IMG/VR virus record: IMGVR_UViG_3300045120_000547
Coordinates: 1-47,923 of that record
Strand: one strand, 5' to 3'
DNA: 47,923 nt
Origin: a virus
A model generated the notes under the pieces. The model ran no database searches. It had not been told where the DNA came from and was given only the letters and a program-made list of their open reading frames with translations. The translations under genes and the position numbers were made by a program. Of the stretch, positions 1 to 47,923 are shown in pieces (the first letter of the stretch is position 1; every line of letters begins with the position of its first letter).

Positions 1-189
1 TCCGTTTTGGAGGGTTAGAGGGACCCAAGCCATAAATGGTTTACCCAGAAGAGGCCATATAAACATTGATATGGTCGGGGCAACGATAAAATCAAAAGAA
101 CACATAGCCATATAGAGGAACCCCATCCCGGGGAGGAACCCTTCTTTATACCAACTCTCTTGAATAATGGGGTCTGTTGGTTCTGTCAT
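1..189 (-). CDS. Small holin-like membrane protein (partial)
   Basis: The reading frame starts at 189 and runs off the left edge, leaving 63 residues visible. A short polar N-terminus (MTEPTDPIIQESWYKEG) is followed by a hydrophobic, aromatic-rich stretch containing the motif CSFDFIVAPT, which resembles multi-spanning phage holins. Its ATG overlaps the TGA of the upstream 1203-residue tail protein gene as ATGA, so the two are probably translationally coupled. A holin at the end of a late virion operon is a common arrangement. The family call is from pattern only, and another small inner-membrane protein is possible. Confidence 0.6.
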   Translation of the reverse strand, partial: MTEPTDPIIQESWYKEGFLPGMGFLYMAMCSFDFIVAPTISMFIWPLLGKPFMAWVPLTLQNG

Positions 190-3100
190 TCAAGTCCCAC
201 CGCGTCCGGATCAGGTTCGGCCCCTCCCCGGCCCCCATCATTACCGGGTCGCCCCGGTTCCTTCTCTGGGGAGAAAGAGGTAGGGGGAATAATCTTATCT
301 TCTTTGGAGAATGTCTGAGAAGGTCCGATGGGTTCACCCCCCATATTTCCGGGGGCTTGTTGTTGTGTCGTTTGTTCATTATTATATTTTCTGAAATAAT
401 CAATCATCTCAGAATCGGTATTTTGTTTCTGTCGATTGGCTTCTTCGATGCGTTGTGCCCGTACTGATGCTCTGTCTTTTGAGATAGCATCATTCATATC
501 ACCCCAACCAGCATCTAGAGCTATCGGAGCATTATTATAATCAGGGGTCTTTGGTCTTCTATTTTGATTTCGATATCTATCAACTAGTCTTTCTTGAAAT
601 TCATCTCCGCCTTGTTGACCGACACTTGCTTCATCAACCATCCAATTTCCAGCATAACCACTCTCTTCTCTTCGATCCCGGACATCCCCGAATGGGCCTT
701 GATTTATCCATTTTTCCCGGCCTTTGGAGATGGGTTCTTTAGTATATAGACTAGAAGGCATTCCAATAGCCATTTCACCTATAGTGACATCTCCCGCCCT
801 ACCTCCAAATTTTTGAGCGCCGGTATCTCCGACAATATCGTCTTTAGGGGTGATATTATTATCTTGATCAGGAACAAATTGAGTAGGTTTACTTACATCA
901 ACATTACCTTGCCGGGGGGAACTTAACTGTTCTTTGCTGAAGTTTTCAGCGGATACCCCTCCGCTTTGCATATGCATTCGATCAAATGGAACGCCCGAAT
1001 GAAAATGCCCTCCCCAGATGAATTTTTCATTAGGATATTTTTCTTCCTGATATTTTCGGGCTTCTAGAGCAACCTTCTCATAAAGATCATATCCCGGGAC
1101 GTTTCGATTTCCAATATTAGGAATTTTGTTCCCTTTAGGATCATAAATTGCTATATCGATAGCATCTCCCCGGGGGTGCCAGCGGGTTCTTGAACGGTCG
1201 TCAACAGAAGAGATTACTTTGGCGGTGTATCCATCGGGTAGGACTTTGGAAGCATTTCTAACAGTATCAACAAGCCATGGTTTGGTGTTAATACCATCCC
1301 TTGTATAGCCATGGGCTCCTTTTTCATCTAGTTTGAATTCCGCCGAACCTGTCTGACGACTTTCATCTTTAGGTTCCGAAGATTGTAATCCGGGACTTAT
1401 TCCGGGAGGTAATTCTTTTCCAATATGATCATGCGACCAACCTTTTTCAGTATAGGTTTTGGGAGTATAACCAAATTGATCGGCCGCCGCCGCATTGATA
1501 TCTCTCACAACACCCTTGGAAGTTGATCTTTTTCCGGGCCCTATATCAACATATCGAACGGCGGAACTTCGACCGTCCGGACTATGCAGCATGACCCATT
1601 GACCTAGTTTTGAAGGATCATTAGTTGCAATCCCGGGGGTGTCCCCGGGTAGACCGCTGGCATGTTTTCCTTCTCTGGCTCCCGCCGGATCGTTCCAACC
1701 CTTATAACCCCCGGGGTTTGTGTCAAACCAAGTAGACCTTCCAGATGTATCTCTATTGGTGTTATTAGTTCTTGGTGTGGATGTGTCTTTATTGGTGTTA
1801 TTGGTTCTTAATCCAGATGAAGGTAAAGGGGGAAGGGTCTTTGACATTCCCCCTAAAATGTCATCATTAGGGGATGGGCTGGTTGCTACACCATTTCCCC
1901 CCGAAGGGGAAGAAGAAGGTGTGGTAATATTACCACCCCCACTATTGTTATTTCCCCCATTATCAAAATTACGGCCGGGTAAACCGGGTTTAGTATCATC
2001 GGGGGCATCCTGGGAAGGCTTAGCGTCCCTACCCAGGGAGTTAATTCCCCCCGCCGCCCCTTCCTGAGTAAGGGCGGCTTTTATGAAACCAGCGGCTCCC
2101 CTATTAGGTTCGGAGGTATAGGTAATACTGGGGGAATCAATAACAACCGAATCGGCATCCAGAATGATCTTGCGGGATTTTAATGTTATTTCCTGAAGAG
2201 CTACCAGCTTGATATCATTCAGAGATTCAATGGTGATATCGGACTTTCGAAGACGAAAATCGGTTAACCCCTTGTTATCATCAGGAGAATAAGACATTTT
2301 TTGGGGGGTTTCCCCGGCAATTTGGTTATGTTTTTTTGTCTGTTCTTGTTTGGGATCGATTATTTTACCATTCTTGAGGAAAATTTGACCATCTTCGACA
2401 TGTAGAATATCAGCCCTAGTGGCACCATTCTTTCGAAGTAATTCATCTAGGGTATCGGCATTCTTAAATTCTAAGTCCGGGTCTCTTAATCTTCCGGCTT
2501 TTAGCCGGTTCCGGGCATCTTCGGCCCCCTGAGGATTATCTTTTTCGAACTGAGCTTTCTTACCGGCAATATCAGCAAAGACCCCCACCCCCGTAGCCGT
2601 CCAGGCAAGAGGATTAAACAATCCCGCTGCTTTGGTGCCTTGAACGGCTCCCCAAGCACCCCATTCTCCCGTCTTATATAATCCCAACTGTGCCCATGAT
2701 GGAAGATTGTTTTTGTCCCCAATTTCTTCATGAACCTGGGATTGCTTGTCTAGAATACTTTGCTTTCGCCGTAGAAGTTGATTCTGTCGTTTCTTTAGAT
2801 AGTTACTATCATTTTGGGCAGCATCAGGATTTTCTTGGGGCCAAGGTCCATACTCTTCGGTATTGGGAGATTTCTCATTGATTTTATCTTCAATACTCTT
2901 AAGACGATCTTTTAATTGGAGTTTGAATTCATCAAATCTCTTAAAGAAGTCTTCTCCCCAGGCCGGTCCCGCATCTTTATCAGGTTTGGCATAGGCATCA
3001 TTTTTTCGGAACTGTTTCCAGGCCTTATTTTTATCCCCATCGGACATTTCCGCCCATTGTTCATCGGTAATTTTCTTTTCGTCCCCGGTCCTATTGGCAT

Positions 3101-3797
3101 AGGGGTTTTGCCACTTTAGCCATGTAGCGGCGGCCAAAGGACCCATCATTCCTCCCCCTCTGAAGGCTCTTAGAGCCATGCCCGCCGCTGCCGCTGCCCC
3201 CACTCCCGCCGCCGTTGCTACTCCCGTCCAGAAACCTCCTCCACTACTACTACTAGGCTTCTTTTTTTCATCCTCATCGTCTGTGGACTTGTTCCAGACA
3301 GTAGCAACGGCAGGCTTATTTTCTACTTGCTTGAGACGATAGTCAAATTTTAGGATTTTCTTATCAAGAGAGTCCTGCGTGGCCCGGACAACATCCAGGT
3401 CTTTTCGTATCTCCATCAAACCAATCTGAGAACGATTATCCACTTCCTTGACAAAATTGAATATCTGTCCGGTGTTCTTATTAATGATATTCAGATAGCC
3501 GACAATGCTGGAATGAACCTCATCAAGGGACTTGACCACATCTCCTTTATTGATCTTGGCGGCCTTGAAATCCCGGAGATTGATTTGAGCGGAAGAAGTA
3601 AAGCTTGAAGATGACTTAAAGGATGTGTTGAACCCCGAACCAATCTTCCTGTCCTTTAGGGAGAGAAGAGGGATATCAATAGGTCCGGAGGCTTTAGAGC
3701 TATTCTGTCGGGCTTCCAGGCCCGCAATTGTATACTTCAACGTACCGGATGCAAGCCCGGTGTTACCTTTCAGAATATTCTCTATCGTCGTAGCCAT
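186..3797 (-). CDS. Large tail protein with M15-like peptidase domain
   Basis: This encodes 1203 residues. In order, the protein shows an N-terminal Ser-rich and helical part (1-160), a Gly/Ala hydrophobic segment (about 187-210) that could span a membrane, charged helical regions (240-450), and a beta-repeat stretch (about 518-556) like phage spike repeats. A Ser/Asn/Pro linker follows (600-690), then a small domain rich in Gly and Asp (695-790). A LAS/M15-type peptidase-like region (825-945) has H874-x6-D881 (WHPRGDAIDIAI) and D939/H942 (FDRMHM) as candidate zinc and catalytic residues. A low-complexity tail ends the protein. Position directly after a frameshifting chaperone-like gene suggests a tape measure or hub-associated protein. 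The peptidase could open peptidoglycan during infection, replacing the lysozyme missing from gp5 here. The exact role is uncertain. Confidence 0.7.
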   Translation of the reverse strand: MATTIENILKGNTGLASGTLKYTIAGLEARQNSSKASGPIDIPLLSLKDRKIGSGFNTSFKSSSSFTSSAQINLRDFKAAKINKGDVVKSLDEVHSSIVGYLNIINKNTGQIFNFVKEVDNRSQIGLMEIRKDLDVVRATQDSLDKKILKFDYRLKQVENKPAVATVWNKSTDDEDEKKKPSSSSGGGFWTGVATAAGVGAAAAAGMALRAFRGGGMMGPLAAATWLKWQNPYANRTGDEKKITDEQWAEMSDGDKNKAWKQFRKNDAYAKPDKDAGPAWGEDFFKRFDEFKLQLKDRLKSIEDKINEKSPNTEEYGPWPQENPDAAQNDSNYLKKRQNQLLRRKQSILDKQSQVHEEIGDKNNLPSWAQLGLYKTGEWGAWGAVQGTKAAGLFNPLAWTATGVGVFADIAGKKAQFEKDNPQGAEDARNRLKAGRLRDPDLEFKNADTLDELLRKNGATRADILHVEDGQIFLKNGKIIDPKQEQTKKHNQIAGETPQKMSYSPDDNKGLTDFRLRKSDITIESLNDIKLVALQEITLKSRKIILDADSVVIDSPSITYTSEPNRGAAGFIKAALTQEGAAGGINSLGRDAKPSQDAPDDTKPGLPGRNFDNGGNNNSGGGNITTPSSSPSGGNGVATSPSPNDDILGGMSKTLPPLPSSGLRTNNTNKDTSTPRTNNTNRDTSGRSTWFDTNPGGYKGWNDPAGAREGKHASGLPGDTPGIATNDPSKLGQWVMLHSPDGRSSAVRYVDIGPGKRSTSKGVVRDINAAAADQFGYTPKTYTEKGWSHDHIGKELPPGISPGLQSSEPKDESRQTGSAEFKLDEKGAHGYTRDGINTKPWLVDTVRNASKVLPDGYTAKVISSVDDRSRTRWHPRGDAIDIAIYDPKGNKIPNIGNRNVPGYDLYEKVALEARKYQEEKYPNEKFIWGGHFHSGVPFDRMHMQSGGVSAENFSKEQLSSPRQGNVDVSKPTQFVPDQDNNITPKDDIVGDTGAQKFGGRAGDVTIGEMAIGMPSSLYTKEPISKGREKWINQGPFGDVRDRREESGYAGNWMVDEASVGQQGGDEFQERLVDRYRNQNRRPKTPDYNNAPIALDAGWGDMNDAISKDRASVRAQRIEEANRQKQNTDSEMIDYFRKYNNEQTTQQQAPGNMGGEPIGPSQTFSKEDKIIPPTSFSPEKEPGRPGNDGGRGGAEPDPDAVGLE

Positions 3798-3803
3798 ACT
3801 TCG

Positions 3804-3965
3804 TTACTTTTGTTGTAGTTTAGACATTATGATATCTACATAATGATCTCTCTCAAAGGGTATCAGGTCCTCCACTGAGGAAACATCCCATCCCTTTTCG
3901 GTTAACAAGAAAGTAATCTCAAAATACCTTTGAAGAGTTCTCCCCGTTAACCCAAGGTAAAAAAA
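3804..3965 (-). CDS. -1 frame extension of gp26 (programmed frameshift product)
   Basis: This open frame has no start codon of its own. It begins at the T7 run inside the end of gp26 and ends at a TAA 7 bp before the next gene. A -1 slip would append 51 residues to gp26 residue 235, giving about 286 residues. The extension contains YFEITFLLTEKGWDV and a DLIPFERDHYVDII segment. This resembles the T part of G/GT tail-assembly chaperones (hydrophobic helix, then a short motif with an acidic-Pro turn). The frame is open exactly from the slip site, and the product looks like protein, so I infer real expression by frameshifting. Confidence 0.7.
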   Translation of the reverse strand, partial: FFYLGLTGRTLQRYFEITFLLTEKGWDVSSVEDLIPFERDHYVDIIMSKLQQK

Positions 3966-4663
3966 TCATTGAGGGTCCGCATCTCAATGACCTTCTTGTC
4001 TCCCTTGGTATTCTCATACTCAATCTTATGATAAATTGTCGGAAGGTTATTCAGAAACTTCAAAACTTCTTCTCTGGTCTTGATTGGTAGATCATCAATA
4101 AAGGTGTTCTTTTCCTCCTCAGTCCCCTCAAATGGGGTAGTAATATTTTCAGTCCCATTTTTTGTTTGGGTAATACTTTGAATGCAAGACTTAATCAAAA
4201 GTTCAATGACATCCTTCTCCGCTGAAGCCCCCAAAAACTTTTCATTGGTATATAAAGATGCGTCCGGATATTTTAGGTTTAGCCACATATCCGGAGAAAT
4301 TTGAGCGGTGGTAAGAGTTGGTTCGGGATACTTGATTTGTATCTCATCCAGATTGATAGTGAAATCATAGGTCTTTTCATCAATATCATCGATAGAGATA
4401 TTGATTTGGTTGGAGATAGAGATAGATCGAAGCTTCAGGAAGATGTACTGAAGCTCAAAGATCGCAAGGGTATTGACATCGAAGTTCGCGTCCTGAACGC
4501 AATTGTTGACGACTTGTCGAATGGCCCGGAAGATTTCCCCGGGTTCATTGGATTCTTTGGCATACAATAGGATTTTCTCTTCCCGACTCAGCATGGGACG
4601 AACGGAGAACTTACGGGTGTCGATAATAACTTCGGATAGTTGATAAGGTATCTTTGGGAGCAT
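3947..4663 (-). CDS. 26: gp26-like baseplate hub/chaperone protein
   Basis: The 238-residue protein matches the T4 baseplate gp26 family by pattern. It has a PMLSREEKILLYAKES motif near residues 23-38, then IRQVVNNCVQD, and an ELQYIFLKLRSIS segment around residue 70. T4 gp26 acts in hub assembly in the cytoplasm. The gene ends LNDFFTLG-stop, where FF is encoded by a run of seven T; see the -1 extension. Upstream is the gp54-like gene, separated by 14 bp. The combination of a gp26-like protein with a frameshift tail directly before a very large tail protein suggests a G/GT chaperone role. Confidence 0.8.
   Translation of the reverse strand: MLPKIPYQLSEVIIDTRKFSVRPMLSREEKILLYAKESNEPGEIFRAIRQVVNNCVQDANFDVNTLAIFELQYIFLKLRSISISNQINISIDDIDEKTYDFTINLDEIQIKYPEPTLTTAQISPDMWLNLKYPDASLYTNEKFLGASAEKDVIELLIKSCIQSITQTKNGTENITTPFEGTEEEKNTFIDDLPIKTREEVLKFLNNLPTIYHKIEYENTKGDKKVIEMRTLNDFFTLG
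3959..3965 (-). promoter_or_regulatory. T_TTT_TTT slippery heptamer for -1 frameshift
   Basis: On the minus strand the gp26 frame reads AAT GAT TTT TTT ACC TTG GGT TAA. The last T of GAT plus the two TTT codons form a perfect X XXY YYZ heptamer, with the zero-frame stop four codons on (ACC TTG GGT TAA). No strong downstream stem or pseudoknot is obvious by eye. Confidence 0.7.
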
Positions 4664-4677
4664 TTTAGCCTTTCATA

Positions 4678-5286
4678 TTAATCATTGTTAGTAGCGGGAA
4701 TTCTGTGCCAATCAAAGTAATTGAATTGAACCCCAATCTTCATGAATGTTGGTTGGGGGTCGGCGGATAGCTTGGTATCAACGATCATGTTGGGGTAGCA
4801 CTCTCTGAGAACAGTGGTATGAACTCTTTGTCCAGAGGTATCATAAAGGTCAATCATACAATCAACGGCATACTCCCACTTATAGGCAACCTCATAGACA
4901 TTCATACCGTTTAAACCAACCCCGGTAATACCGTCTTTCATGTTGTAATTGACGATGAGGTTCATCCAATCCTGAAAGAAGTCCAGGTGAGAGCTTTTAC
5001 CGTCATTGAAGAACTCCATCATGGAATCATTGAAGGCCGGGGCGATTGGTTTCTTTTCGGCCGGACCATAGCCATAGCGTTGAACGACACCCTCAATTAA
5101 GTAGCTGCCGGGGAGGTCAACGGAGTTAGTGAAATACTCCATATATTGGACGATATCAGTGGTGTTCCGGGTTCCGTTGGTCAAGCCAAAGAGCTTGTTG
5201 GGGATGTTGAAGCGAACTCTATACTTATTGAGCTTCTGGAGACCATTGATGTTTGATAACTTAGCCCGGAAATCGGAAATGTTCAT
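4678..5286 (-). CDS. 54: Tail-tube-like protein, probable gp54 tube initiator
   Basis: The 202 residues carry hallmarks of the T4 gp19/gp54 tube fold: KYRVRFNIP near the N-terminus, DLPGSYLIEG, then RYGYGPAEKKPIAPAF, a FFQDWMNLIVN segment and a C-terminal QFNYFDWHRI strand. Such proteins either form the tail tube or seed it on the baseplate. Because the gp48 tube cap lies 1.1 kb away and gp54 works with gp48, I favour gp54. A gp19-type tube protein remains possible. Its ATG is directly next to the stop of the gp2-like gene, consistent with one operon. Confidence 0.65.
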   Translation of the reverse strand: MNISDFRAKLSNINGLQKLNKYRVRFNIPNKLFGLTNGTRNTTDIVQYMEYFTNSVDLPGSYLIEGVVQRYGYGPAEKKPIAPAFNDSMMEFFNDGKSSHLDFFQDWMNLIVNYNMKDGITGVGLNGMNVYEVAYKWEYAVDCMIDLYDTSGQRVHTTVLRECYPNMIVDTKLSADPQPTFMKIGVQFNYFDWHRIPATNND

Positions 5287-5969
5287 TAGGGTTTTCTTTT
5301 TATCATATCAATTGAGTCCTGCCAAACTTTTTGCTGCGAAGCCTTCACAAAGTTAGCGATAGGCAGGAACAGAACCTTATGCCATTGAATGGGATTAATT
5401 CGCATGACGGTTGATCTTAGGTGTCCGAATAGGTAACGCTTTAGACATGGCTTATATCCTCTGAACCGGGAAGCCCCTTTAAGTATCTGGTAAGAGATAT
5501 TCAGCCGGGACTTTTCGTCTATCTTTGGATTATTTATCAGGGATAACAAAGCGTTGAAGAGTTTGGCCCGCTCAATCGGCGGAAGATAGTGCATATTCAG
5601 ACCCAAGAAGGAATCGGATTCAAAATTAATAGGAAAAACAAGGGGATAGGTATCATAGTAGGGGAGGGTTAGCTTATGTTTAGGGTCATACCTGAAAAGT
5701 ATCATACTTCCGGCTAAAAGAGGATTGGGGGTTCCTATGACATTTAAGACGTAGGGTTTAACCGCTTCTTGGACTTTATCAGAGCTAGGAGGGGCCGCTG
5801 CCTTACCGGTGATTGCTTCTAGAACAGAAGCCAGTTTCTCTTTATCATCGGCTTTTTGCCCCATAGCCAGATTACGAAGTTGCTGGAGGTACCATTGTAG
5901 TGTCTCTTCCCTCATCATTTCGATGGTAGAACGTTCAAGGTCTTCTAATTGCTTAAGGAAATCAACCAT
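5286..5969 (-). CDS. gp2-like protein (putative DNA end protector)
   Basis: The 227-residue protein has a helical, charged N-terminus, then a conserved-looking core with ILFRYDPKHKLTLPYYDTYP, GLNMHYLPPIERAKLF and YKPCLKRYLFGHLRSTVM. I recall this pattern from T4-superfamily proteins annotated as DNA end protector (gp2), which binds packaged DNA ends and blocks RecBCD. That link is from memory and unverified. It overlaps the end of gp4 by 8 bp. In T4, gene 2 directly precedes gene 4, so the neighbourhood fits a head-completion role, although the order here is reversed. Confidence 0.55.
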   Translation of the reverse strand: MVDFLKQLEDLERSTIEMMREETLQWYLQQLRNLAMGQKADDKEKLASVLEAITGKAAAPPSSDKVQEAVKPYVLNVIGTPNPLLAGSMILFRYDPKHKLTLPYYDTYPLVFPINFESDSFLGLNMHYLPPIERAKLFNALLSLINNPKIDEKSRLNISYQILKGASRFRGYKPCLKRYLFGHLRSTVMRINPIQWHKVLFLPIANFVKASQQKVWQDSIDMIKRKP

Positions 5970-6390
5970 TCGGGGGGATATTCAACTCAACTTCGGTAAG
6001 GATTCGGAATTCGTATCCTTTTTGATCACACCATCGCTTGGCTGCTTCCCATTTTCGTTGATTGATGGCAAAAGTAGCAATAGCTTTTTTACTCTTACCC
6101 TTTGGTAACTTGGTCTCATGTAAGGGTTTAACCTCCAGAACCAGATGTCGCTTTTTCCCGTTCTCAGTAATCTCCACTAGAAAGTCCGGGAAGTACCTGT
6201 GGAGACCTCCGGTGATCGGGTGCATATAAGGAATGGCTTGTTCTTCGGAAGCCCATTTTGTTACTTTTGGGTTAGAATCTAAGGATCGCATTACCTTGAA
6301 TTCCCAGGATGACCGAAAGATTATATTCCTAGCATCCCCTTGGTATTTCTCCGGGTGTTTTGGAATAAATTTTCCTTTAAGGTGAACCAT
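5962..6390 (-). CDS. 4: gp4 head completion protein (TnsA-like nuclease fold)
   Basis: The 142 residues open with the T4 gp4 pattern (GKFIPKHPEKYQGDARNII, then FRSSWEFKVM). A PD-(D/E)XK-type signature is visible: E30 in SSWE, P68-D69 in FPDF, and E86-x-K88 in LEVKP, as in TnsA-like endonucleases. In T4 the protein completes the filled head before tail joining. It is the first gene of the minus-strand virion operon. The start codon lies only 6 nt after an ATAAATA late box, so the message may be nearly leaderless. Confidence 0.85.
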   Translation of the reverse strand: MVHLKGKFIPKHPEKYQGDARNIIFRSSWEFKVMRSLDSNPKVTKWASEEQAIPYMHPITGGLHRYFPDFLVEITENGKKRHLVLEVKPLHETKLPKGKSKKAIATFAINQRKWEAAKRWCDQKGYEFRILTEVELNIPPNG

Positions 6391-6396
6391 TTGCTA

Positions 6397-6403
6397 TATT
6401 TAT
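6397..6403 (-). promoter_or_regulatory. Late promoter box for the gp4 operon
   Basis: The minus strand reads CATAAATATAGCAA-ATG, so ATAAATA ends 6 nt before the gp4 start. T4 late promoters use TATAAATA as the only core element, with transcription starting several nt after the box. This one faces away from the gp48 box 3 bp to its right. Confidence 0.65.
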
Positions 6404-6406
6404 GGG

Positions 6407-6413
6407 ATAAATA
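6407..6413 (+). promoter_or_regulatory. Late promoter box for gp48
   Basis: GATAAATAC lies 8 nt before the gp48 ATG, with no Shine-Dalgarno sequence between. It matches the box seen before six other plus-strand genes in the window. It is divergent from the gp4 box at 6397-6403. Confidence 0.7.
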
Positions 6414-6421
6414 CCCTCAGA

Positions 6422-7411
6422 ATGGCTGATATTGTTACATCCACGCTTTCCAACGCTCCCCGACCGTCCATAGCTTCCGGGACAGGTCAGGTGGCATCAG
6501 CCCAGTTTGGAAGACCCAATCCTCCCCATCAGCAAATCAAATCTCAGATTTCTGAAGCCAACCGACCCCCTCTGCAATATCCAGCGGATCGCCCCAAATA
6601 CTATATGTTGTTTGATGTTTTTGATTACCAACGGGCCGGTCTTCAATCGGTGGGAAAGCTTGAAAAGACTGTTGATGGGGGTTTTGTAATACTTCCTCTT
6701 CCTCAGTCTTTAAATGACATTCATCAGGTTAAGTGGAATGATCATATCAATCTTTTCCAAGAAGTCCTTGGAGCTATCCCAATGAGTAGTGCGGTTAAGA
6801 AGATAGCTTCCCCGCTTCTGACTGTCGGACAAAACTTATTGGGGGTGGCTCCCAATCAATGGATGACGATCCTGATGGAAGGACCGCTGTACAAGCGTTT
6901 CAGCTTTACATGGTCATTCTCTCCCCGGGAGTTTCGGGAATCCGACGATCTTCGGAAGATTATTCGTTCTTTCAATAACTGGATGGCTCCATCAGTCAAG
7001 GGGGGAGGATTTGTTTGGGGATTTCCCAAGATATTTTGGGTTTCCATCCTACCGAATTCCAAATTTATGATGAAATTCAAGCCCGCCGTCCTTGAATCCT
7101 TTATGGTGATCCCAACCCCAAAGGGGGCGTCCTTCTACCATAATGAGGGGGCCACCGCTGAAAATGGAGACAATCCCCCGGAAGGGATTTCTATGGAAAT
7201 GAAATTTCTTGAACTGGAATACTGGACGGAAGGGGACTATAAGGATAACAACGATCCTCATGATGTCTATAAAGAAACACCATCCGCCGCTTTGAAAGAC
7301 ATAAACGTCGAAGCTGAAGTAAGTAAGTTTACGGCAAATGCTCTTGAGAATTTAAGTAAGTTTCAGGAGAGTTTAGAGACGGCCCCCCCTCAGAATTCCC
7401 AAACGGAATAG
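6422..7411 (+). CDS. 48: gp48 baseplate tail-tube cap protein
   Basis: The 329-residue protein fits T4 gp48. It has a flexible Pro-rich N-terminus (1-60), then YYMLFDVFDYQRAG, VILPLPQSLNDIHQVKW, a Gly/Ala-rich hydrophobic region (about 115-145), KRFSFTWSFSPREFRESDDL, a helix IIRSFNNWMAPSV and a late VIPTPKG segment. gp48 sits on top of the central hub and, with gp54, starts tube polymerisation. The ATG is only 8 nt from the late box and lacks a ribosome-binding site. Its 3' end overlaps the convergent minus-strand gene by 22 bp. Confidence 0.88.
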   Translation: MADIVTSTLSNAPRPSIASGTGQVASAQFGRPNPPHQQIKSQISEANRPPLQYPADRPKYYMLFDVFDYQRAGLQSVGKLEKTVDGGFVILPLPQSLNDIHQVKWNDHINLFQEVLGAIPMSSAVKKIASPLLTVGQNLLGVAPNQWMTILMEGPLYKRFSFTWSFSPREFRESDDLRKIIRSFNNWMAPSVKGGGFVWGFPKIFWVSILPNSKFMMKFKPAVLESFMVIPTPKGASFYHNEGATAENGDNPPEGISMEMKFLELEYWTEGDYKDNNDPHDVYKETPSAALKDINVEAEVSKFTANALENLSKFQESLETAPPQNSQTE

Positions 7412-7857
7412 TCCGCATCTACATAGACTTCCATCCGGACCAGTTCCATGGACCGTCCAGAGAGACCTTCACAGACCATATTGACGATCCCGGCCGTAAA
7501 AAGGAAGTTATCCCCGGTTTTGGTCAGGTTCAGGTTGGGAGTAGACATCCCCTGCATGGCCAAAGCCATCTGGATGATCCCGGTCTTGGGCCACCGGGCT
7601 CCGATATCACAATGACCGTTGAAGACGATCTTGTCGATTTTGACGGGATGATTGGAGGTATTGACCAACCGGTAGACCCGCACTATTTGGTCCTTGTCGG
7701 GTTGGTCGTCCCATTTCAGAATCAGGGCAGAAGGTTCCTTGGCAATTATTTCTGCTTTTTGAAGCAGTTTGACGACTTCCCCCGGGAATCCAAGCGTTCC
7801 GATCACAAAAGTAAGGGAAAGTGCAGAGAAAATACCACCTATTACGTTCATTACCAT
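7390..7857 (-). CDS. Membrane-anchored protein of unknown function
   Basis: This encodes 155 residues from the ATG at 7857, preceded by AGGAGG with 6 nt spacing. An in-frame upstream ATG at 7890 lacks that support. The N-terminus holds one hydrophobic segment (VIGGIFSALSLTFVIGTLGF), probably a signal anchor, followed by a beta-rich region with RVYRLVNTSNHPVKIDKI that suggests a small extracytoplasmic domain. It is expressed from an early-type promoter at 7914-7942 and is convergent with gp48. No family recognised. Confidence 0.75.
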   Translation of the reverse strand: MVMNVIGGIFSALSLTFVIGTLGFPGEVVKLLQKAEIIAKEPSALILKWDDQPDKDQIVRVYRLVNTSNHPVKIDKIVFNGHCDIGARWPKTGIIQMALAMQGMSTPNLNLTKTGDNFLFTAGIVNMVCEGLSGRSMELVRMEVYVDADYSVWEF

Positions 7858-7913
7858 GCCGAACCTCCTATCTGTATGTGAAACCTCCATGTTTCAGGTT
7901 TGTGCCAACCCGC

Positions 7914-7942
7914 AACCTAGCCTATTTATTCCGGGTTGTCAA
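7914..7942 (-). promoter_or_regulatory. Early-type promoter P16 (TTGACA-17-TAGGTT)
   Basis: -35 TTGACA (7937-7942) and -10 TAGGTT (7914-7919) are 17 bp apart on the minus strand. It serves the gene starting at 7857 through a longer leader than the other cassettes have. The spacer also contains a minus-strand ATAAATA (7923-7929), so the same gene may have a late start as well. The -35 almost abuts the plus-strand late box of the homing endonuclease. Confidence 0.65.
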
Positions 7943-7943
7943 G

Positions 7944-7950
7944 ATAAATA
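7944..7950 (+). promoter_or_regulatory. Late promoter box for homing endonuclease 1
   Basis: GATAAATATTATCG-ATG: ATAAATA ends 6 nt before the start codon at 7957, the same geometry as the boxes at 6397 and 39378. No Shine-Dalgarno sequence lies between box and ATG. Confidence 0.65.
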
Positions 7951-7956
7951 TTATCG

Positions 7957-8643
7957 ATGTCACAACCCTACACCTATTTAATTGGATGGTCCAAATTAGG
8001 CTACTGGTATTATGGTAGTCAATATGGCAAAAAAGCTACTCCAAAAAATCTCTGGAAATGCTACTTTACATCCTCAAAATTGGTCAAACTGATGCGGTTC
8101 TGGCATGGGGAGCCGGATGTTGTCCAAATTCGTCGGATTTTTAAAACTCCAGCAGAGACTTTGATTTGGGAGGCGAAGGTGCTTAGGCGTATGAAAGTGT
8201 TGCAATCAGACTTTTGGTTAAATCGAAATATTGGTGGAGAAGATTTTTGTTTAACTGGACATTCTACCGAAACACGCCAAAAACAAAGTAGGGCCGCCCT
8301 GGGAAAAAAGAAGTCTATCGAACATATCCAAAAAATGATTAAATATAGAACTGGAAGAAAATTAGGTCCGTGTTCAGAAGAAAGAAAACAAAAAATAGGA
8401 AAGGCTAACAGAGGTAGAAAGAGACCTGACTCTAGAATTAGACATAGTAAAGCAGTAGCAGCCTATTTTCTTAATGGTGACAGACATAGTTCTTATTCTT
8501 CAGGTAGAGACGCAGCAAAACAATTTGGAATTAGTTTTCAAACAATCTCAGAGAGTTGTTTAGGAAAAACTTATACTACAAGAACAGTTTTTGGTCCAAT
8601 GAGATTTTCCTTTCTAGAAAAGGGTGTACAAACAAATGCCTGA
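7957..8643 (+). CDS. Free-standing homing endonuclease with NUMOD3 motifs
   Basis: The 228-residue protein has an N-terminal YLIGWSKLGYWYYGS motif (residues 7-21), a divergent GIY-YIG-like signature (IGW...YYG), followed by KNLWKCYFTSSK. Two NUMOD3-type DNA-binding repeats follow (around HSTETRQKQSRAALGK and CSEERKQKIGKANRG). A C-terminal helix-turn-helix-like module contains GRDAAKQFGISFQTISESC. The gene is clearly more AT-rich than its neighbours, a sign of transfer. It is wedged between a convergent gene and gp53, overlapping the gp53 start by 8 bp. Such genes spread by cutting related phage genomes and are not needed for growth. Confidence 0.8.
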   Translation: MSQPYTYLIGWSKLGYWYYGSQYGKKATPKNLWKCYFTSSKLVKLMRFWHGEPDVVQIRRIFKTPAETLIWEAKVLRRMKVLQSDFWLNRNIGGEDFCLTGHSTETRQKQSRAALGKKKSIEHIQKMIKYRTGRKLGPCSEERKQKIGKANRGRKRPDSRIRHSKAVAAYFLNGDRHSSYSSGRDAAKQFGISFQTISESCLGKTYTTRTVFGPMRFSFLEKGVQTNA

Positions 8644-9499
8644 TGAATATTTTGGTCGTTTTCCCAAGATCGTTTACAATGGCTTTTCGACCCGGAACCT
8701 GACGGAGAGGGTTAAGCTGGTCAATACCCCGGCCTCTACTCCCGTCAACTTCCATCCCTACACAATTATTGAGAACATGCGACCCGACCAGATAGCGGGA
8801 CAATATTACAATAATTCCGGGATGGATTGGTTGATCTACCTAACTAATAACATTACCGATCCTTATTATGGTTGGCATCTTTCCGAATCGGAGTTTGATG
8901 ATTTCATTATCTCCCGCTATGGCTCCATTGATAATGCCCAACAACAGATCGTGGCCTATCGGACCAATTGGCCGGTGGATGACAAGAACCTATCTATTTC
9001 CTATTACAACAGCCTTCCAGGCGCTATCAAGAAATACTATCAACCGATTTGGGGTCCTTCGAAGATCATGGGTTATACCCGTCGTCAGGAGGATTGGGTT
9101 GTCTCTACCAATCGCATTCTGGACCTATCCTTGACGATGAATTCCAACACCAATATCTCCAACGGAGAGTTAGTGACGATTACCTTAGCCGGTAACACCC
9201 AGGGGTTTGCGGAATGTGTGATGGCAAACGATTCGGTGATAACTATTAAGAATGTGGAAGGTAACACCGCCATAGGTATGAACGTCAATCTTCGCTCAAA
9301 CACCGCTGTTAATGGATCAATTACCGCCTCTTCCGTCAAGATAGAGAACATACCCCTTAGTGAAGAAGTCTATTGGTCCCCGGCTTATGCCTATGATATT
9401 GAGGCGGAGAACAATGCCTCTCATCAGTTCATTGATCTTTTGGAGAAAAATTACGCAATGCCAATTAGTGAGGATATAAGAAAAAAACTTAATGGATAA
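8636..9499 (+). CDS. 53: gp53 baseplate wedge protein
   Basis: Starting at ATG 8636 (MPDEYFGRFPKIVYNG), the protein has 287 residues. The N-terminal half matches T4 gp53: IENMRPDQIAGQYYNNSGMD, then WLIYLTNNITDPYYGWHLSE and FDDFIISRYGSI. gp53 joins neighbouring baseplate wedges in the dome. It is longer than T4 gp53 (196 residues) because of a beta-rich insert of about 90 residues (about 160-255). A GTG at 8624 in the same frame lies inside the endonuclease and is less likely. The last 20 codons are unusually AT-rich. Confidence 0.88.
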   Translation: MPDEYFGRFPKIVYNGFSTRNLTERVKLVNTPASTPVNFHPYTIIENMRPDQIAGQYYNNSGMDWLIYLTNNITDPYYGWHLSESEFDDFIISRYGSIDNAQQQIVAYRTNWPVDDKNLSISYYNSLPGAIKKYYQPIWGPSKIMGYTRRQEDWVVSTNRILDLSLTMNSNTNISNGELVTITLAGNTQGFAECVMANDSVITIKNVEGNTAIGMNVNLRSNTAVNGSITASSVKIENIPLSEEVYWSPAYAYDIEAENNASHQFIDLLEKNYAMPISEDIRKKLNG

Positions 9500-9705
9500 G
9501 ATAAAAATTTATAATAATTTTCCTGATGGATATCGACAAGGTAGAACTATGTTATGGAAACGTAATCAACCTAAGACAGCAGCTTAGTTATGGATTACAT
9601 TCAACCATGTAAAGGACGTATCTTATCTTGTTTTTTAGAGGGAACTGATTTACAACAATACGTTAATAAAATTTCAGTTTACGAATCGCTAACCAAAAGT
9701 TTTTT
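9440..9705. other. AT-rich patch across the gp53/hub gene junction
   Basis: Base composition drops sharply in GC from the last gp53 codons, through the 31-codon ORF, to about codon 38 of the hub gene. It then returns to normal. The encoded proteins remain plausible. The patch resembles sequence imported by gene conversion from an AT-richer relative. The AT-rich homing endonuclease gene lies 0.8 kb upstream. Confidence 0.55.
9492..9587 (+). CDS. 31-residue ORF between gp53 and the hub gene
   Basis: The ATG overlaps the gp53 stop (AATGGATAA) and the TAG lies 2 bp before the hub gene ATG, which fits a coupled small gene. The product begins MDKIKIYNNFPDGYRQG and is basic. Its composition is AT-rich like the homing endonuclease. 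No family recognised. It could equally be non-coding spacer of an imported patch. Confidence 0.45.
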   Translation: MDKIKIYNNFPDGYRQGRTMLWKRNQPKTAA

Positions 9706-10870
9706 GACGGCCCGTATTCGAATCATTGACAACAACAATCTCATGGAGAACCTGAATGTTGTCGGGGGAGAGCAAATGACCTTTGCGTTTGATTCCCCTC
9801 CGAATGACCGTCGTTATGAACAGAAGATGCATATTCTGGACATGAAAGGATCACCCGCTGATAATCTGAAGTCTATTATCTATGATATTGACCTGATTGG
9901 AAAGACCTACTTTCAGGACAAGGCCAATCTGGTTCAGGATTCTCATAAGAATACAACCGGGACGGCCGCGATATCTAAGATTTGGAATCAGTACCTGAAT
10001 GCGGACCAGCTAAAGATTTTGTTGGAATCTACGGGAATGATCGGGACCCAGGATCATCCCACAACCACTGATAATGAAAAGCCTTTGTCTGCAATCTATA
10101 AGCTTATGAAGCTTTTGACCTTTGGTTCAGTCCAGACCGGTAATCCCCTGCTATTTCGCGACAGAGAAAATGTTAATTTGGCCCCGCTCCAGTATCTGTA
10201 TGATACTCTTAGTGCTCAAGAGACTTACATCCAGAAGGAAACTTGGGGAGCTAACTTCTTCGATCCCTTGATTTACAATGCCATTATTCATGCGGATTCG
10301 GAGGTGAACCCAACGGATGGGGAAGGGGGAGGTCGGAGCGCCCTCCAGGACATCGCCGCCACCAAGACCCAAGGACAAATTGTGTTTGATATGTATAATG
10401 GTACCTTGGCCGTTAATAAACGGGCGGGCTCTATCTCTTCCCCGGGATTTGGTTCCGGAAAATCAATCGGGTCTTTGGTATCTTCTATTGCGGGAGGGGT
10501 CTTATCGGCCTCAGCGGGCTCCCTGGGGGGCTCCCCCAACATTCAGGCTACCCACTCCAAGCGATGGCCCAGAGCTACCGCCCCGGACACTAAAACCATG
10601 GCGGAAAAGTTATATTCGGCAGAAGCCAGAGGGGGTCCGATGCTACGTTTGAAGGTACCCTTGCAGACCGGTATTAATGCCACAGTTGGTAAAGGCGTTA
10701 AGTGTCAATTGGTACCGCCTATCGGGGACCTGACCAACGCTAATATGTACTCCTATGGCTTATCTGGAAATTGGTTAGCCAAAGAAGTCTGTCATGAAGT
10801 ATATGCGGATGACCGGGAGGTCCAGGCTACGACCTCTATGTTACTCATGCGGGGGGGTCTTGGTAATTAA
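9590..10870 (+). CDS. 27: gp27-like baseplate hub protein
   Basis: The 426-residue protein starts with CKGRILSCFLEGTDLQQY and a TARIRIIDNNNLMENL strand-turn, typical of gp27-type hub domains that form a trimeric ring beneath the tube. Later come LRLKVPLQTG and GLSGNWLAKEVCHEV, again hub-like. A Gly/Ser-rich hydrophobic loop (about 288-320) and a long insert separate the two parts. The position after gp53, together with the separate gp5 parts elsewhere, supports the hub role. The identification is by pattern, so gp27-like is safer than gp27. Confidence 0.72.
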   Translation: MDYIQPCKGRILSCFLEGTDLQQYVNKISVYESLTKSFLTARIRIIDNNNLMENLNVVGGEQMTFAFDSPPNDRRYEQKMHILDMKGSPADNLKSIIYDIDLIGKTYFQDKANLVQDSHKNTTGTAAISKIWNQYLNADQLKILLESTGMIGTQDHPTTTDNEKPLSAIYKLMKLLTFGSVQTGNPLLFRDRENVNLAPLQYLYDTLSAQETYIQKETWGANFFDPLIYNAIIHADSEVNPTDGEGGGRSALQDIAATKTQGQIVFDMYNGTLAVNKRAGSISSPGFGSGKSIGSLVSSIAGGVLSASAGSLGGSPNIQATHSKRWPRATAPDTKTMAEKLYSAEARGGPMLRLKVPLQTGINATVGKGVKCQLVPPIGDLTNANMYSYGLSGNWLAKEVCHEVYADDREVQATTSMLLMRGGLGN

Positions 10871-10965
10871 AGGACCCATTCTACAACAATTGCAACACCA
10901 CTTAGTATGACTGCCGTAAAACTGACAACAACAACCCCCCAAAAGAAGATATCATCAAATTTCAT
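10867..10965 (-). CDS. 32-residue single-span membrane microprotein
   Basis: This small gene starts at ATG 10965 after AAAAGGATCGAACC and ends inside the last codon of the convergent hub gene. The product MKFDDIFFWGVVVV... is a single hydrophobic helix with an acidic start. It is the last gene of the ligase operon and follows another small membrane protein. Function unknown. Confidence 0.6.
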   Translation of the reverse strand: MKFDDIFFWGVVVVSFTAVILSGVAIVVEWVL

Positions 10966-10977
10966 GGTTCGATCCTT

Positions 10978-11175
10978 TTATTTAATGGGAACAGCAAGAA
11001 TAACAAAAAATAAAAGAGGACCAGCAAGGCCTGCGGGAAAGAACATTAGATAAGTGAAGGGCTCTTGCCAGACCGGTGTGCCACGCCATGTTTTCATCTT
11101 ATTGCATTCCCGAATGTGGAGGTAGGCTCCAATACCTGCCCAGAGTATAATACAAATCGGAATGATATAGTCCAT
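10978..11175 (-). CDS. 65-residue two-span membrane protein
   Basis: The gene starts just after the ligase stop, with GGAAGGACTGAAT as ribosome-binding site. The protein has an N-terminal hydrophobic helix (IIPICIILWAGIGAYL), a basic polar loop (RECNKMKTWRGTP) and a second hydrophobic segment (LMFFPAGLAGPLLFFVILAV). Two helices with a short charged loop suit a small inner-membrane protein. Function unknown. Confidence 0.7.
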   Translation of the reverse strand: MDYIIPICIILWAGIGAYLHIRECNKMKTWRGTPVWQEPFTYLMFFPAGLAGPLLFFVILAVPIK

Positions 11176-11177
11176 AT

Positions 11178-12287
11178 TCAGTCCTTCCTTCCATTGGGGT
11201 GAAAGTCCACAACAATCGGGAACCGGGGAATCCCGGCGGGGGTGGGCTTCTTGAATTCAATAGTGACGGTGGCTTTTTCAGAAAAGACCGTCGTCAAGAG
11301 TTGTTTGGCAAAGGGTCCTCTTTCGCCTTTAATCCCGGCTTTGGGACGCTCCCCCTTTTCTGTTCGCTTGTCCTCCGGAAGGATATATTCAACGGCCTTG
11401 GCATAACCCGTCCAGTTGCCTTTTCCCTCAATGATGCGACTGATCGAAAACTCTCCGCTTTCCGTCTCCTTGCGCTTCAGAAGATGTTTGGAACGTTTGT
11501 CGCTTTCGTAGGGAGCATTCATGGATCGAATCATCTGGCCTTCATAACCCCCTTCCAGATAGGATTCATAGAAGGCATCAAGATGACTCTGGTTATCACA
11601 AAGACCGGTCGGGACGATTTCAACGAACTTGATACCAGAGAGCGTTGCCATAATACTAATGCGATGGGTAAAGGCTTTCTCCATAACAACGTCATAGCAA
11701 TGGAATTGGATTACTTCTTCGGCGCGCTTTCGCTCTTCGTCCGTTACATCTTCCTTACGAACAAGAGAAGAGATTGAATTGAAATCATCCCTCAGGTTAT
11801 GATTGTAAAGCTCTCCGTCCAGAACCAAATCCGGATGGGCGTCAAAGACCGGTTCCAGGGCTTTTAGGATATGACCAATATTCTTGTGGGGTTGGTACTC
11901 CCGGGAGAAAGCGCCATGTTGGGAAATCAATGCCCTAATACCATCCAGCTTGGGTTGGGAGATGACAGGCCATTCAATCTTGTGCTTCAGGTCTTCATAA
12001 TTCCGGGCCAGCATGACGGAGGGAGGAACAGCGTCCAAATCCCCAATAAACTCCCGATAATCCCTATCTAGCTTCTTGGTCCGTTCCGCAAGGGCTTCTG
12101 CTAGGGCCTGTTCCTTCCCAGTAGTAGCGTTCTTCTTTCCCACATTCTTGGGGGTTGCGGCAGTCCATCCAGAAATGACCTTCTTGCCATCCTCTAGACC
12201 GGAGATAGTTCGCCAACAAGAGCCCTCTACTTCAAAATCCCAGGAACGGAGCTTACCGGTCGAATCTTTTTTGAATATCTTGGTCAT
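11178..12287 (-). CDS. ATP-dependent DNA ligase
   Basis: Taken from ATG 12287, the protein has 369 residues. The start is fixed by a TAATG overlap with the upstream zinc-ribbon gene; a longer in-frame start at 12335 lacks support. Nucleotidyltransferase motifs are clear: KLDG with the lysine that accepts AMP (K113), LVLDGELY (motif III), GYEGQMIR (motif IV) and KHLLKRKE (motif V), followed by an OB-fold region. The first 70 residues resemble a WGR-like module (FEVEGSCWRTISG...). It seals nicks with ATP in phage replication, repair or recombination. It is read from the early-type promoter at 13981. Confidence 0.92.
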   Translation of the reverse strand: MTKIFKKDSTGKLRSWDFEVEGSCWRTISGLEDGKKVISGWTAATPKNVGKKNATTGKEQALAEALAERTKKLDRDYREFIGDLDAVPPSVMLARNYEDLKHKIEWPVISQPKLDGIRALISQHGAFSREYQPHKNIGHILKALEPVFDAHPDLVLDGELYNHNLRDDFNSISSLVRKEDVTDEERKRAEEVIQFHCYDVVMEKAFTHRISIMATLSGIKFVEIVPTGLCDNQSHLDAFYESYLEGGYEGQMIRSMNAPYESDKRSKHLLKRKETESGEFSISRIIEGKGNWTGYAKAVEYILPEDKRTEKGERPKAGIKGERGPFAKQLLTTVFSEKATVTIEFKKPTPAGIPRFPIVVDFHPNGRKD

Positions 12288-12487
12288 TAGGCCTTCTCCA
12301 TGTGGAGTTTGATAATTGAAAAGCAACGGGGACAAAGGTCTTTGTTGGTTGTTATCGCGGCTCCTTTACCGAAATCATTGGGCTTCCAGGTCTGCGTCTG
12401 TACCATTCCCCAACCCACTGGGTAAGGAAGACCGGAAACAGGCTCTTCCGTCTCACACCTATTACATTTAATAATTGATTTATGCAT
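12287..12487 (-). CDS. 66-residue zinc-ribbon protein
   Basis: Two CxxC pairs, KCNRCE near residue 8 and LCPRCF near residue 53, frame a beta-rich core and should bind one zinc ion. The ATG at 12487 overlaps the stop of the preceding 47-residue gene by 8 bp, which favours it over in-frame starts further upstream. The stop overlaps the ligase start as TAATG. Function unknown; co-translation with the ligase suggests a nucleic-acid role. Confidence 0.7.
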   Translation of the reverse strand: MHKSIIKCNRCETEEPVSGLPYPVGWGMVQTQTWKPNDFGKGAAITTNKDLCPRCFSIIKLHMEKA

Positions 12488-12623
12488 TGGGGTCCACCGT
12501 TCCCGGTACCATCCATACCGATTCATTGTAGAAATTGATAAGGAAACCGGGAAAATTGGGGTTTGTTGACACAACCCCATAGACCCAATTATTATGGAGA
12601 TTTTTAAAATATGCGATATACAT
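12480..12623 (-). CDS. 47-residue small protein
   Basis: The start at 12623 has a good ribosome-binding site (GGAGAAGTGAAC-ATG), and the TAA overlaps the start of the zinc-ribbon gene. The product (MYIAYFKNLHNNWVYGVV...) is rich in aromatic residues and Asn, with no recognisable family. The stop/start overlap with the next gene is the main evidence that it is real. Confidence 0.6.
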   Translation of the reverse strand: MYIAYFKNLHNNWVYGVVSTNPNFPGFLINFYNESVWMVPGTVDPNA

Positions 12624-12653
12624 GTTCACTTCTCCATATATAGAACAGGGTTC

Positions 12654-13079
12654 TCATTTGACTCTTTCGAACTTCACTGTTCCTGTTGTCAAATAACGAA
12701 CAACCGCTTGAGCCGCAACCTCATTGGTAATTCTATCATAAGTACCATCTTCAAGGTCCATATCCATGTAGCTGGGATAAAACAGATGATAAAGAGACCC
12801 CCTGGTTTCGAAGTTAGGAATTATCCCATCATGTCCGGCCTTATATTGCATCAAGCCAAGGATACATCCCGCCGTCCCACATCGATGACCGTTTTGATCC
12901 CTTGTACAATTATCCGCATATCCTCCTATGAGGATATTTCTCATATCAAAACCAAAGGTTCCCCCATTGAGCTTTTGGGGAGTTGTCAGACTTGGAAGAG
13001 TTTCGGCGGCATAGATCAAATACTTTCGGGTAAGTTCGGAGATACCCAGTTCTTCCGCCGTCAGGTATTCTGTTGTCAT
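12654..13079 (-). CDS. Conserved phage-type protein with CGTAGC motif
   Basis: Starting at 13079 after GGAGGAATAAA, the protein has 141 residues. An FDMRNILIGG segment is followed by CTRDQNGHRCGTAGCILGL, a Cys-Gly-Thr-x-x-Cys motif I have seen in many uncharacterised phage proteins. The Cys and His residues may bind metal. The rest is mixed helical. Function unknown. Confidence 0.7.
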   Translation of the reverse strand: MTTEYLTAEELGISELTRKYLIYAAETLPSLTTPQKLNGGTFGFDMRNILIGGYADNCTRDQNGHRCGTAGCILGLMQYKAGHDGIIPNFETRGSLYHLFYPSYMDMDLEDGTYDRITNEVAAQAVVRYLTTGTVKFERVK

Positions 13080-13092
13080 TTTATTCCTCCTC

Positions 13093-13908
13093 TCAATATT
13101 CGTCAACAAGGAGTTCCAGCCGCCGTTTCAGACTAACCAGTTCTTGTTCGGCCCGGGAAGCGGCCCGGGCAACCTTCACAAGGTTATCCCCGTCTTCTTC
13201 GGTATTGAGGGCCGCCTTGATAGCTTCGATCAATAGAGCTTCCTTTGAAGGCTTCTTCCGCCCAATAAGCCTGAAATGGCTTCCCGAAACACCGCAATAA
13301 CCGTTAATGTCCAATTGTTGAGAGTGTGTTGTATTTTGGGTTTCGGATGCACTCAAGAAAGTGATATCGGTCACAACCCAGGGCCGGTTCCCAAAACATC
13401 GGGGAAGCCATGGGGGGGCACCGGGTTTAAGATCAACCCTATCCCCAATCTGATAAACTTCATCCTGAATGATGGGCTTGAACCAACCTCCAGAGAACGT
13501 ATCTGCTTTATGGTTGATTGTAATCAGTTGTGAATGAATTCCATGGGGTTCATTAACAACCTTTGTTACAAACCAAGGTTTGGGACCAAGCTCCTCCGCC
13601 CAGCGTTTAAAGTTCCCTCCTTCAGAGGGATCAAATTCCACCCTATCCCCAACCTGATAGGTATCGGTGCGGGGTTTCTTGCTCCGCTCAATAGGCTTGA
13701 AATGAAACCCCGAAAACTGATGACCATTAACAATCACAAATTGGGTATGCCCAGCCGCCGCCTCTATTTCAGTAGAGCCTGGATTCCGAATTTCTGAAAC
13801 AACCCAGGGCTTCGGACCCAACAGGGCCATAAAGGCCCCGCAGGAAGTTTGGGGGGTCTTAAATTCTACTTCATCCCCGACCTGAAACTTGTCTGTTCGA
13901 ACCGTCAT
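13093..13908 (-). CDS. Protein with three SH3/KOW-like repeats and a coiled coil
   Basis: The 271 residues contain three tandem units (about 7-73, 83-146, 151-215). Each opens with Y/FQVGDxVEF, has GPKPWVVTxI in the middle, and closes with a xINGxxxSGxHFKPI segment. This layout suggests small beta-barrels like SH3 or KOW domains, followed by a Lys/Glu-rich coiled coil (220-271). Start: GGGAGGAATATA-ATG. It is the first gene after promoter P1. Internal triplication suggests multivalent binding, but no partner can be named. Confidence 0.75.
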   Translation of the reverse strand: MTVRTDKFQVGDEVEFKTPQTSCGAFMALLGPKPWVVSEIRNPGSTEIEAAAGHTQFVIVNGHQFSGFHFKPIERSKKPRTDTYQVGDRVEFDPSEGGNFKRWAEELGPKPWFVTKVVNEPHGIHSQLITINHKADTFSGGWFKPIIQDEVYQIGDRVDLKPGAPPWLPRCFGNRPWVVTDITFLSASETQNTTHSQQLDINGYCGVSGSHFRLIGRKKPSKEALLIEAIKAALNTEEDGDNLVKVARAASRAEQELVSLKRRLELLVDEY

Positions 13909-13980
13909 ATTATATTCCTCCCGTTAAAATAAGATAATTGCATATGTTATGAATTTCAGCCTCCTTTGGCATCAAATAAC

Positions 13981-14009
13981 AGCATATGCAAATCATCGTT
14001 AAATGTCAA
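13981..14009 (-). promoter_or_regulatory. Early-type promoter P1 (TTGACA-17-TATGCT)
   Basis: -35 TTGACA at 14004-14009 and -10 TATGCT at 13981-13986. It should drive the unit from the SH3-like repeat gene through the ligase to the membrane microprotein at 10867. It is the weakest match of the family and has a longer leader (about 70 nt). Confidence 0.6.
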
Positions 14010-14031
14010 GACCGAAAAGAGACAAAAGATG

Positions 14032-14502
14032 TCATTTTTCGACTTGAGCGAACTTCCACCAGTTCTGAACCCAGCGCCGCCCCCGGGCCTTGTTCCAGCG
14101 CGTGATCTCAATGGGGAGCTTGGTGTAGGTGTCGCAGGCCTCTCCCCAGCCGACCGCGATGTAATGTCCCGTGACGTTGACAACGTAAGGACCGTCATGA
14201 CCGTGTTCCTCCAGGAATTGTTGAAACCGATAGCGGGGAGCGCGACTACGATCTAAAGGACGGGGGAACCACTGATTTTCCATCTCTTCTACTACCTTCC
14301 AGCCAAACGTCCCCATGGCGATAAGTAGTTCGGAATTGGCAACCCCCATGATCTTTGCTTTTCGTCCCGCCGCGTCCAAGGTCCGGCATGTTTCCCGAAT
14401 GGTTTCCCGAATTTCAGAGATTGGTTGTCCTGTGACGGCGGAGATAGCGGTGGGCCCACAAAAGGCCCGGTTCCGCACATCATAGACCGGCGTGAAGAGC
14501 AT
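14032..14502 (-). CDS. Papain-like cysteine peptidase-type protein
   Basis: Starting at 14502 (AGGAGGAAACG-ATG), the protein has 156 residues. AFCGPTAISAVTG (Cys15) and YVVNVTGHYIAVGWG (His113) are the two halves of a papain/C39-like active site, with an Asp (residue 124, ACDTYT) as possible third residue. Such small proteins can cleave peptides or isopeptide bonds or act as inhibitors. It sits among small early genes, suggesting action on host proteins, but no substrate can be inferred. Confidence 0.7.
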   Translation of the reverse strand: MLFTPVYDVRNRAFCGPTAISAVTGQPISEIRETIRETCRTLDAAGRKAKIMGVANSELLIAMGTFGWKVVEEMENQWFPRPLDRSRAPRYRFQQFLEEHGHDGPYVVNVTGHYIAVGWGEACDTYTKLPIEITRWNKARGRRWVQNWWKFAQVEK

Positions 14503-14512
14503 CGTTTCCTCC

Positions 14513-14710
14513 TCAGATGAAATCGATGGATTCAATATGTTTTACGAAAATGATCTTTCCATCCCGGGCGATAGAACCAACACCCTCATTGAGAACTTTT
14601 TGATACTCCTCCGCATAGTCTTGGGCTGTTTTTCCCTCCACCGGCTCATCAAGTCTGAATATCCGGCGATCCCCGGAAATCGTACAAATTCGCATTTCTG
14701 TAATCATCAT
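14513..14710 (-). CDS. 65-residue small protein
   Basis: It has a strong ribosome-binding site (GAGGAGGAAATATA) before a doubled ATG. The product starts with a beta-hairpin-like MRICTISGDRRIFRLDEP, then a helix (AQDYAEEYQKVLNEG) and a final strand pair. It is compact and mixed alpha/beta. No family recognised. It lies directly upstream of the peptidase gene and is probably co-transcribed. Confidence 0.65.
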   Translation of the reverse strand: MMITEMRICTISGDRRIFRLDEPVEGKTAQDYAEEYQKVLNEGVGSIARDGKIIFVKHIESIDFI

Positions 14711-14723
14711 TATATTTCCTCCT

Positions 14724-14786
14724 CTAAATGAAAAATAACATGGCGATGAAGGTCAGGAGAAAGGCGTGAACTGACAATTCCAACAT
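14724..14786 (-). CDS. 20-residue hydrophobic microprotein
   Basis: GGGAGGAAAGAC precedes an ATG opening a 20-codon frame, MLELSVHAFLLTFIAMLFFI, a single membrane helix. The ribosome-binding site is as strong as those of the longer neighbours, and the frame fills the space between genes exactly. Very short phage membrane peptides are known in general; nothing points to a specific role here. Confidence 0.45.
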   Translation of the reverse strand: MLELSVHAFLLTFIAMLFFI

Positions 14787-14808
14787 GTCTTTCCTCCCTA
14801 GGATAGGC

Positions 14809-14857
14809 GGGGACTAGCCCTCTTCATCACCGGTTGCGGCTCCAAGAGCTAGTCCCC
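14809..14857. repeat. Inverted repeat (stem-loop) between small genes
   Basis: GGGGACTAG (14809-14817) pairs with CTAGTCCCC (14849-14857). A further five pairs (CTCTT with AAGAG) form after a two-base bulge, leaving a loop of about 20 nt. There is no T run on either side, so a simple intrinsic terminator is not supported. It may be an RNA stability or processing element within the operon. Confidence 0.5.
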
Positions 14858-14888
14858 TACCCCGACTCATCACTAGCATGGCCGGGGA

Positions 14889-15092
14889 TTAGATGTCGGC
14901 GTTAGTTTCCTCCGTCACGTCCGGCCGGTTCCGGCGTGTGTACTTCCGGACCTTGGGGTTGGCGGCTTCCCCGGGCGTCCAGCCGCCCCGCAGACGCATG
15001 TACATCGTCATATAAGGCAAACCAAAGAAATCAGCGGCTTCCCGAATGCTCCGAAACTTTCGGGTCTTATTCCAACGCTGAAACTGTACCAT
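14889..15092 (-). CDS. 67-residue helix-turn-helix-like protein
   Basis: The ribosome-binding site GAAGGAGACTAAGAT precedes the ATG. The segment SIREAADFFGLPYMTMYMRL (about 15-34) followed by RGGWTPGEAA resembles the helix-turn-helix repeat found beside phage endonucleases and in small DNA-binding proteins. The C-terminus is basic. It probably binds DNA; whether it regulates or is a remnant of a larger nuclease is open. Confidence 0.65.
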   Translation of the reverse strand: MVQFQRWNKTRKFRSIREAADFFGLPYMTMYMRLRGGWTPGEAANPKVRKYTRRNRPDVTEETNADI

Positions 15093-15095
15093 ATC

Positions 15096-15320
15096 TTAGT
15101 CTCCTTCTTTGTTAGGGGCAATTGCCCGGGGATTAACCTTTGGTTGAAGTCTAACGCCGTTTTCGCCCTCAACCCAGGCGCTATGATATTGTTGGACGAC
15201 ATAAACGAAATCATAGGCGGCTTCTCTGAAAGTGCGATAGAGATGTCCGGCCGACCATTCCGGAGGATAAACCTTTTCCTCCCCGTCTTCTGTTTCTTTA
15301 AAAACGATTCGATAGGCCAT
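15096..15320 (-). CDS. 74-residue small protein
   Basis: The start at 15320 follows GAGGGGGAACAAT; an in-frame ATG at 15335 overlaps the ribosome-binding site and is unlikely. The protein MAYRIVFKETEDGEE... has one strand pair and a helix (YRTFREAAYDFVYVVQQYHS). It is unrecognised. It overlaps nothing and lies 11 bp from the upstream gene. Confidence 0.65.
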   Translation of the reverse strand: MAYRIVFKETEDGEEKVYPPEWSAGHLYRTFREAAYDFVYVVQQYHSAWVEGENGVRLQPKVNPRAIAPNKEGD

Positions 15321-15331
15321 ATTGTTCCCCC

Positions 15332-15700
15332 TCATCGCACCCAGTAGGTCACATCATTGAACTCAACGGAGGTATAGTCGGCCAGGATATTTTCCGCCGT
15401 CGCCTCCCAATCAATGACGATATAGTTTGGGATATTTTTGGGAAGGTCCCCAATATCCTTCACCAATTCCTCAGTATAATCAACGAAATAGCTATCCCGG
15501 ATGGCGGTAACAGGATACCAAGCATCCCGCCACTGTTCGTCCCCGCCTTTGCCCTTGCATTCCGCCAGAAAGGCATTCAGGGACCGAAGGTGATCCTGTT
15601 GCTCTGCGGTCAGGGTGTAGGGTGGTTCAAGCTCCAGGCTCTCAACCTCCGCAATCACGTCCCGAAGGTCGATCACGTCGTCTTGGTTACTAACCGGCAT
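15332..15700 (-). CDS. Conserved phage protein with IDWEATAENI motif
   Basis: The 122-residue acidic protein starts after GGGAGGAAAATAAT. A helix (AEQQDHLRSLNAFLAECKG) is followed by SYFVDYTEELVKDIGDLP and, at the C-terminus, NYIVIDWEATAENILADYTS then VTYWVR. This ending resembles a widespread phage family and is reminiscent of the C-terminus of ArdA-type antirestriction proteins, which are acidic DNA mimics. That similarity is from memory and weak. Confidence 0.65.
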   Translation of the reverse strand: MPVSNQDDVIDLRDVIAEVESLELEPPYTLTAEQQDHLRSLNAFLAECKGKGGDEQWRDAWYPVTAIRDSYFVDYTEELVKDIGDLPKNIPNYIVIDWEATAENILADYTSVEFNDVTYWVR

Positions 15701-15714
15701 ATTATTTTCCTCCC

Positions 15715-15966
15715 TTATGGGGTTTCACATTCCTGACGATCCCACTCAATAACAGCGGCGAAGGCGTCTTGCTCCGTAGAAAATCCCTTTTCGACGGCGG
15801 TTGGCATCCGATATTCCCCATCGCTATTCATGTAGCGAATGGCCCAACCGCTAGTCCACTTCTCAATCAAGCAGTGGGGTTGAAGGTTCCAGCTATCGAA
15901 CACGACGGAGCGGCTGTTGTTACCCCGCGTGCAGTCGATGAGATGAAACTTCTGCTTGGTTGACAT
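15715..15966 (-). CDS. 83-residue small protein
   Basis: First gene after promoter P2, with GAGAGGGAGCCGGAC before the ATG. The product contains an aromatic-rich beta region (CLIEKWTSGWAIRYMNSDGE) and a helix near the end (EQDAFAAVIEWDRQ). No family recognised. Confidence 0.65.
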   Translation of the reverse strand: MSTKQKFHLIDCTRGNNSRSVVFDSWNLQPHCLIEKWTSGWAIRYMNSDGEYRMPTAVEKGFSTEQDAFAAVIEWDRQECETP

Positions 15967-15997
15967 GTCCGGCTCCCTCTCTGTTTTCCATGATTTG

Positions 15998-16026
15998 AGA
16001 ATGACATTTTTATTTTAGATTGTCAA
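15998..16026 (-). promoter_or_regulatory. Early-type promoter P2 (TTGACA-17-CATTCT)
   Basis: -35 TTGACA (16021-16026), -10 CATTCT (15998-16003), A-rich AAAATAG upstream and GGAAAAC in the leader. The -35 contains the TGA stop of the gene at 16023. It should drive the genes from 15966 down to 14032. Confidence 0.75.
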
Positions 16027-16214
16027 CCTCTATTTTGAAGAACCTCTTCTAACAGCTTTTCCTCAATGATTACAGTAGCTTGCCAGGATTTTACTAATGC
16101 CGGTCTTAACGCCTTGGCGGCTTCCATCATCATCGTAGCCGATTCGAAGGTGCGAAATTGAATTTTGTCATTTCGCCAGACGATCTTTAGCTGAAAGGGG
16201 TACTGAGAGATCAT
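16023..16214 (-). CDS. 63-residue small protein
   Basis: The start at 16214 is set by AAGGAGGATTTC-ATG. The frame remains open upstream through the Ala-repeat region of the neighbour, but that part is only a leucine-rich shadow. The product has strand segments (FQLKIVWRNDKIQFRTF) and helices (ATMMMEAAKALRPALVK). Its TGA lies inside the -35 box of P2. Function unknown. Confidence 0.65.
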   Translation of the reverse strand: MISQYPFQLKIVWRNDKIQFRTFESATMMMEAAKALRPALVKSWQATVIIEEKLLEEVLQNRG

Positions 16215-16227
16215 GAAATCCTCCTTT

Positions 16228-16830
16228 TTATTCAGGCCATATTTCTTTAACAATTTCCAAAAGGTCAAAAGCAGCAGCATAAGCAGCAACATAAGCAGCA
16301 TAAGCAGCATCAGAAGCAGCGAAAGCAGCATCAGAAGCAGTATAAGCAGCATAAGCTGCATCAGAAGCATCAGAAGCATCAGAAGCAGTATAAGCAGCAT
16401 AAGCAGCATAAGCAGCATCAGAAGCAGAATTTTTTGATCGATCCTCTCCGCTCAACCACTTGTCAGCCCATAGGTTCCAGGCTATATCCGAATAGACTTT
16501 TTTGACACAAAGGATAGCAAAATGAATCCGTTCCTCAAAAGTAATCTTCGGAAGAGGTATCTGTCGGATTGTAGTCAGCTTAGTGACACCCACCTTAAGC
16601 TGGTGTTCGGATTTGAACTCACCTTCTCCCTCCGCTTCCCATAGGACAGGATTCCTAATAGCTCCATGAATTGGGTTTAGGAGGACAGCCAAATAAGGAT
16701 CAAGATAGGCATGAAGCCAACCGGCCCCACAAAGCTCCCCTTCCCCGTTTGTTTCATGGGTGACCCCTTCTCCCCATTGGGTATTATTATAGGTCTGATG
16801 CGTTTTGTTGGTAAGCTTATAGAGTTTCAT
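16228..16830 (-). CDS. Phage protein with Ala-Tyr-rich tandem repeats
   Basis: The 200 residues have two parts. Residues 1-133 resemble a widespread phage domain (DUF7666-like): MKLYKLTN, LCGAGWLHAYLDPYLAVLLN, KITFEERIHFAILCVKKVY and NLWADKWLSGEDRS. The second part (about 138-190) is an imperfect repeat of SDAAYAAY/TASDA triplets, helical and alanine-rich, ending in an acidic helix. The repeat should vary in length between relatives. The gene starts after an AAGGAG-type site and is in the P3 unit. Function unknown. Confidence 0.7.
   Translation of the reverse strand: MKLYKLTNKTHQTYNNTQWGEGVTHETNGEGELCGAGWLHAYLDPYLAVLLNPIHGAIRNPVLWEAEGEGEFKSEHQLKVGVTKLTTIRQIPLPKITFEERIHFAILCVKKVYSDIAWNLWADKWLSGEDRSKNSASDAAYAAYAAYTASDASDASDAAYAAYTASDAAFAASDAAYAAYVAAYAAAFDLLEIVKEIWPE
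16269..16427 (-). repeat. Tandem 9-nt/6-nt coding repeats (GCAGCATAA / GCAGCATCA type)
   Basis: About 160 bp of near-perfect short tandem repeats, seen on the plus strand as GCAGCATAA and GCAGCATCAGAA units. They encode Ala-Tyr and Ser-Asp-Ala repeats on the minus strand. Low complexity makes spurious frames here; the long leucine-methionine frame is an artefact of the repeat. Confidence 0.9.
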
Positions 16831-16845
16831 AATAATCTCCTTTTT

Positions 16846-17235
16846 TTACTTTGAACGGGGGCCGCCCTTAACATATCCCCGGGAAAGATAAGAATCAAGC
16901 TCCGGGGCGTTAACTCTAGCTCTGTGGCCGGTGACCCGGTTTAGCATCCAAACTTTACCGGCAAGCCCCGTAGCCTCAGGGGAGGGGGTTGTAGATAGCT
17001 TGGTACGAACGGAGGGGAGTTTGGCGGATGGCGTAACCGGAGCAGATGGACTCAGCCGCTCTCCCTTGGCCTTTTCAATTTTCCACCGGTTCAAGGCAGC
17101 ATCAATAACGGCCTCTTCTGTATCTTCAGAGAAGCGGACGCCCCAATATTCCCCATTATCCAGAACTATATAGGCAACCCAGGGAGTGAGGGCATCCGGA
17201 TTGACGGAGTGATAAGTTATCACATTGGGCTTCAT
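16846..17235 (-). CDS. 129-residue protein with C-terminal basic module
   Basis: It starts after GGGGGACCTGAAC. The N-terminal half has an ALTPWVAYIVLDNGEYWGVR beta segment and a helix. A Ser/Pro/Thr-rich linker (about 62-90) leads to a C-terminal module (KVWMLNRVTGHRARVNAPEL, then SRGYVKGGPRSK). This short ending recurs in unrelated phage proteins in my memory and may be a nucleic-acid or ribosome-binding tail. Function unknown. Confidence 0.65.
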   Translation of the reverse strand: MKPNVITYHSVNPDALTPWVAYIVLDNGEYWGVRFSEDTEEAVIDAALNRWKIEKAKGERLSPSAPVTPSAKLPSVRTKLSTTPSPEATGLAGKVWMLNRVTGHRARVNAPELDSYLSRGYVKGGPRSK

Positions 17236-17237
17236 GT

Positions 17238-17426
17238 TCAGGTCCCCCAGCTATCGATGCAATTATTCTCATCATCCATGAGCATCACGTCTAGAAAATG
17301 CCCCGACACGGCCTTTTTGACCAAAATGGCATAAAAGTTCCGGCAAGACTCCTCCGAACCCTTATGCTCATTGGATTCAGAATTATTATCGGTGTAGAAA
17401 ACCTTCCAGGGATTACGTTTAAGCAT
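17238..17426 (-). CDS. 62-residue small protein
   Basis: The ribosome-binding site AAAGGGAGGTATCTAAAC overlaps the end of the 21-residue upstream frame. The product begins MLKRNPWKVFYTDNNSES and continues with CRNFYAILVKKAV and FLDVMLMDDENN, giving a mixed alpha/beta look. No family recognised. It lies 2 bp from the downstream gene. Confidence 0.6.
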   Translation of the reverse strand: MLKRNPWKVFYTDNNSESNEHKGSEESCRNFYAILVKKAVSGHFLDVMLMDDENNCIDSWGT

Positions 17427-17428
17427 GT

Positions 17429-17494
17429 TTAGATACCTCCCTTTCGATAGGTGGTGGAAAGCTTGCCGTCCTTCAGCTTGAAGATTTTGGTCAT
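17429..17494 (-). CDS. 21-residue ORF at the head of the P3 unit
   Basis: CGGAGAAAAGCAA-ATG gives a good initiation site 30 bp from the P3 -10. The peptide opens MTKIFKLKDGKLSTTY, close to the ligase N-terminus (MTKIFKKDSTGKL). It could be a leader peptide, a remnant of a copied gene start, or a real microprotein. Confidence 0.4.
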   Translation of the reverse strand: MTKIFKLKDGKLSTTYRKGGI

Positions 17495-17523
17495 TTGCTT
17501 TTCTCCGTTGTTCTCATGATCAG

Positions 17524-17552
17524 AGAATGACATTTTTAGAATCGGATGTCAA
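17524..17552 (-). promoter_or_regulatory. Early-type promoter P3 (TTGACA-17-CATTCT)
   Basis: -35 TTGACA (17547-17552), -10 CATTCT (17524-17529), AAAATAGCAG upstream. The leader is short, with the first start codon about 30 bp beyond the -10. It drives genes from 17494 to 16023. Confidence 0.75.
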
Positions 17553-17560
17553 CTGCTATT

Positions 17561-17722
17561 TTAAGAAAACCTACCGGGATTAATATTATGAACGATAGCA
17601 ACGTCAACATCCGGGTGAATTTGCCGAAGCCGCCAATCTTGAGCGCGCTCTAGGGTGGTAAATGGACCATGAACAGATATAGCCACCCCAACCTCATTCA
17701 GAATTACAATCGACCAGTTCAT
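17561..17722 (-). CDS. 53-residue small protein
   Basis: The ATG at 17722 overlaps the TAA of the upstream gene as TAATG, and GGAGGAAAATA provides the ribosome-binding site. The product opens MNWSIVILNEVGVAIS and has a helix (TTLERAQDWRLRQIHP), then a strand. This small alpha/beta layout is also seen in the upstream gene, hinting at a shared fold. Function unknown. Confidence 0.6.
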   Translation of the reverse strand: MNWSIVILNEVGVAISVHGPFTTLERAQDWRLRQIHPDVDVAIVHNINPGRFS

Positions 17723-17862
17723 TATTTTCCTCCAAAGTGTGTGGTTTTCCAGGCCTCAGCTTCTGCCTCAGTGTTAAAAGAGAACAAACACTGAAAGTAG
17801 CCCTTGCGTTCCACTCCGACCCGCCAGAAACCGTTGAAAAACTTAATAATCACATTGTTCAT
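17722..17862 (-). CDS. 46-residue small protein
   Basis: It starts at 17862 after ACGGGAGAAAACAC; the longer frame upstream overlaps the preceding gene without a good start site. The protein MNNVIIKFFNGFWRVG... has two strands and a helix (FNTEAEAEAWKTTHFG). The strand-strand-helix order matches the downstream 53-residue gene. Function unknown. Confidence 0.6.
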   Translation of the reverse strand: MNNVIIKFFNGFWRVGVERKGYFQCLFSFNTEAEAEAWKTTHFGGK

Positions 17863-17875
17863 GTGTTTTCTCCCG

Positions 17876-18028
17876 TTATTTGAAGCAGATAGCCGCCGCA
17901 ATAAGAAAAAGAGCACAAAATTTCATTATTTCCCTGCTTTCTTCATTTTTTGCCTGGGGATGAAACCCCACAAAAAGTGAAACGGCGCTCATGAACAGAG
18001 CAATACAACCAATAATATTAGCTATCAT
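17876..18028 (-). CDS. 50-residue two-span membrane protein
   Basis: AAGGAGAATCAAT precedes the ATG. Residues 2-22 (IANIIGCIALFMSAVSLFVGF) and 35-49 are hydrophobic, joined by a polar loop (HPQAKNEESREIMK). A second in-frame ATG with its own AGGGAAATA site could yield a 16-residue peptide of the second helix alone. Function unknown. Confidence 0.6.
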   Translation of the reverse strand: MIANIIGCIALFMSAVSLFVGFHPQAKNEESREIMKFCALFLIAAAICFK

Positions 18029-18043
18029 ATTGATTCTCCTTCA

Positions 18044-18391
18044 TTATTCGCAGCGAAAGCCGCCGTTGCCGTGATTCTTGCCACCGCAGGAGCACTCACA
18101 CTGCATAGTCCGGCCGGTGGCATTCATGCAACGGGCATCGCAAATATGCTTGGAGGGATTGGACTTGTAGTTGATCACCCGCGTCACCGGGCGAAGATCA
18201 GTCGTCCACCGACCAACGGTACGGTCAAACACCGGAGTAAAATCAAGGGGATTGGCAACCATCATTGAGAAACCATCCCAACGCTTTCCCTTAACTCCCG
18301 GAAAAAGCTGGACAAATTCCTTGTTATCCATCGGTTGCGGGCGGTGAAGCTCCGTCGTGCCGTTGAAATATTTGAGTGTCGTCTTGGCCAT
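18044..18391 (-). CDS. Phage protein with Cys-rich metal-binding C-terminus
   Basis: The 115-residue protein is the first gene after P4 (GAAGGAAATGTC-ATG). The N-terminus is unremarkable. The C-terminus has HICDARCMNATGRTMQCECS followed by CGGKNHGNGG, a Cys-rich motif recurring in uncharacterised phage proteins and probably holding zinc. Function unknown. Confidence 0.65.
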   Translation of the reverse strand: MAKTTLKYFNGTTELHRPQPMDNKEFVQLFPGVKGKRWDGFSMMVANPLDFTPVFDRTVGRWTTDLRPVTRVINYKSNPSKHICDARCMNATGRTMQCECSCGGKNHGNGGFRCE

Positions 18392-18418
18392 GACATTTCC
18401 TTCGTTTCCGATTTTTAG

Positions 18419-18447
18419 ATATTACCGGAAATGCCATTTAATGTCAA
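18419..18447 (-). promoter_or_regulatory. Early-type promoter P4 (TTGACA-17-TAATAT)
   Basis: -35 TTGACA (18442-18447), -10 TAATAT (18419-18424), AAAATAAAG upstream, leader with ATCGGAAACGAAGG. The TGA stop of the gene ending at 18444 is embedded in the -35. It drives genes from 18391 to 17561. Confidence 0.78.
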
Positions 18448-18719
18448 ACTTTATTTTCGAAGTTCTCCTCCCGTTGAACCCGCATCGCGGCCTCAGAGCC
18501 CCGGTCATAGGCCTGGGCGGCCACATCCTTGTACTTCTCCCCCCTCCACTTATCATTCATGTAGTCGTCATAACCCTCTTGGAACTCCGGATACATGTCG
18601 TAGGGAGCGTATTCGACCCGAATCGCCATTTCCAGAGCAGATTGTATCGCATACCGATAGGGCCCGGGGGCGGCGTGCTTAAGTTCCTCCCGAATTGTTT
18701 CAACTGCTGATTTGGTCAT
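18444..18719 (-). CDS. 91-residue helical protein
   Basis: The start at 18719 is set by ACGGAGGAAATGAC-ATG directly after P5; the longer frame upstream is antisense to the gp5 OB-fold gene. The protein is helical with an EFQEGYDDYMNDKWRGEK segment and acidic and basic patches. It may be the sole gene of its unit. Function unknown. Confidence 0.65.
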   Translation of the reverse strand: MTKSAVETIREELKHAAPGPYRYAIQSALEMAIRVEYAPYDMYPEFQEGYDDYMNDKWRGEKYKDVAAQAYDRGSEAAMRVQREENFENKV

Positions 18720-18746
18720 GTCATTTCCTCCGTTTTCCATTCTCAA

Positions 18747-18775
18747 GAAATAGCATTTTTGAAGATCAGTGTCAA
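18747..18775 (-). promoter_or_regulatory. Early-type promoter P5 (TTGACA-17-TATTTC)
   Basis: -35 TTGACA (18770-18775), -10 TATTTC (18747-18752), leader containing GGAAAACGGAGG. It faces away from the plus-strand gp5 OB-fold gene, whose start lies 9 bp beyond the -35. Confidence 0.7.
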
Positions 18776-18783
18776 CTCTAAAT

Positions 18784-19122
18784 ATGAGAATGATCCGAAG
18801 TTTTGCGACAGAAACCGATACTGGTCTAATTCCCGCCATGGTGATATCGACAGATGACCCGGAGGGCCGGGGAAGAGTCAAGGTTCAGCGTCTGGACCAA
18901 TCAAATCTTAAAGAGGACGACCTCCCCTGGATTTATATTCACGGGCAATCGCATGTGTCTAATGTCTGGGGAAAGAGCGGACAATCAATTGGACAGTCCA
19001 CCCATGCCCTCATAGCCGGAACGTGGCTAAACGTCTCCAAGAGGCACGCGGACGGCCAGACGGGGGCTTCACACGGCGTTATCTCCACGACAGAGGGCGA
19101 ACAAGGGGCGGGACAAACATAA
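18784..19122 (+). CDS. 5: gp5 OB-fold domain protein (split gp5, N-terminal part)
   Basis: The 112 residues match the N-terminal OB domain of T4 gp5: a STDDPEGRGRVKVQRLDQSN strand region, DLPWIYIHGQSHV, then GQSIGQSTHALIAGTWLNV, with the DP-x-G-RV-V and LPW signatures. In T4 this domain binds gp27 and is followed by lysozyme and beta-helix domains. Here the protein ends after it, and the beta-helix is a separate gene 7.5 kb away. The start may be the ATG at 18784 or 18790. A CTAAATA sequence overlaps the start region, but no classical ribosome-binding site is visible. Confidence 0.75.
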   Translation: MRMIRSFATETDTGLIPAMVISTDDPEGRGRVKVQRLDQSNLKEDDLPWIYIHGQSHVSNVWGKSGQSIGQSTHALIAGTWLNVSKRHADGQTGASHGVISTTEGEQGAGQT

Positions 19123-19685
19123 TGGGAATAGTACCGATTCCATCTCCTCAAATTCAGCCGGATAACACCGCGCCCGATACCAACAACAATCCCCGGGCTA
19201 TTGTTAAGAAGGTGACGGCCCCAAAGAAGACCTCCATCAATAATCCCCAGCCGGTCAAGATTGAGATGCGGGAGGACGATGCCCGCGCCTTCGTTCTAAA
19301 GAAGGCCAACGGTCTGATTGCAAAGTTTCACGACAAAATGTCCATTGCCCCTGTGGAGGTTCCAGCGGGAGGAATGCAAAAGGTCCTGGATTATATTAAG
19401 AAACATGATCCAGAGGCCTCTTCTGCCGCCGTTAAACCTGCCCTAGACATTCTAAAGAAACTGATGACGAAGGGGAACCAAGACCAGTTGTCCTCAATTC
19501 CCTCCGTCATGGGGGATTTAATGGGTCAGCTTCAGAAGGTATTGACCCAAATGAAGAAGGACAATGCTCCCCATAATCAAGAAGAACAACCCCCGGTGTG
19601 TCCGGTCGGCACCAAATGGGACCCGGTTCAGAAGCTTTGTGTCATTGACCCTGATCAGGCGGAGTCGGATTTTCTAACGTCTTAA
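19122..19685 (+). CDS. Unknown 187-residue protein following gp5 OB gene
   Basis: The ATG overlaps the previous stop as TAATG, giving 187 residues; a longer in-frame start overlaps the OB gene and is unlikely. The protein has a Pro/Asn-rich N-terminus, a helical middle (AFVLKKANGLIAKFHDKMSI, VLDYIKKHDPEASS) and a C-terminal CPVGTKWDPVQKLCV motif, a short two-Cys module. Translational coupling to gp5 suggests a virion or hub-assembly role. It is convergent with 19740. Confidence 0.7.
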   Translation: MGIVPIPSPQIQPDNTAPDTNNNPRAIVKKVTAPKKTSINNPQPVKIEMREDDARAFVLKKANGLIAKFHDKMSIAPVEVPAGGMQKVLDYIKKHDPEASSAAVKPALDILKKLMTKGNQDQLSSIPSVMGDLMGQLQKVLTQMKKDNAPHNQEEQPPVCPVGTKWDPVQKLCVIDPDQAESDFLTS

Positions 19686-19739
19686 GAGCGTTCTGAACGG
19701 CCTTCAGGGCTATTGAAAGATGACGAAAGGTCGGAATAT

Positions 19740-19970
19740 TCAGGGGTAATCTGATGCGGGTTGATTGTTTGCCCATTCCTCTTTAAGCTCTAGTTCGGCC
19801 CGATCAATCTCCCGAATATAGAAATTGGCCAGCGACCGACGTTTTTCCTTAGGAATGACCTCATTACTGTAATAATTCCGAATCAGTTCCCGGAGAGTGG
19901 GTTCATACCGGTATTTCTTCGGAAGGTTCGCCGAACCGGGCTGCATTACCTTGGTATCAAGAATGCTCAT
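19740..19970 (-). CDS. 76-residue small protein, paralogue of next gene
   Basis: Ribosome-binding site GGAGGACAAATC. The core YEPTLRELIRNYYSNEV and the ending REIDRAELELKEE align with the upstream neighbour (HEPTIRELVTRYYTRHI... EHIEYELKVE), so the two arose by tandem duplication. They are helical and acidic. It is the last gene of the P6 unit. Function unknown. Confidence 0.65.
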   Translation of the reverse strand: MSILDTKVMQPGSANLPKKYRYEPTLRELIRNYYSNEVIPKEKRRSLANFYIREIDRAELELKEEWANNQPASDYP

Positions 19971-19981
19971 GATTTGTCCTC

Positions 19982-20269
19982 CTATTCCACTTTAAGTTCA
20001 TATTCAATATGCTCAAGTTGAGCCAGATATCGTTCGATATAGCGATTCGCTTGAACCGGATCATCAATATGTCGGGTATAGTAACGGGTCACCAGTTCCC
20101 GAATAGTGGGTTCGTGATTTTGCCATTTCCCCGGCTCCCCCTTTCCCTCATCCAGGACATAGGGTTGATAATCCACAATTGAATCCCCAACCTCCAGGAG
20201 ATGATCTTCATCCTTCAGGGGAAGATCGGGATTTCTCTTATATTTTTCCACAATTTCAATAGGATTCAT
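19982..20269 (-). CDS. 95-residue small protein, paralogue of 19740 gene
   Basis: It has the same GGAGGACAAATC-ATG initiation sequence as its paralogue, so the duplication included the leader. The N-terminal 50 residues (MNPIEIVEKYKRNPDLPLKD...) are extra. The helical C-terminal half is shared. The ATG overlaps the upstream stop (ATGA). Function unknown. Confidence 0.65.
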   Translation of the reverse strand: MNPIEIVEKYKRNPDLPLKDEDHLLEVGDSIVDYQPYVLDEGKGEPGKWQNHEPTIRELVTRYYTRHIDDPVQANRYIERYLAQLEHIEYELKVE

Positions 20270-20571
20270 GATTTGTCCTCCAGGATATCCCGGTTGGTTT
20301 CGGGCTCCTCAATGGCCATGTAAACGATCTCTCCCATTCCTTGAATAAGGTGGCGTTTCTCATTGAGAAAACCGTCCCAGAACTTCCGAAAGTCCTTGTA
20401 CTTGAACAGCGTATCAACCTCAATGGTAACCCTGTACCTCTTCATCTTTTTCCTCCTTTTTGGAACCATATCCAGAGTATTATAACAGACCGACCGCTCA
20501 AGAATAGGGGCATGCCCAATCAGATTGCACTTATCGTCATAGAGCGGCATCCATCCCAGAACTTTTGACAT
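20266..20571 (-). CDS. 101-residue protein with strong internal start
   Basis: First gene after P6 (GGAGAACAGTC-ATG). The first 42 residues include GWMPLYDDKCNLIGHAPI; residues 43-101 begin MKRYRVTIEVDTLF and form a distinct small domain. An excellent AGGAGGAAAAAG-ATG sits exactly at residue 43 (position 20445), so a 59-residue product is likely made as well, or instead. Function unknown. Confidence 0.6.
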   Translation of the reverse strand: MSKVLGWMPLYDDKCNLIGHAPILERSVCYNTLDMVPKRRKKMKRYRVTIEVDTLFKYKDFRKFWDGFLNEKRHLIQGMGEIVYMAIEEPETNRDILEDKS

Positions 20572-20601
20572 GACTGTTCTCCGTTTCGTTTCCAGGATTA
20601 G

Positions 20602-20630
20602 AGAATGCCATTTTTCTTTTAGAATGTCAA
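20602..20630 (-). promoter_or_regulatory. Early-type promoter P6 (TTGACA-17-CATTCT)
   Basis: -35 TTGACA (20625-20630), -10 CATTCT (20602-20607), ATAATAACAT upstream, leader with CCTGGAAACGAAACGGAG. It drives 20571 to 19740. The cassette is almost identical to P7. Confidence 0.8.
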
Positions 20631-20636
20631 ATGTTA

Positions 20637-20876
20637 TTATGCAATATCGACGCTCTGAATCCGATAGCTAGGTATGATGATACCCCCTACCAAATGAGCG
20701 TCGTAGGTGGGATAGTGGTTGGCCTCAAGAACGCCAAACAGGTCCCCGCCGTTGACGGTCTGAACCCGGATAGTCGTACCCTTCGGGATGATCAGCTTCC
20801 CGTTGCAGTCCCGGGAATAACCATCCCACTTAGTGGCTTCATCGATCTCAACGTTCATTCGGATTTTGTGAGCCAT
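20637..20876 (-). CDS. 79-residue small beta-rich protein
   Basis: ACGGGAGGAACAAA precedes the ATG. The sequence (MAHKIRMNVEIDEATKW, IIPKGTTIRVQTVNGGDLFG, GIIIPSYRIQSVDI) suggests a small beta-barrel. It ends just before P6 and belongs to the P7 unit. Function unknown. Confidence 0.65.
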   Translation of the reverse strand: MAHKIRMNVEIDEATKWDGYSRDCNGKLIIPKGTTIRVQTVNGGDLFGVLEANHYPTYDAHLVGGIIIPSYRIQSVDIA

Positions 20877-20891
20877 TTTGTTCCTCCCGTT

Positions 20892-21098
20892 TTAGTAATT
20901 ACACTCCCAATCACACCCCAGCAATTTCGCCAGGACCTCCGCGCGGCGCTCAGCCTCAAGCCTTGCGTCCCTGCCTCTGAAACTACTATCGGCCGTGCAT
21001 TCGGCATTATCACCATCTTCATCGTTCTCAAGAACATCGACGTAGTATTCGCCGTGTCCATCGTCCGAAACATGGATCACCGAACGAAGCTTATTCAT
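20892..21098 (-). CDS. 68-residue acidic/Cys-containing small protein
   Basis: It starts after GGGGAGTAGGGAAC, a recurring intergenic initiation sequence here. A strand-rich start (SVIHVSDDGHGEYYVDVLEN) is followed by acidic residues and a helix (DARLEAERRAEVLAKLLG), ending CDWECNY. An overlapping minus-strand frame in another register is a shadow. Function unknown. Confidence 0.6.
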   Translation of the reverse strand: MNKLRSVIHVSDDGHGEYYVDVLENDEDGDNAECTADSSFRGRDARLEAERRAEVLAKLLGCDWECNY

Positions 21099-21111
21099 GT
21101 TCCCTACTCCC

Positions 21112-21432
21112 CTAGGCGGTTAAGTCTTTGGGAGGATAAATGATTTTACCCTCATATTCAAGCTGCATCTTCTCATCATCGCTGAGATAGTCGTCCTCAA
21201 CCAGTTCCCAATCAATGAGGTATTCCTGATAGTAGTCACCCCGGCCCTCAACCTCATTCTTAAGAAAGGCCTCATTCACCAGGGAAAGCAGTTTATTCTG
21301 AAGGGCCAACTCCGCAGCCCTCTGGACGCTCAGCCGCGCCACGATATAGGTGGAACCACCCTTGCACTTCCAACGGGGGGTTTCGGCCGTCCCGTAGTTC
21401 TCCAGAACCTGAGTGTAGGCGATGATCTTCAT
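21112..21432 (-). CDS. Conserved phage-type 106-residue protein
   Basis: First gene after P7, starting at 21432 (ACGGAGGAACCCGCC-ATG). The protein opens MKIIAYTQVLENYGTAETPR, has a helix (VQRAAELALQNKLLSLVNEA) and ends with LVEDDYLSDDEKMQLEYEGK. I recall close relatives of this sequence in diverse phages as uncharacterised proteins. Function unknown. Confidence 0.7.
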   Translation of the reverse strand: MKIIAYTQVLENYGTAETPRWKCKGGSTYIVARLSVQRAAELALQNKLLSLVNEAFLKNEVEGRGDYYQEYLIDWELVEDDYLSDDEKMQLEYEGKIIYPPKDLTA

Positions 21433-21464
21433 GGCGGGTTCCTCCGTTTCGTTTCCAGAACCAG

Positions 21465-21493
21465 ATAATGCCATTTCTAACTTAAGATGTCAA
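21465..21493 (-). promoter_or_regulatory. Early-type promoter P7 (TTGACA-17-CATTAT)
   Basis: -35 TTGACA (21488-21493), -10 CATTAT (21465-21470), AAAATAACAT upstream, leader with CTGGAAACGAAACGGAGG. It drives 21432 to 20637. Confidence 0.8.
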
Positions 21494-21501
21494 ATGTTAT
21501 T

Positions 21502-21684
21502 TTAATTAAGCCGCCCAAACTGTTTGTGATAATATCGCCACCGTTCCCCTTCGTCATTAATGAATAAATCCGGAGCACAACAAGAGAAATCCGGGGCACA
21601 CTCATCGTTGATGGGTTCATGATAGACGTTGCCCCGGGCCCATTCTAAAGCCTGAAGGCGCGCCCTCTCATAATATTCTTTCAT
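21502..21684 (-). CDS. 60-residue small protein
   Basis: It is preceded by GAAGGAGTTGAATACCGC. The helical start MKEYYERARLQALEWARG is followed by a Cys-containing middle (DECAPDFSCCAPDLF) and an aromatic end (RWRYYHKQFG). It ends in the A-rich element of P7. Function unknown. Confidence 0.6.
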   Translation of the reverse strand: MKEYYERARLQALEWARGNVYHEPINDECAPDFSCCAPDLFINDEGERWRYYHKQFGRLN

Positions 21685-21691
21685 GCGGTAT

Positions 21692-21937
21692 TCAACTCCT
21701 TCGGAGATATTCGGGGATCATCCCCAGTTCATTCATATTCTTATCCTCCTCATACTCTGCTTTCTCTTGCAGGAGCCGCATCAGGTCGGCAATGGCTTCC
21801 TCTTCCGTTGCCCCGTAGCCGATATCATGGCGGTTGGAGCTATCTTCCGCCCCGTCATAGGTGTCGTCATCAAGAGCCGACCACTTAAGTGAATCGTGAA
21901 TGGCAAAATGATCACTACGGGCAGTGCGAATTTTCAT
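21692..21937 (-). CDS. 81-residue acidic small protein
   Basis: GGGGGAGTAAGGAAT precedes the ATG. It contains a polar middle (DDDTYDGAEDSSNRHDIGYG) and an acidic helix (EEEAIADLMRLLQEKAEYEE). GYGATEEEAIADLM resembles the short helix motif of many small phage proteins. It is read from P8. Function unknown. Confidence 0.62.
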   Translation of the reverse strand: MKIRTARSDHFAIHDSLKWSALDDDTYDGAEDSSNRHDIGYGATEEEAIADLMRLLQEKAEYEEDKNMNELGMIPEYLRRS

Positions 21938-21942
21938 ATTCC

Positions 21943-22185
21943 TTACTCCCCCTTGTCGGAAAGGCGAACGAATCGATCATCTTCGCCCTCTTTCAGTGAG
22001 AAAGAGATCGACGCTCCGGGACCAAACTGGCGATAGCCACAGACAAACAGCTTACCATGGATGTCATTCTGCTTGACGTGGACGCTGGTCACAACGGTCG
22101 GCTCTCCGTAACGGCCATCAATGCCCTGCTGGACCAGGGTCCGGCCAACCTGAATTGAATCAATCTGGGTGCGGGAGTAGATCAT
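21943..22185 (-). CDS. 80-residue small beta-rich protein
   Basis: First gene after P8, with AGAAAGGAGACAGTTT-ATG. The sequence alternates short strands and Gly turns (IQVGRTLVQQGIDGRYGEPT, VVTSVHVKQND, KLFVCGYRQFGPG), suggesting a small barrel. Function unknown. Confidence 0.65.
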   Translation of the reverse strand: MIYSRTQIDSIQVGRTLVQQGIDGRYGEPTVVTSVHVKQNDIHGKLFVCGYRQFGPGASISFSLKEGEDDRFVRLSDKGE

Positions 22186-22220
22186 AAACTGTCTCCTTTC
22201 TGTTGCCGTCCGATTTCCGT

Positions 22221-22249
22221 ATACTAAAGGAATCGGGATAAGATGTCAA
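22221..22249 (-). promoter_or_regulatory. Early-type promoter P8 (TTGACA-17-TAGTAT)
   Basis: -35 TTGACA (22244-22249), -10 TAGTAT (22221-22226). Its spacer sequence is nearly the same as that of P9, including the CTTATCCCGATTCC tract. It drives 22185 to 21502. Confidence 0.78.
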
Positions 22250-22266
22250 ATGCTAAAATGTTATTT

Positions 22267-22431
22267 TTAAATAATTCCCCTGTCATAAAAGTTTTCTTTG
22301 TAGAAACGGGCGCGCGCCGCATCCGGGACCTCTCCCAGGGTCCAACAATATTCAATGAAGGCCCGGAGAAGATGGGCATCCCAATCCTTAAAGATGTCCA
22401 TCGACATGTTATCGAAAATCTTCTTTTCCAT
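22267..22431 (-). CDS. 54-residue small helical protein
   Basis: Starting at 22431, two bases after the stop of the 39-residue gene, it encodes MEKKIFDNMSMDIFKDW... with helices DAHLLRAFIEYCWTLGEV and DAARARFYKENFYD. It has the look of a small globular or helix-turn-helix domain. The ribosome-binding site is GTGGAG within the upstream gene. Function unknown. Confidence 0.62.
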   Translation of the reverse strand: MEKKIFDNMSMDIFKDWDAHLLRAFIEYCWTLGEVPDAARARFYKENFYDRGII

Positions 22432-22433
22432 GA

Positions 22434-22553
22434 TCAGAACTCCACCCAGTGGTCAGACGACCAGCACCACACGCCCCAGGTACCATCCCGATGCTGCTTT
22501 GCGGCATAATCCCGGTCCCACGCTGCCAACTTCTGCGCCTGTGCCTTCGTCAT
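22434..22553 (-). CDS. 39-residue small protein
   Basis: First gene after P9 (AGAGGAGATACGAAC-ATG). It is basic and Trp-rich: MTKAQAQKLAAWDRDYAAKQ, then TWGVWCWSSDHWVEF. The promoter-to-start spacing equals that of the other cassettes, supporting it as a real gene despite its size. Function unknown. Confidence 0.62.
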   Translation of the reverse strand: MTKAQAQKLAAWDRDYAAKQHRDGTWGVWCWSSDHWVEF

Positions 22554-22584
22554 GTTCGTATCTCCTCTTGTTTCCATATTCAGG

Positions 22585-22613
22585 ATACTAAAGGAATCGG
22601 GATAAGATGTCAA
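22585..22613 (-). promoter_or_regulatory. Early-type promoter P9 (TTGACA-17-TAGTAT)
   Basis: -35 TTGACA (22608-22613), -10 TAGTAT (22585-22590), AAAATAAAAC upstream, leader ATATGGAAACAAGAGGAG. The TGA stop of the gene ending at 22610 lies in the -35. It drives 22553 and 22431. Confidence 0.8.
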
Positions 22614-22777
22614 GTTTTATTTTCATTAAATGGGGTTGTGGCCAGCATTATGCCAAGAAGCGTATTGGCTAGCTCCCGCTGTTCGTCCCGGTTCAGAACC
22701 CGGTCCACGTCATAAAGTCGGGCCAAAACAAATTTCAGCCTCTTCCAGCCCTCAATCTCCATGCGGACGCCTTTCAT
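22610..22777 (-). CDS. 55-residue small helical protein
   Basis: The ATG at 22777 overlaps the previous stop (ATGA) and follows GGGGAGAGTGGCC. The product is helical throughout (MEIEGWKRLKFVLARLYDVD, DEQRELANTLLGIML). It is the last gene of the P10 unit, and its TGA is part of the P9 -35 box. Function unknown. Confidence 0.62.
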   Translation of the reverse strand: MKGVRMEIEGWKRLKFVLARLYDVDRVLNRDEQRELANTLLGIMLATTPFNENKT

Positions 22778-22962
22778 GGCCACTCTCCCCTGATCATGGC
22801 AAACCTGTTCTGCCAGATATTATCGATCTTTTGATGCTCCAAATAGGAGTCCCACAATTCCGGAGAGATTTCAAAGATATCTACCGTCCTACCGGCCGTT
22901 GTTATTTGGCTATAGTCTATAGCCTCATACCGGCCATCCACATAGCTAATCCAGACTTTCAT
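22774..22962 (-). CDS. 62-residue small protein
   Basis: ATGGAGAAGAACA-ATG, with ATGA overlap to the upstream stop. MKVWISYVDGRYEAIDYSQI is beta-like, followed by a Glu/Asp-rich helix (ELWDSYLEHQKIDNIWQ). Function unknown. Confidence 0.62.
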   Translation of the reverse strand: MKVWISYVDGRYEAIDYSQITTAGRTVDIFEISPELWDSYLEHQKIDNIWQNRFAMIRGEWP

Positions 22963-23159
22963 TGTTCTTCTCCATATTTGTCAAAAAACGCGACAATGTT
23001 TAGGTTTTCCTGATTATCATAACATGTCGTTACCTGACCGGCATAGCCGTCGTGTTCCTGGAAATATATAAGTAACTCCCGGGCCATGGCTTCGGAGTAA
23101 CATGGAATGTTAATGAGGTAATTTTTGATCATCGTGCAGATTTCAAAGCGATGCAGCAT
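22959..23159 (-). CDS. 66-residue small protein
   Basis: The start at 23159 follows CGGAGAGTTAAA, which also contains the stop of the upstream gene. Longer in-frame upstream sequence overlaps that gene. The protein MLHRFEICTMIKNYLINIPC... continues with a helix (SEAMARELLIYFQEHDG) and two strands. Function unknown. Confidence 0.6.
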   Translation of the reverse strand: MLHRFEICTMIKNYLINIPCYSEAMARELLIYFQEHDGYAGQVTTCYDNQENLNIVAFFDKYGEEQ

Positions 23160-23160
23160 T

Positions 23161-23319
23161 TTAACTCTCCGATGATATTTTGATTCGCTTAGCGGAGCGA
23201 AGCAGGGTCCGAAGGGCCTCAATCCCGGCCGGATCAGGCTTAGGAAAACAATCCACAGCCTTCTCAATTACCAGAATTTGCCAGTCACTTAGCTCAATCC
23301 AGAGGTTGGTCTTTGCCAT
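23161..23319 (-). CDS. 52-residue small helical protein
   Basis: AAAGGACTCCGAAC-ATG. MAKTNLWIELSDWQILVIEK is followed by FPKPDPAGIEALRTLLRSAK, two helices with a Pro-rich turn. It overlaps the end of the upstream 70-residue gene, and its TAA precedes the next ATG by 1 bp. Function unknown. Confidence 0.62.
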   Translation of the reverse strand: MAKTNLWIELSDWQILVIEKAVDCFPKPDPAGIEALRTLLRSAKRIKISSES

Positions 23320-23506
23320 GTTCGGAGTCCTTTCTTTGGTGCCATTTCACTAGCTCTTTAAGTCGCCATATTTCTCTTTCAAGAATTTCTATATTATCGT
23401 GGAGACACAACCAATCAGTCTTTAAGTCTGACTTTTGATCAATATTAGACTGGAGTTGAATGATATTGGACATTACTCCCTGGAGTAACTTATAATATTG
23501 TTCCAT
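23294..23506 (-). CDS. 70-residue coiled-coil-like protein
   Basis: GAAGGAGTAGGGAAC-ATG. The sequence is nearly all helical with heptad-like hydrophobics (KLLQGVMSNIIQLQSNIDQK, EILEREIWRLKELVKW), so it probably forms a helical hairpin or dimer. Function unknown. Confidence 0.62.
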   Translation of the reverse strand: MEQYYKLLQGVMSNIIQLQSNIDQKSDLKTDWLCLHDNIEILEREIWRLKELVKWHQRKDSEHGKDQPLD

Positions 23507-23553
23507 GTTCCCTACTCCTTCGGTTGTGCTCTGCTATGCGCAACAGTGGTGTC

Positions 23554-23775
23554 CTATTCGACTGAGCAGTCTACCACACTACGGACCAGCTTATCCCCAG
23601 CGTCGGGCCTATTTTCCCGATATTTGCGTACAAGCGCCTCTTTTGGGCCGGATTGTTCCGCCGCATAGCTCTTTAGCTCTCTACTCCTCTACTTCCACGG
23701 ATAAGGACACTGAGTGGTCCGATCTGACCGCAACCAAGCCTTATACTCTTCACTATAACCTTTTGCGATGCTCAT
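23554..23775 (-). pseudogene. Small gene interrupted by an in-frame TAG (or readthrough)
   Basis: First frame after P10 (GATGGAGCCCGGAC-ATG). It encodes 28 residues (MSIAKGYSEEYKAWLRSD..., ending TTQCPYPWK), then TAG at 23689-23691. The same frame continues without any start codon for 45 plausible codons (RSRELKSYAAEQSGPKEALV...) to a second TAG at 23554. Protein-like sequence on both sides suggests a recent nonsense change or amber readthrough. The 28-residue part alone could also be functional; its CPYP motif recalls small ribosome-binding proteins, but only faintly. Confidence 0.5.
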
Positions 23776-23811
23776 GTCCGGGCTCCATCTCTCTGCGTTT
23801 CCGATTTCCAG

Positions 23812-23840
23812 ATAATGCCATTTTTCTTTTAGATTGTCAA
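23812..23840 (-). promoter_or_regulatory. Early-type promoter P10 (TTGACA-17-CATTAT)
   Basis: -35 TTGACA (23835-23840), -10 CATTAT (23812-23817), AAAATAACAT upstream, leader CTGGAAATCGGAAACG. It drives the run 23775 to 22610. Confidence 0.8.
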
Positions 23841-23849
23841 ATGTTATTT

Positions 23850-24062
23850 TTATCGAACCATCACGTACGTGTCGTCCCCGGTAGCAATCATGTACATTTT
23901 CTTATAACCCGGGGCAATTGCGAAAAACTTGCCCCGCCACTCTTTCACCCCTGTTGGATAAGTTACTTCCTTTGGAATCTCAATCCAATAGGCGATTTTG
24001 GCTGTTGGGTTAGCTTTAAGGAACGCCTTGGTCGCTTTATCCGCGAACTGCTTCCTGGTCAT
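23850..24062 (-). CDS. 70-residue small basic protein
   Basis: The start at 24062 follows CCGGAGGATATC; the longer frame upstream overlaps the preceding gene. Helix MTRKQFADKATKAFLKANPT is followed by strands (KIAYWIEIPKEV, KFFAIAPGYKKMYMIAT). Basic residues dominate. Function unknown. Confidence 0.63.
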   Translation of the reverse strand: MTRKQFADKATKAFLKANPTAKIAYWIEIPKEVTYPTGVKEWRGKFFAIAPGYKKMYMIATGDDTYVMVR

Positions 24063-24087
24063 GATATCCTCCGGTTCCCTACTCCCC

Positions 24088-24294
24088 TCAACCCCCACAG
24101 TTACTATTATCCCAACCGTCACAGATGATTGTTGCTCCCCGGGTTAACTTGCCGTTCTGAGAACCGGGGCAGGAGCATGATGCCCGAAGCCAACCATTCA
24201 GATTACCTCCGACCGTAACGATCCCCCGGTGTGCCTTGCCTCTGTTGCGGAAAGTGACTTGCTTGAGGGTTTCGGTCTGGGTCTGGTCGGTCAT
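24088..24294 (-). CDS. 68-residue small Cys-containing protein
   Basis: First gene after P11, starting at 24294 (GATGGAGCGACGAAC-ATG). The N-terminus is Thr/Gln-rich; the C-terminal half is Gly/Cys-rich (SCSCPGSQNGKL, ICDGWDNSNC), compatible with metal binding or disulfides. Function unknown. Confidence 0.62.
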   Translation of the reverse strand: MTDQTQTETLKQVTFRNRGKAHRGIVTVGGNLNGWLRASCSCPGSQNGKLTRGATIICDGWDNSNCGG

Positions 24295-24328
24295 GTTCGT
24301 CGCTCCATCTCTTGTTTCCATATCCAGG

Positions 24329-24357
24329 ATTATGCCATTTCCTCTTTAAGATGTCAA
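24329..24357 (-). promoter_or_regulatory. Early-type promoter P11 (TTGACA-17-CATAAT)
   Basis: -35 TTGACA (24352-24357), -10 CATAAT (24329-24334), AAAATAACAT upstream, leader ATATGGAAACAAGAG as in P9. It drives 24294 and 24062. Confidence 0.8.
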
Positions 24358-24372
24358 ATGTTATTTTAGAAT

Positions 24373-24609
24373 TTAGTCTGTTTCTCCCAAAAGAAACTTG
24401 GCGGCCGAAATAGCGGCGGCTCTGGTTTGATAACAATGTCCGACCTTGACTGTCGCCCCGGTCAGCTTATCCCGGAACTTTAGATGCCATCCCGCTACCC
24501 AACTGTTATCACAGTCATAATCAACAGTTGATATAACTGAGATGTAATGCGGTCCCGACAGGGGCTCAAGTTTCCACCAACCCGCCGCCATCCTTGTCAC
24601 TTTGATCAT
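24373..24609 (-). CDS. 78-residue small protein
   Basis: GGGAGTAGGGAAC-ATG at 24609. MIKVTRMAAGWWKLEPLSGP is beta-like, then VDYDCDNSWVAGWHLKFRDK and a C-terminal helix (RAAAISAAKFLLGE). The strand-strand-helix order recurs in several neighbours. Function unknown. Confidence 0.63.
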   Translation of the reverse strand: MIKVTRMAAGWWKLEPLSGPHYISVISTVDYDCDNSWVAGWHLKFRDKLTGATVKVGHCYQTRAAAISAAKFLLGETD

Positions 24610-24622
24610 GTTCCCTACTCCC

Positions 24623-24865
24623 TTAGGCGGCCGAAGCATCTCTTCCAATCACAACCTTCCCGTTGATGGAAGAAAATACAACCGCATTGAAACGATTGGT
24701 ATCAACCACCATGATGTCCATCTTCTCTCCCCGGCTGTAGGGACGGTCGAAGTTCAGGGACGCCGCATAGTCATGGGCCGGGAGGTAGGAGTCAAATGCG
24801 GCATGGGCCCGGCCGTCAACCGTCACGATGTAGCCCAGACCCTTGATGTTGAACTTCTTGGCCAT
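24623..24865 (-). CDS. 80-residue small protein
   Basis: First gene after P12, starting at 24865 (AGGGAGGACACATC-ATG). The sequence MAKKFNIKGLGYIVTVDGRA continues with DSYLPAHDYAASLNF and ends FSSINGKVVIGRDASAA. Mixed alpha/beta. Its stop merges into the GGGAGTAGGGAAC initiation sequence of the next gene. Function unknown. Confidence 0.65.
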   Translation of the reverse strand: MAKKFNIKGLGYIVTVDGRAHAAFDSYLPAHDYAASLNFDRPYSRGEKMDIMVVDTNRFNAVVFSSINGKVVIGRDASAA

Positions 24866-24895
24866 GATGTGTCCTCCCTTGTTTCCGATTTTTAG

Positions 24896-24924
24896 ATTAT
24901 AATGGAATAGCATTTCGTTGTCAA
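24896..24924 (-). promoter_or_regulatory. Early-type promoter P12 (perfect TTGACA-17-TATAAT)
   Basis: -35 TTGACA (24919-24924) and -10 TATAAT (24896-24901) with 17 bp between: a perfect sigma-70 consensus. The leader has ATCGGAAACAAGGGAGG. It drives 24865 and 24609. It is the strongest-looking member of the family. Confidence 0.88.
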
Positions 24925-24950
24925 ATTAAAAATGCTATTTTTTATTCCCC

Positions 24951-25268
24951 TCAAAACGGAATTTCGTCGTCAGTGAGAACCGGACGAACAATCCGGGGAA
25001 GAGCAACCTTCGGGAACACTACGAAGTTGGTTTCGTAATCCTCATCCTTTTCAGCCCGATCCCGAAGCTTGTTGGCGTGATATTCAGCCACCCGCCGCGA
25101 ACCATGCAGGCTCAGGATCGAACGATGGGGATGGGGAAGGGTTGCGTCAGTGAAGGAGCAATAAGCGATGCCCTCAATGACGACCGCGAACAAACCGGCC
25201 GGAACATTCACCAGATGAGAGGTCTGTTCGGAGCGGGAGAGGTCATAGGCGGCCTGAAATTCGTTCAT
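24951..25268 (-). CDS. 105-residue small protein
   Basis: Sole gene between P13 and P12, starting after CAAGGAGAAAACAG. MNEFQAAYDLSRSEQTSHLV, a hydrophobic strand region (GLFAVVIEGIAYCSF), a basic helix (SRRVAEYHANKLRDRAEKDE) and an acidic end (DDEIPF). The last motif resembles DDIPF-type tails that bind partner proteins in single-stranded-DNA-binding proteins; that is only a resemblance. Function unknown. Confidence 0.65.
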   Translation of the reverse strand: MNEFQAAYDLSRSEQTSHLVNVPAGLFAVVIEGIAYCSFTDATLPHPHRSILSLHGSRRVAEYHANKLRDRAEKDEDYETNFVVFPKVALPRIVRPVLTDDEIPF

Positions 25269-25302
25269 CTGTTTTCTCCTTGGTTCTTGTTCCGATGTTT
25301 AG

Positions 25303-25331
25303 ATACTACAAGAACCGGGTTTAGATGTCAA
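25303..25331 (-). promoter_or_regulatory. Early-type promoter P13 (TTGACA-17-TAGTAT)
   Basis: -35 TTGACA (25326-25331), -10 TAGTAT (25303-25308), AAAATAAAAC upstream, leader ATCGGAACAAGAACC. It drives the 25268 gene. Confidence 0.78.
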
Positions 25332-25349
25332 GTTTTATTTTTAGATTTC

Positions 25350-25601
25350 TTACTTTTCGTTGGCATATTTTTGAGCGGCCTTAAAGGCTGCTTCCAGGGT
25401 CTTGTGATACGACCAGGGATCACCCTTGTGACCCACAAAGGACACCGCAAAGGGCTTCTTACGGGGTTTATAGACCCACCGGCTAGCCCAATTATGAGGA
25501 TCATACCAGATGACAAAACCATCCTTATTTTTATAAATGTACTTCCATGCCACCGTTTCGGTAGCTCCGGGCGTGCGATCAAGTATCCATATCGGTGTCA
25601 T
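25350..25601 (-). CDS. 83-residue small protein
   Basis: CGGGGGATATC-ATG. The protein is Trp/Tyr-rich (MTPIWILDRTPGATETVAWK, FVIWYDPHNWASRWVY) with a C-terminal helix (YHKTLEAAFKAAQKYANE). The frame at 25328-25582 in another register is a shadow. It is co-transcribed with 25848 from P14. Function unknown. Confidence 0.63.
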   Translation of the reverse strand: MTPIWILDRTPGATETVAWKYIYKNKDGFVIWYDPHNWASRWVYKPRKKPFAVSFVGHKGDPWSYHKTLEAAFKAAQKYANEK

Positions 25602-25632
25602 GATATCCCCCGGTTCCCTACTCCCTACTCCC

Positions 25633-25848
25633 TTAGGCGAAAGTCTTGAAGCCGTGGCGGGCCGCCGCCGTCATGTCGCCCTGAAAGTCGCCCAGGGATG
25701 CAGAGAAGATCGCCGTCCACCGACCGTCGCGATTGCGAACCACCATCGGGTTTGAGTCCGCCAGACCCATATTGTGCAACGCAACCATAAGGTTGGTCTC
25801 TGTGGCGTAGGACTTCGCGGTGTCGATGTTCATGAGGGCCAGGGCCAT
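25633..25848 (-). CDS. 71-residue small protein
   Basis: First gene after P14, starting at 25848 (ATGGAGATACGGAC-ATG). MALALMNIDTAKSYATETNL is helical, followed by RNRDGRWTAIFSASLGDF and AAARHGFKTFA. The stop runs into GGGAGTAGGGAGTAGGGAAC. Function unknown. Confidence 0.63.
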   Translation of the reverse strand: MALALMNIDTAKSYATETNLMVALHNMGLADSNPMVVRNRDGRWTAIFSASLGDFQGDMTAAARHGFKTFA

Positions 25849-25882
25849 GTCCGTATCTCCATGTCTGTGTTCCGATTTCCAG

Positions 25883-25911
25883 AGTATACAGAATAGCATT
25901 ATTAATGTCAA
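25883..25911 (-). promoter_or_regulatory. Early-type promoter P14 (TTGACA-17-TATACT)
   Basis: -35 TTGACA (25906-25911), -10 TATACT (25883-25888), AAAATAAGAT upstream, leader CTGGAAATCGGAACAC. It drives 25848 and 25601. Confidence 0.8.
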
Positions 25912-25919
25912 ATCTTATT

Positions 25920-26243
25920 TTAAAGATTCTTCTCTTCCGGCCAGACGAAAGTTTCGTTTTCATCATCCCATTCCATACCGACCGGGACCAGCCAGCAATC
26001 CCCATCTTGATGAATGCGATATTTCACTCCTATGTTATCGGTAATGACTGCATCGGCGGTGACACAATCCCAGGCATCCCAATAAAGCTCTTCCTCCGGA
26101 CCAGCTTCCAGGAGCTTCCAATCTTCATCACTGACACCGGTTACCTGCGTTGCCCGATCAGAGAAGCTTCGGGCAAAGTCCCGGGGAATATACTGGCCCC
26201 GGGCATCGGAAAGCCAAAGGATCATTTTGGGTTTGTTGGTCAC
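25920..26243 (-). CDS. 107-residue acidic protein (GTG start)
   Basis: It begins with GTG at 26243, supported by AAAGGAATAATCCG and by a GTGA overlap with the upstream stop. The protein is acidic with many Trp residues (MILWLSDARGQYIPRDFARS, SDEDWKLLEAGPEEELYWDA, DDENETFVWPEEKNL). Net charge suggests a DNA-mimic or protein-inhibitor type, but there is no family match. Last gene of the P15 unit. Confidence 0.65.
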   Translation of the reverse strand: MTNKPKMILWLSDARGQYIPRDFARSFSDRATQVTGVSDEDWKLLEAGPEEELYWDAWDCVTADAVITDNIGVKYRIHQDGDCWLVPVGMEWDDENETFVWPEEKNL

Positions 26244-26401
26244 CGGATTATTCCTTTCTTTGCCTGATGGATGATGATGTCGTTGATTGCGTTGAGGATT
26301 CGCTTGTGGGCGGCGTCGGTGTGACCATTATAGCCCGCATCGTCTTCCGCCGATTCAAGCTGAGCGATCAGGAGCTTAAGCTTTTCATCAACCGGGGTCA
26401 T
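26240..26401 (-). CDS. 53-residue helical small protein
   Basis: The ATG at 26401 overlaps the upstream stop (ATGA), with AAGGAGATACGGAC before it. Two helices: VDEKLKLLIAQLESAEDDA and AHKRILNAINDIIIHQAK. It probably forms a helical hairpin. Function unknown. Confidence 0.65.
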   Translation of the reverse strand: MTPVDEKLKLLIAQLESAEDDAGYNGHTDAAHKRILNAINDIIIHQAKKGIIR

Positions 26402-26583
26402 GTCCGTATCTCCTTGGGTTTGTTTGCTGTTTGGGCCTGGGGTATTGCTTCACCCGTCGCTAACTTGAGTTCGGCGGCACTAATTGAAATTGGCAGCCAG
26501 CGATGGGCTAAGCCCCAGTAATGGGCGCGGCGTTTGCCGTTTTTATCAACCGTAAACCGAATGGTGATTGTGCGGTGGGTCAT
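26398..26583 (-). CDS. 61-residue small basic protein
   Basis: First gene after P15, starting at 26583 (AGAGGAGATATGGAC-ATG); two earlier in-frame ATGs overlap or crowd the ribosome-binding site. MTHRTITIRFTVDKNGKRRA is a basic strand region, followed by LAHRWLPISISAAELKLATG. Function unknown. Confidence 0.63.
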   Translation of the reverse strand: MTHRTITIRFTVDKNGKRRAHYWGLAHRWLPISISAAELKLATGEAIPQAQTANKPKEIRT

Positions 26584-26611
26584 GTCCATATCTCCTCTGT
26601 TCAACAACCAG

Positions 26612-26640
26612 ATAATGCCATTTTTCTTTTAGATTGTCAA
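26612..26640 (-). promoter_or_regulatory. Early-type promoter P15 (TTGACA-17-CATTAT)
   Basis: -35 TTGACA (26635-26640), -10 CATTAT (26612-26617), AAAATAGCAG upstream; the leader lacks the full GGAAAC. It drives 26583, 26401 and 26243, and is divergent from the late box at 26656. Confidence 0.78.
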
Positions 26641-26655
26641 CTGCTATTTTAAAGA

Positions 26656-26662
26656 ATAAATA
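26656..26662 (+). promoter_or_regulatory. Late promoter box for the gp5-gp25-gp6-gp7-gp8 unit
   Basis: AATAAATACTTTC lies 32 bp before the start at 26695. Unlike the leaderless-type boxes, it leaves room for a ribosome-binding site (AGGGAATTGA-ATG). Confidence 0.65.
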
Positions 26663-26694
26663 CTTTCATAGAAATCAATAACCTAGGGAATTGA

Positions 26695-27540
26695 ATGACT
26701 GAGAATTACGTCAATGAGTTCGGGGAACCACAACTCCCCGGCAAAATTACCAATAAAAATAAGAAACGGGCCTATGCCAAACAGGATAACTCAACGGCGG
26801 AAGCCAATAATTATGTAGACAAGAATCATGACCCCCACAATTACACAACCCGCTTCCCGGATGGCTCTCAAATCACCCATGCCTGGGGTAAAAACCCTAG
26901 AGCTACGTTCCAACATTCCTCCGGAACCCAAATTCATATCTACCCGGACGGGACCCTTCATATTATCGGGGCCGGAAATCATAATGAATATCACAAGGGG
27001 GGCTCTACAACCACTGTGGATGGCCACGTAGACTCAAAGGGCGGAGGCCACACAAGAAATAACTATGCCGGGGGCTTCTATCAGGACGTAGCGGGCGATC
27101 ATGCGTCTCACGTCGCGGGCTCTTCCGCTCATCATGTCGCGGGTGATCATAATGTCAATGTCTCCGGTAACCATACGATAAGAGGCAATAAACGTCTGGT
27201 GATGGGAACGCAGGACGACGGCGGCAAAATGGCAATGTCAATTGACATGAACTCCGGACGCATTCAAATTAAAGGAAAAGGTGATGTTGAATTATCATCT
27301 TCGGAGGGAAATTTCAAAATTAAAGGAAAAAGTGTGTCTATTCACGGGGATTCTATCGCCTTGAATGGTTCGGATAAGATTTCCTTCTCTTCCGGGGGAT
27401 CAATCAATACGGCGGCAAGTGCCTATAAAGTCGCCCCGGCTCCTACCACTGAGACCTCTATACCGGCCGAAAAAGGTATTCATGATGACATTGCGTCCGC
27501 CAAGAATTCCTTCAATTATTCCAACACCTTGGACACCTAA
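26695..27540 (+). CDS. 5: gp5 beta-helix spike protein (split gp5, C-terminal part)
   Basis: The 281-residue protein has a polar start and then a run of short beta repeats rich in Gly, His and Asp: TRFPDGSQITHAWG, GTQIHIYPDGTLHIIG, DHNVNVSGNHTIRG, then GDVELSSSEGNFKIKGKSVS and SIALNGSDKISFSSGG. This is the triple-stranded beta-helix pattern of the gp5 C-terminus, the membrane-piercing needle. It lacks the OB and lysozyme domains, and the OB domain is at 18784. The TAA overlaps the gp25 ATG. Confidence 0.8.
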   Translation: MTENYVNEFGEPQLPGKITNKNKKRAYAKQDNSTAEANNYVDKNHDPHNYTTRFPDGSQITHAWGKNPRATFQHSSGTQIHIYPDGTLHIIGAGNHNEYHKGGSTTTVDGHVDSKGGGHTRNNYAGGFYQDVAGDHASHVAGSSAHHVAGDHNVNVSGNHTIRGNKRLVMGTQDDGGKMAMSIDMNSGRIQIKGKGDVELSSSEGNFKIKGKSVSIHGDSIALNGSDKISFSSGGSINTAASAYKVAPAPTTETSIPAEKGIHDDIASAKNSFNYSNTLDT

Positions 27541-27971
27541 TGATCCAAATCCTTTCCCGTTCCGACAAGATTACATCCAAATCCCAACAGAAAGAATATT
27601 ATTCGGATTTCAGCCGGAACCTGGACCTCAATCCCATTACCGGCTTTCTTGTTCGGTTAACCAATGAGGATGCCATCAAGACTTCCCTGGAAAATCTGGT
27701 GATGACGATGAACGGCGAACGATACTACCATGATACCATTGGGTCTTCCGTCCTGGCCTCAATGTTCGACCTTCAGGATGAGCTAACTATTCATAAGGTT
27801 CGTTCTTCCATTGAAACCTGCCTCAGAAACAATGAGCCCCGGGCCTCTAATGTGACGGTGGAGGTTACTCCGGATGTCATAAATAACCTATTGACGGTAA
27901 ACATCAGATTTGTCTCCATAAATTTACCCAATCAGGTTCAGGAATTGAACATAACCCGTAGGATTCGTTAA
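27540..27971 (+). CDS. 25: gp25 baseplate wedge protein
   Basis: The 143 residues contain YYSDFSRNLDLNPITG, EDAIKTSLENLVMT, NGERYYHDTIGSSVLASMFD and the C-terminal RFVSINLPNQVQELNI. These are the hallmarks of gp25/lysozyme-like wedge proteins shared by contractile injection systems. It joins gp6 and gp53 in the wedge core and anchors the sheath start. TAATG overlaps link it to the genes on both sides. Confidence 0.92.
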   Translation: MIQILSRSDKITSKSQQKEYYSDFSRNLDLNPITGFLVRLTNEDAIKTSLENLVMTMNGERYYHDTIGSSVLASMFDLQDELTIHKVRSSIETCLRNNEPRASNVTVEVTPDVINNLLTVNIRFVSINLPNQVQELNITRRIR

Positions 27972-29740
27972 TGGCTAATAACAGTTCTGTCCTTAACCTT
28001 GTTGATATCGACTTCGATGTTCAGAAAGCCGCTTTGGTTGCCTATCTTTCAAATCAGGACCGGTTCAGAGGCTATGATTTCGCCGGTTCTGATATGAATG
28101 TCCTTCTGGATGTTCTGGCAATCAATTTGCAGAAACATGCTTTTTTCACCAATATGAGTTTTTCGGAGGGGTTTATTGATTCGGCCCAGCAAAAATCCAC
28201 AATCTTTTCTCATGCCAAAGATTTGAATTATACTCCCCGGAGTGCAAGGTCCTCCCGGGCGAATGTGACGGTGACCTTTCAGGCTTCAGCGGAGAACCAA
28301 CCCTATGTGGTTCAGAAGGGTCAATCCTTCTCCGCTCAAATCAAGAACCAGAATTTCATTTTTACTATTCCGGAAACCCTGACGGTTTCATCCTCAAATA
28401 CGACTTTTACATTTACCACCGATGTCTATGAGGGAATTTATGTCAAAGACTCCTATATCTTTGATGCATCTGCGGAATCCCCCTCCTTCAAGATTAATAA
28501 CCTCAATGTTGACACCTCCAGCCTTGTCGTCAATGTCTATGAGGACGATGCAGTCCTGGGGCAAGTTTTTAACAAAACAACATCCCTTCTAGGACTAAAT
28601 TCATCTTCCAAAGTATTCTTCCTCCAGACTGACGCGGCCGATGCATCCTATGAGGTAATCTTCGGGGATGGGGTCATGGGATATCAACCCAAGAACGGGT
28701 CCCTGATCGTTCTGGACTACAGAATTGCGACCGGACCCAAGTCAGATGGATCATCTGTGTTTTCCATCAATTTTGATCCGACCGTTCCATCTTCAGAGGG
28801 GGAACTGACCGGTAATATTAATGTCGTTACCAATCAGGTAGCAGCGGGCGGAACACTTTCCGAAAGCGTTGAGTCGGTTCGATTCTACGCTCCCCGCCAC
28901 TTCGAAGTTCAGGAAAGAGCAGTATGTTCCTCCGATTTTGACATTTTGTTAAGAACACAGTTCCCGGAGATTGATGCCGTCAATGCCTATGGGGGAGAAA
29001 CCCTGACGCCCCCGCAGTACGGGAAAGTTATAGTTGCGGTTTCTCTTTCAAATATTGATGGTCTGCCTCAGTCCAAACAAGACGCATTCTATAATTTCCT
29101 GCGGCCCCGAATGATGATGACGGAATTTCCAATCTTCCTGGAACCTTCCTTTACCTATATTGATGTGACCTCAACTATCAACTATGACATAAATGTCACA
29201 ACTGTTACGGATAACCGAATCAAAACCCTGGTAACGGCCGCCATTACTGATTATAATTCCGAATTTCTGAATGATTTCAATGTGACATTTCGTTATTCCA
29301 AGTTTACCAGAGTTATTGATGATGCCGACCCATCTATTATCAGCAACTCCACCGATATCAACCTCTGCAAGAAGATTGTGCCCCTGACGGATATCCCTCA
29401 AACCTTTGTTCTGAATTATGATTTGAAGGTAATGCCGCTTCGGCTCTATTCAACAAATTTTGTTTTTGAGGGGGAAATCAGTTCCTTTGTTGATGACGGG
29501 TCGGGGAATGTCAAAATCAAGAAAACCTCCGACCAGACCACAACAGCCACTACTATTGGCTCCATCAATTATACTTCGGGTTTTGTTCAGATCAATTCCT
29601 TTCAACCCGATTCATTCGATGGTAATGCCATTACGATCTACGTTAAACCTGTGGAGCGGGATATCTCTTGTAAAACCAATACGATACTTAAGATTTTACC
29701 GGAGAACCTTAAATTGAAAGTGGTACAGGTCCGTAGTTAA
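27971..29740 (+). CDS. 6: gp6 baseplate wedge protein
   Basis: The 589 residues begin with the typical gp6 pattern (DFDVQKAALVAYLSNQDRF, GSDMNVLLDVLAINLQKHAF, then DLNYTPRSARSSRANVTVTF). The middle holds the Baseplate_J-like core (EVIFGDGVMGYQPKNGSLIV), followed by a second core with FDILLRTQFPEIDAVNAYGG. gp6 forms the ring that holds wedges together. The start overlaps the gp25 stop. Confidence 0.93.
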   Translation: MANNSSVLNLVDIDFDVQKAALVAYLSNQDRFRGYDFAGSDMNVLLDVLAINLQKHAFFTNMSFSEGFIDSAQQKSTIFSHAKDLNYTPRSARSSRANVTVTFQASAENQPYVVQKGQSFSAQIKNQNFIFTIPETLTVSSSNTTFTFTTDVYEGIYVKDSYIFDASAESPSFKINNLNVDTSSLVVNVYEDDAVLGQVFNKTTSLLGLNSSSKVFFLQTDAADASYEVIFGDGVMGYQPKNGSLIVLDYRIATGPKSDGSSVFSINFDPTVPSSEGELTGNINVVTNQVAAGGTLSESVESVRFYAPRHFEVQERAVCSSDFDILLRTQFPEIDAVNAYGGETLTPPQYGKVIVAVSLSNIDGLPQSKQDAFYNFLRPRMMMTEFPIFLEPSFTYIDVTSTINYDINVTTVTDNRIKTLVTAAITDYNSEFLNDFNVTFRYSKFTRVIDDADPSIISNSTDINLCKKIVPLTDIPQTFVLNYDLKVMPLRLYSTNFVFEGEISSFVDDGSGNVKIKKTSDQTTTATTIGSINYTSGFVQINSFQPDSFDGNAITIYVKPVERDISCKTNTILKILPENLKLKVVQVRS

Positions 29741-32223
29741 TGACTGTCAATAATGAAATCATTCCTTCTAAGGTTTCCAGCTTAGTCCCTACTCAGTTTC
29801 CTTTATGGTTTCGGGAGAAGGGTCCGCAGTTTATTGCTTTTGTGCAGGCCTATTATGAGTGGATGGAACAGGCCGGTAATCCTCTTTACTACTCCCGCCG
29901 CTATTATGAAATCAAGGATGTGGACCGGACCCTTGATGAATTCATAATTCATTTCAAAGAGAAATACCTAAAAAACATTCAGTTGACGACTAAATCCGAT
30001 ACCCGACTGTTGATTAAACATGCCCTGGATATCTATCGCTCCAAAGGCACAGAGCGTTGTGTTCAGTTGCTCTTTCAGTTGGTCTATAATGAGCCCACCC
30101 GTTTCTATTATCCCTCTCAGGACCTCTTCAAGCTTTCGGACGGGTCGTGGCGTTTCCCTTATTACCTGGAATTAACCCTGGCCGATTCAAATGTCAACTT
30201 GGTGCATAAGTCGGTTCGGGGATCAAACTCCGGGGCCACAGCTTTTATTGAGGATGTCGTCCGGCGGAGAACTAACGGTACCCTTCAGGATGTGGCCTAT
30301 ATCAGTGCTCTGAAAGGTAATTTTGTAACTGATGAGAAGATAGTCCCCAACGATGGTTCTATTTCCATCAATGATTGCCCTTATATGAAGGGTTCCTTGA
30401 CGACTATTGAAATCTCTCCGCCGGGGGCAGGTATCAATTATTCGGTGGGGGATATTATTGATTTCTCTTCGACGTATGGAACCGGGGGAAAGGCCAGAGT
30501 TGCCAATACCACTAACCAATTTGGGCTGGTGTCATTCAGCCTGGATGATGGAGGGTATGGTTTTACCACCGATGCCAATGTTCATATTTCAAATATTGCT
30601 TTGAATGTCGCCAACCTGACGACCTCCAACATCGCCCTCTTTTCTTATTTCCGCTTCGGTAACACTATCACTCAACCCCTCTCAACTATCTCTTATATCT
30701 CAGCCAACGGTAATCTCTCAGAGGGCGATGCCATTACAACTTATTATGGTAATAATTCAGTGATGGGTACCGGACGGATATTAGAAGAGGTTCAGACCAA
30801 TTCGACGGCTGGAAGCCTGCTGGTGAGTTTGGTGACCGGGAGCTTGAATAACACCTTCTATACGACTGCTAACGCTGTGAAGGCAAATGTGGCCGTTGCA
30901 GGCTATGCGTCCGTCAATGCTACCGGGAAGTTTATCGCTAACCTGAATTCTGTGATTTTGACCGTTTCCAATACCTCTAACTTCAGTATCTCCGAAAAAA
31001 TCTATCAGGGTTCCACTCATGGTATCCTGGCCGGTACCCTGGGATCAAATCTTTATATCGATAGCATTTATGGGACGTTCAAAAGTGGCATTCTGGTCTA
31101 TGGTTCAAATACCGGGGCGACCTCAAATGTTACCTCCATTGGTCTTTCTCTTGGTCTGATTGATATCAGTAACACCTTTACGGCGGCGGATGGCAATTAC
31201 TTTTGGGCTAATACAGAGAACAATTATATTTCCGGCACTATCACTAGGTTGGATGAAGCAGGTTCAGGCCTCTCCGTATCCCTTTCCAATACATTCCTAC
31301 TGACTGAAACCATCCATGACCCTAACCAGAGTCTGGACAATTATACGGCCCTGGCGTTGAATGCCGCGACCTATGGCTTTCCCGGCAACCCTTCGGCCAA
31401 CGCTAGTGTCGGGGCCCTTCATACATGGTTTACCAATACTGATATAACCATTGGTAAGCTATCTGATATTATTCTTCATGGTTTTGGGCAGGACTACACC
31501 ATTGCTCCCTTTATCGTTATTGATGAAGAACGAATCTCAAACCATCAATTTCATGATCCGATCCTGACGATAACGGGGGGCGTCTCTTTTACCAATGGGG
31601 AAGTTATTACCCAGGAAGCTTCGGGGGCCAGAGGGACAGTCCTAAGTGATAGCAACTCAAGTATCCTTTATCTACAGTCCAACAGGTATTACCGCTCTAA
31701 TTCTTTTATTAATACCACCAACTCAACAACTATTATCATGGGGTCTCAATCGGGCCTCTCCGCAAACGTTGCGAACGTGACTTCAAATGTCCACTCTGCT
31801 GTCATGGGGCGGAACGCCGTCCTGGAATCCAGCTTTATTGAGGCCAATGGTACTATTACGGAGCTTTCTGTTACCGTTAGCGGCTATGGATTTCAGGAGG
31901 GGGAACTAATCGATATCATTTCTCAAAATTCTGCCAACGATGTTCCGGGAATTGGGATAGTCCACCTTGGTAAACAGGGAAAGGGGGGAGGCTATTACCG
32001 GCAAAAGGGGGGTTACCTTTCCGATCAAAAGAAGTTGTTTGACGGAGATTTTTACCAGAACTACTCCTATGAAGTTATCTCTAATCTGATGCTTTCTAAA
32101 TATAAAGATATGTTGTTCGCGATCTCTCATCCGGCCGGGACTAAGCTCTTTGGTCGTTTGGCCCATGCCACGTCAACGAATACCGCCTTAAGCATTGATA
32201 AATCAGTGATAAATATCACATGA
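29740..32223 (+). CDS. 7: gp7-like baseplate wedge protein
   Basis: The 827-residue protein sits between gp6 and gp8, as gp7 does in T4. The N-terminus (FPLWFREKGPQFIAFVQAYY, EWMEQAG, DEFIIHFKEKYLKNIQ, GTERCVQLLFQLVY) resembles wedge proteins of T4-like phages. The rest (about 150-760) is a long beta-rich series with repeated Asn/Thr/Ser-rich strands, suggesting stacked beta domains. The assignment rests on synteny and the N-terminal pattern. The stop overlaps the gp8 ATG (ATGA). Confidence 0.75.
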   Translation: MTVNNEIIPSKVSSLVPTQFPLWFREKGPQFIAFVQAYYEWMEQAGNPLYYSRRYYEIKDVDRTLDEFIIHFKEKYLKNIQLTTKSDTRLLIKHALDIYRSKGTERCVQLLFQLVYNEPTRFYYPSQDLFKLSDGSWRFPYYLELTLADSNVNLVHKSVRGSNSGATAFIEDVVRRRTNGTLQDVAYISALKGNFVTDEKIVPNDGSISINDCPYMKGSLTTIEISPPGAGINYSVGDIIDFSSTYGTGGKARVANTTNQFGLVSFSLDDGGYGFTTDANVHISNIALNVANLTTSNIALFSYFRFGNTITQPLSTISYISANGNLSEGDAITTYYGNNSVMGTGRILEEVQTNSTAGSLLVSLVTGSLNNTFYTTANAVKANVAVAGYASVNATGKFIANLNSVILTVSNTSNFSISEKIYQGSTHGILAGTLGSNLYIDSIYGTFKSGILVYGSNTGATSNVTSIGLSLGLIDISNTFTAADGNYFWANTENNYISGTITRLDEAGSGLSVSLSNTFLLTETIHDPNQSLDNYTALALNAATYGFPGNPSANASVGALHTWFTNTDITIGKLSDIILHGFGQDYTIAPFIVIDEERISNHQFHDPILTITGGVSFTNGEVITQEASGARGTVLSDSNSSILYLQSNRYYRSNSFINTTNSTTIIMGSQSGLSANVANVTSNVHSAVMGRNAVLESSFIEANGTITELSVTVSGYGFQEGELIDIISQNSANDVPGIGIVHLGKQGKGGGYYRQKGGYLSDQKKLFDGDFYQNYSYEVISNLMLSKYKDMLFAISHPAGTKLFGRLAHATSTNTALSIDKSVINIT

Positions 32224-34229
32224 CCGAAACCAATCTCACCACTCCTTTTTATCGCTACAAGAACGCCCAGCTTCTCTCCGATGAACTGAAGACCGGCGTC
32301 TATTATTTCTTTGGGGGAGATCACCTAGACCATTCGAATAGTGAAATTCAGGATGTCCATTCCAGCGTACATGATACCTTGGTTTCGACTTATGAGAATA
32401 TGATTTTTGGGAAGAAGATTACCAACACAGATATCAAATTTGTCGTTCGAAAAATTCTTTATGATCCCGATACCGTCTATGACATGTATGATGATGAAGA
32501 TAGCGATCTGGAGACTTCCGATTTCTATGTCATAGTCAATGAAGGTTCTTTCTATCATTATTGGAAATGCCTGGATAATAATCAAGGGGCCAACTCAATT
32601 TCAACCCCCAGCTTTGTGGCGGGGGCCAATACAGAACTCTATCAGACCGCCGATGGTTATCGCTGGAAATACATGACTTCTGTTGATACGGCGACAGTTG
32701 ATAGGTTTGTGACTTCTAACTTCTTTCCCATTGTTTCAAATACAGAGGTCGCTGATAATGCTATTAATGGGGCTATTGATGTAATCAAGATTGAAAACCA
32801 AGGGGCCCGCTACGATAACTATCTGGACGGTACGTTTAGAGGAACTGATCTTCGTATCAATGGTAATACCTTTCTTTACAACCTATCTAACTCAGTTGTC
32901 GCGACCACCAATGGATTCTATACCGGTTGTCTGTTATATATCTCAGGTGGGACCGGCTTGGGTCAGTATACCCTAATTACTGATTATGTGGCTAATTCAA
33001 CGGGAAATATCATTGAAATTGCCGAAGAATTCAATGTTTCTCCTTTGAATGGTACCACCTATGAAATTCGTCCCAATGTTCTGGTTCTACCGATAGGTCC
33101 CGCCCCCTCTGAGAACGTTGTAGCTAGAGGCCTAGTCAATTCCGTCAACAGCAATTCAATCTACAGAGTGGAAATCTTAAACAGGGGGGCCGACATTGTT
33201 CAGGCATCCGCTGTAGTCGTCGCCAATGACATTTTAGGAATTTCAAACACCGCCGATGTCCGGGTTATCTACGGCCCTCATGGGGGACATGGTTATTGGT
33301 CTTACCAAGAACTCTTTTGTAAGGATTTGGAGGTCTCTGTTACCCTCCCGAACACAATGATTGCTTTACTTCCTCCGACCAATAAGTATCAACAAGTCGG
33401 TATCCTTGGTAATCCCTTGTTTGCAAACGTAAATTTACATTTTTCATCGCCGACCGGTCTGTTTTCAACGGGGGAAACACTCTATCAGTTCACCAAGGCA
33501 TTTCTTAATTCAAATGTTACCGTAAATACCTCTAATTGTTTGATAAAATGTAATACCGCCAATTGGATTCTACAGGTTCAGGCCGATGATTATTTGGTCT
33601 TGTCTAGTTCGGACGGCACACAAAATGAATTAGCTCAAGTCAATACCGTCGTCAATGCGACTGCTTTCCTGGTTAAGGAAATCCCTAGTATTATTGCAAA
33701 CAATGCCATTGTTTATAAGGCTAATCTTCAGGCAAATTCCATCATTACCTCAATAGATACGGCAAATAGCATTTTTGTAGATAACTGTTCTTCCTTGTTT
33801 GCAACTTCCGCTCAAGTAATCGGGGCCGATTCGGGCTCCCTGGCCTCTATTTCTAGCATAATTCGAAACGATGCGGTCAAAAGCTTTAGCACCTTCATAG
33901 AGTTAGATAAATATATTGTAAATGTACTTTCGGGTGCTTTTACGGAGAATGAAGTAGTCACCCAATCCGGGACTTCAAACGCCGTTTTATTCTCAATTGA
34001 CGGGTCGGGGGGTAATGCCAATTTATATATGAGTAATTTTACGGGGCCAAAATTTGATACAGGGAATCTACTTGTGGGAAATACCAGCGGGGCCTTGGCA
34101 TCCGTACAGAACGTCTTTTCAAGGGAATTGGTCTATGGATCAGGTCAGGTGATGTATCTAGAGAATATCGACCCGGTTACCCGCTCTAATAATCAAAATG
34201 AACAGTTCCAATTCATACTGAGATTTTAA
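32220..34229 (+). CDS. 8: gp8 baseplate wedge protein
   Basis: The 669 residues start like T4 gp8: TPFYRYKNAQLLSDEL, GVYYFFGGDH, then FYVIVNEGSFYHYWKCLDNN and ADGYRWKYMTSVDTATVDRF. T4 gp8 has 334 residues, so this protein carries about 300 extra C-terminal residues of beta-rich Asn/Ser/Val sequence (LFSTGETLYQFTKAF onwards). It connects gp7 and gp10 in the wedge of T4. Confidence 0.88.
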   Translation: MTETNLTTPFYRYKNAQLLSDELKTGVYYFFGGDHLDHSNSEIQDVHSSVHDTLVSTYENMIFGKKITNTDIKFVVRKILYDPDTVYDMYDDEDSDLETSDFYVIVNEGSFYHYWKCLDNNQGANSISTPSFVAGANTELYQTADGYRWKYMTSVDTATVDRFVTSNFFPIVSNTEVADNAINGAIDVIKIENQGARYDNYLDGTFRGTDLRINGNTFLYNLSNSVVATTNGFYTGCLLYISGGTGLGQYTLITDYVANSTGNIIEIAEEFNVSPLNGTTYEIRPNVLVLPIGPAPSENVVARGLVNSVNSNSIYRVEILNRGADIVQASAVVVANDILGISNTADVRVIYGPHGGHGYWSYQELFCKDLEVSVTLPNTMIALLPPTNKYQQVGILGNPLFANVNLHFSSPTGLFSTGETLYQFTKAFLNSNVTVNTSNCLIKCNTANWILQVQADDYLVLSSSDGTQNELAQVNTVVNATAFLVKEIPSIIANNAIVYKANLQANSIITSIDTANSIFVDNCSSLFATSAQVIGADSGSLASISSIIRNDAVKSFSTFIELDKYIVNVLSGAFTENEVVTQSGTSNAVLFSIDGSGGNANLYMSNFTGPKFDTGNLLVGNTSGALASVQNVFSRELVYGSGQVMYLENIDPVTRSNNQNEQFQFILRF

Positions 34230-34232
34230 CAA

Positions 34233-37200
34233 ATGATCAACCTGTCTGCCGCTCCCTACAATGACGATTACACTGAAACCAAGGATTTTTATAAAATTCT
34301 GTTTCAGCCGGGTGTATCCGTTCAGGTCAGAGAGTTAAATCAACTTCAATCGATCTTCCAGAAGCAGATTGAGCGGTTCGGGGATAATATCTTTTCATCG
34401 GGTTCTATCCTATCGGGCTGCAACTTTCAGTATTACAATCCCTATTCTTATATCAAGATCAAGGATATTGATTTTTCGGGGGACCTTGTAGTCCCTTCCC
34501 GGTATCTTGGCTATAATGTCCTCAATGAAACTACCGGACTAAGAGGTATTGTCGTTAATACCCAGGATGGTTTTGAGTCTACTAGTCCCGATCTTAAGAC
34601 CTTGTATGTGAGCTATCGAAACAGCAGTGATGATACCGCCACCCATGAATTTGCGGCAGGCGATACTCTTAAAGTCTTCGATCCGGTTGTCAATGGTATC
34701 GAAGGGATTACAATTGTTGGGGGCGGCCTGGGCTTCGCCAATAATGATCGTCTAATTGCGACTAGTCAGGTTGTTCTGAGTGTGTCTTCCGGTACTCTGA
34801 CCAATAATGATTTCTTGTTGAACTCCCTGGGAGCTAATGTTGAAATCATTGGTATTGATTCTGCTACTCTAGCGTCTGCCAATCAGTTTATTGTGGCGGT
34901 TGCTCCTAGAGTCACTGATCTCACCAATTCAGCGGCAAACTCTGTATTCTGGACCCTGAATGTCGGAGATAGCGTTACCAACCCGGCTGCTACCCTGACA
35001 GCCTCAGTCATTCGAAAAATCGGTAGTGGATTCTCCGGAAAGATCGTCACCGATTCGGTTGGGACTATCATTCGAACCCAAACCCTCTCAAAAGGTGTTT
35101 CTTATAATTCCTTACCCTATATCACTGTTCGATCCATTAACAATCCTAGCGGTTACAATACTCTCAATCTAGCCCCTAAGAATTATATCACCAAAGTCAT
35201 TGTTTCAAATGAGGCCAACTCAGTTGGTAATGGCTATGCCTTTGGTATCTCAACCGGCGTGATCTATCAAAAAGGCTATCTGCTAAGGGTTGATCCCCAG
35301 ATTATTCTAATTTCGAAGTATGATACGATACCCAACAATGTGGCTGTTGGGTTTATCACCACAGAGGAAATCATTGACTATAATATCGACCCCAGCTTGC
35401 TAGATAATGTCAACGATACCCAAAATGCCCAGGCCCCAGGTGCAAACCGCCTCCGTCTAACTCCACAAATTCAGGTTACAAGTTCTGATCTGGCCGCCGC
35501 CAATGCTTCCTTCTTCACCATTGCGGAGTGGCAGGAAGGCCGCCCCGTTAAAATCAGTGCCACTACCGACTACAGTGTCATTGGGGATGAAATGGCATCC
35601 CGTACCAAGGATGCATCCGGAAACTTTGTCACCGACCCGTTCCTGGTCACAACCCGCTCCGCTCTTGATGCAAACAATGAAGGCGAATTTTTCAACATAG
35701 TGATCGATCCAGGTAATGCCTATATCGATGGTTACCGGGTCAACACCACAGCCAATTTTAATATCCAGGATCGAAAGGGAACCGATACAGCCACTCTTAA
35801 TAGTCATAGTGTCTCTTTGAATTATGGGAATTATGTCATTATTAAGAATGTGGTCGGGACCTTTGGATTTGCGGCGGGGGATAGCGTAAATCTTTATGAC
35901 ACCGCCAAGGGAATTCTTGCCGACCCGACATCCATTGAGGCTGGTTCTCTGACACCCGGGGGGGCTGTTATTGGTACCGCCAATATCCGAATGATGACAT
36001 ATCTTTCGGGAACTCCCGGAACCTCTGTCGCTCAATACAAGCTTTATCTCTTCAATGTCCAGATGAGCACCGGTAAGAATTTCAAGAATGTCCGGGCCGT
36101 CTATTATAATGGTACCAAGAAAGGTGTCGGGGACATTGTGACTGTCCTGGACACTACAACCAACACTCAGATAGCTTCTATTATCGATCCCACACACAAG
36201 ACCCTGTTGTTTTATTGTGGGGTGGATTCTCCAAAGAATGCCAATGCCTGTACCTATACCTATCGTTCGGTCAGTACCTCTCAGACTGTCTCTAATGGGG
36301 GAAGCTCAAATGCGTCCCTGGTTATAGATATCAGTTCAGGCTCCGATATCTTTCCTTACAGCGGTTCTCTATCTTCTTCTCAATTGACCGATCTTTATGT
36401 GGTTCCTACTCAGGTAGATATGGTGGCGAATGATGCCATTACCGGGACCTTTACGGCAAACTCCACAACGGCAAATGCCATCGGCTCTTCCTCAACCTTT
36501 CTGACCGATCTGGCCGTTGGAGATTGGGTAACGGTGGCCGCCAACTCAACGGCGGGTTCCGATCTTCGTCAAGTGCTCAGTATTACCAATAATACCTTCC
36601 TGACTCTTAGCTCTAATTGCTCATTCTCAAATACATCAGCTAAGCTATATCGAACCTATCCGTTGAATGTTCCGGTACCTTTTGGTATCAGGACCGGTCT
36701 TTCCGCCAATGTCAACGTCAACCAGAACATTATGACTCTGGATTTTGGGTCACCATTTTCATTCTCTGCGACTAAGACCGCAACCGTTGCTTATAATGCC
36801 GAACAGATTAACGTATCACAATTGACCAAGACGCCTAATCGCAACAAGTTTGTTCGACTATGCCTTTCTAATAATGCCGGTACGACCACCGGTCCCTGGG
36901 CTATGGGTATCCCGGATGTCTTTAGATTGAGTGGGGTCTATGTCGGTAACTCAACTGTTTCCAATACCGGAACCAACTATATCAAAAACTTCTTTGTCGA
37001 TCACAACCAAAATCCTGATTATTATAATATGTCTTATCTGTACAAGGACCCCAAGAGTGGGCTGTCCTTAGGTTCGGGGGACTATCTTTTGGTTCAATTT
37101 GATTATTTTACCAGAAGTGGGGCGGGTTTCTTTGATGTGGTCAGCTATCGTCAAACCTCTGATGCCGATACAATCTTTTTACAAGATTCTCAGCCGCTTT

Positions 37201-39368
37201 CAAATCTGGCCTCTGTAGTCAATTCCTTTGAAATTCCGGAAGTGTTTACCGATAGCGGACAAGAGATCGATTTGATCCAATATTTTGACTTTCGGCCATC
37301 TATTGCCAATACCGTTAATCCCGCCGCGACACCGGGCTCCGCGCCGTTAAATCCAGCCAATACCGTGGGCTTGACCCTGGCCGGGGACAACAAGTTTCCG
37401 CTCCCCGATTCATCATTCTTAAATGTGATTGAATATTTTGTGGGACGAACCGATACCGTATTTGTTGACAAGAAGGGACGCTTTTCAGTAATTGAGGGAC
37501 ATCCCAATTTCGATCCTCTGAAGAGAATTGCTCCTCAATCCGTTCCGAACGCCCTGAGGCTGGCAGATATCTCTATTCCTTCCTACCCATGTCTGCCCGC
37601 AAACTATAGCTTTCAGCTAGACCAGCTTTTGAATACCAGAGTGCTAAATCAGAAGTTTGCGACCTCCCGCATTAACTTCAAGACTATCAGCACGCCAAAT
37701 GCCACAAAGCTGTTGCCATGGAATCAGCCAAAGGTCTATACCCAGTCTGATATCGGAAACCTGGACCGTCGTCTTAAGGATGTCGAATATTACGTCACCC
37801 TGAATTCCTTGGAAACAGGAACCAGTAGTAAAGTCATTCCATCTTCTGTCGATCCTTCTCTTGATCGTTTCAAGTTTGGTATTTTTGTCGATGATTTTAC
37901 TTCTTCGCAATTCAGCGATCTTGCTAATCCCCAGTACATAGCTATCAAAGAAGGGACCGATATAGTCCCTACCAAGATGAAGTGGGACCTTACGCTATTT
38001 GGGGCGGGCCCTCCCGATTGGATTGTTCCGGTCCCGCCTCCCCCTCCGATTATTATCACTGATCCTCCGCCGGTTCCTGTTGCCAATACTCCGCAGCCGC
38101 CGCCTATCATCATTCAACCAATTGTCACTGTAAGTGATCCTTTTGGGGCCGGTCCCATCTGTGCTCTAAATCTAGCGAACACCGTGGCGTATCAGATGAA
38201 GTTCCGAAATGCTACGGATAGTCTGGCCAATACAACTACCTTAGCCAATACAGATATTGTCAATTTGACATTTGCCGATCATACCACTGTTCAGTTTTCG
38301 ATTGCATCAGCAAATGGGGCAATTTCGGAATTTATTCAAAACCAACAATACAACTTATTTGATAGCAGCATCATCAACAGTGTAATTGGTACTCATGATA
38401 ATCAACATACTATTGATGATCTTGGCGGCGCTAACACACAATTACTAAGTGCTATTTTAAATGGCATACTTAGTAACGACCCCATCAATGATCCATTTAA
38501 TAATGAACATGCTATCACAACTTATAATGCCGCTACCGGCACTTTAAATATAAAAGAAATCGCTCAAGGTATTGTTCAAGATAACATTACCCTCCAGGGA
38601 ATTTCCCCCGCCGTTGCTAACGCTTTAAGTCAACTGTTGCAGCAACAAATCAGTCTAACACAGTTTGCTGGAATGCTTCAGGTTAATCAGAATATCCCGG
38701 CCGGGGGCTCTCTTTCGGGGTCTACCTATCTTCCTCCTGCAATTCTGTACTTTTATAATTATGACCAAGGGGTGAAGATTGAGGTTTTCCAGGGAACAAC
38801 TCTAGTGGCTTCAACGGACACGTCCCTGGCGGGGTCAGGTGTCTCAACCCCCTCTTCATTGACAGACGAAGAAATAGCATTATTGACGGGCCCTCATGCA
38901 TCCCAGTGGTTTAATGATTATCCGGGCTACTTCTTGTCAACATTCACTGATTTGGGGGCGGGTTACGTAAAGAACGCCGGAAAGCTTTCCTTTAATTATG
39001 CCTCAGCAAATGGAGCCAACTTCACAGTCAAAACAACCCGGTCGAACAATTCAACGCGGTGGCGGTGGGTTATGGCTTATCCAATTAATGGTGATTCGGT
39101 TGGATGTATTCCATCTGCGGTGACCCCATCAATTTCTGCAAACTACTCCAATACTGCGGCTGATTTTAATATACGATGTGGAAATTGGACGGCCCATGGA
39201 AGTGTTAATATTCTGACTGGAGTTACAGCAACTTATAGTATTCCAAGCGGAACGCCCAGTACAGTAGTGGCACCATTTGATATATCGGCGGATTGGTTAG
39301 GCCTAGCTCCGGGAACGTCTTCGGGTCTGACTGTCAATCCTACCCTACCGGCCCCCCTACATCCATGA
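34233..39368 (+). CDS. Giant DUF4815-type tail/adhesin protein
   Basis: The 1711-residue protein starts with the DUF4815 pattern (APYNDDYTETKDFYKILFQP, QVRELNQLQSIFQKQIERFG, then ...NIFSSGSILSG), common in structural proteins next to gp8 in marine T4-like phages. Residues 1-1240 are long beta-rich repeats with later fibre-like segments (DVVSYRQTSDADTIFLQDSQ). A Pro-rich hinge (about 1262-1300) leads to an AT-rich, differently composed module (about 1325-1485) and a C-terminal beta domain. It is probably a baseplate-attached fibre or adhesin touching the host surface. Confidence 0.78.
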   Translation: MINLSAAPYNDDYTETKDFYKILFQPGVSVQVRELNQLQSIFQKQIERFGDNIFSSGSILSGCNFQYYNPYSYIKIKDIDFSGDLVVPSRYLGYNVLNETTGLRGIVVNTQDGFESTSPDLKTLYVSYRNSSDDTATHEFAAGDTLKVFDPVVNGIEGITIVGGGLGFANNDRLIATSQVVLSVSSGTLTNNDFLLNSLGANVEIIGIDSATLASANQFIVAVAPRVTDLTNSAANSVFWTLNVGDSVTNPAATLTASVIRKIGSGFSGKIVTDSVGTIIRTQTLSKGVSYNSLPYITVRSINNPSGYNTLNLAPKNYITKVIVSNEANSVGNGYAFGISTGVIYQKGYLLRVDPQIILISKYDTIPNNVAVGFITTEEIIDYNIDPSLLDNVNDTQNAQAPGANRLRLTPQIQVTSSDLAAANASFFTIAEWQEGRPVKISATTDYSVIGDEMASRTKDASGNFVTDPFLVTTRSALDANNEGEFFNIVIDPGNAYIDGYRVNTTANFNIQDRKGTDTATLNSHSVSLNYGNYVIIKNVVGTFGFAAGDSVNLYDTAKGILADPTSIEAGSLTPGGAVIGTANIRMMTYLSGTPGTSVAQYKLYLFNVQMSTGKNFKNVRAVYYNGTKKGVGDIVTVLDTTTNTQIASIIDPTHKTLLFYCGVDSPKNANACTYTYRSVSTSQTVSNGGSSNASLVIDISSGSDIFPYSGSLSSSQLTDLYVVPTQVDMVANDAITGTFTANSTTANAIGSSSTFLTDLAVGDWVTVAANSTAGSDLRQVLSITNNTFLTLSSNCSFSNTSAKLYRTYPLNVPVPFGIRTGLSANVNVNQNIMTLDFGSPFSFSATKTATVAYNAEQINVSQLTKTPNRNKFVRLCLSNNAGTTTGPWAMGIPDVFRLSGVYVGNSTVSNTGTNYIKNFFVDHNQNPDYYNMSYLYKDPKSGLSLGSGDYLLVQFDYFTRSGAGFFDVVSYRQTSDADTIFLQDSQPLSNLASVVNSFEIPEVFTDSGQEIDLIQYFDFRPSIANTVNPAATPGSAPLNPANTVGLTLAGDNKFPLPDSSFLNVIEYFVGRTDTVFVDKKGRFSVIEGHPNFDPLKRIAPQSVPNALRLADISIPSYPCLPANYSFQLDQLLNTRVLNQKFATSRINFKTISTPNATKLLPWNQPKVYTQSDIGNLDRRLKDVEYYVTLNSLETGTSSKVIPSSVDPSLDRFKFGIFVDDFTSSQFSDLANPQYIAIKEGTDIVPTKMKWDLTLFGAGPPDWIVPVPPPPPIIITDPPPVPVANTPQPPPIIIQPIVTVSDPFGAGPICALNLANTVAYQMKFRNATDSLANTTTLANTDIVNLTFADHTTVQFSIASANGAISEFIQNQQYNLFDSSIINSVIGTHDNQHTIDDLGGANTQLLSAILNGILSNDPINDPFNNEHAITTYNAATGTLNIKEIAQGIVQDNITLQGISPAVANALSQLLQQQISLTQFAGMLQVNQNIPAGGSLSGSTYLPPAILYFYNYDQGVKIEVFQGTTLVASTDTSLAGSGVSTPSSLTDEEIALLTGPHASQWFNDYPGYFLSTFTDLGAGYVKNAGKLSFNYASANGANFTVKTTRSNNSTRWRWVMAYPINGDSVGCIPSAVTPSISANYSNTAADFNIRCGNWTAHGSVNILTGVTATYSIPSGTPSTVVAPFDISADWLGLAPGTSSGLTVNPTLPAPLHP
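38019..38690 (+). other. Pro-rich hinge and AT-rich module inside the 1711-residue tail protein
   Basis: From 38019 to about 38130 the gene encodes a proline-dense linker (PVPPPPPIIITDPPPVPV). From about 38200 to 38690 the coding sequence becomes clearly AT-richer, with different codon use and helical Asn/Gln/Ile-rich protein (NALSQLLQQQISLTQFAGML). Flanks return to the GC-richer phage norm. It looks like an exchanged module. Confidence 0.6.
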
Positions 39369-39377
39369 GATTAAGGC

Positions 39378-39384
39378 ATAAATA
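39378..39384 (+). promoter_or_regulatory. Late promoter box before the 122-residue structural gene
   Basis: GCATAAATAACAAAG-ATG: ATAAATA ends 6 nt before the start at 39391, with no separate ribosome-binding site. Same geometry as at 7944 and 6397. Confidence 0.6.
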
Positions 39385-39390
39385 ACAAAG

Positions 39391-39759
39391 ATGGTACTGG
39401 CAATTTCGGCTGATCAATTGACTTCTGCTTCCCGGGGACTTAGCAAAACTAAGTATTTCCCTATTGAGCTATTTTGCAGTAATATGCTCCCCAACACCAA
39501 TTATGATGTGTTTTATGATGGAATTCAGGTCAATGAATTTTGCAAGCCCTTCGGGGGTAATTTGGGAGATGCCCTGACCAGTAGCTCTGATGGGAAGTTA
39601 ACCACTATTTTCTTCCTTTCGGTTCAATATAACCAGCAATACCTTTCCGGGACTAATTCAATGGATAAATTGATAAAATCTAAAAAAGTCATTGAATTTC
39701 GTAGTCCTCAGGGTGTCTCCTCAATAACCTATCTACCTATGTTGATTAAGTCGGGATAA
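39391..39759 (+). CDS. 122-residue virion-associated protein
   Basis: The protein starts MVLAISADQLTSASRGLSKT; then FPIELFCSNMLPNTNYDVFY and PQGVSSITYLPML suggest an immunoglobulin-like beta domain of the kind attached to phage baseplates and fibres. It lies between the two large adhesin-like genes. No exact family recognised. Confidence 0.68.
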   Translation: MVLAISADQLTSASRGLSKTKYFPIELFCSNMLPNTNYDVFYDGIQVNEFCKPFGGNLGDALTSSSDGKLTTIFFLSVQYNQQYLSGTNSMDKLIKSKKVIEFRSPQGVSSITYLPMLIKSG

Positions 39760-39762
39760 ATT

Positions 39763-42438
39763 ATGTCAGAAAGAGAAAATCCAATTACAAACCTAGGCGC
39801 TCTCTTCAATGTAGCGCAAACCTTTAGGGTTCCGGGAACTAATCAACCCGATCAGATTCCTGTAACCAGCATTGATCTGAAGTTTATGTATAAGCCCCCG
39901 GCCGTCGATAATCAATCGGGGATTGAGAATCCGGGGGTAACGGTCTATCTGACTGGAACAGAAATAGGTGCTCAAGGCACCAGTATTCCGAAAATAGATG
40001 CCAATACTTTCATTCAGGTGGCCCGCGCGGAATATCATGAAATTCAAACTTCTTCGGATGGTTCTGTTCCGACCCGTTTCAATTTTGTTGAGCCTGTTCT
40101 GATTGACGCCAATAGAGACCATGCCATTCTGGTTTCTTATGACGGTAATGAATCATTTCAACCTTGGACGGCAATCAAAGATAACACTCTGCCCGGTTCA
40201 ATCGAAAGATATTCAGGTACTAATCCGAATTTTCAAGGAGATTACTACGAATTCGCGTCTTCGGCTGGAGATAGGGCATCAAATAATGACAATTCCGGAA
40301 CTCAGTCAGATTTCCGGGGATCATTAAGGCCCTTAGATTCTACAACCCTGTCATTTCAACTGAATGGGGCCCGCTTCTTTATCGACGGGGTTCCGGTCTC
40401 TCAATCAAATACGATCCCGACCACAACTCTAATTCACAGGGGCGTCCCCTTTCAGTCCTGGGATAGTGTCAGTGATCATGTGACCCTGATCTTCCCCTCT
40501 TTCAATGTTGAGGGGGTCTCCTTTGATTTTGATACCAGCACCGTTCAGAGCTTTATCGGGGCCCAAAAGGTCTTTCAGAGCGGGGTCTATTATCCGGGGG
40601 GCTTCGCCAATAATAGTTCCTTTGTGACACTTTCAGTCAATAACTCCGTCACCATTACCGCCAACACCAATTATCCAAACGGGACGGCGTTTGTTTGGGC
40701 CAACGTCTTCAACAGCTACTCAGGCCTGAAGTATATTACCCTTTTTGATACAACCTTGATCAATATCAGAAAAGTGGTGAGTATTATCAGCAATACCGTT
40801 ATTCAGGTCGATGAACCGGTTACGTTTACCAACGCCGCCGCTAAGTTCATGATCTCTCCCGTTGGTATTATTGACAGTATGTACGAAAGCAGCCCTCTGG
40901 GAAGAACTCAGCATTTTATGTGGCTGACCCAAAGCAATGCCAATTCAACTGTTCGTTTCGTCAATAATTGTATTGAAACTGTCACTGCTTCAGTAGGAGG
41001 TACGGGATATTCGAATGCAGATGTGCTTTACATTAAAGGATTCGAAAACGTCACCGGAAAAGTCACCGGGGGATACGTGGCAATTGCCAACCTTCAGACA
41101 AATTCTACCGGCGGCATCACCGCTTTGTATCAGTCCAACCTTGGATGTGGATTCGTCAATACATCCCTTATTGTGGCGACTGTTGCCAACTCCACCTCTA
41201 TCGGAAACTCCACTTCCAACACTTCGGCCGGTTCCGGAGCCACCTTTACCTATACAACTGGAGCTACCCTTAAAACTGAATTGACCAATAACATTTTCAA
41301 AAAATGTCAGATTGGAAATTTCGGCCTGAATGATGTCATTCCTTTTGCGTCTATCAATGCCCCGACCGGAACCTATTATGATGCAACCCTTAAGACCCAA
41401 TACTACCTTCAGGGAGATACCAATACCTTTGATGGTTACGCCTATTATGTCAACGCCACCCCTTTCTCTACTCCAGTGCAATTCAATCATCAAAACCTCC
41501 TGCTAGGTAACCAAATCCCTAGTTTCATTTCTTATTCAAATGAATTCGTCACCCATTATAGCAACGGTTCGATCAATACCTTGGTCAATGCCCTGAACTT
41601 TGTTTCCAATAACATTGTTCTTCAAATCAATACCGTTTCCAATAGTGATTTTGTCTGTGTTACCGTTGAATCCCCTCCTACAATTGAGTTTGGTCGTTAT
41701 ATCATTAATAATGACTACACCGATGAACATACCAATTCCGGGAATGCCTGGGCCAAGCATCTGACTACCCATATCAACTTTACCAGATTGTCAGAGGATA
41801 TCCGGGTGTATCTGACGGCTTATCGGCCCGCCAACACTGATTTTCAGGTTTATGCCAGAATTCAGAACTCAAATGACCATGAAGCATTTGATGATAAGGA
41901 TTGGACCCGGCTACAAATCATCGATGGTATCAACATTGCGTCTTCAATCAATAATCCCTCCGATTATGTTGAGTTGACCTATGGATTTCAGTCTTATCCT
42001 AATTCCGCTTTGGTCCTGGCGGGGTCTGTGGCCACAACCAATGCCAGCGCGGTAGTTACCGGCGTGGGGACTGCTTTCTCCTCTAATCTGGCGGTGGGGA
42101 ATGTGGTTCGGTTATATGACCCGCTTTTCCCGAATAACAACTTCTTTGTGGCGGCGGTAAATTCCATTTCCAACAATACCATTCTGACCTTGGACCTTGC
42201 CATCAATAGCGATGAGAACATTGCCCTTGTTGCTCCGGGCCTAAAGATTGAGAAGCTGGGATATCCTCATCAGGCCTTTAACAACCCCATCGCGGAGAAT
42301 GTGGTTCGATACTACAATTCCGCTATGATCCCGTTCGATGGTTATGACAATCTCCAGCTTAAGATTGTCATGCTGAGTAGTCGTCAACAGAACATTCCTA
42401 GAATTCATGATGTCAGACTAGCCGGGGTGTCCGCATGA
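39763..42438 (+). CDS. Large tail/baseplate structural protein (891 residues)
   Basis: The N-terminus (NLGALFNVAQTFRVPGTNQ, PVTSIDLKFMYKPPA, PGVTVYLTGTE) resembles the C-terminal parts of DUF4815-type proteins that describe a ligand-like beta domain with metal-binding potential. Long beta-rich stretches follow, with Asn/Thr/Val repeats (about 280-560) and a GAGSVATTNASAVV-like late strand region. It is probably a wedge or fibre partner of the 1711-residue protein. The stop overlaps the next ATG. Confidence 0.68.
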   Translation: MSERENPITNLGALFNVAQTFRVPGTNQPDQIPVTSIDLKFMYKPPAVDNQSGIENPGVTVYLTGTEIGAQGTSIPKIDANTFIQVARAEYHEIQTSSDGSVPTRFNFVEPVLIDANRDHAILVSYDGNESFQPWTAIKDNTLPGSIERYSGTNPNFQGDYYEFASSAGDRASNNDNSGTQSDFRGSLRPLDSTTLSFQLNGARFFIDGVPVSQSNTIPTTTLIHRGVPFQSWDSVSDHVTLIFPSFNVEGVSFDFDTSTVQSFIGAQKVFQSGVYYPGGFANNSSFVTLSVNNSVTITANTNYPNGTAFVWANVFNSYSGLKYITLFDTTLINIRKVVSIISNTVIQVDEPVTFTNAAAKFMISPVGIIDSMYESSPLGRTQHFMWLTQSNANSTVRFVNNCIETVTASVGGTGYSNADVLYIKGFENVTGKVTGGYVAIANLQTNSTGGITALYQSNLGCGFVNTSLIVATVANSTSIGNSTSNTSAGSGATFTYTTGATLKTELTNNIFKKCQIGNFGLNDVIPFASINAPTGTYYDATLKTQYYLQGDTNTFDGYAYYVNATPFSTPVQFNHQNLLLGNQIPSFISYSNEFVTHYSNGSINTLVNALNFVSNNIVLQINTVSNSDFVCVTVESPPTIEFGRYIINNDYTDEHTNSGNAWAKHLTTHINFTRLSEDIRVYLTAYRPANTDFQVYARIQNSNDHEAFDDKDWTRLQIIDGINIASSINNPSDYVELTYGFQSYPNSALVLAGSVATTNASAVVTGVGTAFSSNLAVGNVVRLYDPLFPNNNFFVAAVNSISNNTILTLDLAINSDENIALVAPGLKIEKLGYPHQAFNNPIAENVVRYYNSAMIPFDGYDNLQLKIVMLSSRQQNIPRIHDVRLAGVSA

Positions 42439-42626
42439 CCTTACTTAAAACTGATCATCCGGGATTTCTAAAAGATAAAAAAACAGGCGTCCTTCATAAT
42501 AATAATGAGGGACAGCTTCTTTCGATTCAAGCCCAACGCAAGAAGAATGCTGAGTTGGTTAAGCTGACAAAGAGGGTAGATACCCTGGAAAGAGAATTTA
42601 ATAAACTGATTGAGGCTTTGAAATGA
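42435..42626 (+). CDS. 63-residue coiled-coil virion protein
   Basis: The protein MTLLKTDHPGFLKDKKTGVL... ends in a heptad helix (LVKLTKRVDTLEREFNKLIE). Small proteins with a GF-x-KD-x-x-TG-V start and a coiled-coil end are widespread in T4-like structural clusters. It overlaps both neighbours by 4 bp (ATGA), so all three are co-translated. Probably a fibre or baseplate trimerisation element. Confidence 0.72.
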   Translation: MTLLKTDHPGFLKDKKTGVLHNNNEGQLLSIQAQRKKNAELVKLTKRVDTLEREFNKLIEALK

Positions 42627-43420
42627 CGGTTACTCTGACACTAATCGATACTGCCACTGATGTGGGACAAGACCTCTTCAACAGGGTCAATGAATTGGTA
42701 GTGGCATCGTCCTCCAATTATGTCACCGTCAACGCCGCCGCCAACGGTTCAGCTTCCATCGGCAATGGTTTTGTTCAGGGTATCATGTCGGCTACGACTC
42801 TGGCGGCAACAGATATCAGAGGGGGGAACGTTCAAACGGCCAATACCCTTTGGCTATCCTCAAATGTCAGCCTAAATGCCTCTTTCTCTTTCATCTCCGG
42901 TAATATTGTTGTCAACACGACCACTCTTTCGGTAGGGGCCAATCTTACGCTGAATACCTCCGTCCTGTTCCTGGGTAATTCTACTGTTAATGTCCTGGCT
43001 AACTCTTCCAAGCTGGTCATTGGAAGTTCGGGTGTTAATTCAACTGCCATGGCAGTAGGGTCCAATATTATTGCCAATTCCACATCTGTAAAACTTGATC
43101 AAGTTGTTCTGCATCCAATCACCGTAACAACAACGGGTACCTCTGCCCAAGAGGTGGATGCCATTGCTATCGCCACCTTCCGGTCTTCGGAATATACCCT
43201 GACGGTCAAGGACAACGTTGCCAATAACTATCAGATTTCAAAAATGCTATTAATTCATGACGGGGGAGCGGCCTATCTGACTGAGTACGGTATCCTTCGA
43301 TCCAACTCCGCCATGGGGACATTCGCAACCGGTTCAAACGCCACCCATTTCACCCTTACCTTTACCCCTGTTTCAGCAAATACGACACTTAAGGGAGTGG
43401 CTACGTCCAGTCTGGTCTAA
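42623..43420 (+). CDS. Beta-repeat fibre-like protein (265 residues)
   Basis: After a helical start (TDVGQDLFNRVNELVVASSS) come regular short beta repeats of the form NxSxxLxxxx (TLWLSSNVSLNASFSF, TTLSVGANLTLNTSVLFLGN, SKLVIGSSGVNSTAMAVGSN), typical of a trimeric beta-helix shaft. A globular C-terminal domain follows (EVDAIAIATFRSSEYTLTVK). It is probably part of a tail fibre. The stop overlaps the next ATG. Confidence 0.72.
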   Translation: MTVTLTLIDTATDVGQDLFNRVNELVVASSSNYVTVNAAANGSASIGNGFVQGIMSATTLAATDIRGGNVQTANTLWLSSNVSLNASFSFISGNIVVNTTTLSVGANLTLNTSVLFLGNSTVNVLANSSKLVIGSSGVNSTAMAVGSNIIANSTSVKLDQVVLHPITVTTTGTSAQEVDAIAIATFRSSEYTLTVKDNVANNYQISKMLLIHDGGAAYLTEYGILRSNSAMGTFATGSNATHFTLTFTPVSANTTLKGVATSSLV

Positions 43421-43743
43421 TGGTTTCAACGAAATTTAATTTAAATGTAGAACAGGGGGCGACTTTTCATGTGGAGGCTACCCTCCTCAATGCCAATGAT
43501 GAACCCCTGAGTGTAACCGGGTTTACCTCAAATGCTCAGATCAGGAAATCATCTTTTTCAAATACCGCCTATCCTTTTGATGTGACCCTGGAAGACGGGT
43601 TGATTACCCTGGCTATGGATGCCAACACCACGTCGGAGTTGGAACCGGGGCGGTATGTTTATGATGTTTATATGTACGATGCCAATTCCTCCGTCCGAAT
43701 TTTCGAAGGTTTGGTGACGGTTAGTGCTCAAGTTACCAAATAA
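43420..43743 (+). CDS. Immunoglobulin-like virion protein (107 residues)
   Basis: The sequence FNLNVEQGATFHVEATLLNA, then DEPLSVTGFTSNAQIRKS and PGRYVYDVYMYDANSSVRIF, looks like a BppU/Ig-like beta-sandwich found at receptor-binding baseplates. The TAATG-type overlap couples it to the fibre-like gene. The role is presumably structural. Confidence 0.7.
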   Translation: MVSTKFNLNVEQGATFHVEATLLNANDEPLSVTGFTSNAQIRKSSFSNTAYPFDVTLEDGLITLAMDANTTSELEPGRYVYDVYMYDANSSVRIFEGLVTVSAQVTK

Positions 43744-43751
43744 TTGACTTT

Positions 43752-43759
43752 TATAAATA
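43752..43759 (+). promoter_or_regulatory. Late promoter (perfect TATAAATA)
   Basis: TATAAATAC matches the T4 late consensus exactly. A leader of about 40 nt with CGGGAGAAAACACTAA precedes the start at 43807. Confidence 0.78.
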
Positions 43760-43806
43760 CAACAAGAAAAACAAGATTTTAAGCCAACTCCGGGAGAAAA
43801 CACTAA

Positions 43807-44238
43807 ATGGCCTCATATAATAAGTTCAACCAGTTTGTCGCTGACATTTGCCAAAAAGTGCATAATCTTAGCACTTCCGCAGATTCTCTTAAGGTTGCCC
43901 TGACCAACTCAGCGCCGGTCGCCACCAATGCCGTTCTTTCGGACATCACCCAGATTTCGGCTGGTAACGGTTATAGCGCGGGTGGTACGGCAACAACCAT
44001 CTCCTCATCTGCCCAAACCTCCGGTACTTTCAAGATGGTTTGTGCCAACGTCGTCTTTACGGCATCCGGCGGTACCATTGGTGCTCTGCGGTATGCAGTG
44101 TTGTATAATTCAACTCCAACTTCTCCCAATAAGCCTTTGATTGCATGGTGGGATTACGGCTCCAGTATAACTTTGAACGATACAGAGACGTTTACTGTGT
44201 CATTTGACGCAACAAACGGAGTGTTTACCTTAAGTTGA
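43807..44238 (+). CDS. 143-residue virion structural protein
   Basis: MASYNKFNQFVADICQKVHN is followed by a repeated-looking beta core (SDITQISAGNGYSAGGTATT) and PLIAWWDYGSSITLNDTETF, a family commonly found among tail and decoration proteins of phages. It has its own late promoter, consistent with high expression. The gene ends at the first copy of a direct repeat. Confidence 0.72.
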   Translation: MASYNKFNQFVADICQKVHNLSTSADSLKVALTNSAPVATNAVLSDITQISAGNGYSAGGTATTISSSAQTSGTFKMVCANVVFTASGGTIGALRYAVLYNSTPTSPNKPLIAWWDYGSSITLNDTETFTVSFDATNGVFTLS

Positions 44239-44307
44239 GACGCGAATAGCATTCTATTTCTGGTTGTATACGCAAATAAAAGGTGTGTTTACCCTCAGAG
44301 ACGCGAA
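44221..44307 (+). repeat. Imperfect direct repeat flanking a 38-bp spacer
   Basis: Copy 1 (44221-44246) covers the last codons of the preceding gene and its stop. Copy 2 (44285-44307) repeats GTGTTTACC...GAGACGCGAA with small differences. The second copy lies just upstream of the homing endonuclease leader, so it may mark the insertion boundary. Confidence 0.6.
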
Positions 44308-44314
44308 ATCGAAG

Positions 44315-44321
44315 ATAAATA
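44315..44321 (+). promoter_or_regulatory. Late promoter box for homing endonuclease 2
   Basis: GATAAATACTCCC: ATAAATA overlaps the 5' arm of the hairpin at 44317-44352. A transcript starting a few nt downstream would lack that arm, leaving the ribosome-binding site GGGAG free. Confidence 0.68.
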
Positions 44322-44354
44322 CTCCCGTAGGTTCATTCTTATGGGAGTATTTTT
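44317..44354 (+). terminator. Hairpin with T-run: terminator and RBS-blocking stem
   Basis: AAATACTCCCGTA (44317-44329) pairs with TATGGGAGTATTT (44340-44352), 13 pairs with one G-T, loop of 10, followed by TTTTT. It can end transcription from upstream. In read-through RNA it hides GGGAG, the Shine-Dalgarno sequence 7 nt before the ATG at 44355. Confidence 0.75.
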
Positions 44355-45209
44355 ATGGCTAAAACAGTTGGTAATTCTGGTTTTGTTTATGTCTGGTACG
44401 ATCAAAAACAAAAAATGTATTATGTGGGATCGCATTGGGGATATGAAACTGATGGATATGTCTGTAGTTCCAAGAGGATGCGGGATAATTACCGAAATCG
44501 TCCTCATGATTTCAAGCGGCGGATAGTATCAAGAGTAAACACTTGCCGTCGTGATTTGCTTTTTGAAGAGCAACGCTGGCTGTACATGATCCCCGACAAT
44601 CAATTAGGTCAAAAATATTACAATATGACTAAACGGTTTAACACCCCCTGGGGAAATACCGAAAAGCTTAACAATGAATTTAAAACAAAAATCAGCGAAA
44701 AACTTCAAGCTGCATTTAAACGACCCGAATTTCAAGAGTCTTATAAAGAGGGACGAAAACAAGCCCTTCCTAAAATTATTGCCATAACTCAGTCGGAGGA
44801 TTATCGCAAAAAAGCCGGGGAACGCTCCACCCTCCGAAATCTGGACCCAGCCTACCGGCAAGCTCATGGCGAAAAAATGACAAAAAAACATGCCGACCCG
44901 GAATACAAAAAATTCCTGACAGAGCGGATGAATGATCCGGAAGTAACAGCCAAGCTCTCTCAATCTAACACAAAGGCCTGGAAAGACCCGGCTATCCGGG
45001 CAAAATACTCTCTTGCCGCCAAAAACAGGGACCCCGCTACCCGTAAACAATCCCCGGAGACGATAGAGAAAAAACGTCAGTTTTCCATCCAAAGAGAAGC
45101 TATCAAGCGTCAGCTTCGCATCGAAAACCCGGGTTTGGATATGAAAGGGATAACTGAGCTTTACCGGGCGGGAAGAGCCCGACCAACTATCATAAATACT
45201 ACAACGTAA
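44355..45209 (+). CDS. GIY-YIG homing endonuclease
   Basis: The 284 residues start with a GIY-YIG-type catalytic motif: FVYVWYDQKQKMYYVGSHWG (about residues 10-29), then SSKRMRDNYRNRP and RDLLFEEQRWLYMIP with the usual conserved Arg and Glu. The rest is a long basic, helical DNA-binding part with repeated K/R-rich units (KISEKLQAAFKRPEF, ERMNDPEVTAKLSQS, KYSLAAKNRDPATR), resembling NUMOD-type tracts. It is a free-standing mobile element between structural genes, controlled by the hairpin and late box upstream. Confidence 0.82.
   Translation: MAKTVGNSGFVYVWYDQKQKMYYVGSHWGYETDGYVCSSKRMRDNYRNRPHDFKRRIVSRVNTCRRDLLFEEQRWLYMIPDNQLGQKYYNMTKRFNTPWGNTEKLNNEFKTKISEKLQAAFKRPEFQESYKEGRKQALPKIIAITQSEDYRKKAGERSTLRNLDPAYRQAHGEKMTKKHADPEYKKFLTERMNDPEVTAKLSQSNTKAWKDPAIRAKYSLAAKNRDPATRKQSPETIEKKRQFSIQREAIKRQLRIENPGLDMKGITELYRAGRARPTIINTTT
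45192..45198 (+). promoter_or_regulatory. Late promoter box within the 3' end of the endonuclease gene
   Basis: CATAAATACTACAACG lies 30 bp before the start at 45229, with CGGAGAAATC as ribosome-binding site. It lets the downstream virion genes be expressed independently of the endonuclease. Confidence 0.68.
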
Positions 45210-45228
45210 ACAACTTTTCGGAGAAATC

Positions 45229-45498
45229 ATGAATTATATTCTACAAGCTGATCTAGGCGAACTTGGTGCTGAGATGGACCCCTTCCGCTCTCCTATCCTT
45301 CATATGGTCCATCCTGAAGTGAAGAATTTTCGTTTTGAGTGGCATCGTAAGGCCCAGGAACTATACGTAATAGAGACTGTGACCAAACCAGAAAGGGCCA
45401 ACCTCCTTTCCGATAAGGTCTCAAACCAAGTCACTGCCGAAAAAGTCGTCGGTATTTGGTGTAGTGGTGTTAACACCGGATTAAATCAAAAGGATTAA
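45229..45498 (+). CDS. 89-residue small protein
   Basis: The protein MNYILQADLGELGAEMDPFR... continues with SPILHMVHPEVKNFRFEW, HRKAQELYVIETV and a C-terminal EKVVGIWCSGVNTG. Mixed alpha/beta. It lies in the late fibre cluster after its own late box. No family recognised. Confidence 0.62.
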   Translation: MNYILQADLGELGAEMDPFRSPILHMVHPEVKNFRFEWHRKAQELYVIETVTKPERANLLSDKVSNQVTAEKVVGIWCSGVNTGLNQKD

Positions 45499-45504
45499 GA
45501 ATAA

Positions 45505-46119
45505 ATGGCTCAAGTCACTAGCGATAGAGTAAGAGATACCACTACTACAACCGGCACCGGGGCAGTTACTGTCTCCGGTACGGCTCCGACGACCTATCGG
45601 ACCTTTTCCACCGTCTGTTCTACCAACGATACGTTCTTCTACGCCATCGTTCACCAGACAGCGGACGAATGGGAAATTGGGTTGGGGACCTATTCCGCCT
45701 CCAATCAGGTGACCCGAACCACTGTCCTGGCATCAACTAACTCTGGATCAGCCGTTTCATTCTCTGCCGGTACCAAGGATATTTTCATTACAAACTGTGC
45801 CAATCAGATTCAGAATGTCCGAAATACCCAGACGGCTTCTTATACAACGGTCATGGCGGATATGTTCAAGACCATTGTCATGAACGTCGCTTCCGGAAAT
45901 AACCTGACGGTCGCCAACAATACCAACGTGGCCTTTCCCCTGGAAACAAGAATTGATATTTTTCAATATGGGGCCGGTCAAACAACAATTGTTGCTGATA
46001 CCGGTCTGACTATTCGATCCAAAGGGGGTAACCTTAAGTTGACCGGTCAGTATTCCGGAGCGTCCCTGACCAAAATTGCCACTAATGAGTGGATTCTGAT
46101 TGGAGACCTTGCAGCTTAA
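45505..46119 (+). CDS. Phage tail structural protein (204 residues)
   Basis: MAQVTSDRVRDTTTTTGTGA, then TVSGTAPTTYRTFSTVCSTN, DEWEIGLGTYSASNQVTRTT and VLASTNSGSAVSFSAGTKDI belong to a very common phage family of small beta-rich tail or fibre-associated proteins. The C-terminal half (LETRIDIFQYGAGQTTIVAD, KLTGQYSGASLTKIATNEWI) is a second domain. The stop overlaps the next ATG (TAATG). Confidence 0.82.
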   Translation: MAQVTSDRVRDTTTTTGTGAVTVSGTAPTTYRTFSTVCSTNDTFFYAIVHQTADEWEIGLGTYSASNQVTRTTVLASTNSGSAVSFSAGTKDIFITNCANQIQNVRNTQTASYTTVMADMFKTIVMNVASGNNLTVANNTNVAFPLETRIDIFQYGAGQTTIVADTGLTIRSKGGNLKLTGQYSGASLTKIATNEWILIGDLAA

Positions 46120-46895
46120 TGACAAGATTTATCCCCCGGGGAATTCATGCCGCCCAGGCTGTTATTGCAGGAGCATCGGCTAAGTCCTTAGACGTTGTAT
46201 ACGCTGGGTCGCCTGATAATCAAGGTATAAGTCATGCTTGGAGTAATAGTCCGACCGATGGCAAGAAATCAACTGTAGCTTTTTGGATTAAGCGTACTGT
46301 CGCCCCCGAAGGGGGAGATTGGTTCGTATGGTCCGGGGGGTATGTTAATCCTTCTTATGCCGCTATAGTTGTTGATGGATTTGATCAAGGAAGAATGAAA
46401 TATTTTACATATAATGGAGTTGCCTCCGACCCTCTGACGGAGGCCGCCTACACTGGACAAGTTAATGATACATCATGGCATCATGTTGTTTTTAAATTTG
46501 ATTCTACACAAGCCACTGATACAAATAGATTATTAATTTATCTTGATGGAGTTGTGGCAAGCGATTGGACACAACAACTTCCAATAGCTCAAAACGGTGA
46601 TTTTCTGCTGACTACTAATGGACTATCTTCCTATATCGGTACTTCTTTCTATGGGGCCGCTAGTATGAATGCTAGATTTGCTTATTTCTATTTCATTGAT
46701 GGACAGGCCTTGGACCCGACTAGCTTTATAACAGGAACCGGGGCAGGCACATGTCATCCCGCAACTTATTCCGGTACATTTGGTACAAATGGTTTCTACC
46801 TCAATTTCAACGATAATGCCCACGATCAGAGTGGAAATGGAAATGATTGGACCCTGTTAGCAGCCACCGCATTCTCCACTGATCTACCAACGTAA
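46119..46895 (+). CDS. LamG/concanavalin-like virion protein
   Basis: Starting at 46119 (TAATG overlap), the 258-residue protein has a LamG-type sandwich: STVAFWIKRTV, SWHHVVFKFDST, NRLLIYLDGVVASDW and GFYLNFNDNAHDQSGNGNDW. Such domains bind sugars and are frequent in phage tail proteins. Some codons are AT-rich. An upstream in-frame start at 46089 overlaps the preceding gene and is less likely. Confidence 0.8.
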   Translation: MTRFIPRGIHAAQAVIAGASAKSLDVVYAGSPDNQGISHAWSNSPTDGKKSTVAFWIKRTVAPEGGDWFVWSGGYVNPSYAAIVVDGFDQGRMKYFTYNGVASDPLTEAAYTGQVNDTSWHHVVFKFDSTQATDTNRLLIYLDGVVASDWTQQLPIAQNGDFLLTTNGLSSYIGTSFYGAASMNARFAYFYFIDGQALDPTSFITGTGAGTCHPATYSGTFGTNGFYLNFNDNAHDQSGNGNDWTLLAATAFSTDLPT

Positions 46896-46908
46896 GAGAC
46901 TTTAGAAA

Positions 46909-47103
46909 ATGACCAATTTTCTGGTTGACGGAAGTGCGATTCCTCTTACCGATGATAGTGGAAATTTTCTGGTCGATGATGGTCTCACGCTTTATACCTT
47001 AAGTCTAGGGGCAGGCGTCGATACCCTTTCCGGAAAAACAGTTAACTTCACCTATCTGAATAGAACGGGTCTTCGTTTTATTCGTCATCTCAGAAACAAT
47101 TAA
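46909..47103 (+). CDS. 64-residue small protein in the fibre cluster
   Basis: MTNFLVDGSAIPLTDDSGNF has a repeated FLVD pattern and is followed by LYTLSLGAGVDTL and a basic end (RTGLRFIRHLRNN). It lies between the LamG and Gly-rich genes, with its stop directly adjoining the next ATG. Possibly a short virion or assembly protein; not recognised. Confidence 0.6.
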   Translation: MTNFLVDGSAIPLTDDSGNFLVDDGLTLYTLSLGAGVDTLSGKTVNFTYLNRTGLRFIRHLRNN

Positions 47104-47923
47104 ATGAACTTTTTACAATCTACTCCCCGAATTTTAGCACCTTATGAAGGGATTATCGTTGCCAATATTCTGGCCCAGAAAAATTACATCCCTAAAGTTG
47201 ATCCCGAAAAAGCTGTCCTTTACAGAGTAAGCGGTTACGACCGGGCCTCTGATATCAAAGACATTCAATGGTTTGATACCAAGACAGAGGCCCTGGATTT
47301 TCTTGAACAAGTTCTACAAAATCTAAATGGTCTTCAATATCAATTTTCTAGAGTAACCATCCTTAGTGGGGCCAGTGGTTCAAATCAAACCACAGCTTTA
47401 CCGACTGATTATGAAACAACAGAGAAGAATCAAGTTGAATGTATTGGGGCCGGGGGTGGTGGTATTGGCGGAACTGCCGGTTCGAATGGGGGCGGCGGCG
47501 GGGCTGGTGGTAATTATGTCAAAGTTCTTAATCTTACCGGTTTAACGGCGGGGAGTTCTATAACCTTTCGTCTGGGAGCTTTAGCTACTTCCGGGGGTAC
47601 GGGGGGTGATACTTGGTGGAATGATACGGCTTTTCCTACTACGGGACAAAGGGCCGGGGCAAAGGGAGGACCTTCCGGAGCTTCAGGTTCTGCCGGGGCC
47701 ACAGCATCCGCTACTACAAATAATTATACCGTAAACTCCTCCCCGACATCAACAAAAGGGGGTAACGGAGGGGCAGGAGGTACAGCAGGCGGTAACCAAG
47801 CAGGAGGCGGCGGTGGTGGCGCGGCCGGTCCATCCGGGGACGGTCTTCCCGGAGTTGCTAGGACCGGAGGAAGAGGGGACGCGGGAGTAACCAATTCAGG
47901 TTCGGGAGGATCGGCTTCCGATG
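47104..47923 (+). CDS. Gly-rich tail fibre/adhesin protein (partial)
   Basis: The frame starts at 47104 (MNFLQSTPRILAPYEGIIVA) and runs off the right edge after 273 codons. Residues 1-115 are globular (helical ILAQKNYIPKV, VLYRVSGYDRASDIKDIQWF). A beta domain with a Gly-rich core then begins (VECIGAGGGGIGGTAGSNGG), continuing in Gly-rich loops (GAKGGPSGASGSAGATAS, GGNGGAGGTAGGNQAGGG). This resembles receptor-binding tips with Gly-rich motifs in other phages. The C-terminus is missing. Confidence 0.75.
   Translation, partial: MNFLQSTPRILAPYEGIIVANILAQKNYIPKVDPEKAVLYRVSGYDRASDIKDIQWFDTKTEALDFLEQVLQNLNGLQYQFSRVTILSGASGSNQTTALPTDYETTEKNQVECIGAGGGGIGGTAGSNGGGGGAGGNYVKVLNLTGLTAGSSITFRLGALATSGGTGGDTWWNDTAFPTTGQRAGAKGGPSGASGSAGATASATTNNYTVNSSPTSTKGGNGGAGGTAGGNQAGGGGGGAAGPSGDGLPGVARTGGRGDAGVTNSGSGGSASD

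Follow-up and report, generated by a model that had tools for sequence, protein, structure and literature searches.

Promoter early stem-loops (PeSLs) of T4-type phages were reportedly defined by Arbiol in 2010 and by Comeau in 2014. As described in papers citing them, PeSLs are repeated intergenic early promoters adjoining a stem-loop (terminator) in plastic, mosaic genome segments, and a role for them in shuffling among T4-like phages has been reported (PMC4503421). T4 early promoters are built from an UP element, a -35, TGn and a -10, with a consensus reaching past the hexamers, T4 middle promoters replace the -35, and the shut-off of early transcription is ascribed to strategies not yet known (PMC2988021). 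Cluster K mycobacteriophages carry SAS/ESAS, short repeats just before the starts of unrelated small genes (PMC3203893).

Here, we describe a family of 14 promoter-leader units in a fragment of an uncultured T4-superfamily myovirus (a T4-like phage), of which the window, the whole stretch of DNA analyzed, covers 47,923 nucleotides. The window holds T4-type baseplate genes (gp6-, gp25-, gp53- and tail-tube-type matches) and T4-type late promoters; neither Rfam families nor tRNAs were found in it. The baseplate cluster is interrupted by the promoter-leader cassettes, which lie on the opposite strand. Within one fragment, a single standard control unit that lacks terminators thus serves dozens of unrelated small genes. 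The same arrangement, with different sequences, occurs in at least three other phages; because such similar but sequence-unrelated sets exist, the 14-copy set clearly adds a further example to a takeover-gene organization already known and is no new kind of system. We consider it likely that these are sigma-70 early promoters in a house style, homogenized within the genome by recombination between non-homologous genes.

Membership and anatomy of the promoter-leader family

All 14 sites lie on the minus strand, and the number in each unit's name is the first position of its -35:
26584-26652, minus: P26640, TTGACA-17-CATTAT, 3 genes (26583-25920), divergent from the late box at 26656 (plus)
25849-25923, minus: P25911, -10 TATACT, 2 genes, 8 bp between the upstream stop and the -35
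25269-25343, minus: P25331, -10 TAGTAT, 1 gene
24866-24943, minus: P24924, -10 TATAAT, 2 genes, AATRNYATT box present twice (25 bp apart)
24295-24369, minus: P24357, -10 CATAAT, 2 genes
23776-23852, minus: P23840, -10 CATTAT, 7 genes, 33-bp block (TTGACA through CATTATCTGG) identical in P26640
22554-22625, minus: P22613, -10 TAGTAT, 2 genes, TGA within TTGACA serving as the upstream stop, core of 29 bp identical in P22249
22186-22268, minus: P22249, -10 TAGTAT, 3 genes
21433-21505, minus: P21493, -10 CATTAT, 3 genes
20572-20642, minus: P20630, -10 CATTCT, 3 genes
18720-18787, minus: P18775, -10 TATTTC, 1 gene, overlapping an OB-domain baseplate gene (plus strand) at its start
18392-18459, minus: P18447, -10 TAATAT, 4 genes, TGA within TTGACA serving as the upstream stop
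17495-17564, minus: P17552, -10 CATTCT, 5 genes
15967-16038, minus: P16026, -10 CATTCT, 7-8 genes (the ArdA-like gene among them), TGA within TTGACA serving as the upstream stop

The first-pass annotation had proposed 16 near-identical promoters (P1 to P16), to be checked with a position matrix against shuffled sequence. A model built from the 14 sites re-found its members at 30.4-49.1 bits each, compared with 3.9 bits for the next-best match in the window and 10.3 for the best of 20 Markov shuffles, and the strict pattern TTGACA-N18-ANNAT matched 9 times versus 0.61 expected. Fourteen of the 16 were thereby retained. P15 (14009-13981) was ruled out by a leave-one-out score of -10.7, and P16 (-35 at 7942) is no member either, positions 7929-7923 of its 'spacer' being ATAAATA, a late box of the T4 type before the gene at 7890. 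'Near-identical' was too strong, as there are three spacer classes, the family is about half identical outside the hexamers, and identical stretches of 29-33 bases are common to a few promoter pairs only.

Judged by the spacing of sigma-70-type hexamers (-35 and -10 separated by 16-18 bp), all 14 sites carry TTGACA and exactly 17 bp, as had been claimed. The -10s range from a perfect TATAAT to poor matches; the proposed CATTAT/TAGTAT/TATAAT type fits several sites, but poor hexamers such as CATTCT and TATTTC are frequent and might call for a phage factor; TGn precedes the -10 in 8 of the 14. The sigma-70 rules applied are assumed from E. coli and may not be those of the host. Both the A-rich element directly 5' of the -35 and the conserved leader recur as family features; a conserved initial transcribed stretch of approximately AAATCGGAAAC is followed by a Shine-Dalgarno, and the start codon lies 27-36 nt after the -10 (28-37 bp in the earlier description, which also gave one to seven genes per unit, against 1 to 7-8 counted here). 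We propose that the RNA polymerase of the host, carrying its main sigma factor, would read each promoter, the A-rich element sitting at the position of the alpha-CTD ahead of the perfect -35, the 17-bp spacer and the -10. Such a layout resembles that of T4 early promoters, which are likewise of host sigma-70 type with an A-rich upstream element, an extended -10 in many cases and a position before small genes (PMC2988021). It differs in its invariant TTGACA and 17-bp spacer, and in a leader identity after the -10 of 0.49, compared with 0.26-0.30 among five T4 candidates from one 20-kb stretch. No CtrA sites (TTAA-N7-TTAA or TTAACC) were found in the 14 promoters, and GANTC occurs in only five.

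Sharp edges, shuffled blocks and the comparison with PeSLs

Around the -35, pairwise identity averages 0.65-0.76; across spacer, -10 and leader it stands at 0.41-0.61, and the repeat edges are sharp, with identity dropping to a background of ~0.25 beyond about -20 and +58. The first-pass view of a modular unit before otherwise unrelated small genes was borne out, as the genes are non-paralogous across units and the flanks of the units stand at background identity. Gene duplication as the origin of the repeats is ruled out by this lack of paralogy between units. Spacer and leader types have been shuffled independently of each other: their distances are uncorrelated (Mantel r=0.00, p=0.48), and identical cores carry different leaders in the pairs 22613/22249 and 26640/23840. 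Twelve promoters have a minus-strand gene immediately upstream, and in every one of them the stop codon of that gene falls 0-26 bp before the -35 or inside it. Terminators are not enriched (13 terminator-like structures versus 16.6 expected), and folding upstream of the promoters is weak (mean z -0.6); with no terminator between units, polymerase probably reads through, each promoter re-boosting a long array of small early genes.

A possible but doubtful explanation is that the repeats are PeSL-like mobile regulatory cassettes, in which promoter and terminator together would chiefly provide homology for gene shuffling between phages. The location in a plastic region of a T4-superfamily genome, the layout of promoters before small genes and the mosaicism of the promoters are all shared with PeSLs as described by citing papers, for which a role in shuffling has been reported (PMC4503421), and the plastic accessory genes are missing from the loci of 80 relatives. 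Yet the sites, although intergenic early-type promoters in a plastic segment, have no adjoining stem-loop or terminator, so that half of the PeSL, as those papers describe it, is absent. The promoter sequence itself is in no other record searched: DNA patterns in IMG/VR gave 11 matches that were chance-like on inspection, GTDB genomes gave none, and neither did the loci of 83 relatives. Other phages have homologues of the P18447 gene, and these are preceded by different upstream sequences, so genes that were captured and then given the local house-style promoter would fit better than mobile promoter-gene cassettes. Under house-style homogenization, recombination or copying between non-homologous genes would keep the promoters alike while spacer and leader blocks are swapped independently.

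Comparable but independent near-identical sets, similar in extent and different in sequence from ours, are found in a relative (G008, 9 members), in Caulobacter phage C1 (7) and in Sphingobium phage Lacusarx (~9). Those of C1, in its terminal repeat, and Lacusarx have a repeated block of almost equal extent (-20 to +58), the same layout and a GAAAC...GGAG leader before small genes; they differ in promoter sequence, in their long intergenic regions, in belonging to an unrelated phage type and in the stability of their upstream folds, with mean z of -2.5 and -2.6. Neither set is described in the genome papers searched. Sets that are alike within a genome yet different between genomes pose a clean question of recombination and selection, and such promoter sets mark likely sites of takeover and anti-defence genes.

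Leaders and a start-site linker

We think it unlikely that the leader is mainly a translation or mRNA-5'-end element comparable to SAS, with an ordinary promoter in front. Leader conservation out to about +58 would accord with such a role, as would GAAAC-GGAG leaders before genes of alphaproteobacterial phages whose promoters differ, but this likeness across phages covers short stretches at weak significance (E 0.005-9). Conservation instead peaks upstream of the transcript, from -10 to +9 relative to the -35 start, and the earlier suggestion that the leader possibly acts at the RNA level found no support in structure, leader folding z lying between -1 and +1.4. As the cross-phage leader pattern in IMG/VR is confined to two contigs, the leader is not ubiquitous, and because blastn leader matches include Klebsiella and Escherichia phages, the leader gives no more than a hint of the host.

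A second repeated element, newly described in this analysis, is a linker with five exact copies at start sites that lack a promoter, which also counts in favour of a translation or mRNA-5'-end role of the leader:
21099-21110, minus: linker GGAGTAGGGAAC, before a downstream gene
23507-23518, 24074-24085, 24610-24621 and 25613-25624: further exact copies of GGAGTAGGGAAC

SAS, 13 bp long, sit at the start codon and have no promoter part, unlike the 14 units, and the linker is the nearer parallel to SAS/ESAS.

AATRNYATT boxes, late boxes and timing

The pseudo-palindrome AATRNYATT, also newly described in this analysis, occurs in 16 exact copies in 12 of the 14 promoters (0.3 expected from shuffled promoter segments); P25331 and P22613 have none. 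The copies lie at several registers from the -35 start, namely -16/-15, -8, +9 to +11, or +18, as in this example:
18430-18438, minus: AATGGCATT, mid-spacer, +9 from the -35 start

Register +18 is occupied in eight promoters, one of these boxes being mismatched; there the box overlaps TGn/-10, so its conservation may partly reflect sigma contact. Eight boxes in one register, together with several poor -10s, might indicate middle promoters requiring a phage activator on AATRNYATT, a reading we regard as improbable, given that every one of the 14 has a perfect -35, an element replaced in T4 middle promoters (PMC2988021), and that boxes also sit in other registers and are missing from two promoters. 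Chance AT-rich promoter-like sequences or assembly repeats can be practically dismissed, with scores far above shuffles and unique flanks at every copy.

The movable box is a candidate operator and probably binds a phage or host regulator, for which a repressor turning off the set would be the simplest choice. More speculatively, and with rather low confidence, the set may form an early regulon: a regulator encoded by the phage would bind AATRNYATT in nearly every early promoter and shut all units off at once, while active gene conversion would keep the promoters alike so that any newly captured gene joins. If true, this would bear on how T4-like phages end early transcription, and the box offers a testable handle on early shut-off.

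An early, host-takeover role of the accessory genes is supported indirectly, by the placement of late boxes and by the relatives of one gene:
26656-26662, plus: ATAAATA late box preceding the baseplate gene at 26695
15332-15700, minus: ArdA-like gene (phrog_25535), in the P16026 unit

Of the 13 ATAAATA boxes in the window, 10 stand no more than 65 nt upstream of a gene in the structural region, and none precedes an accessory gene. The product of the 15332-15700 gene is 56% identical to that of a left-end gene of an Autographivirus and ~43% identical to those of genes in Caulobacter phage terminal repeats, and one relative is annotated as ArdA-like. Nearly all of the 43 accessory proteins scanned against Pfam and PHROGs are without a family, and tblastn of three further accessory proteins against the phage collection gave no match. 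Promoter-proximal genes are richer in GC3 (0.64 versus 0.51, p=0.0006).

The promoter-leader family

When every TTGACA in the window was listed, the sites aligned, and the window scanned alongside shuffled sequence, exactly 14 minus-strand sites, from 26640 to 16026, formed one family at 30 to 49 bits, with the remainder of the window below 4 bits and a top score of 10.3 in 20 shuffles. The first-pass annotation had described fifteen such promoters and a sixteenth; the array stands well clear of shuffled sequence, but its last two sites, at 14009 and 7942, fall outside the family. The former was rejected in the alignment and the scan of the window, and the spacer of the latter holds the late box ATAAATA. 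Across the 14 members TTGACA and the 17-bp spacer are invariant. Identity between copies is 0.65 to 0.76 around the -35 and 0.41 to 0.61 over the spacer, -10, and leader; outside roughly -20 to +58 it drops to a background of ~0.25. The repeated unit thus comprises the promoter and its leader as far as the ribosome-binding site and stops there. We regard these host-type early promoters, with their conserved leaders, as a real and strongly supported family; promoter activity and timing are predicted.

Exchange and repeats within the array

Spacers fall into three classes. Promoters P22613 and P22249 (named by the start of the -35) have the same 29 bases from the -35 to the -10 and differ in their leaders, P26640 and P23840 have 33 identical bases in common, and spacer distance does not correlate with leader distance when all pairs are compared (Mantel r = 0.00, p = 0.48). 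The promoters have therefore swapped internal blocks independently, a pattern that fits recombination or copying between them rather than whole-cassette descent.

Among the 14 promoters, 12 carry the pseudo-palindromic box AATRNYATT, a candidate element present in 16 copies versus 0.3 expected on shuffling the segments (maximum 3 in 1000), an excess that is formally overstated because the motif was picked after data inspection and copies of the same class are not independent. The stronger argument is its recurrence in several registers (-16/-15, -8, +9 to +11, and +18 from the -35 start), of which +18 is partly explained by sigma contact, as the box there overlaps TGn and the -10. The box is also commoner than expected outside promoters (37 versus 6, window total), a likely consequence of in-frame Asn-X-Ile in coding sequence.

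A second repeat, the start-site linker GGAGTAGGGAAC, is confined to the accessory region in five exact copies (minus strand, 21099-25631), only ahead of the start codon of a downstream gene. Two copies lie inside a 29-base repeat of 97% identity (24058-24086 and 25597-25625). The element resembles the SAS elements of cluster K mycobacteriophages (PMC3203893).

Genomic setting and accessory genes

Tail and baseplate proteins of the T4 type (gp25, gp53, tail tube, tube cap, and further wedge proteins) are encoded in the complete virus record of 47,923 bases, most likely a genome fragment from an uncultured T4-superfamily myovirus. Its genes include:

18769-19122, plus strand: OB-domain-like baseplate gene (weak match)
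26695-27540, plus strand: beta-helix (gp5 C-terminal-like) gene
27971-29740: gp6-like wedge protein (protein matches)

The best cultured gp6 matches, at 31 to 34% identity, are in Stenotrophomonas phage DLP6, Caulobacter phage Cr30, and Synechococcus and Sinorhizobium phages, with up to 50% among IMG/VR relatives. Close relatives, among them loci L022 and L023, have a compact order of tube cap, gp53, tail protein, gp5 region, gp25, and gp6. From tail-protein gene to beta-helix match is 1.5 kb in L023 versus 15.8 kb in the window, where the minus-strand cassettes occupy the interval together with a ligase gene and a small island on the plus strand that contains the OB-domain gene; 7 kb of cassettes separate that gene from the beta-helix gene, in a region compact in close relatives. 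Late boxes (ATAAATA) are not enriched in total number in the window and so are informative by placement only: 10 of 13 lie within 65 nt upstream of structural-region genes (binomial p about 6e-15), and none in the window precedes an accessory gene. Two homing-endonuclease-like genes occur in the baseplate/tail region (7957-8643 and 44355-45209, both plus strand; weak GIY-YIG SegE match, phrog_314).

Behind the promoters lie 46 small ORFs in 14 units. Clear resemblance is limited to two neighbouring genes in unit 20630, with no convincing relatedness between genes of different units; no accessory gene was found in the loci of relatives, and almost none has a family. The exception is:

15332-15700, minus strand: ArdA-like gene (phrog_25535, weak ArdA match)

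Its product has 56% identity to a left-end gene of Burkholderia phage Paku and ~43% to genes in Caulobacter phage terminal repeats, and a Mycobacterium prophage holds a relative annotated as ArdA-like. GC3 is 0.64 in first genes of units versus 0.51 in later genes (p = 0.0006) and 0.38-0.57 in structural genes, which fits strong expression or recent gain and proves neither. The minus-strand gene at 16228-16830 combines a weak DUF7666 match with a low-complexity Ala/Tyr/Ser/Asp repeat tail of about 60 residues. A small basic protein (14889-15092, minus) appears helix-turn-helix-like by eye and is a possible regulator; one of 43 accessory proteins, not necessarily this one, weakly matches HTH_psq (E 0.0004).

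Probable read-through and comparable sets in other phages

Twelve promoters directly follow a minus-strand gene, and every one of them starts within 26 bp of that gene's stop codon; in three, the TGA within TTGACA serves as the stop. Terminator-like sites show no enrichment (13 versus 16.6 expected) and folding upstream of promoters is near background (mean z -0.6), whereas upstream folds are stable in Caulobacter phage C1 (mean z -2.5) and Sphingobium phage Lacusarx (mean z -2.6). Taken together, the close stops, terminator counts, and folding make transcriptional read-through between units likely. An intergenic gap (14790-14880, minus) holds an inverted repeat (GGGGACTAGC ... GCTAGTCCCC), possibly a structured RNA or terminator, with no Rfam match.

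The window's promoter sequence had no match in the other records searched. The relative G008 (IMGVR_UViG_3300043436_003321) has a unit of its own, with consensus TTGACAT-N9-AATGTTTATATTGTANATGTAGGCAA:

G008, 70.4-87 kb: array of nine promoter-leader units (loci L107, G008:C1:70001-90000, and L103)

Phage C1 carries seven units in its 10.7 kb terminal repeat (L126, MZ574429.2 1-10738; leader TCATCGAAACGGGAGACAC), and a 10 kb stretch of Lacusarx carries about nine (L129, KY629563.1 119129-129158; leader TCACCGAAACGGGAGACAC). The sequence is particular to each phage, and the block extent is similar to that of the window's units. By keyword search of the Lacusarx and phiCbK genome papers, such sets are apparently undescribed there; for DLP6, the paper lists 25 repeated promoters detected with PHIRE. 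Five T4 candidates from 20 kb, used as a control, show no conservation past the -10, in contrast to the leader here. Promoter cassettes are known in principle from T4-type phages, and the window set is a variant of them that lacks terminators. A GAAAC...GGAG string is common to leaders of the window, C1, Lacusarx, and Rhizobium phages, at weak E-values and with one query of the similarity search being a composite consensus rather than a naturally occurring sequence. For the window phage, an alphaproteobacterial host is plausible.
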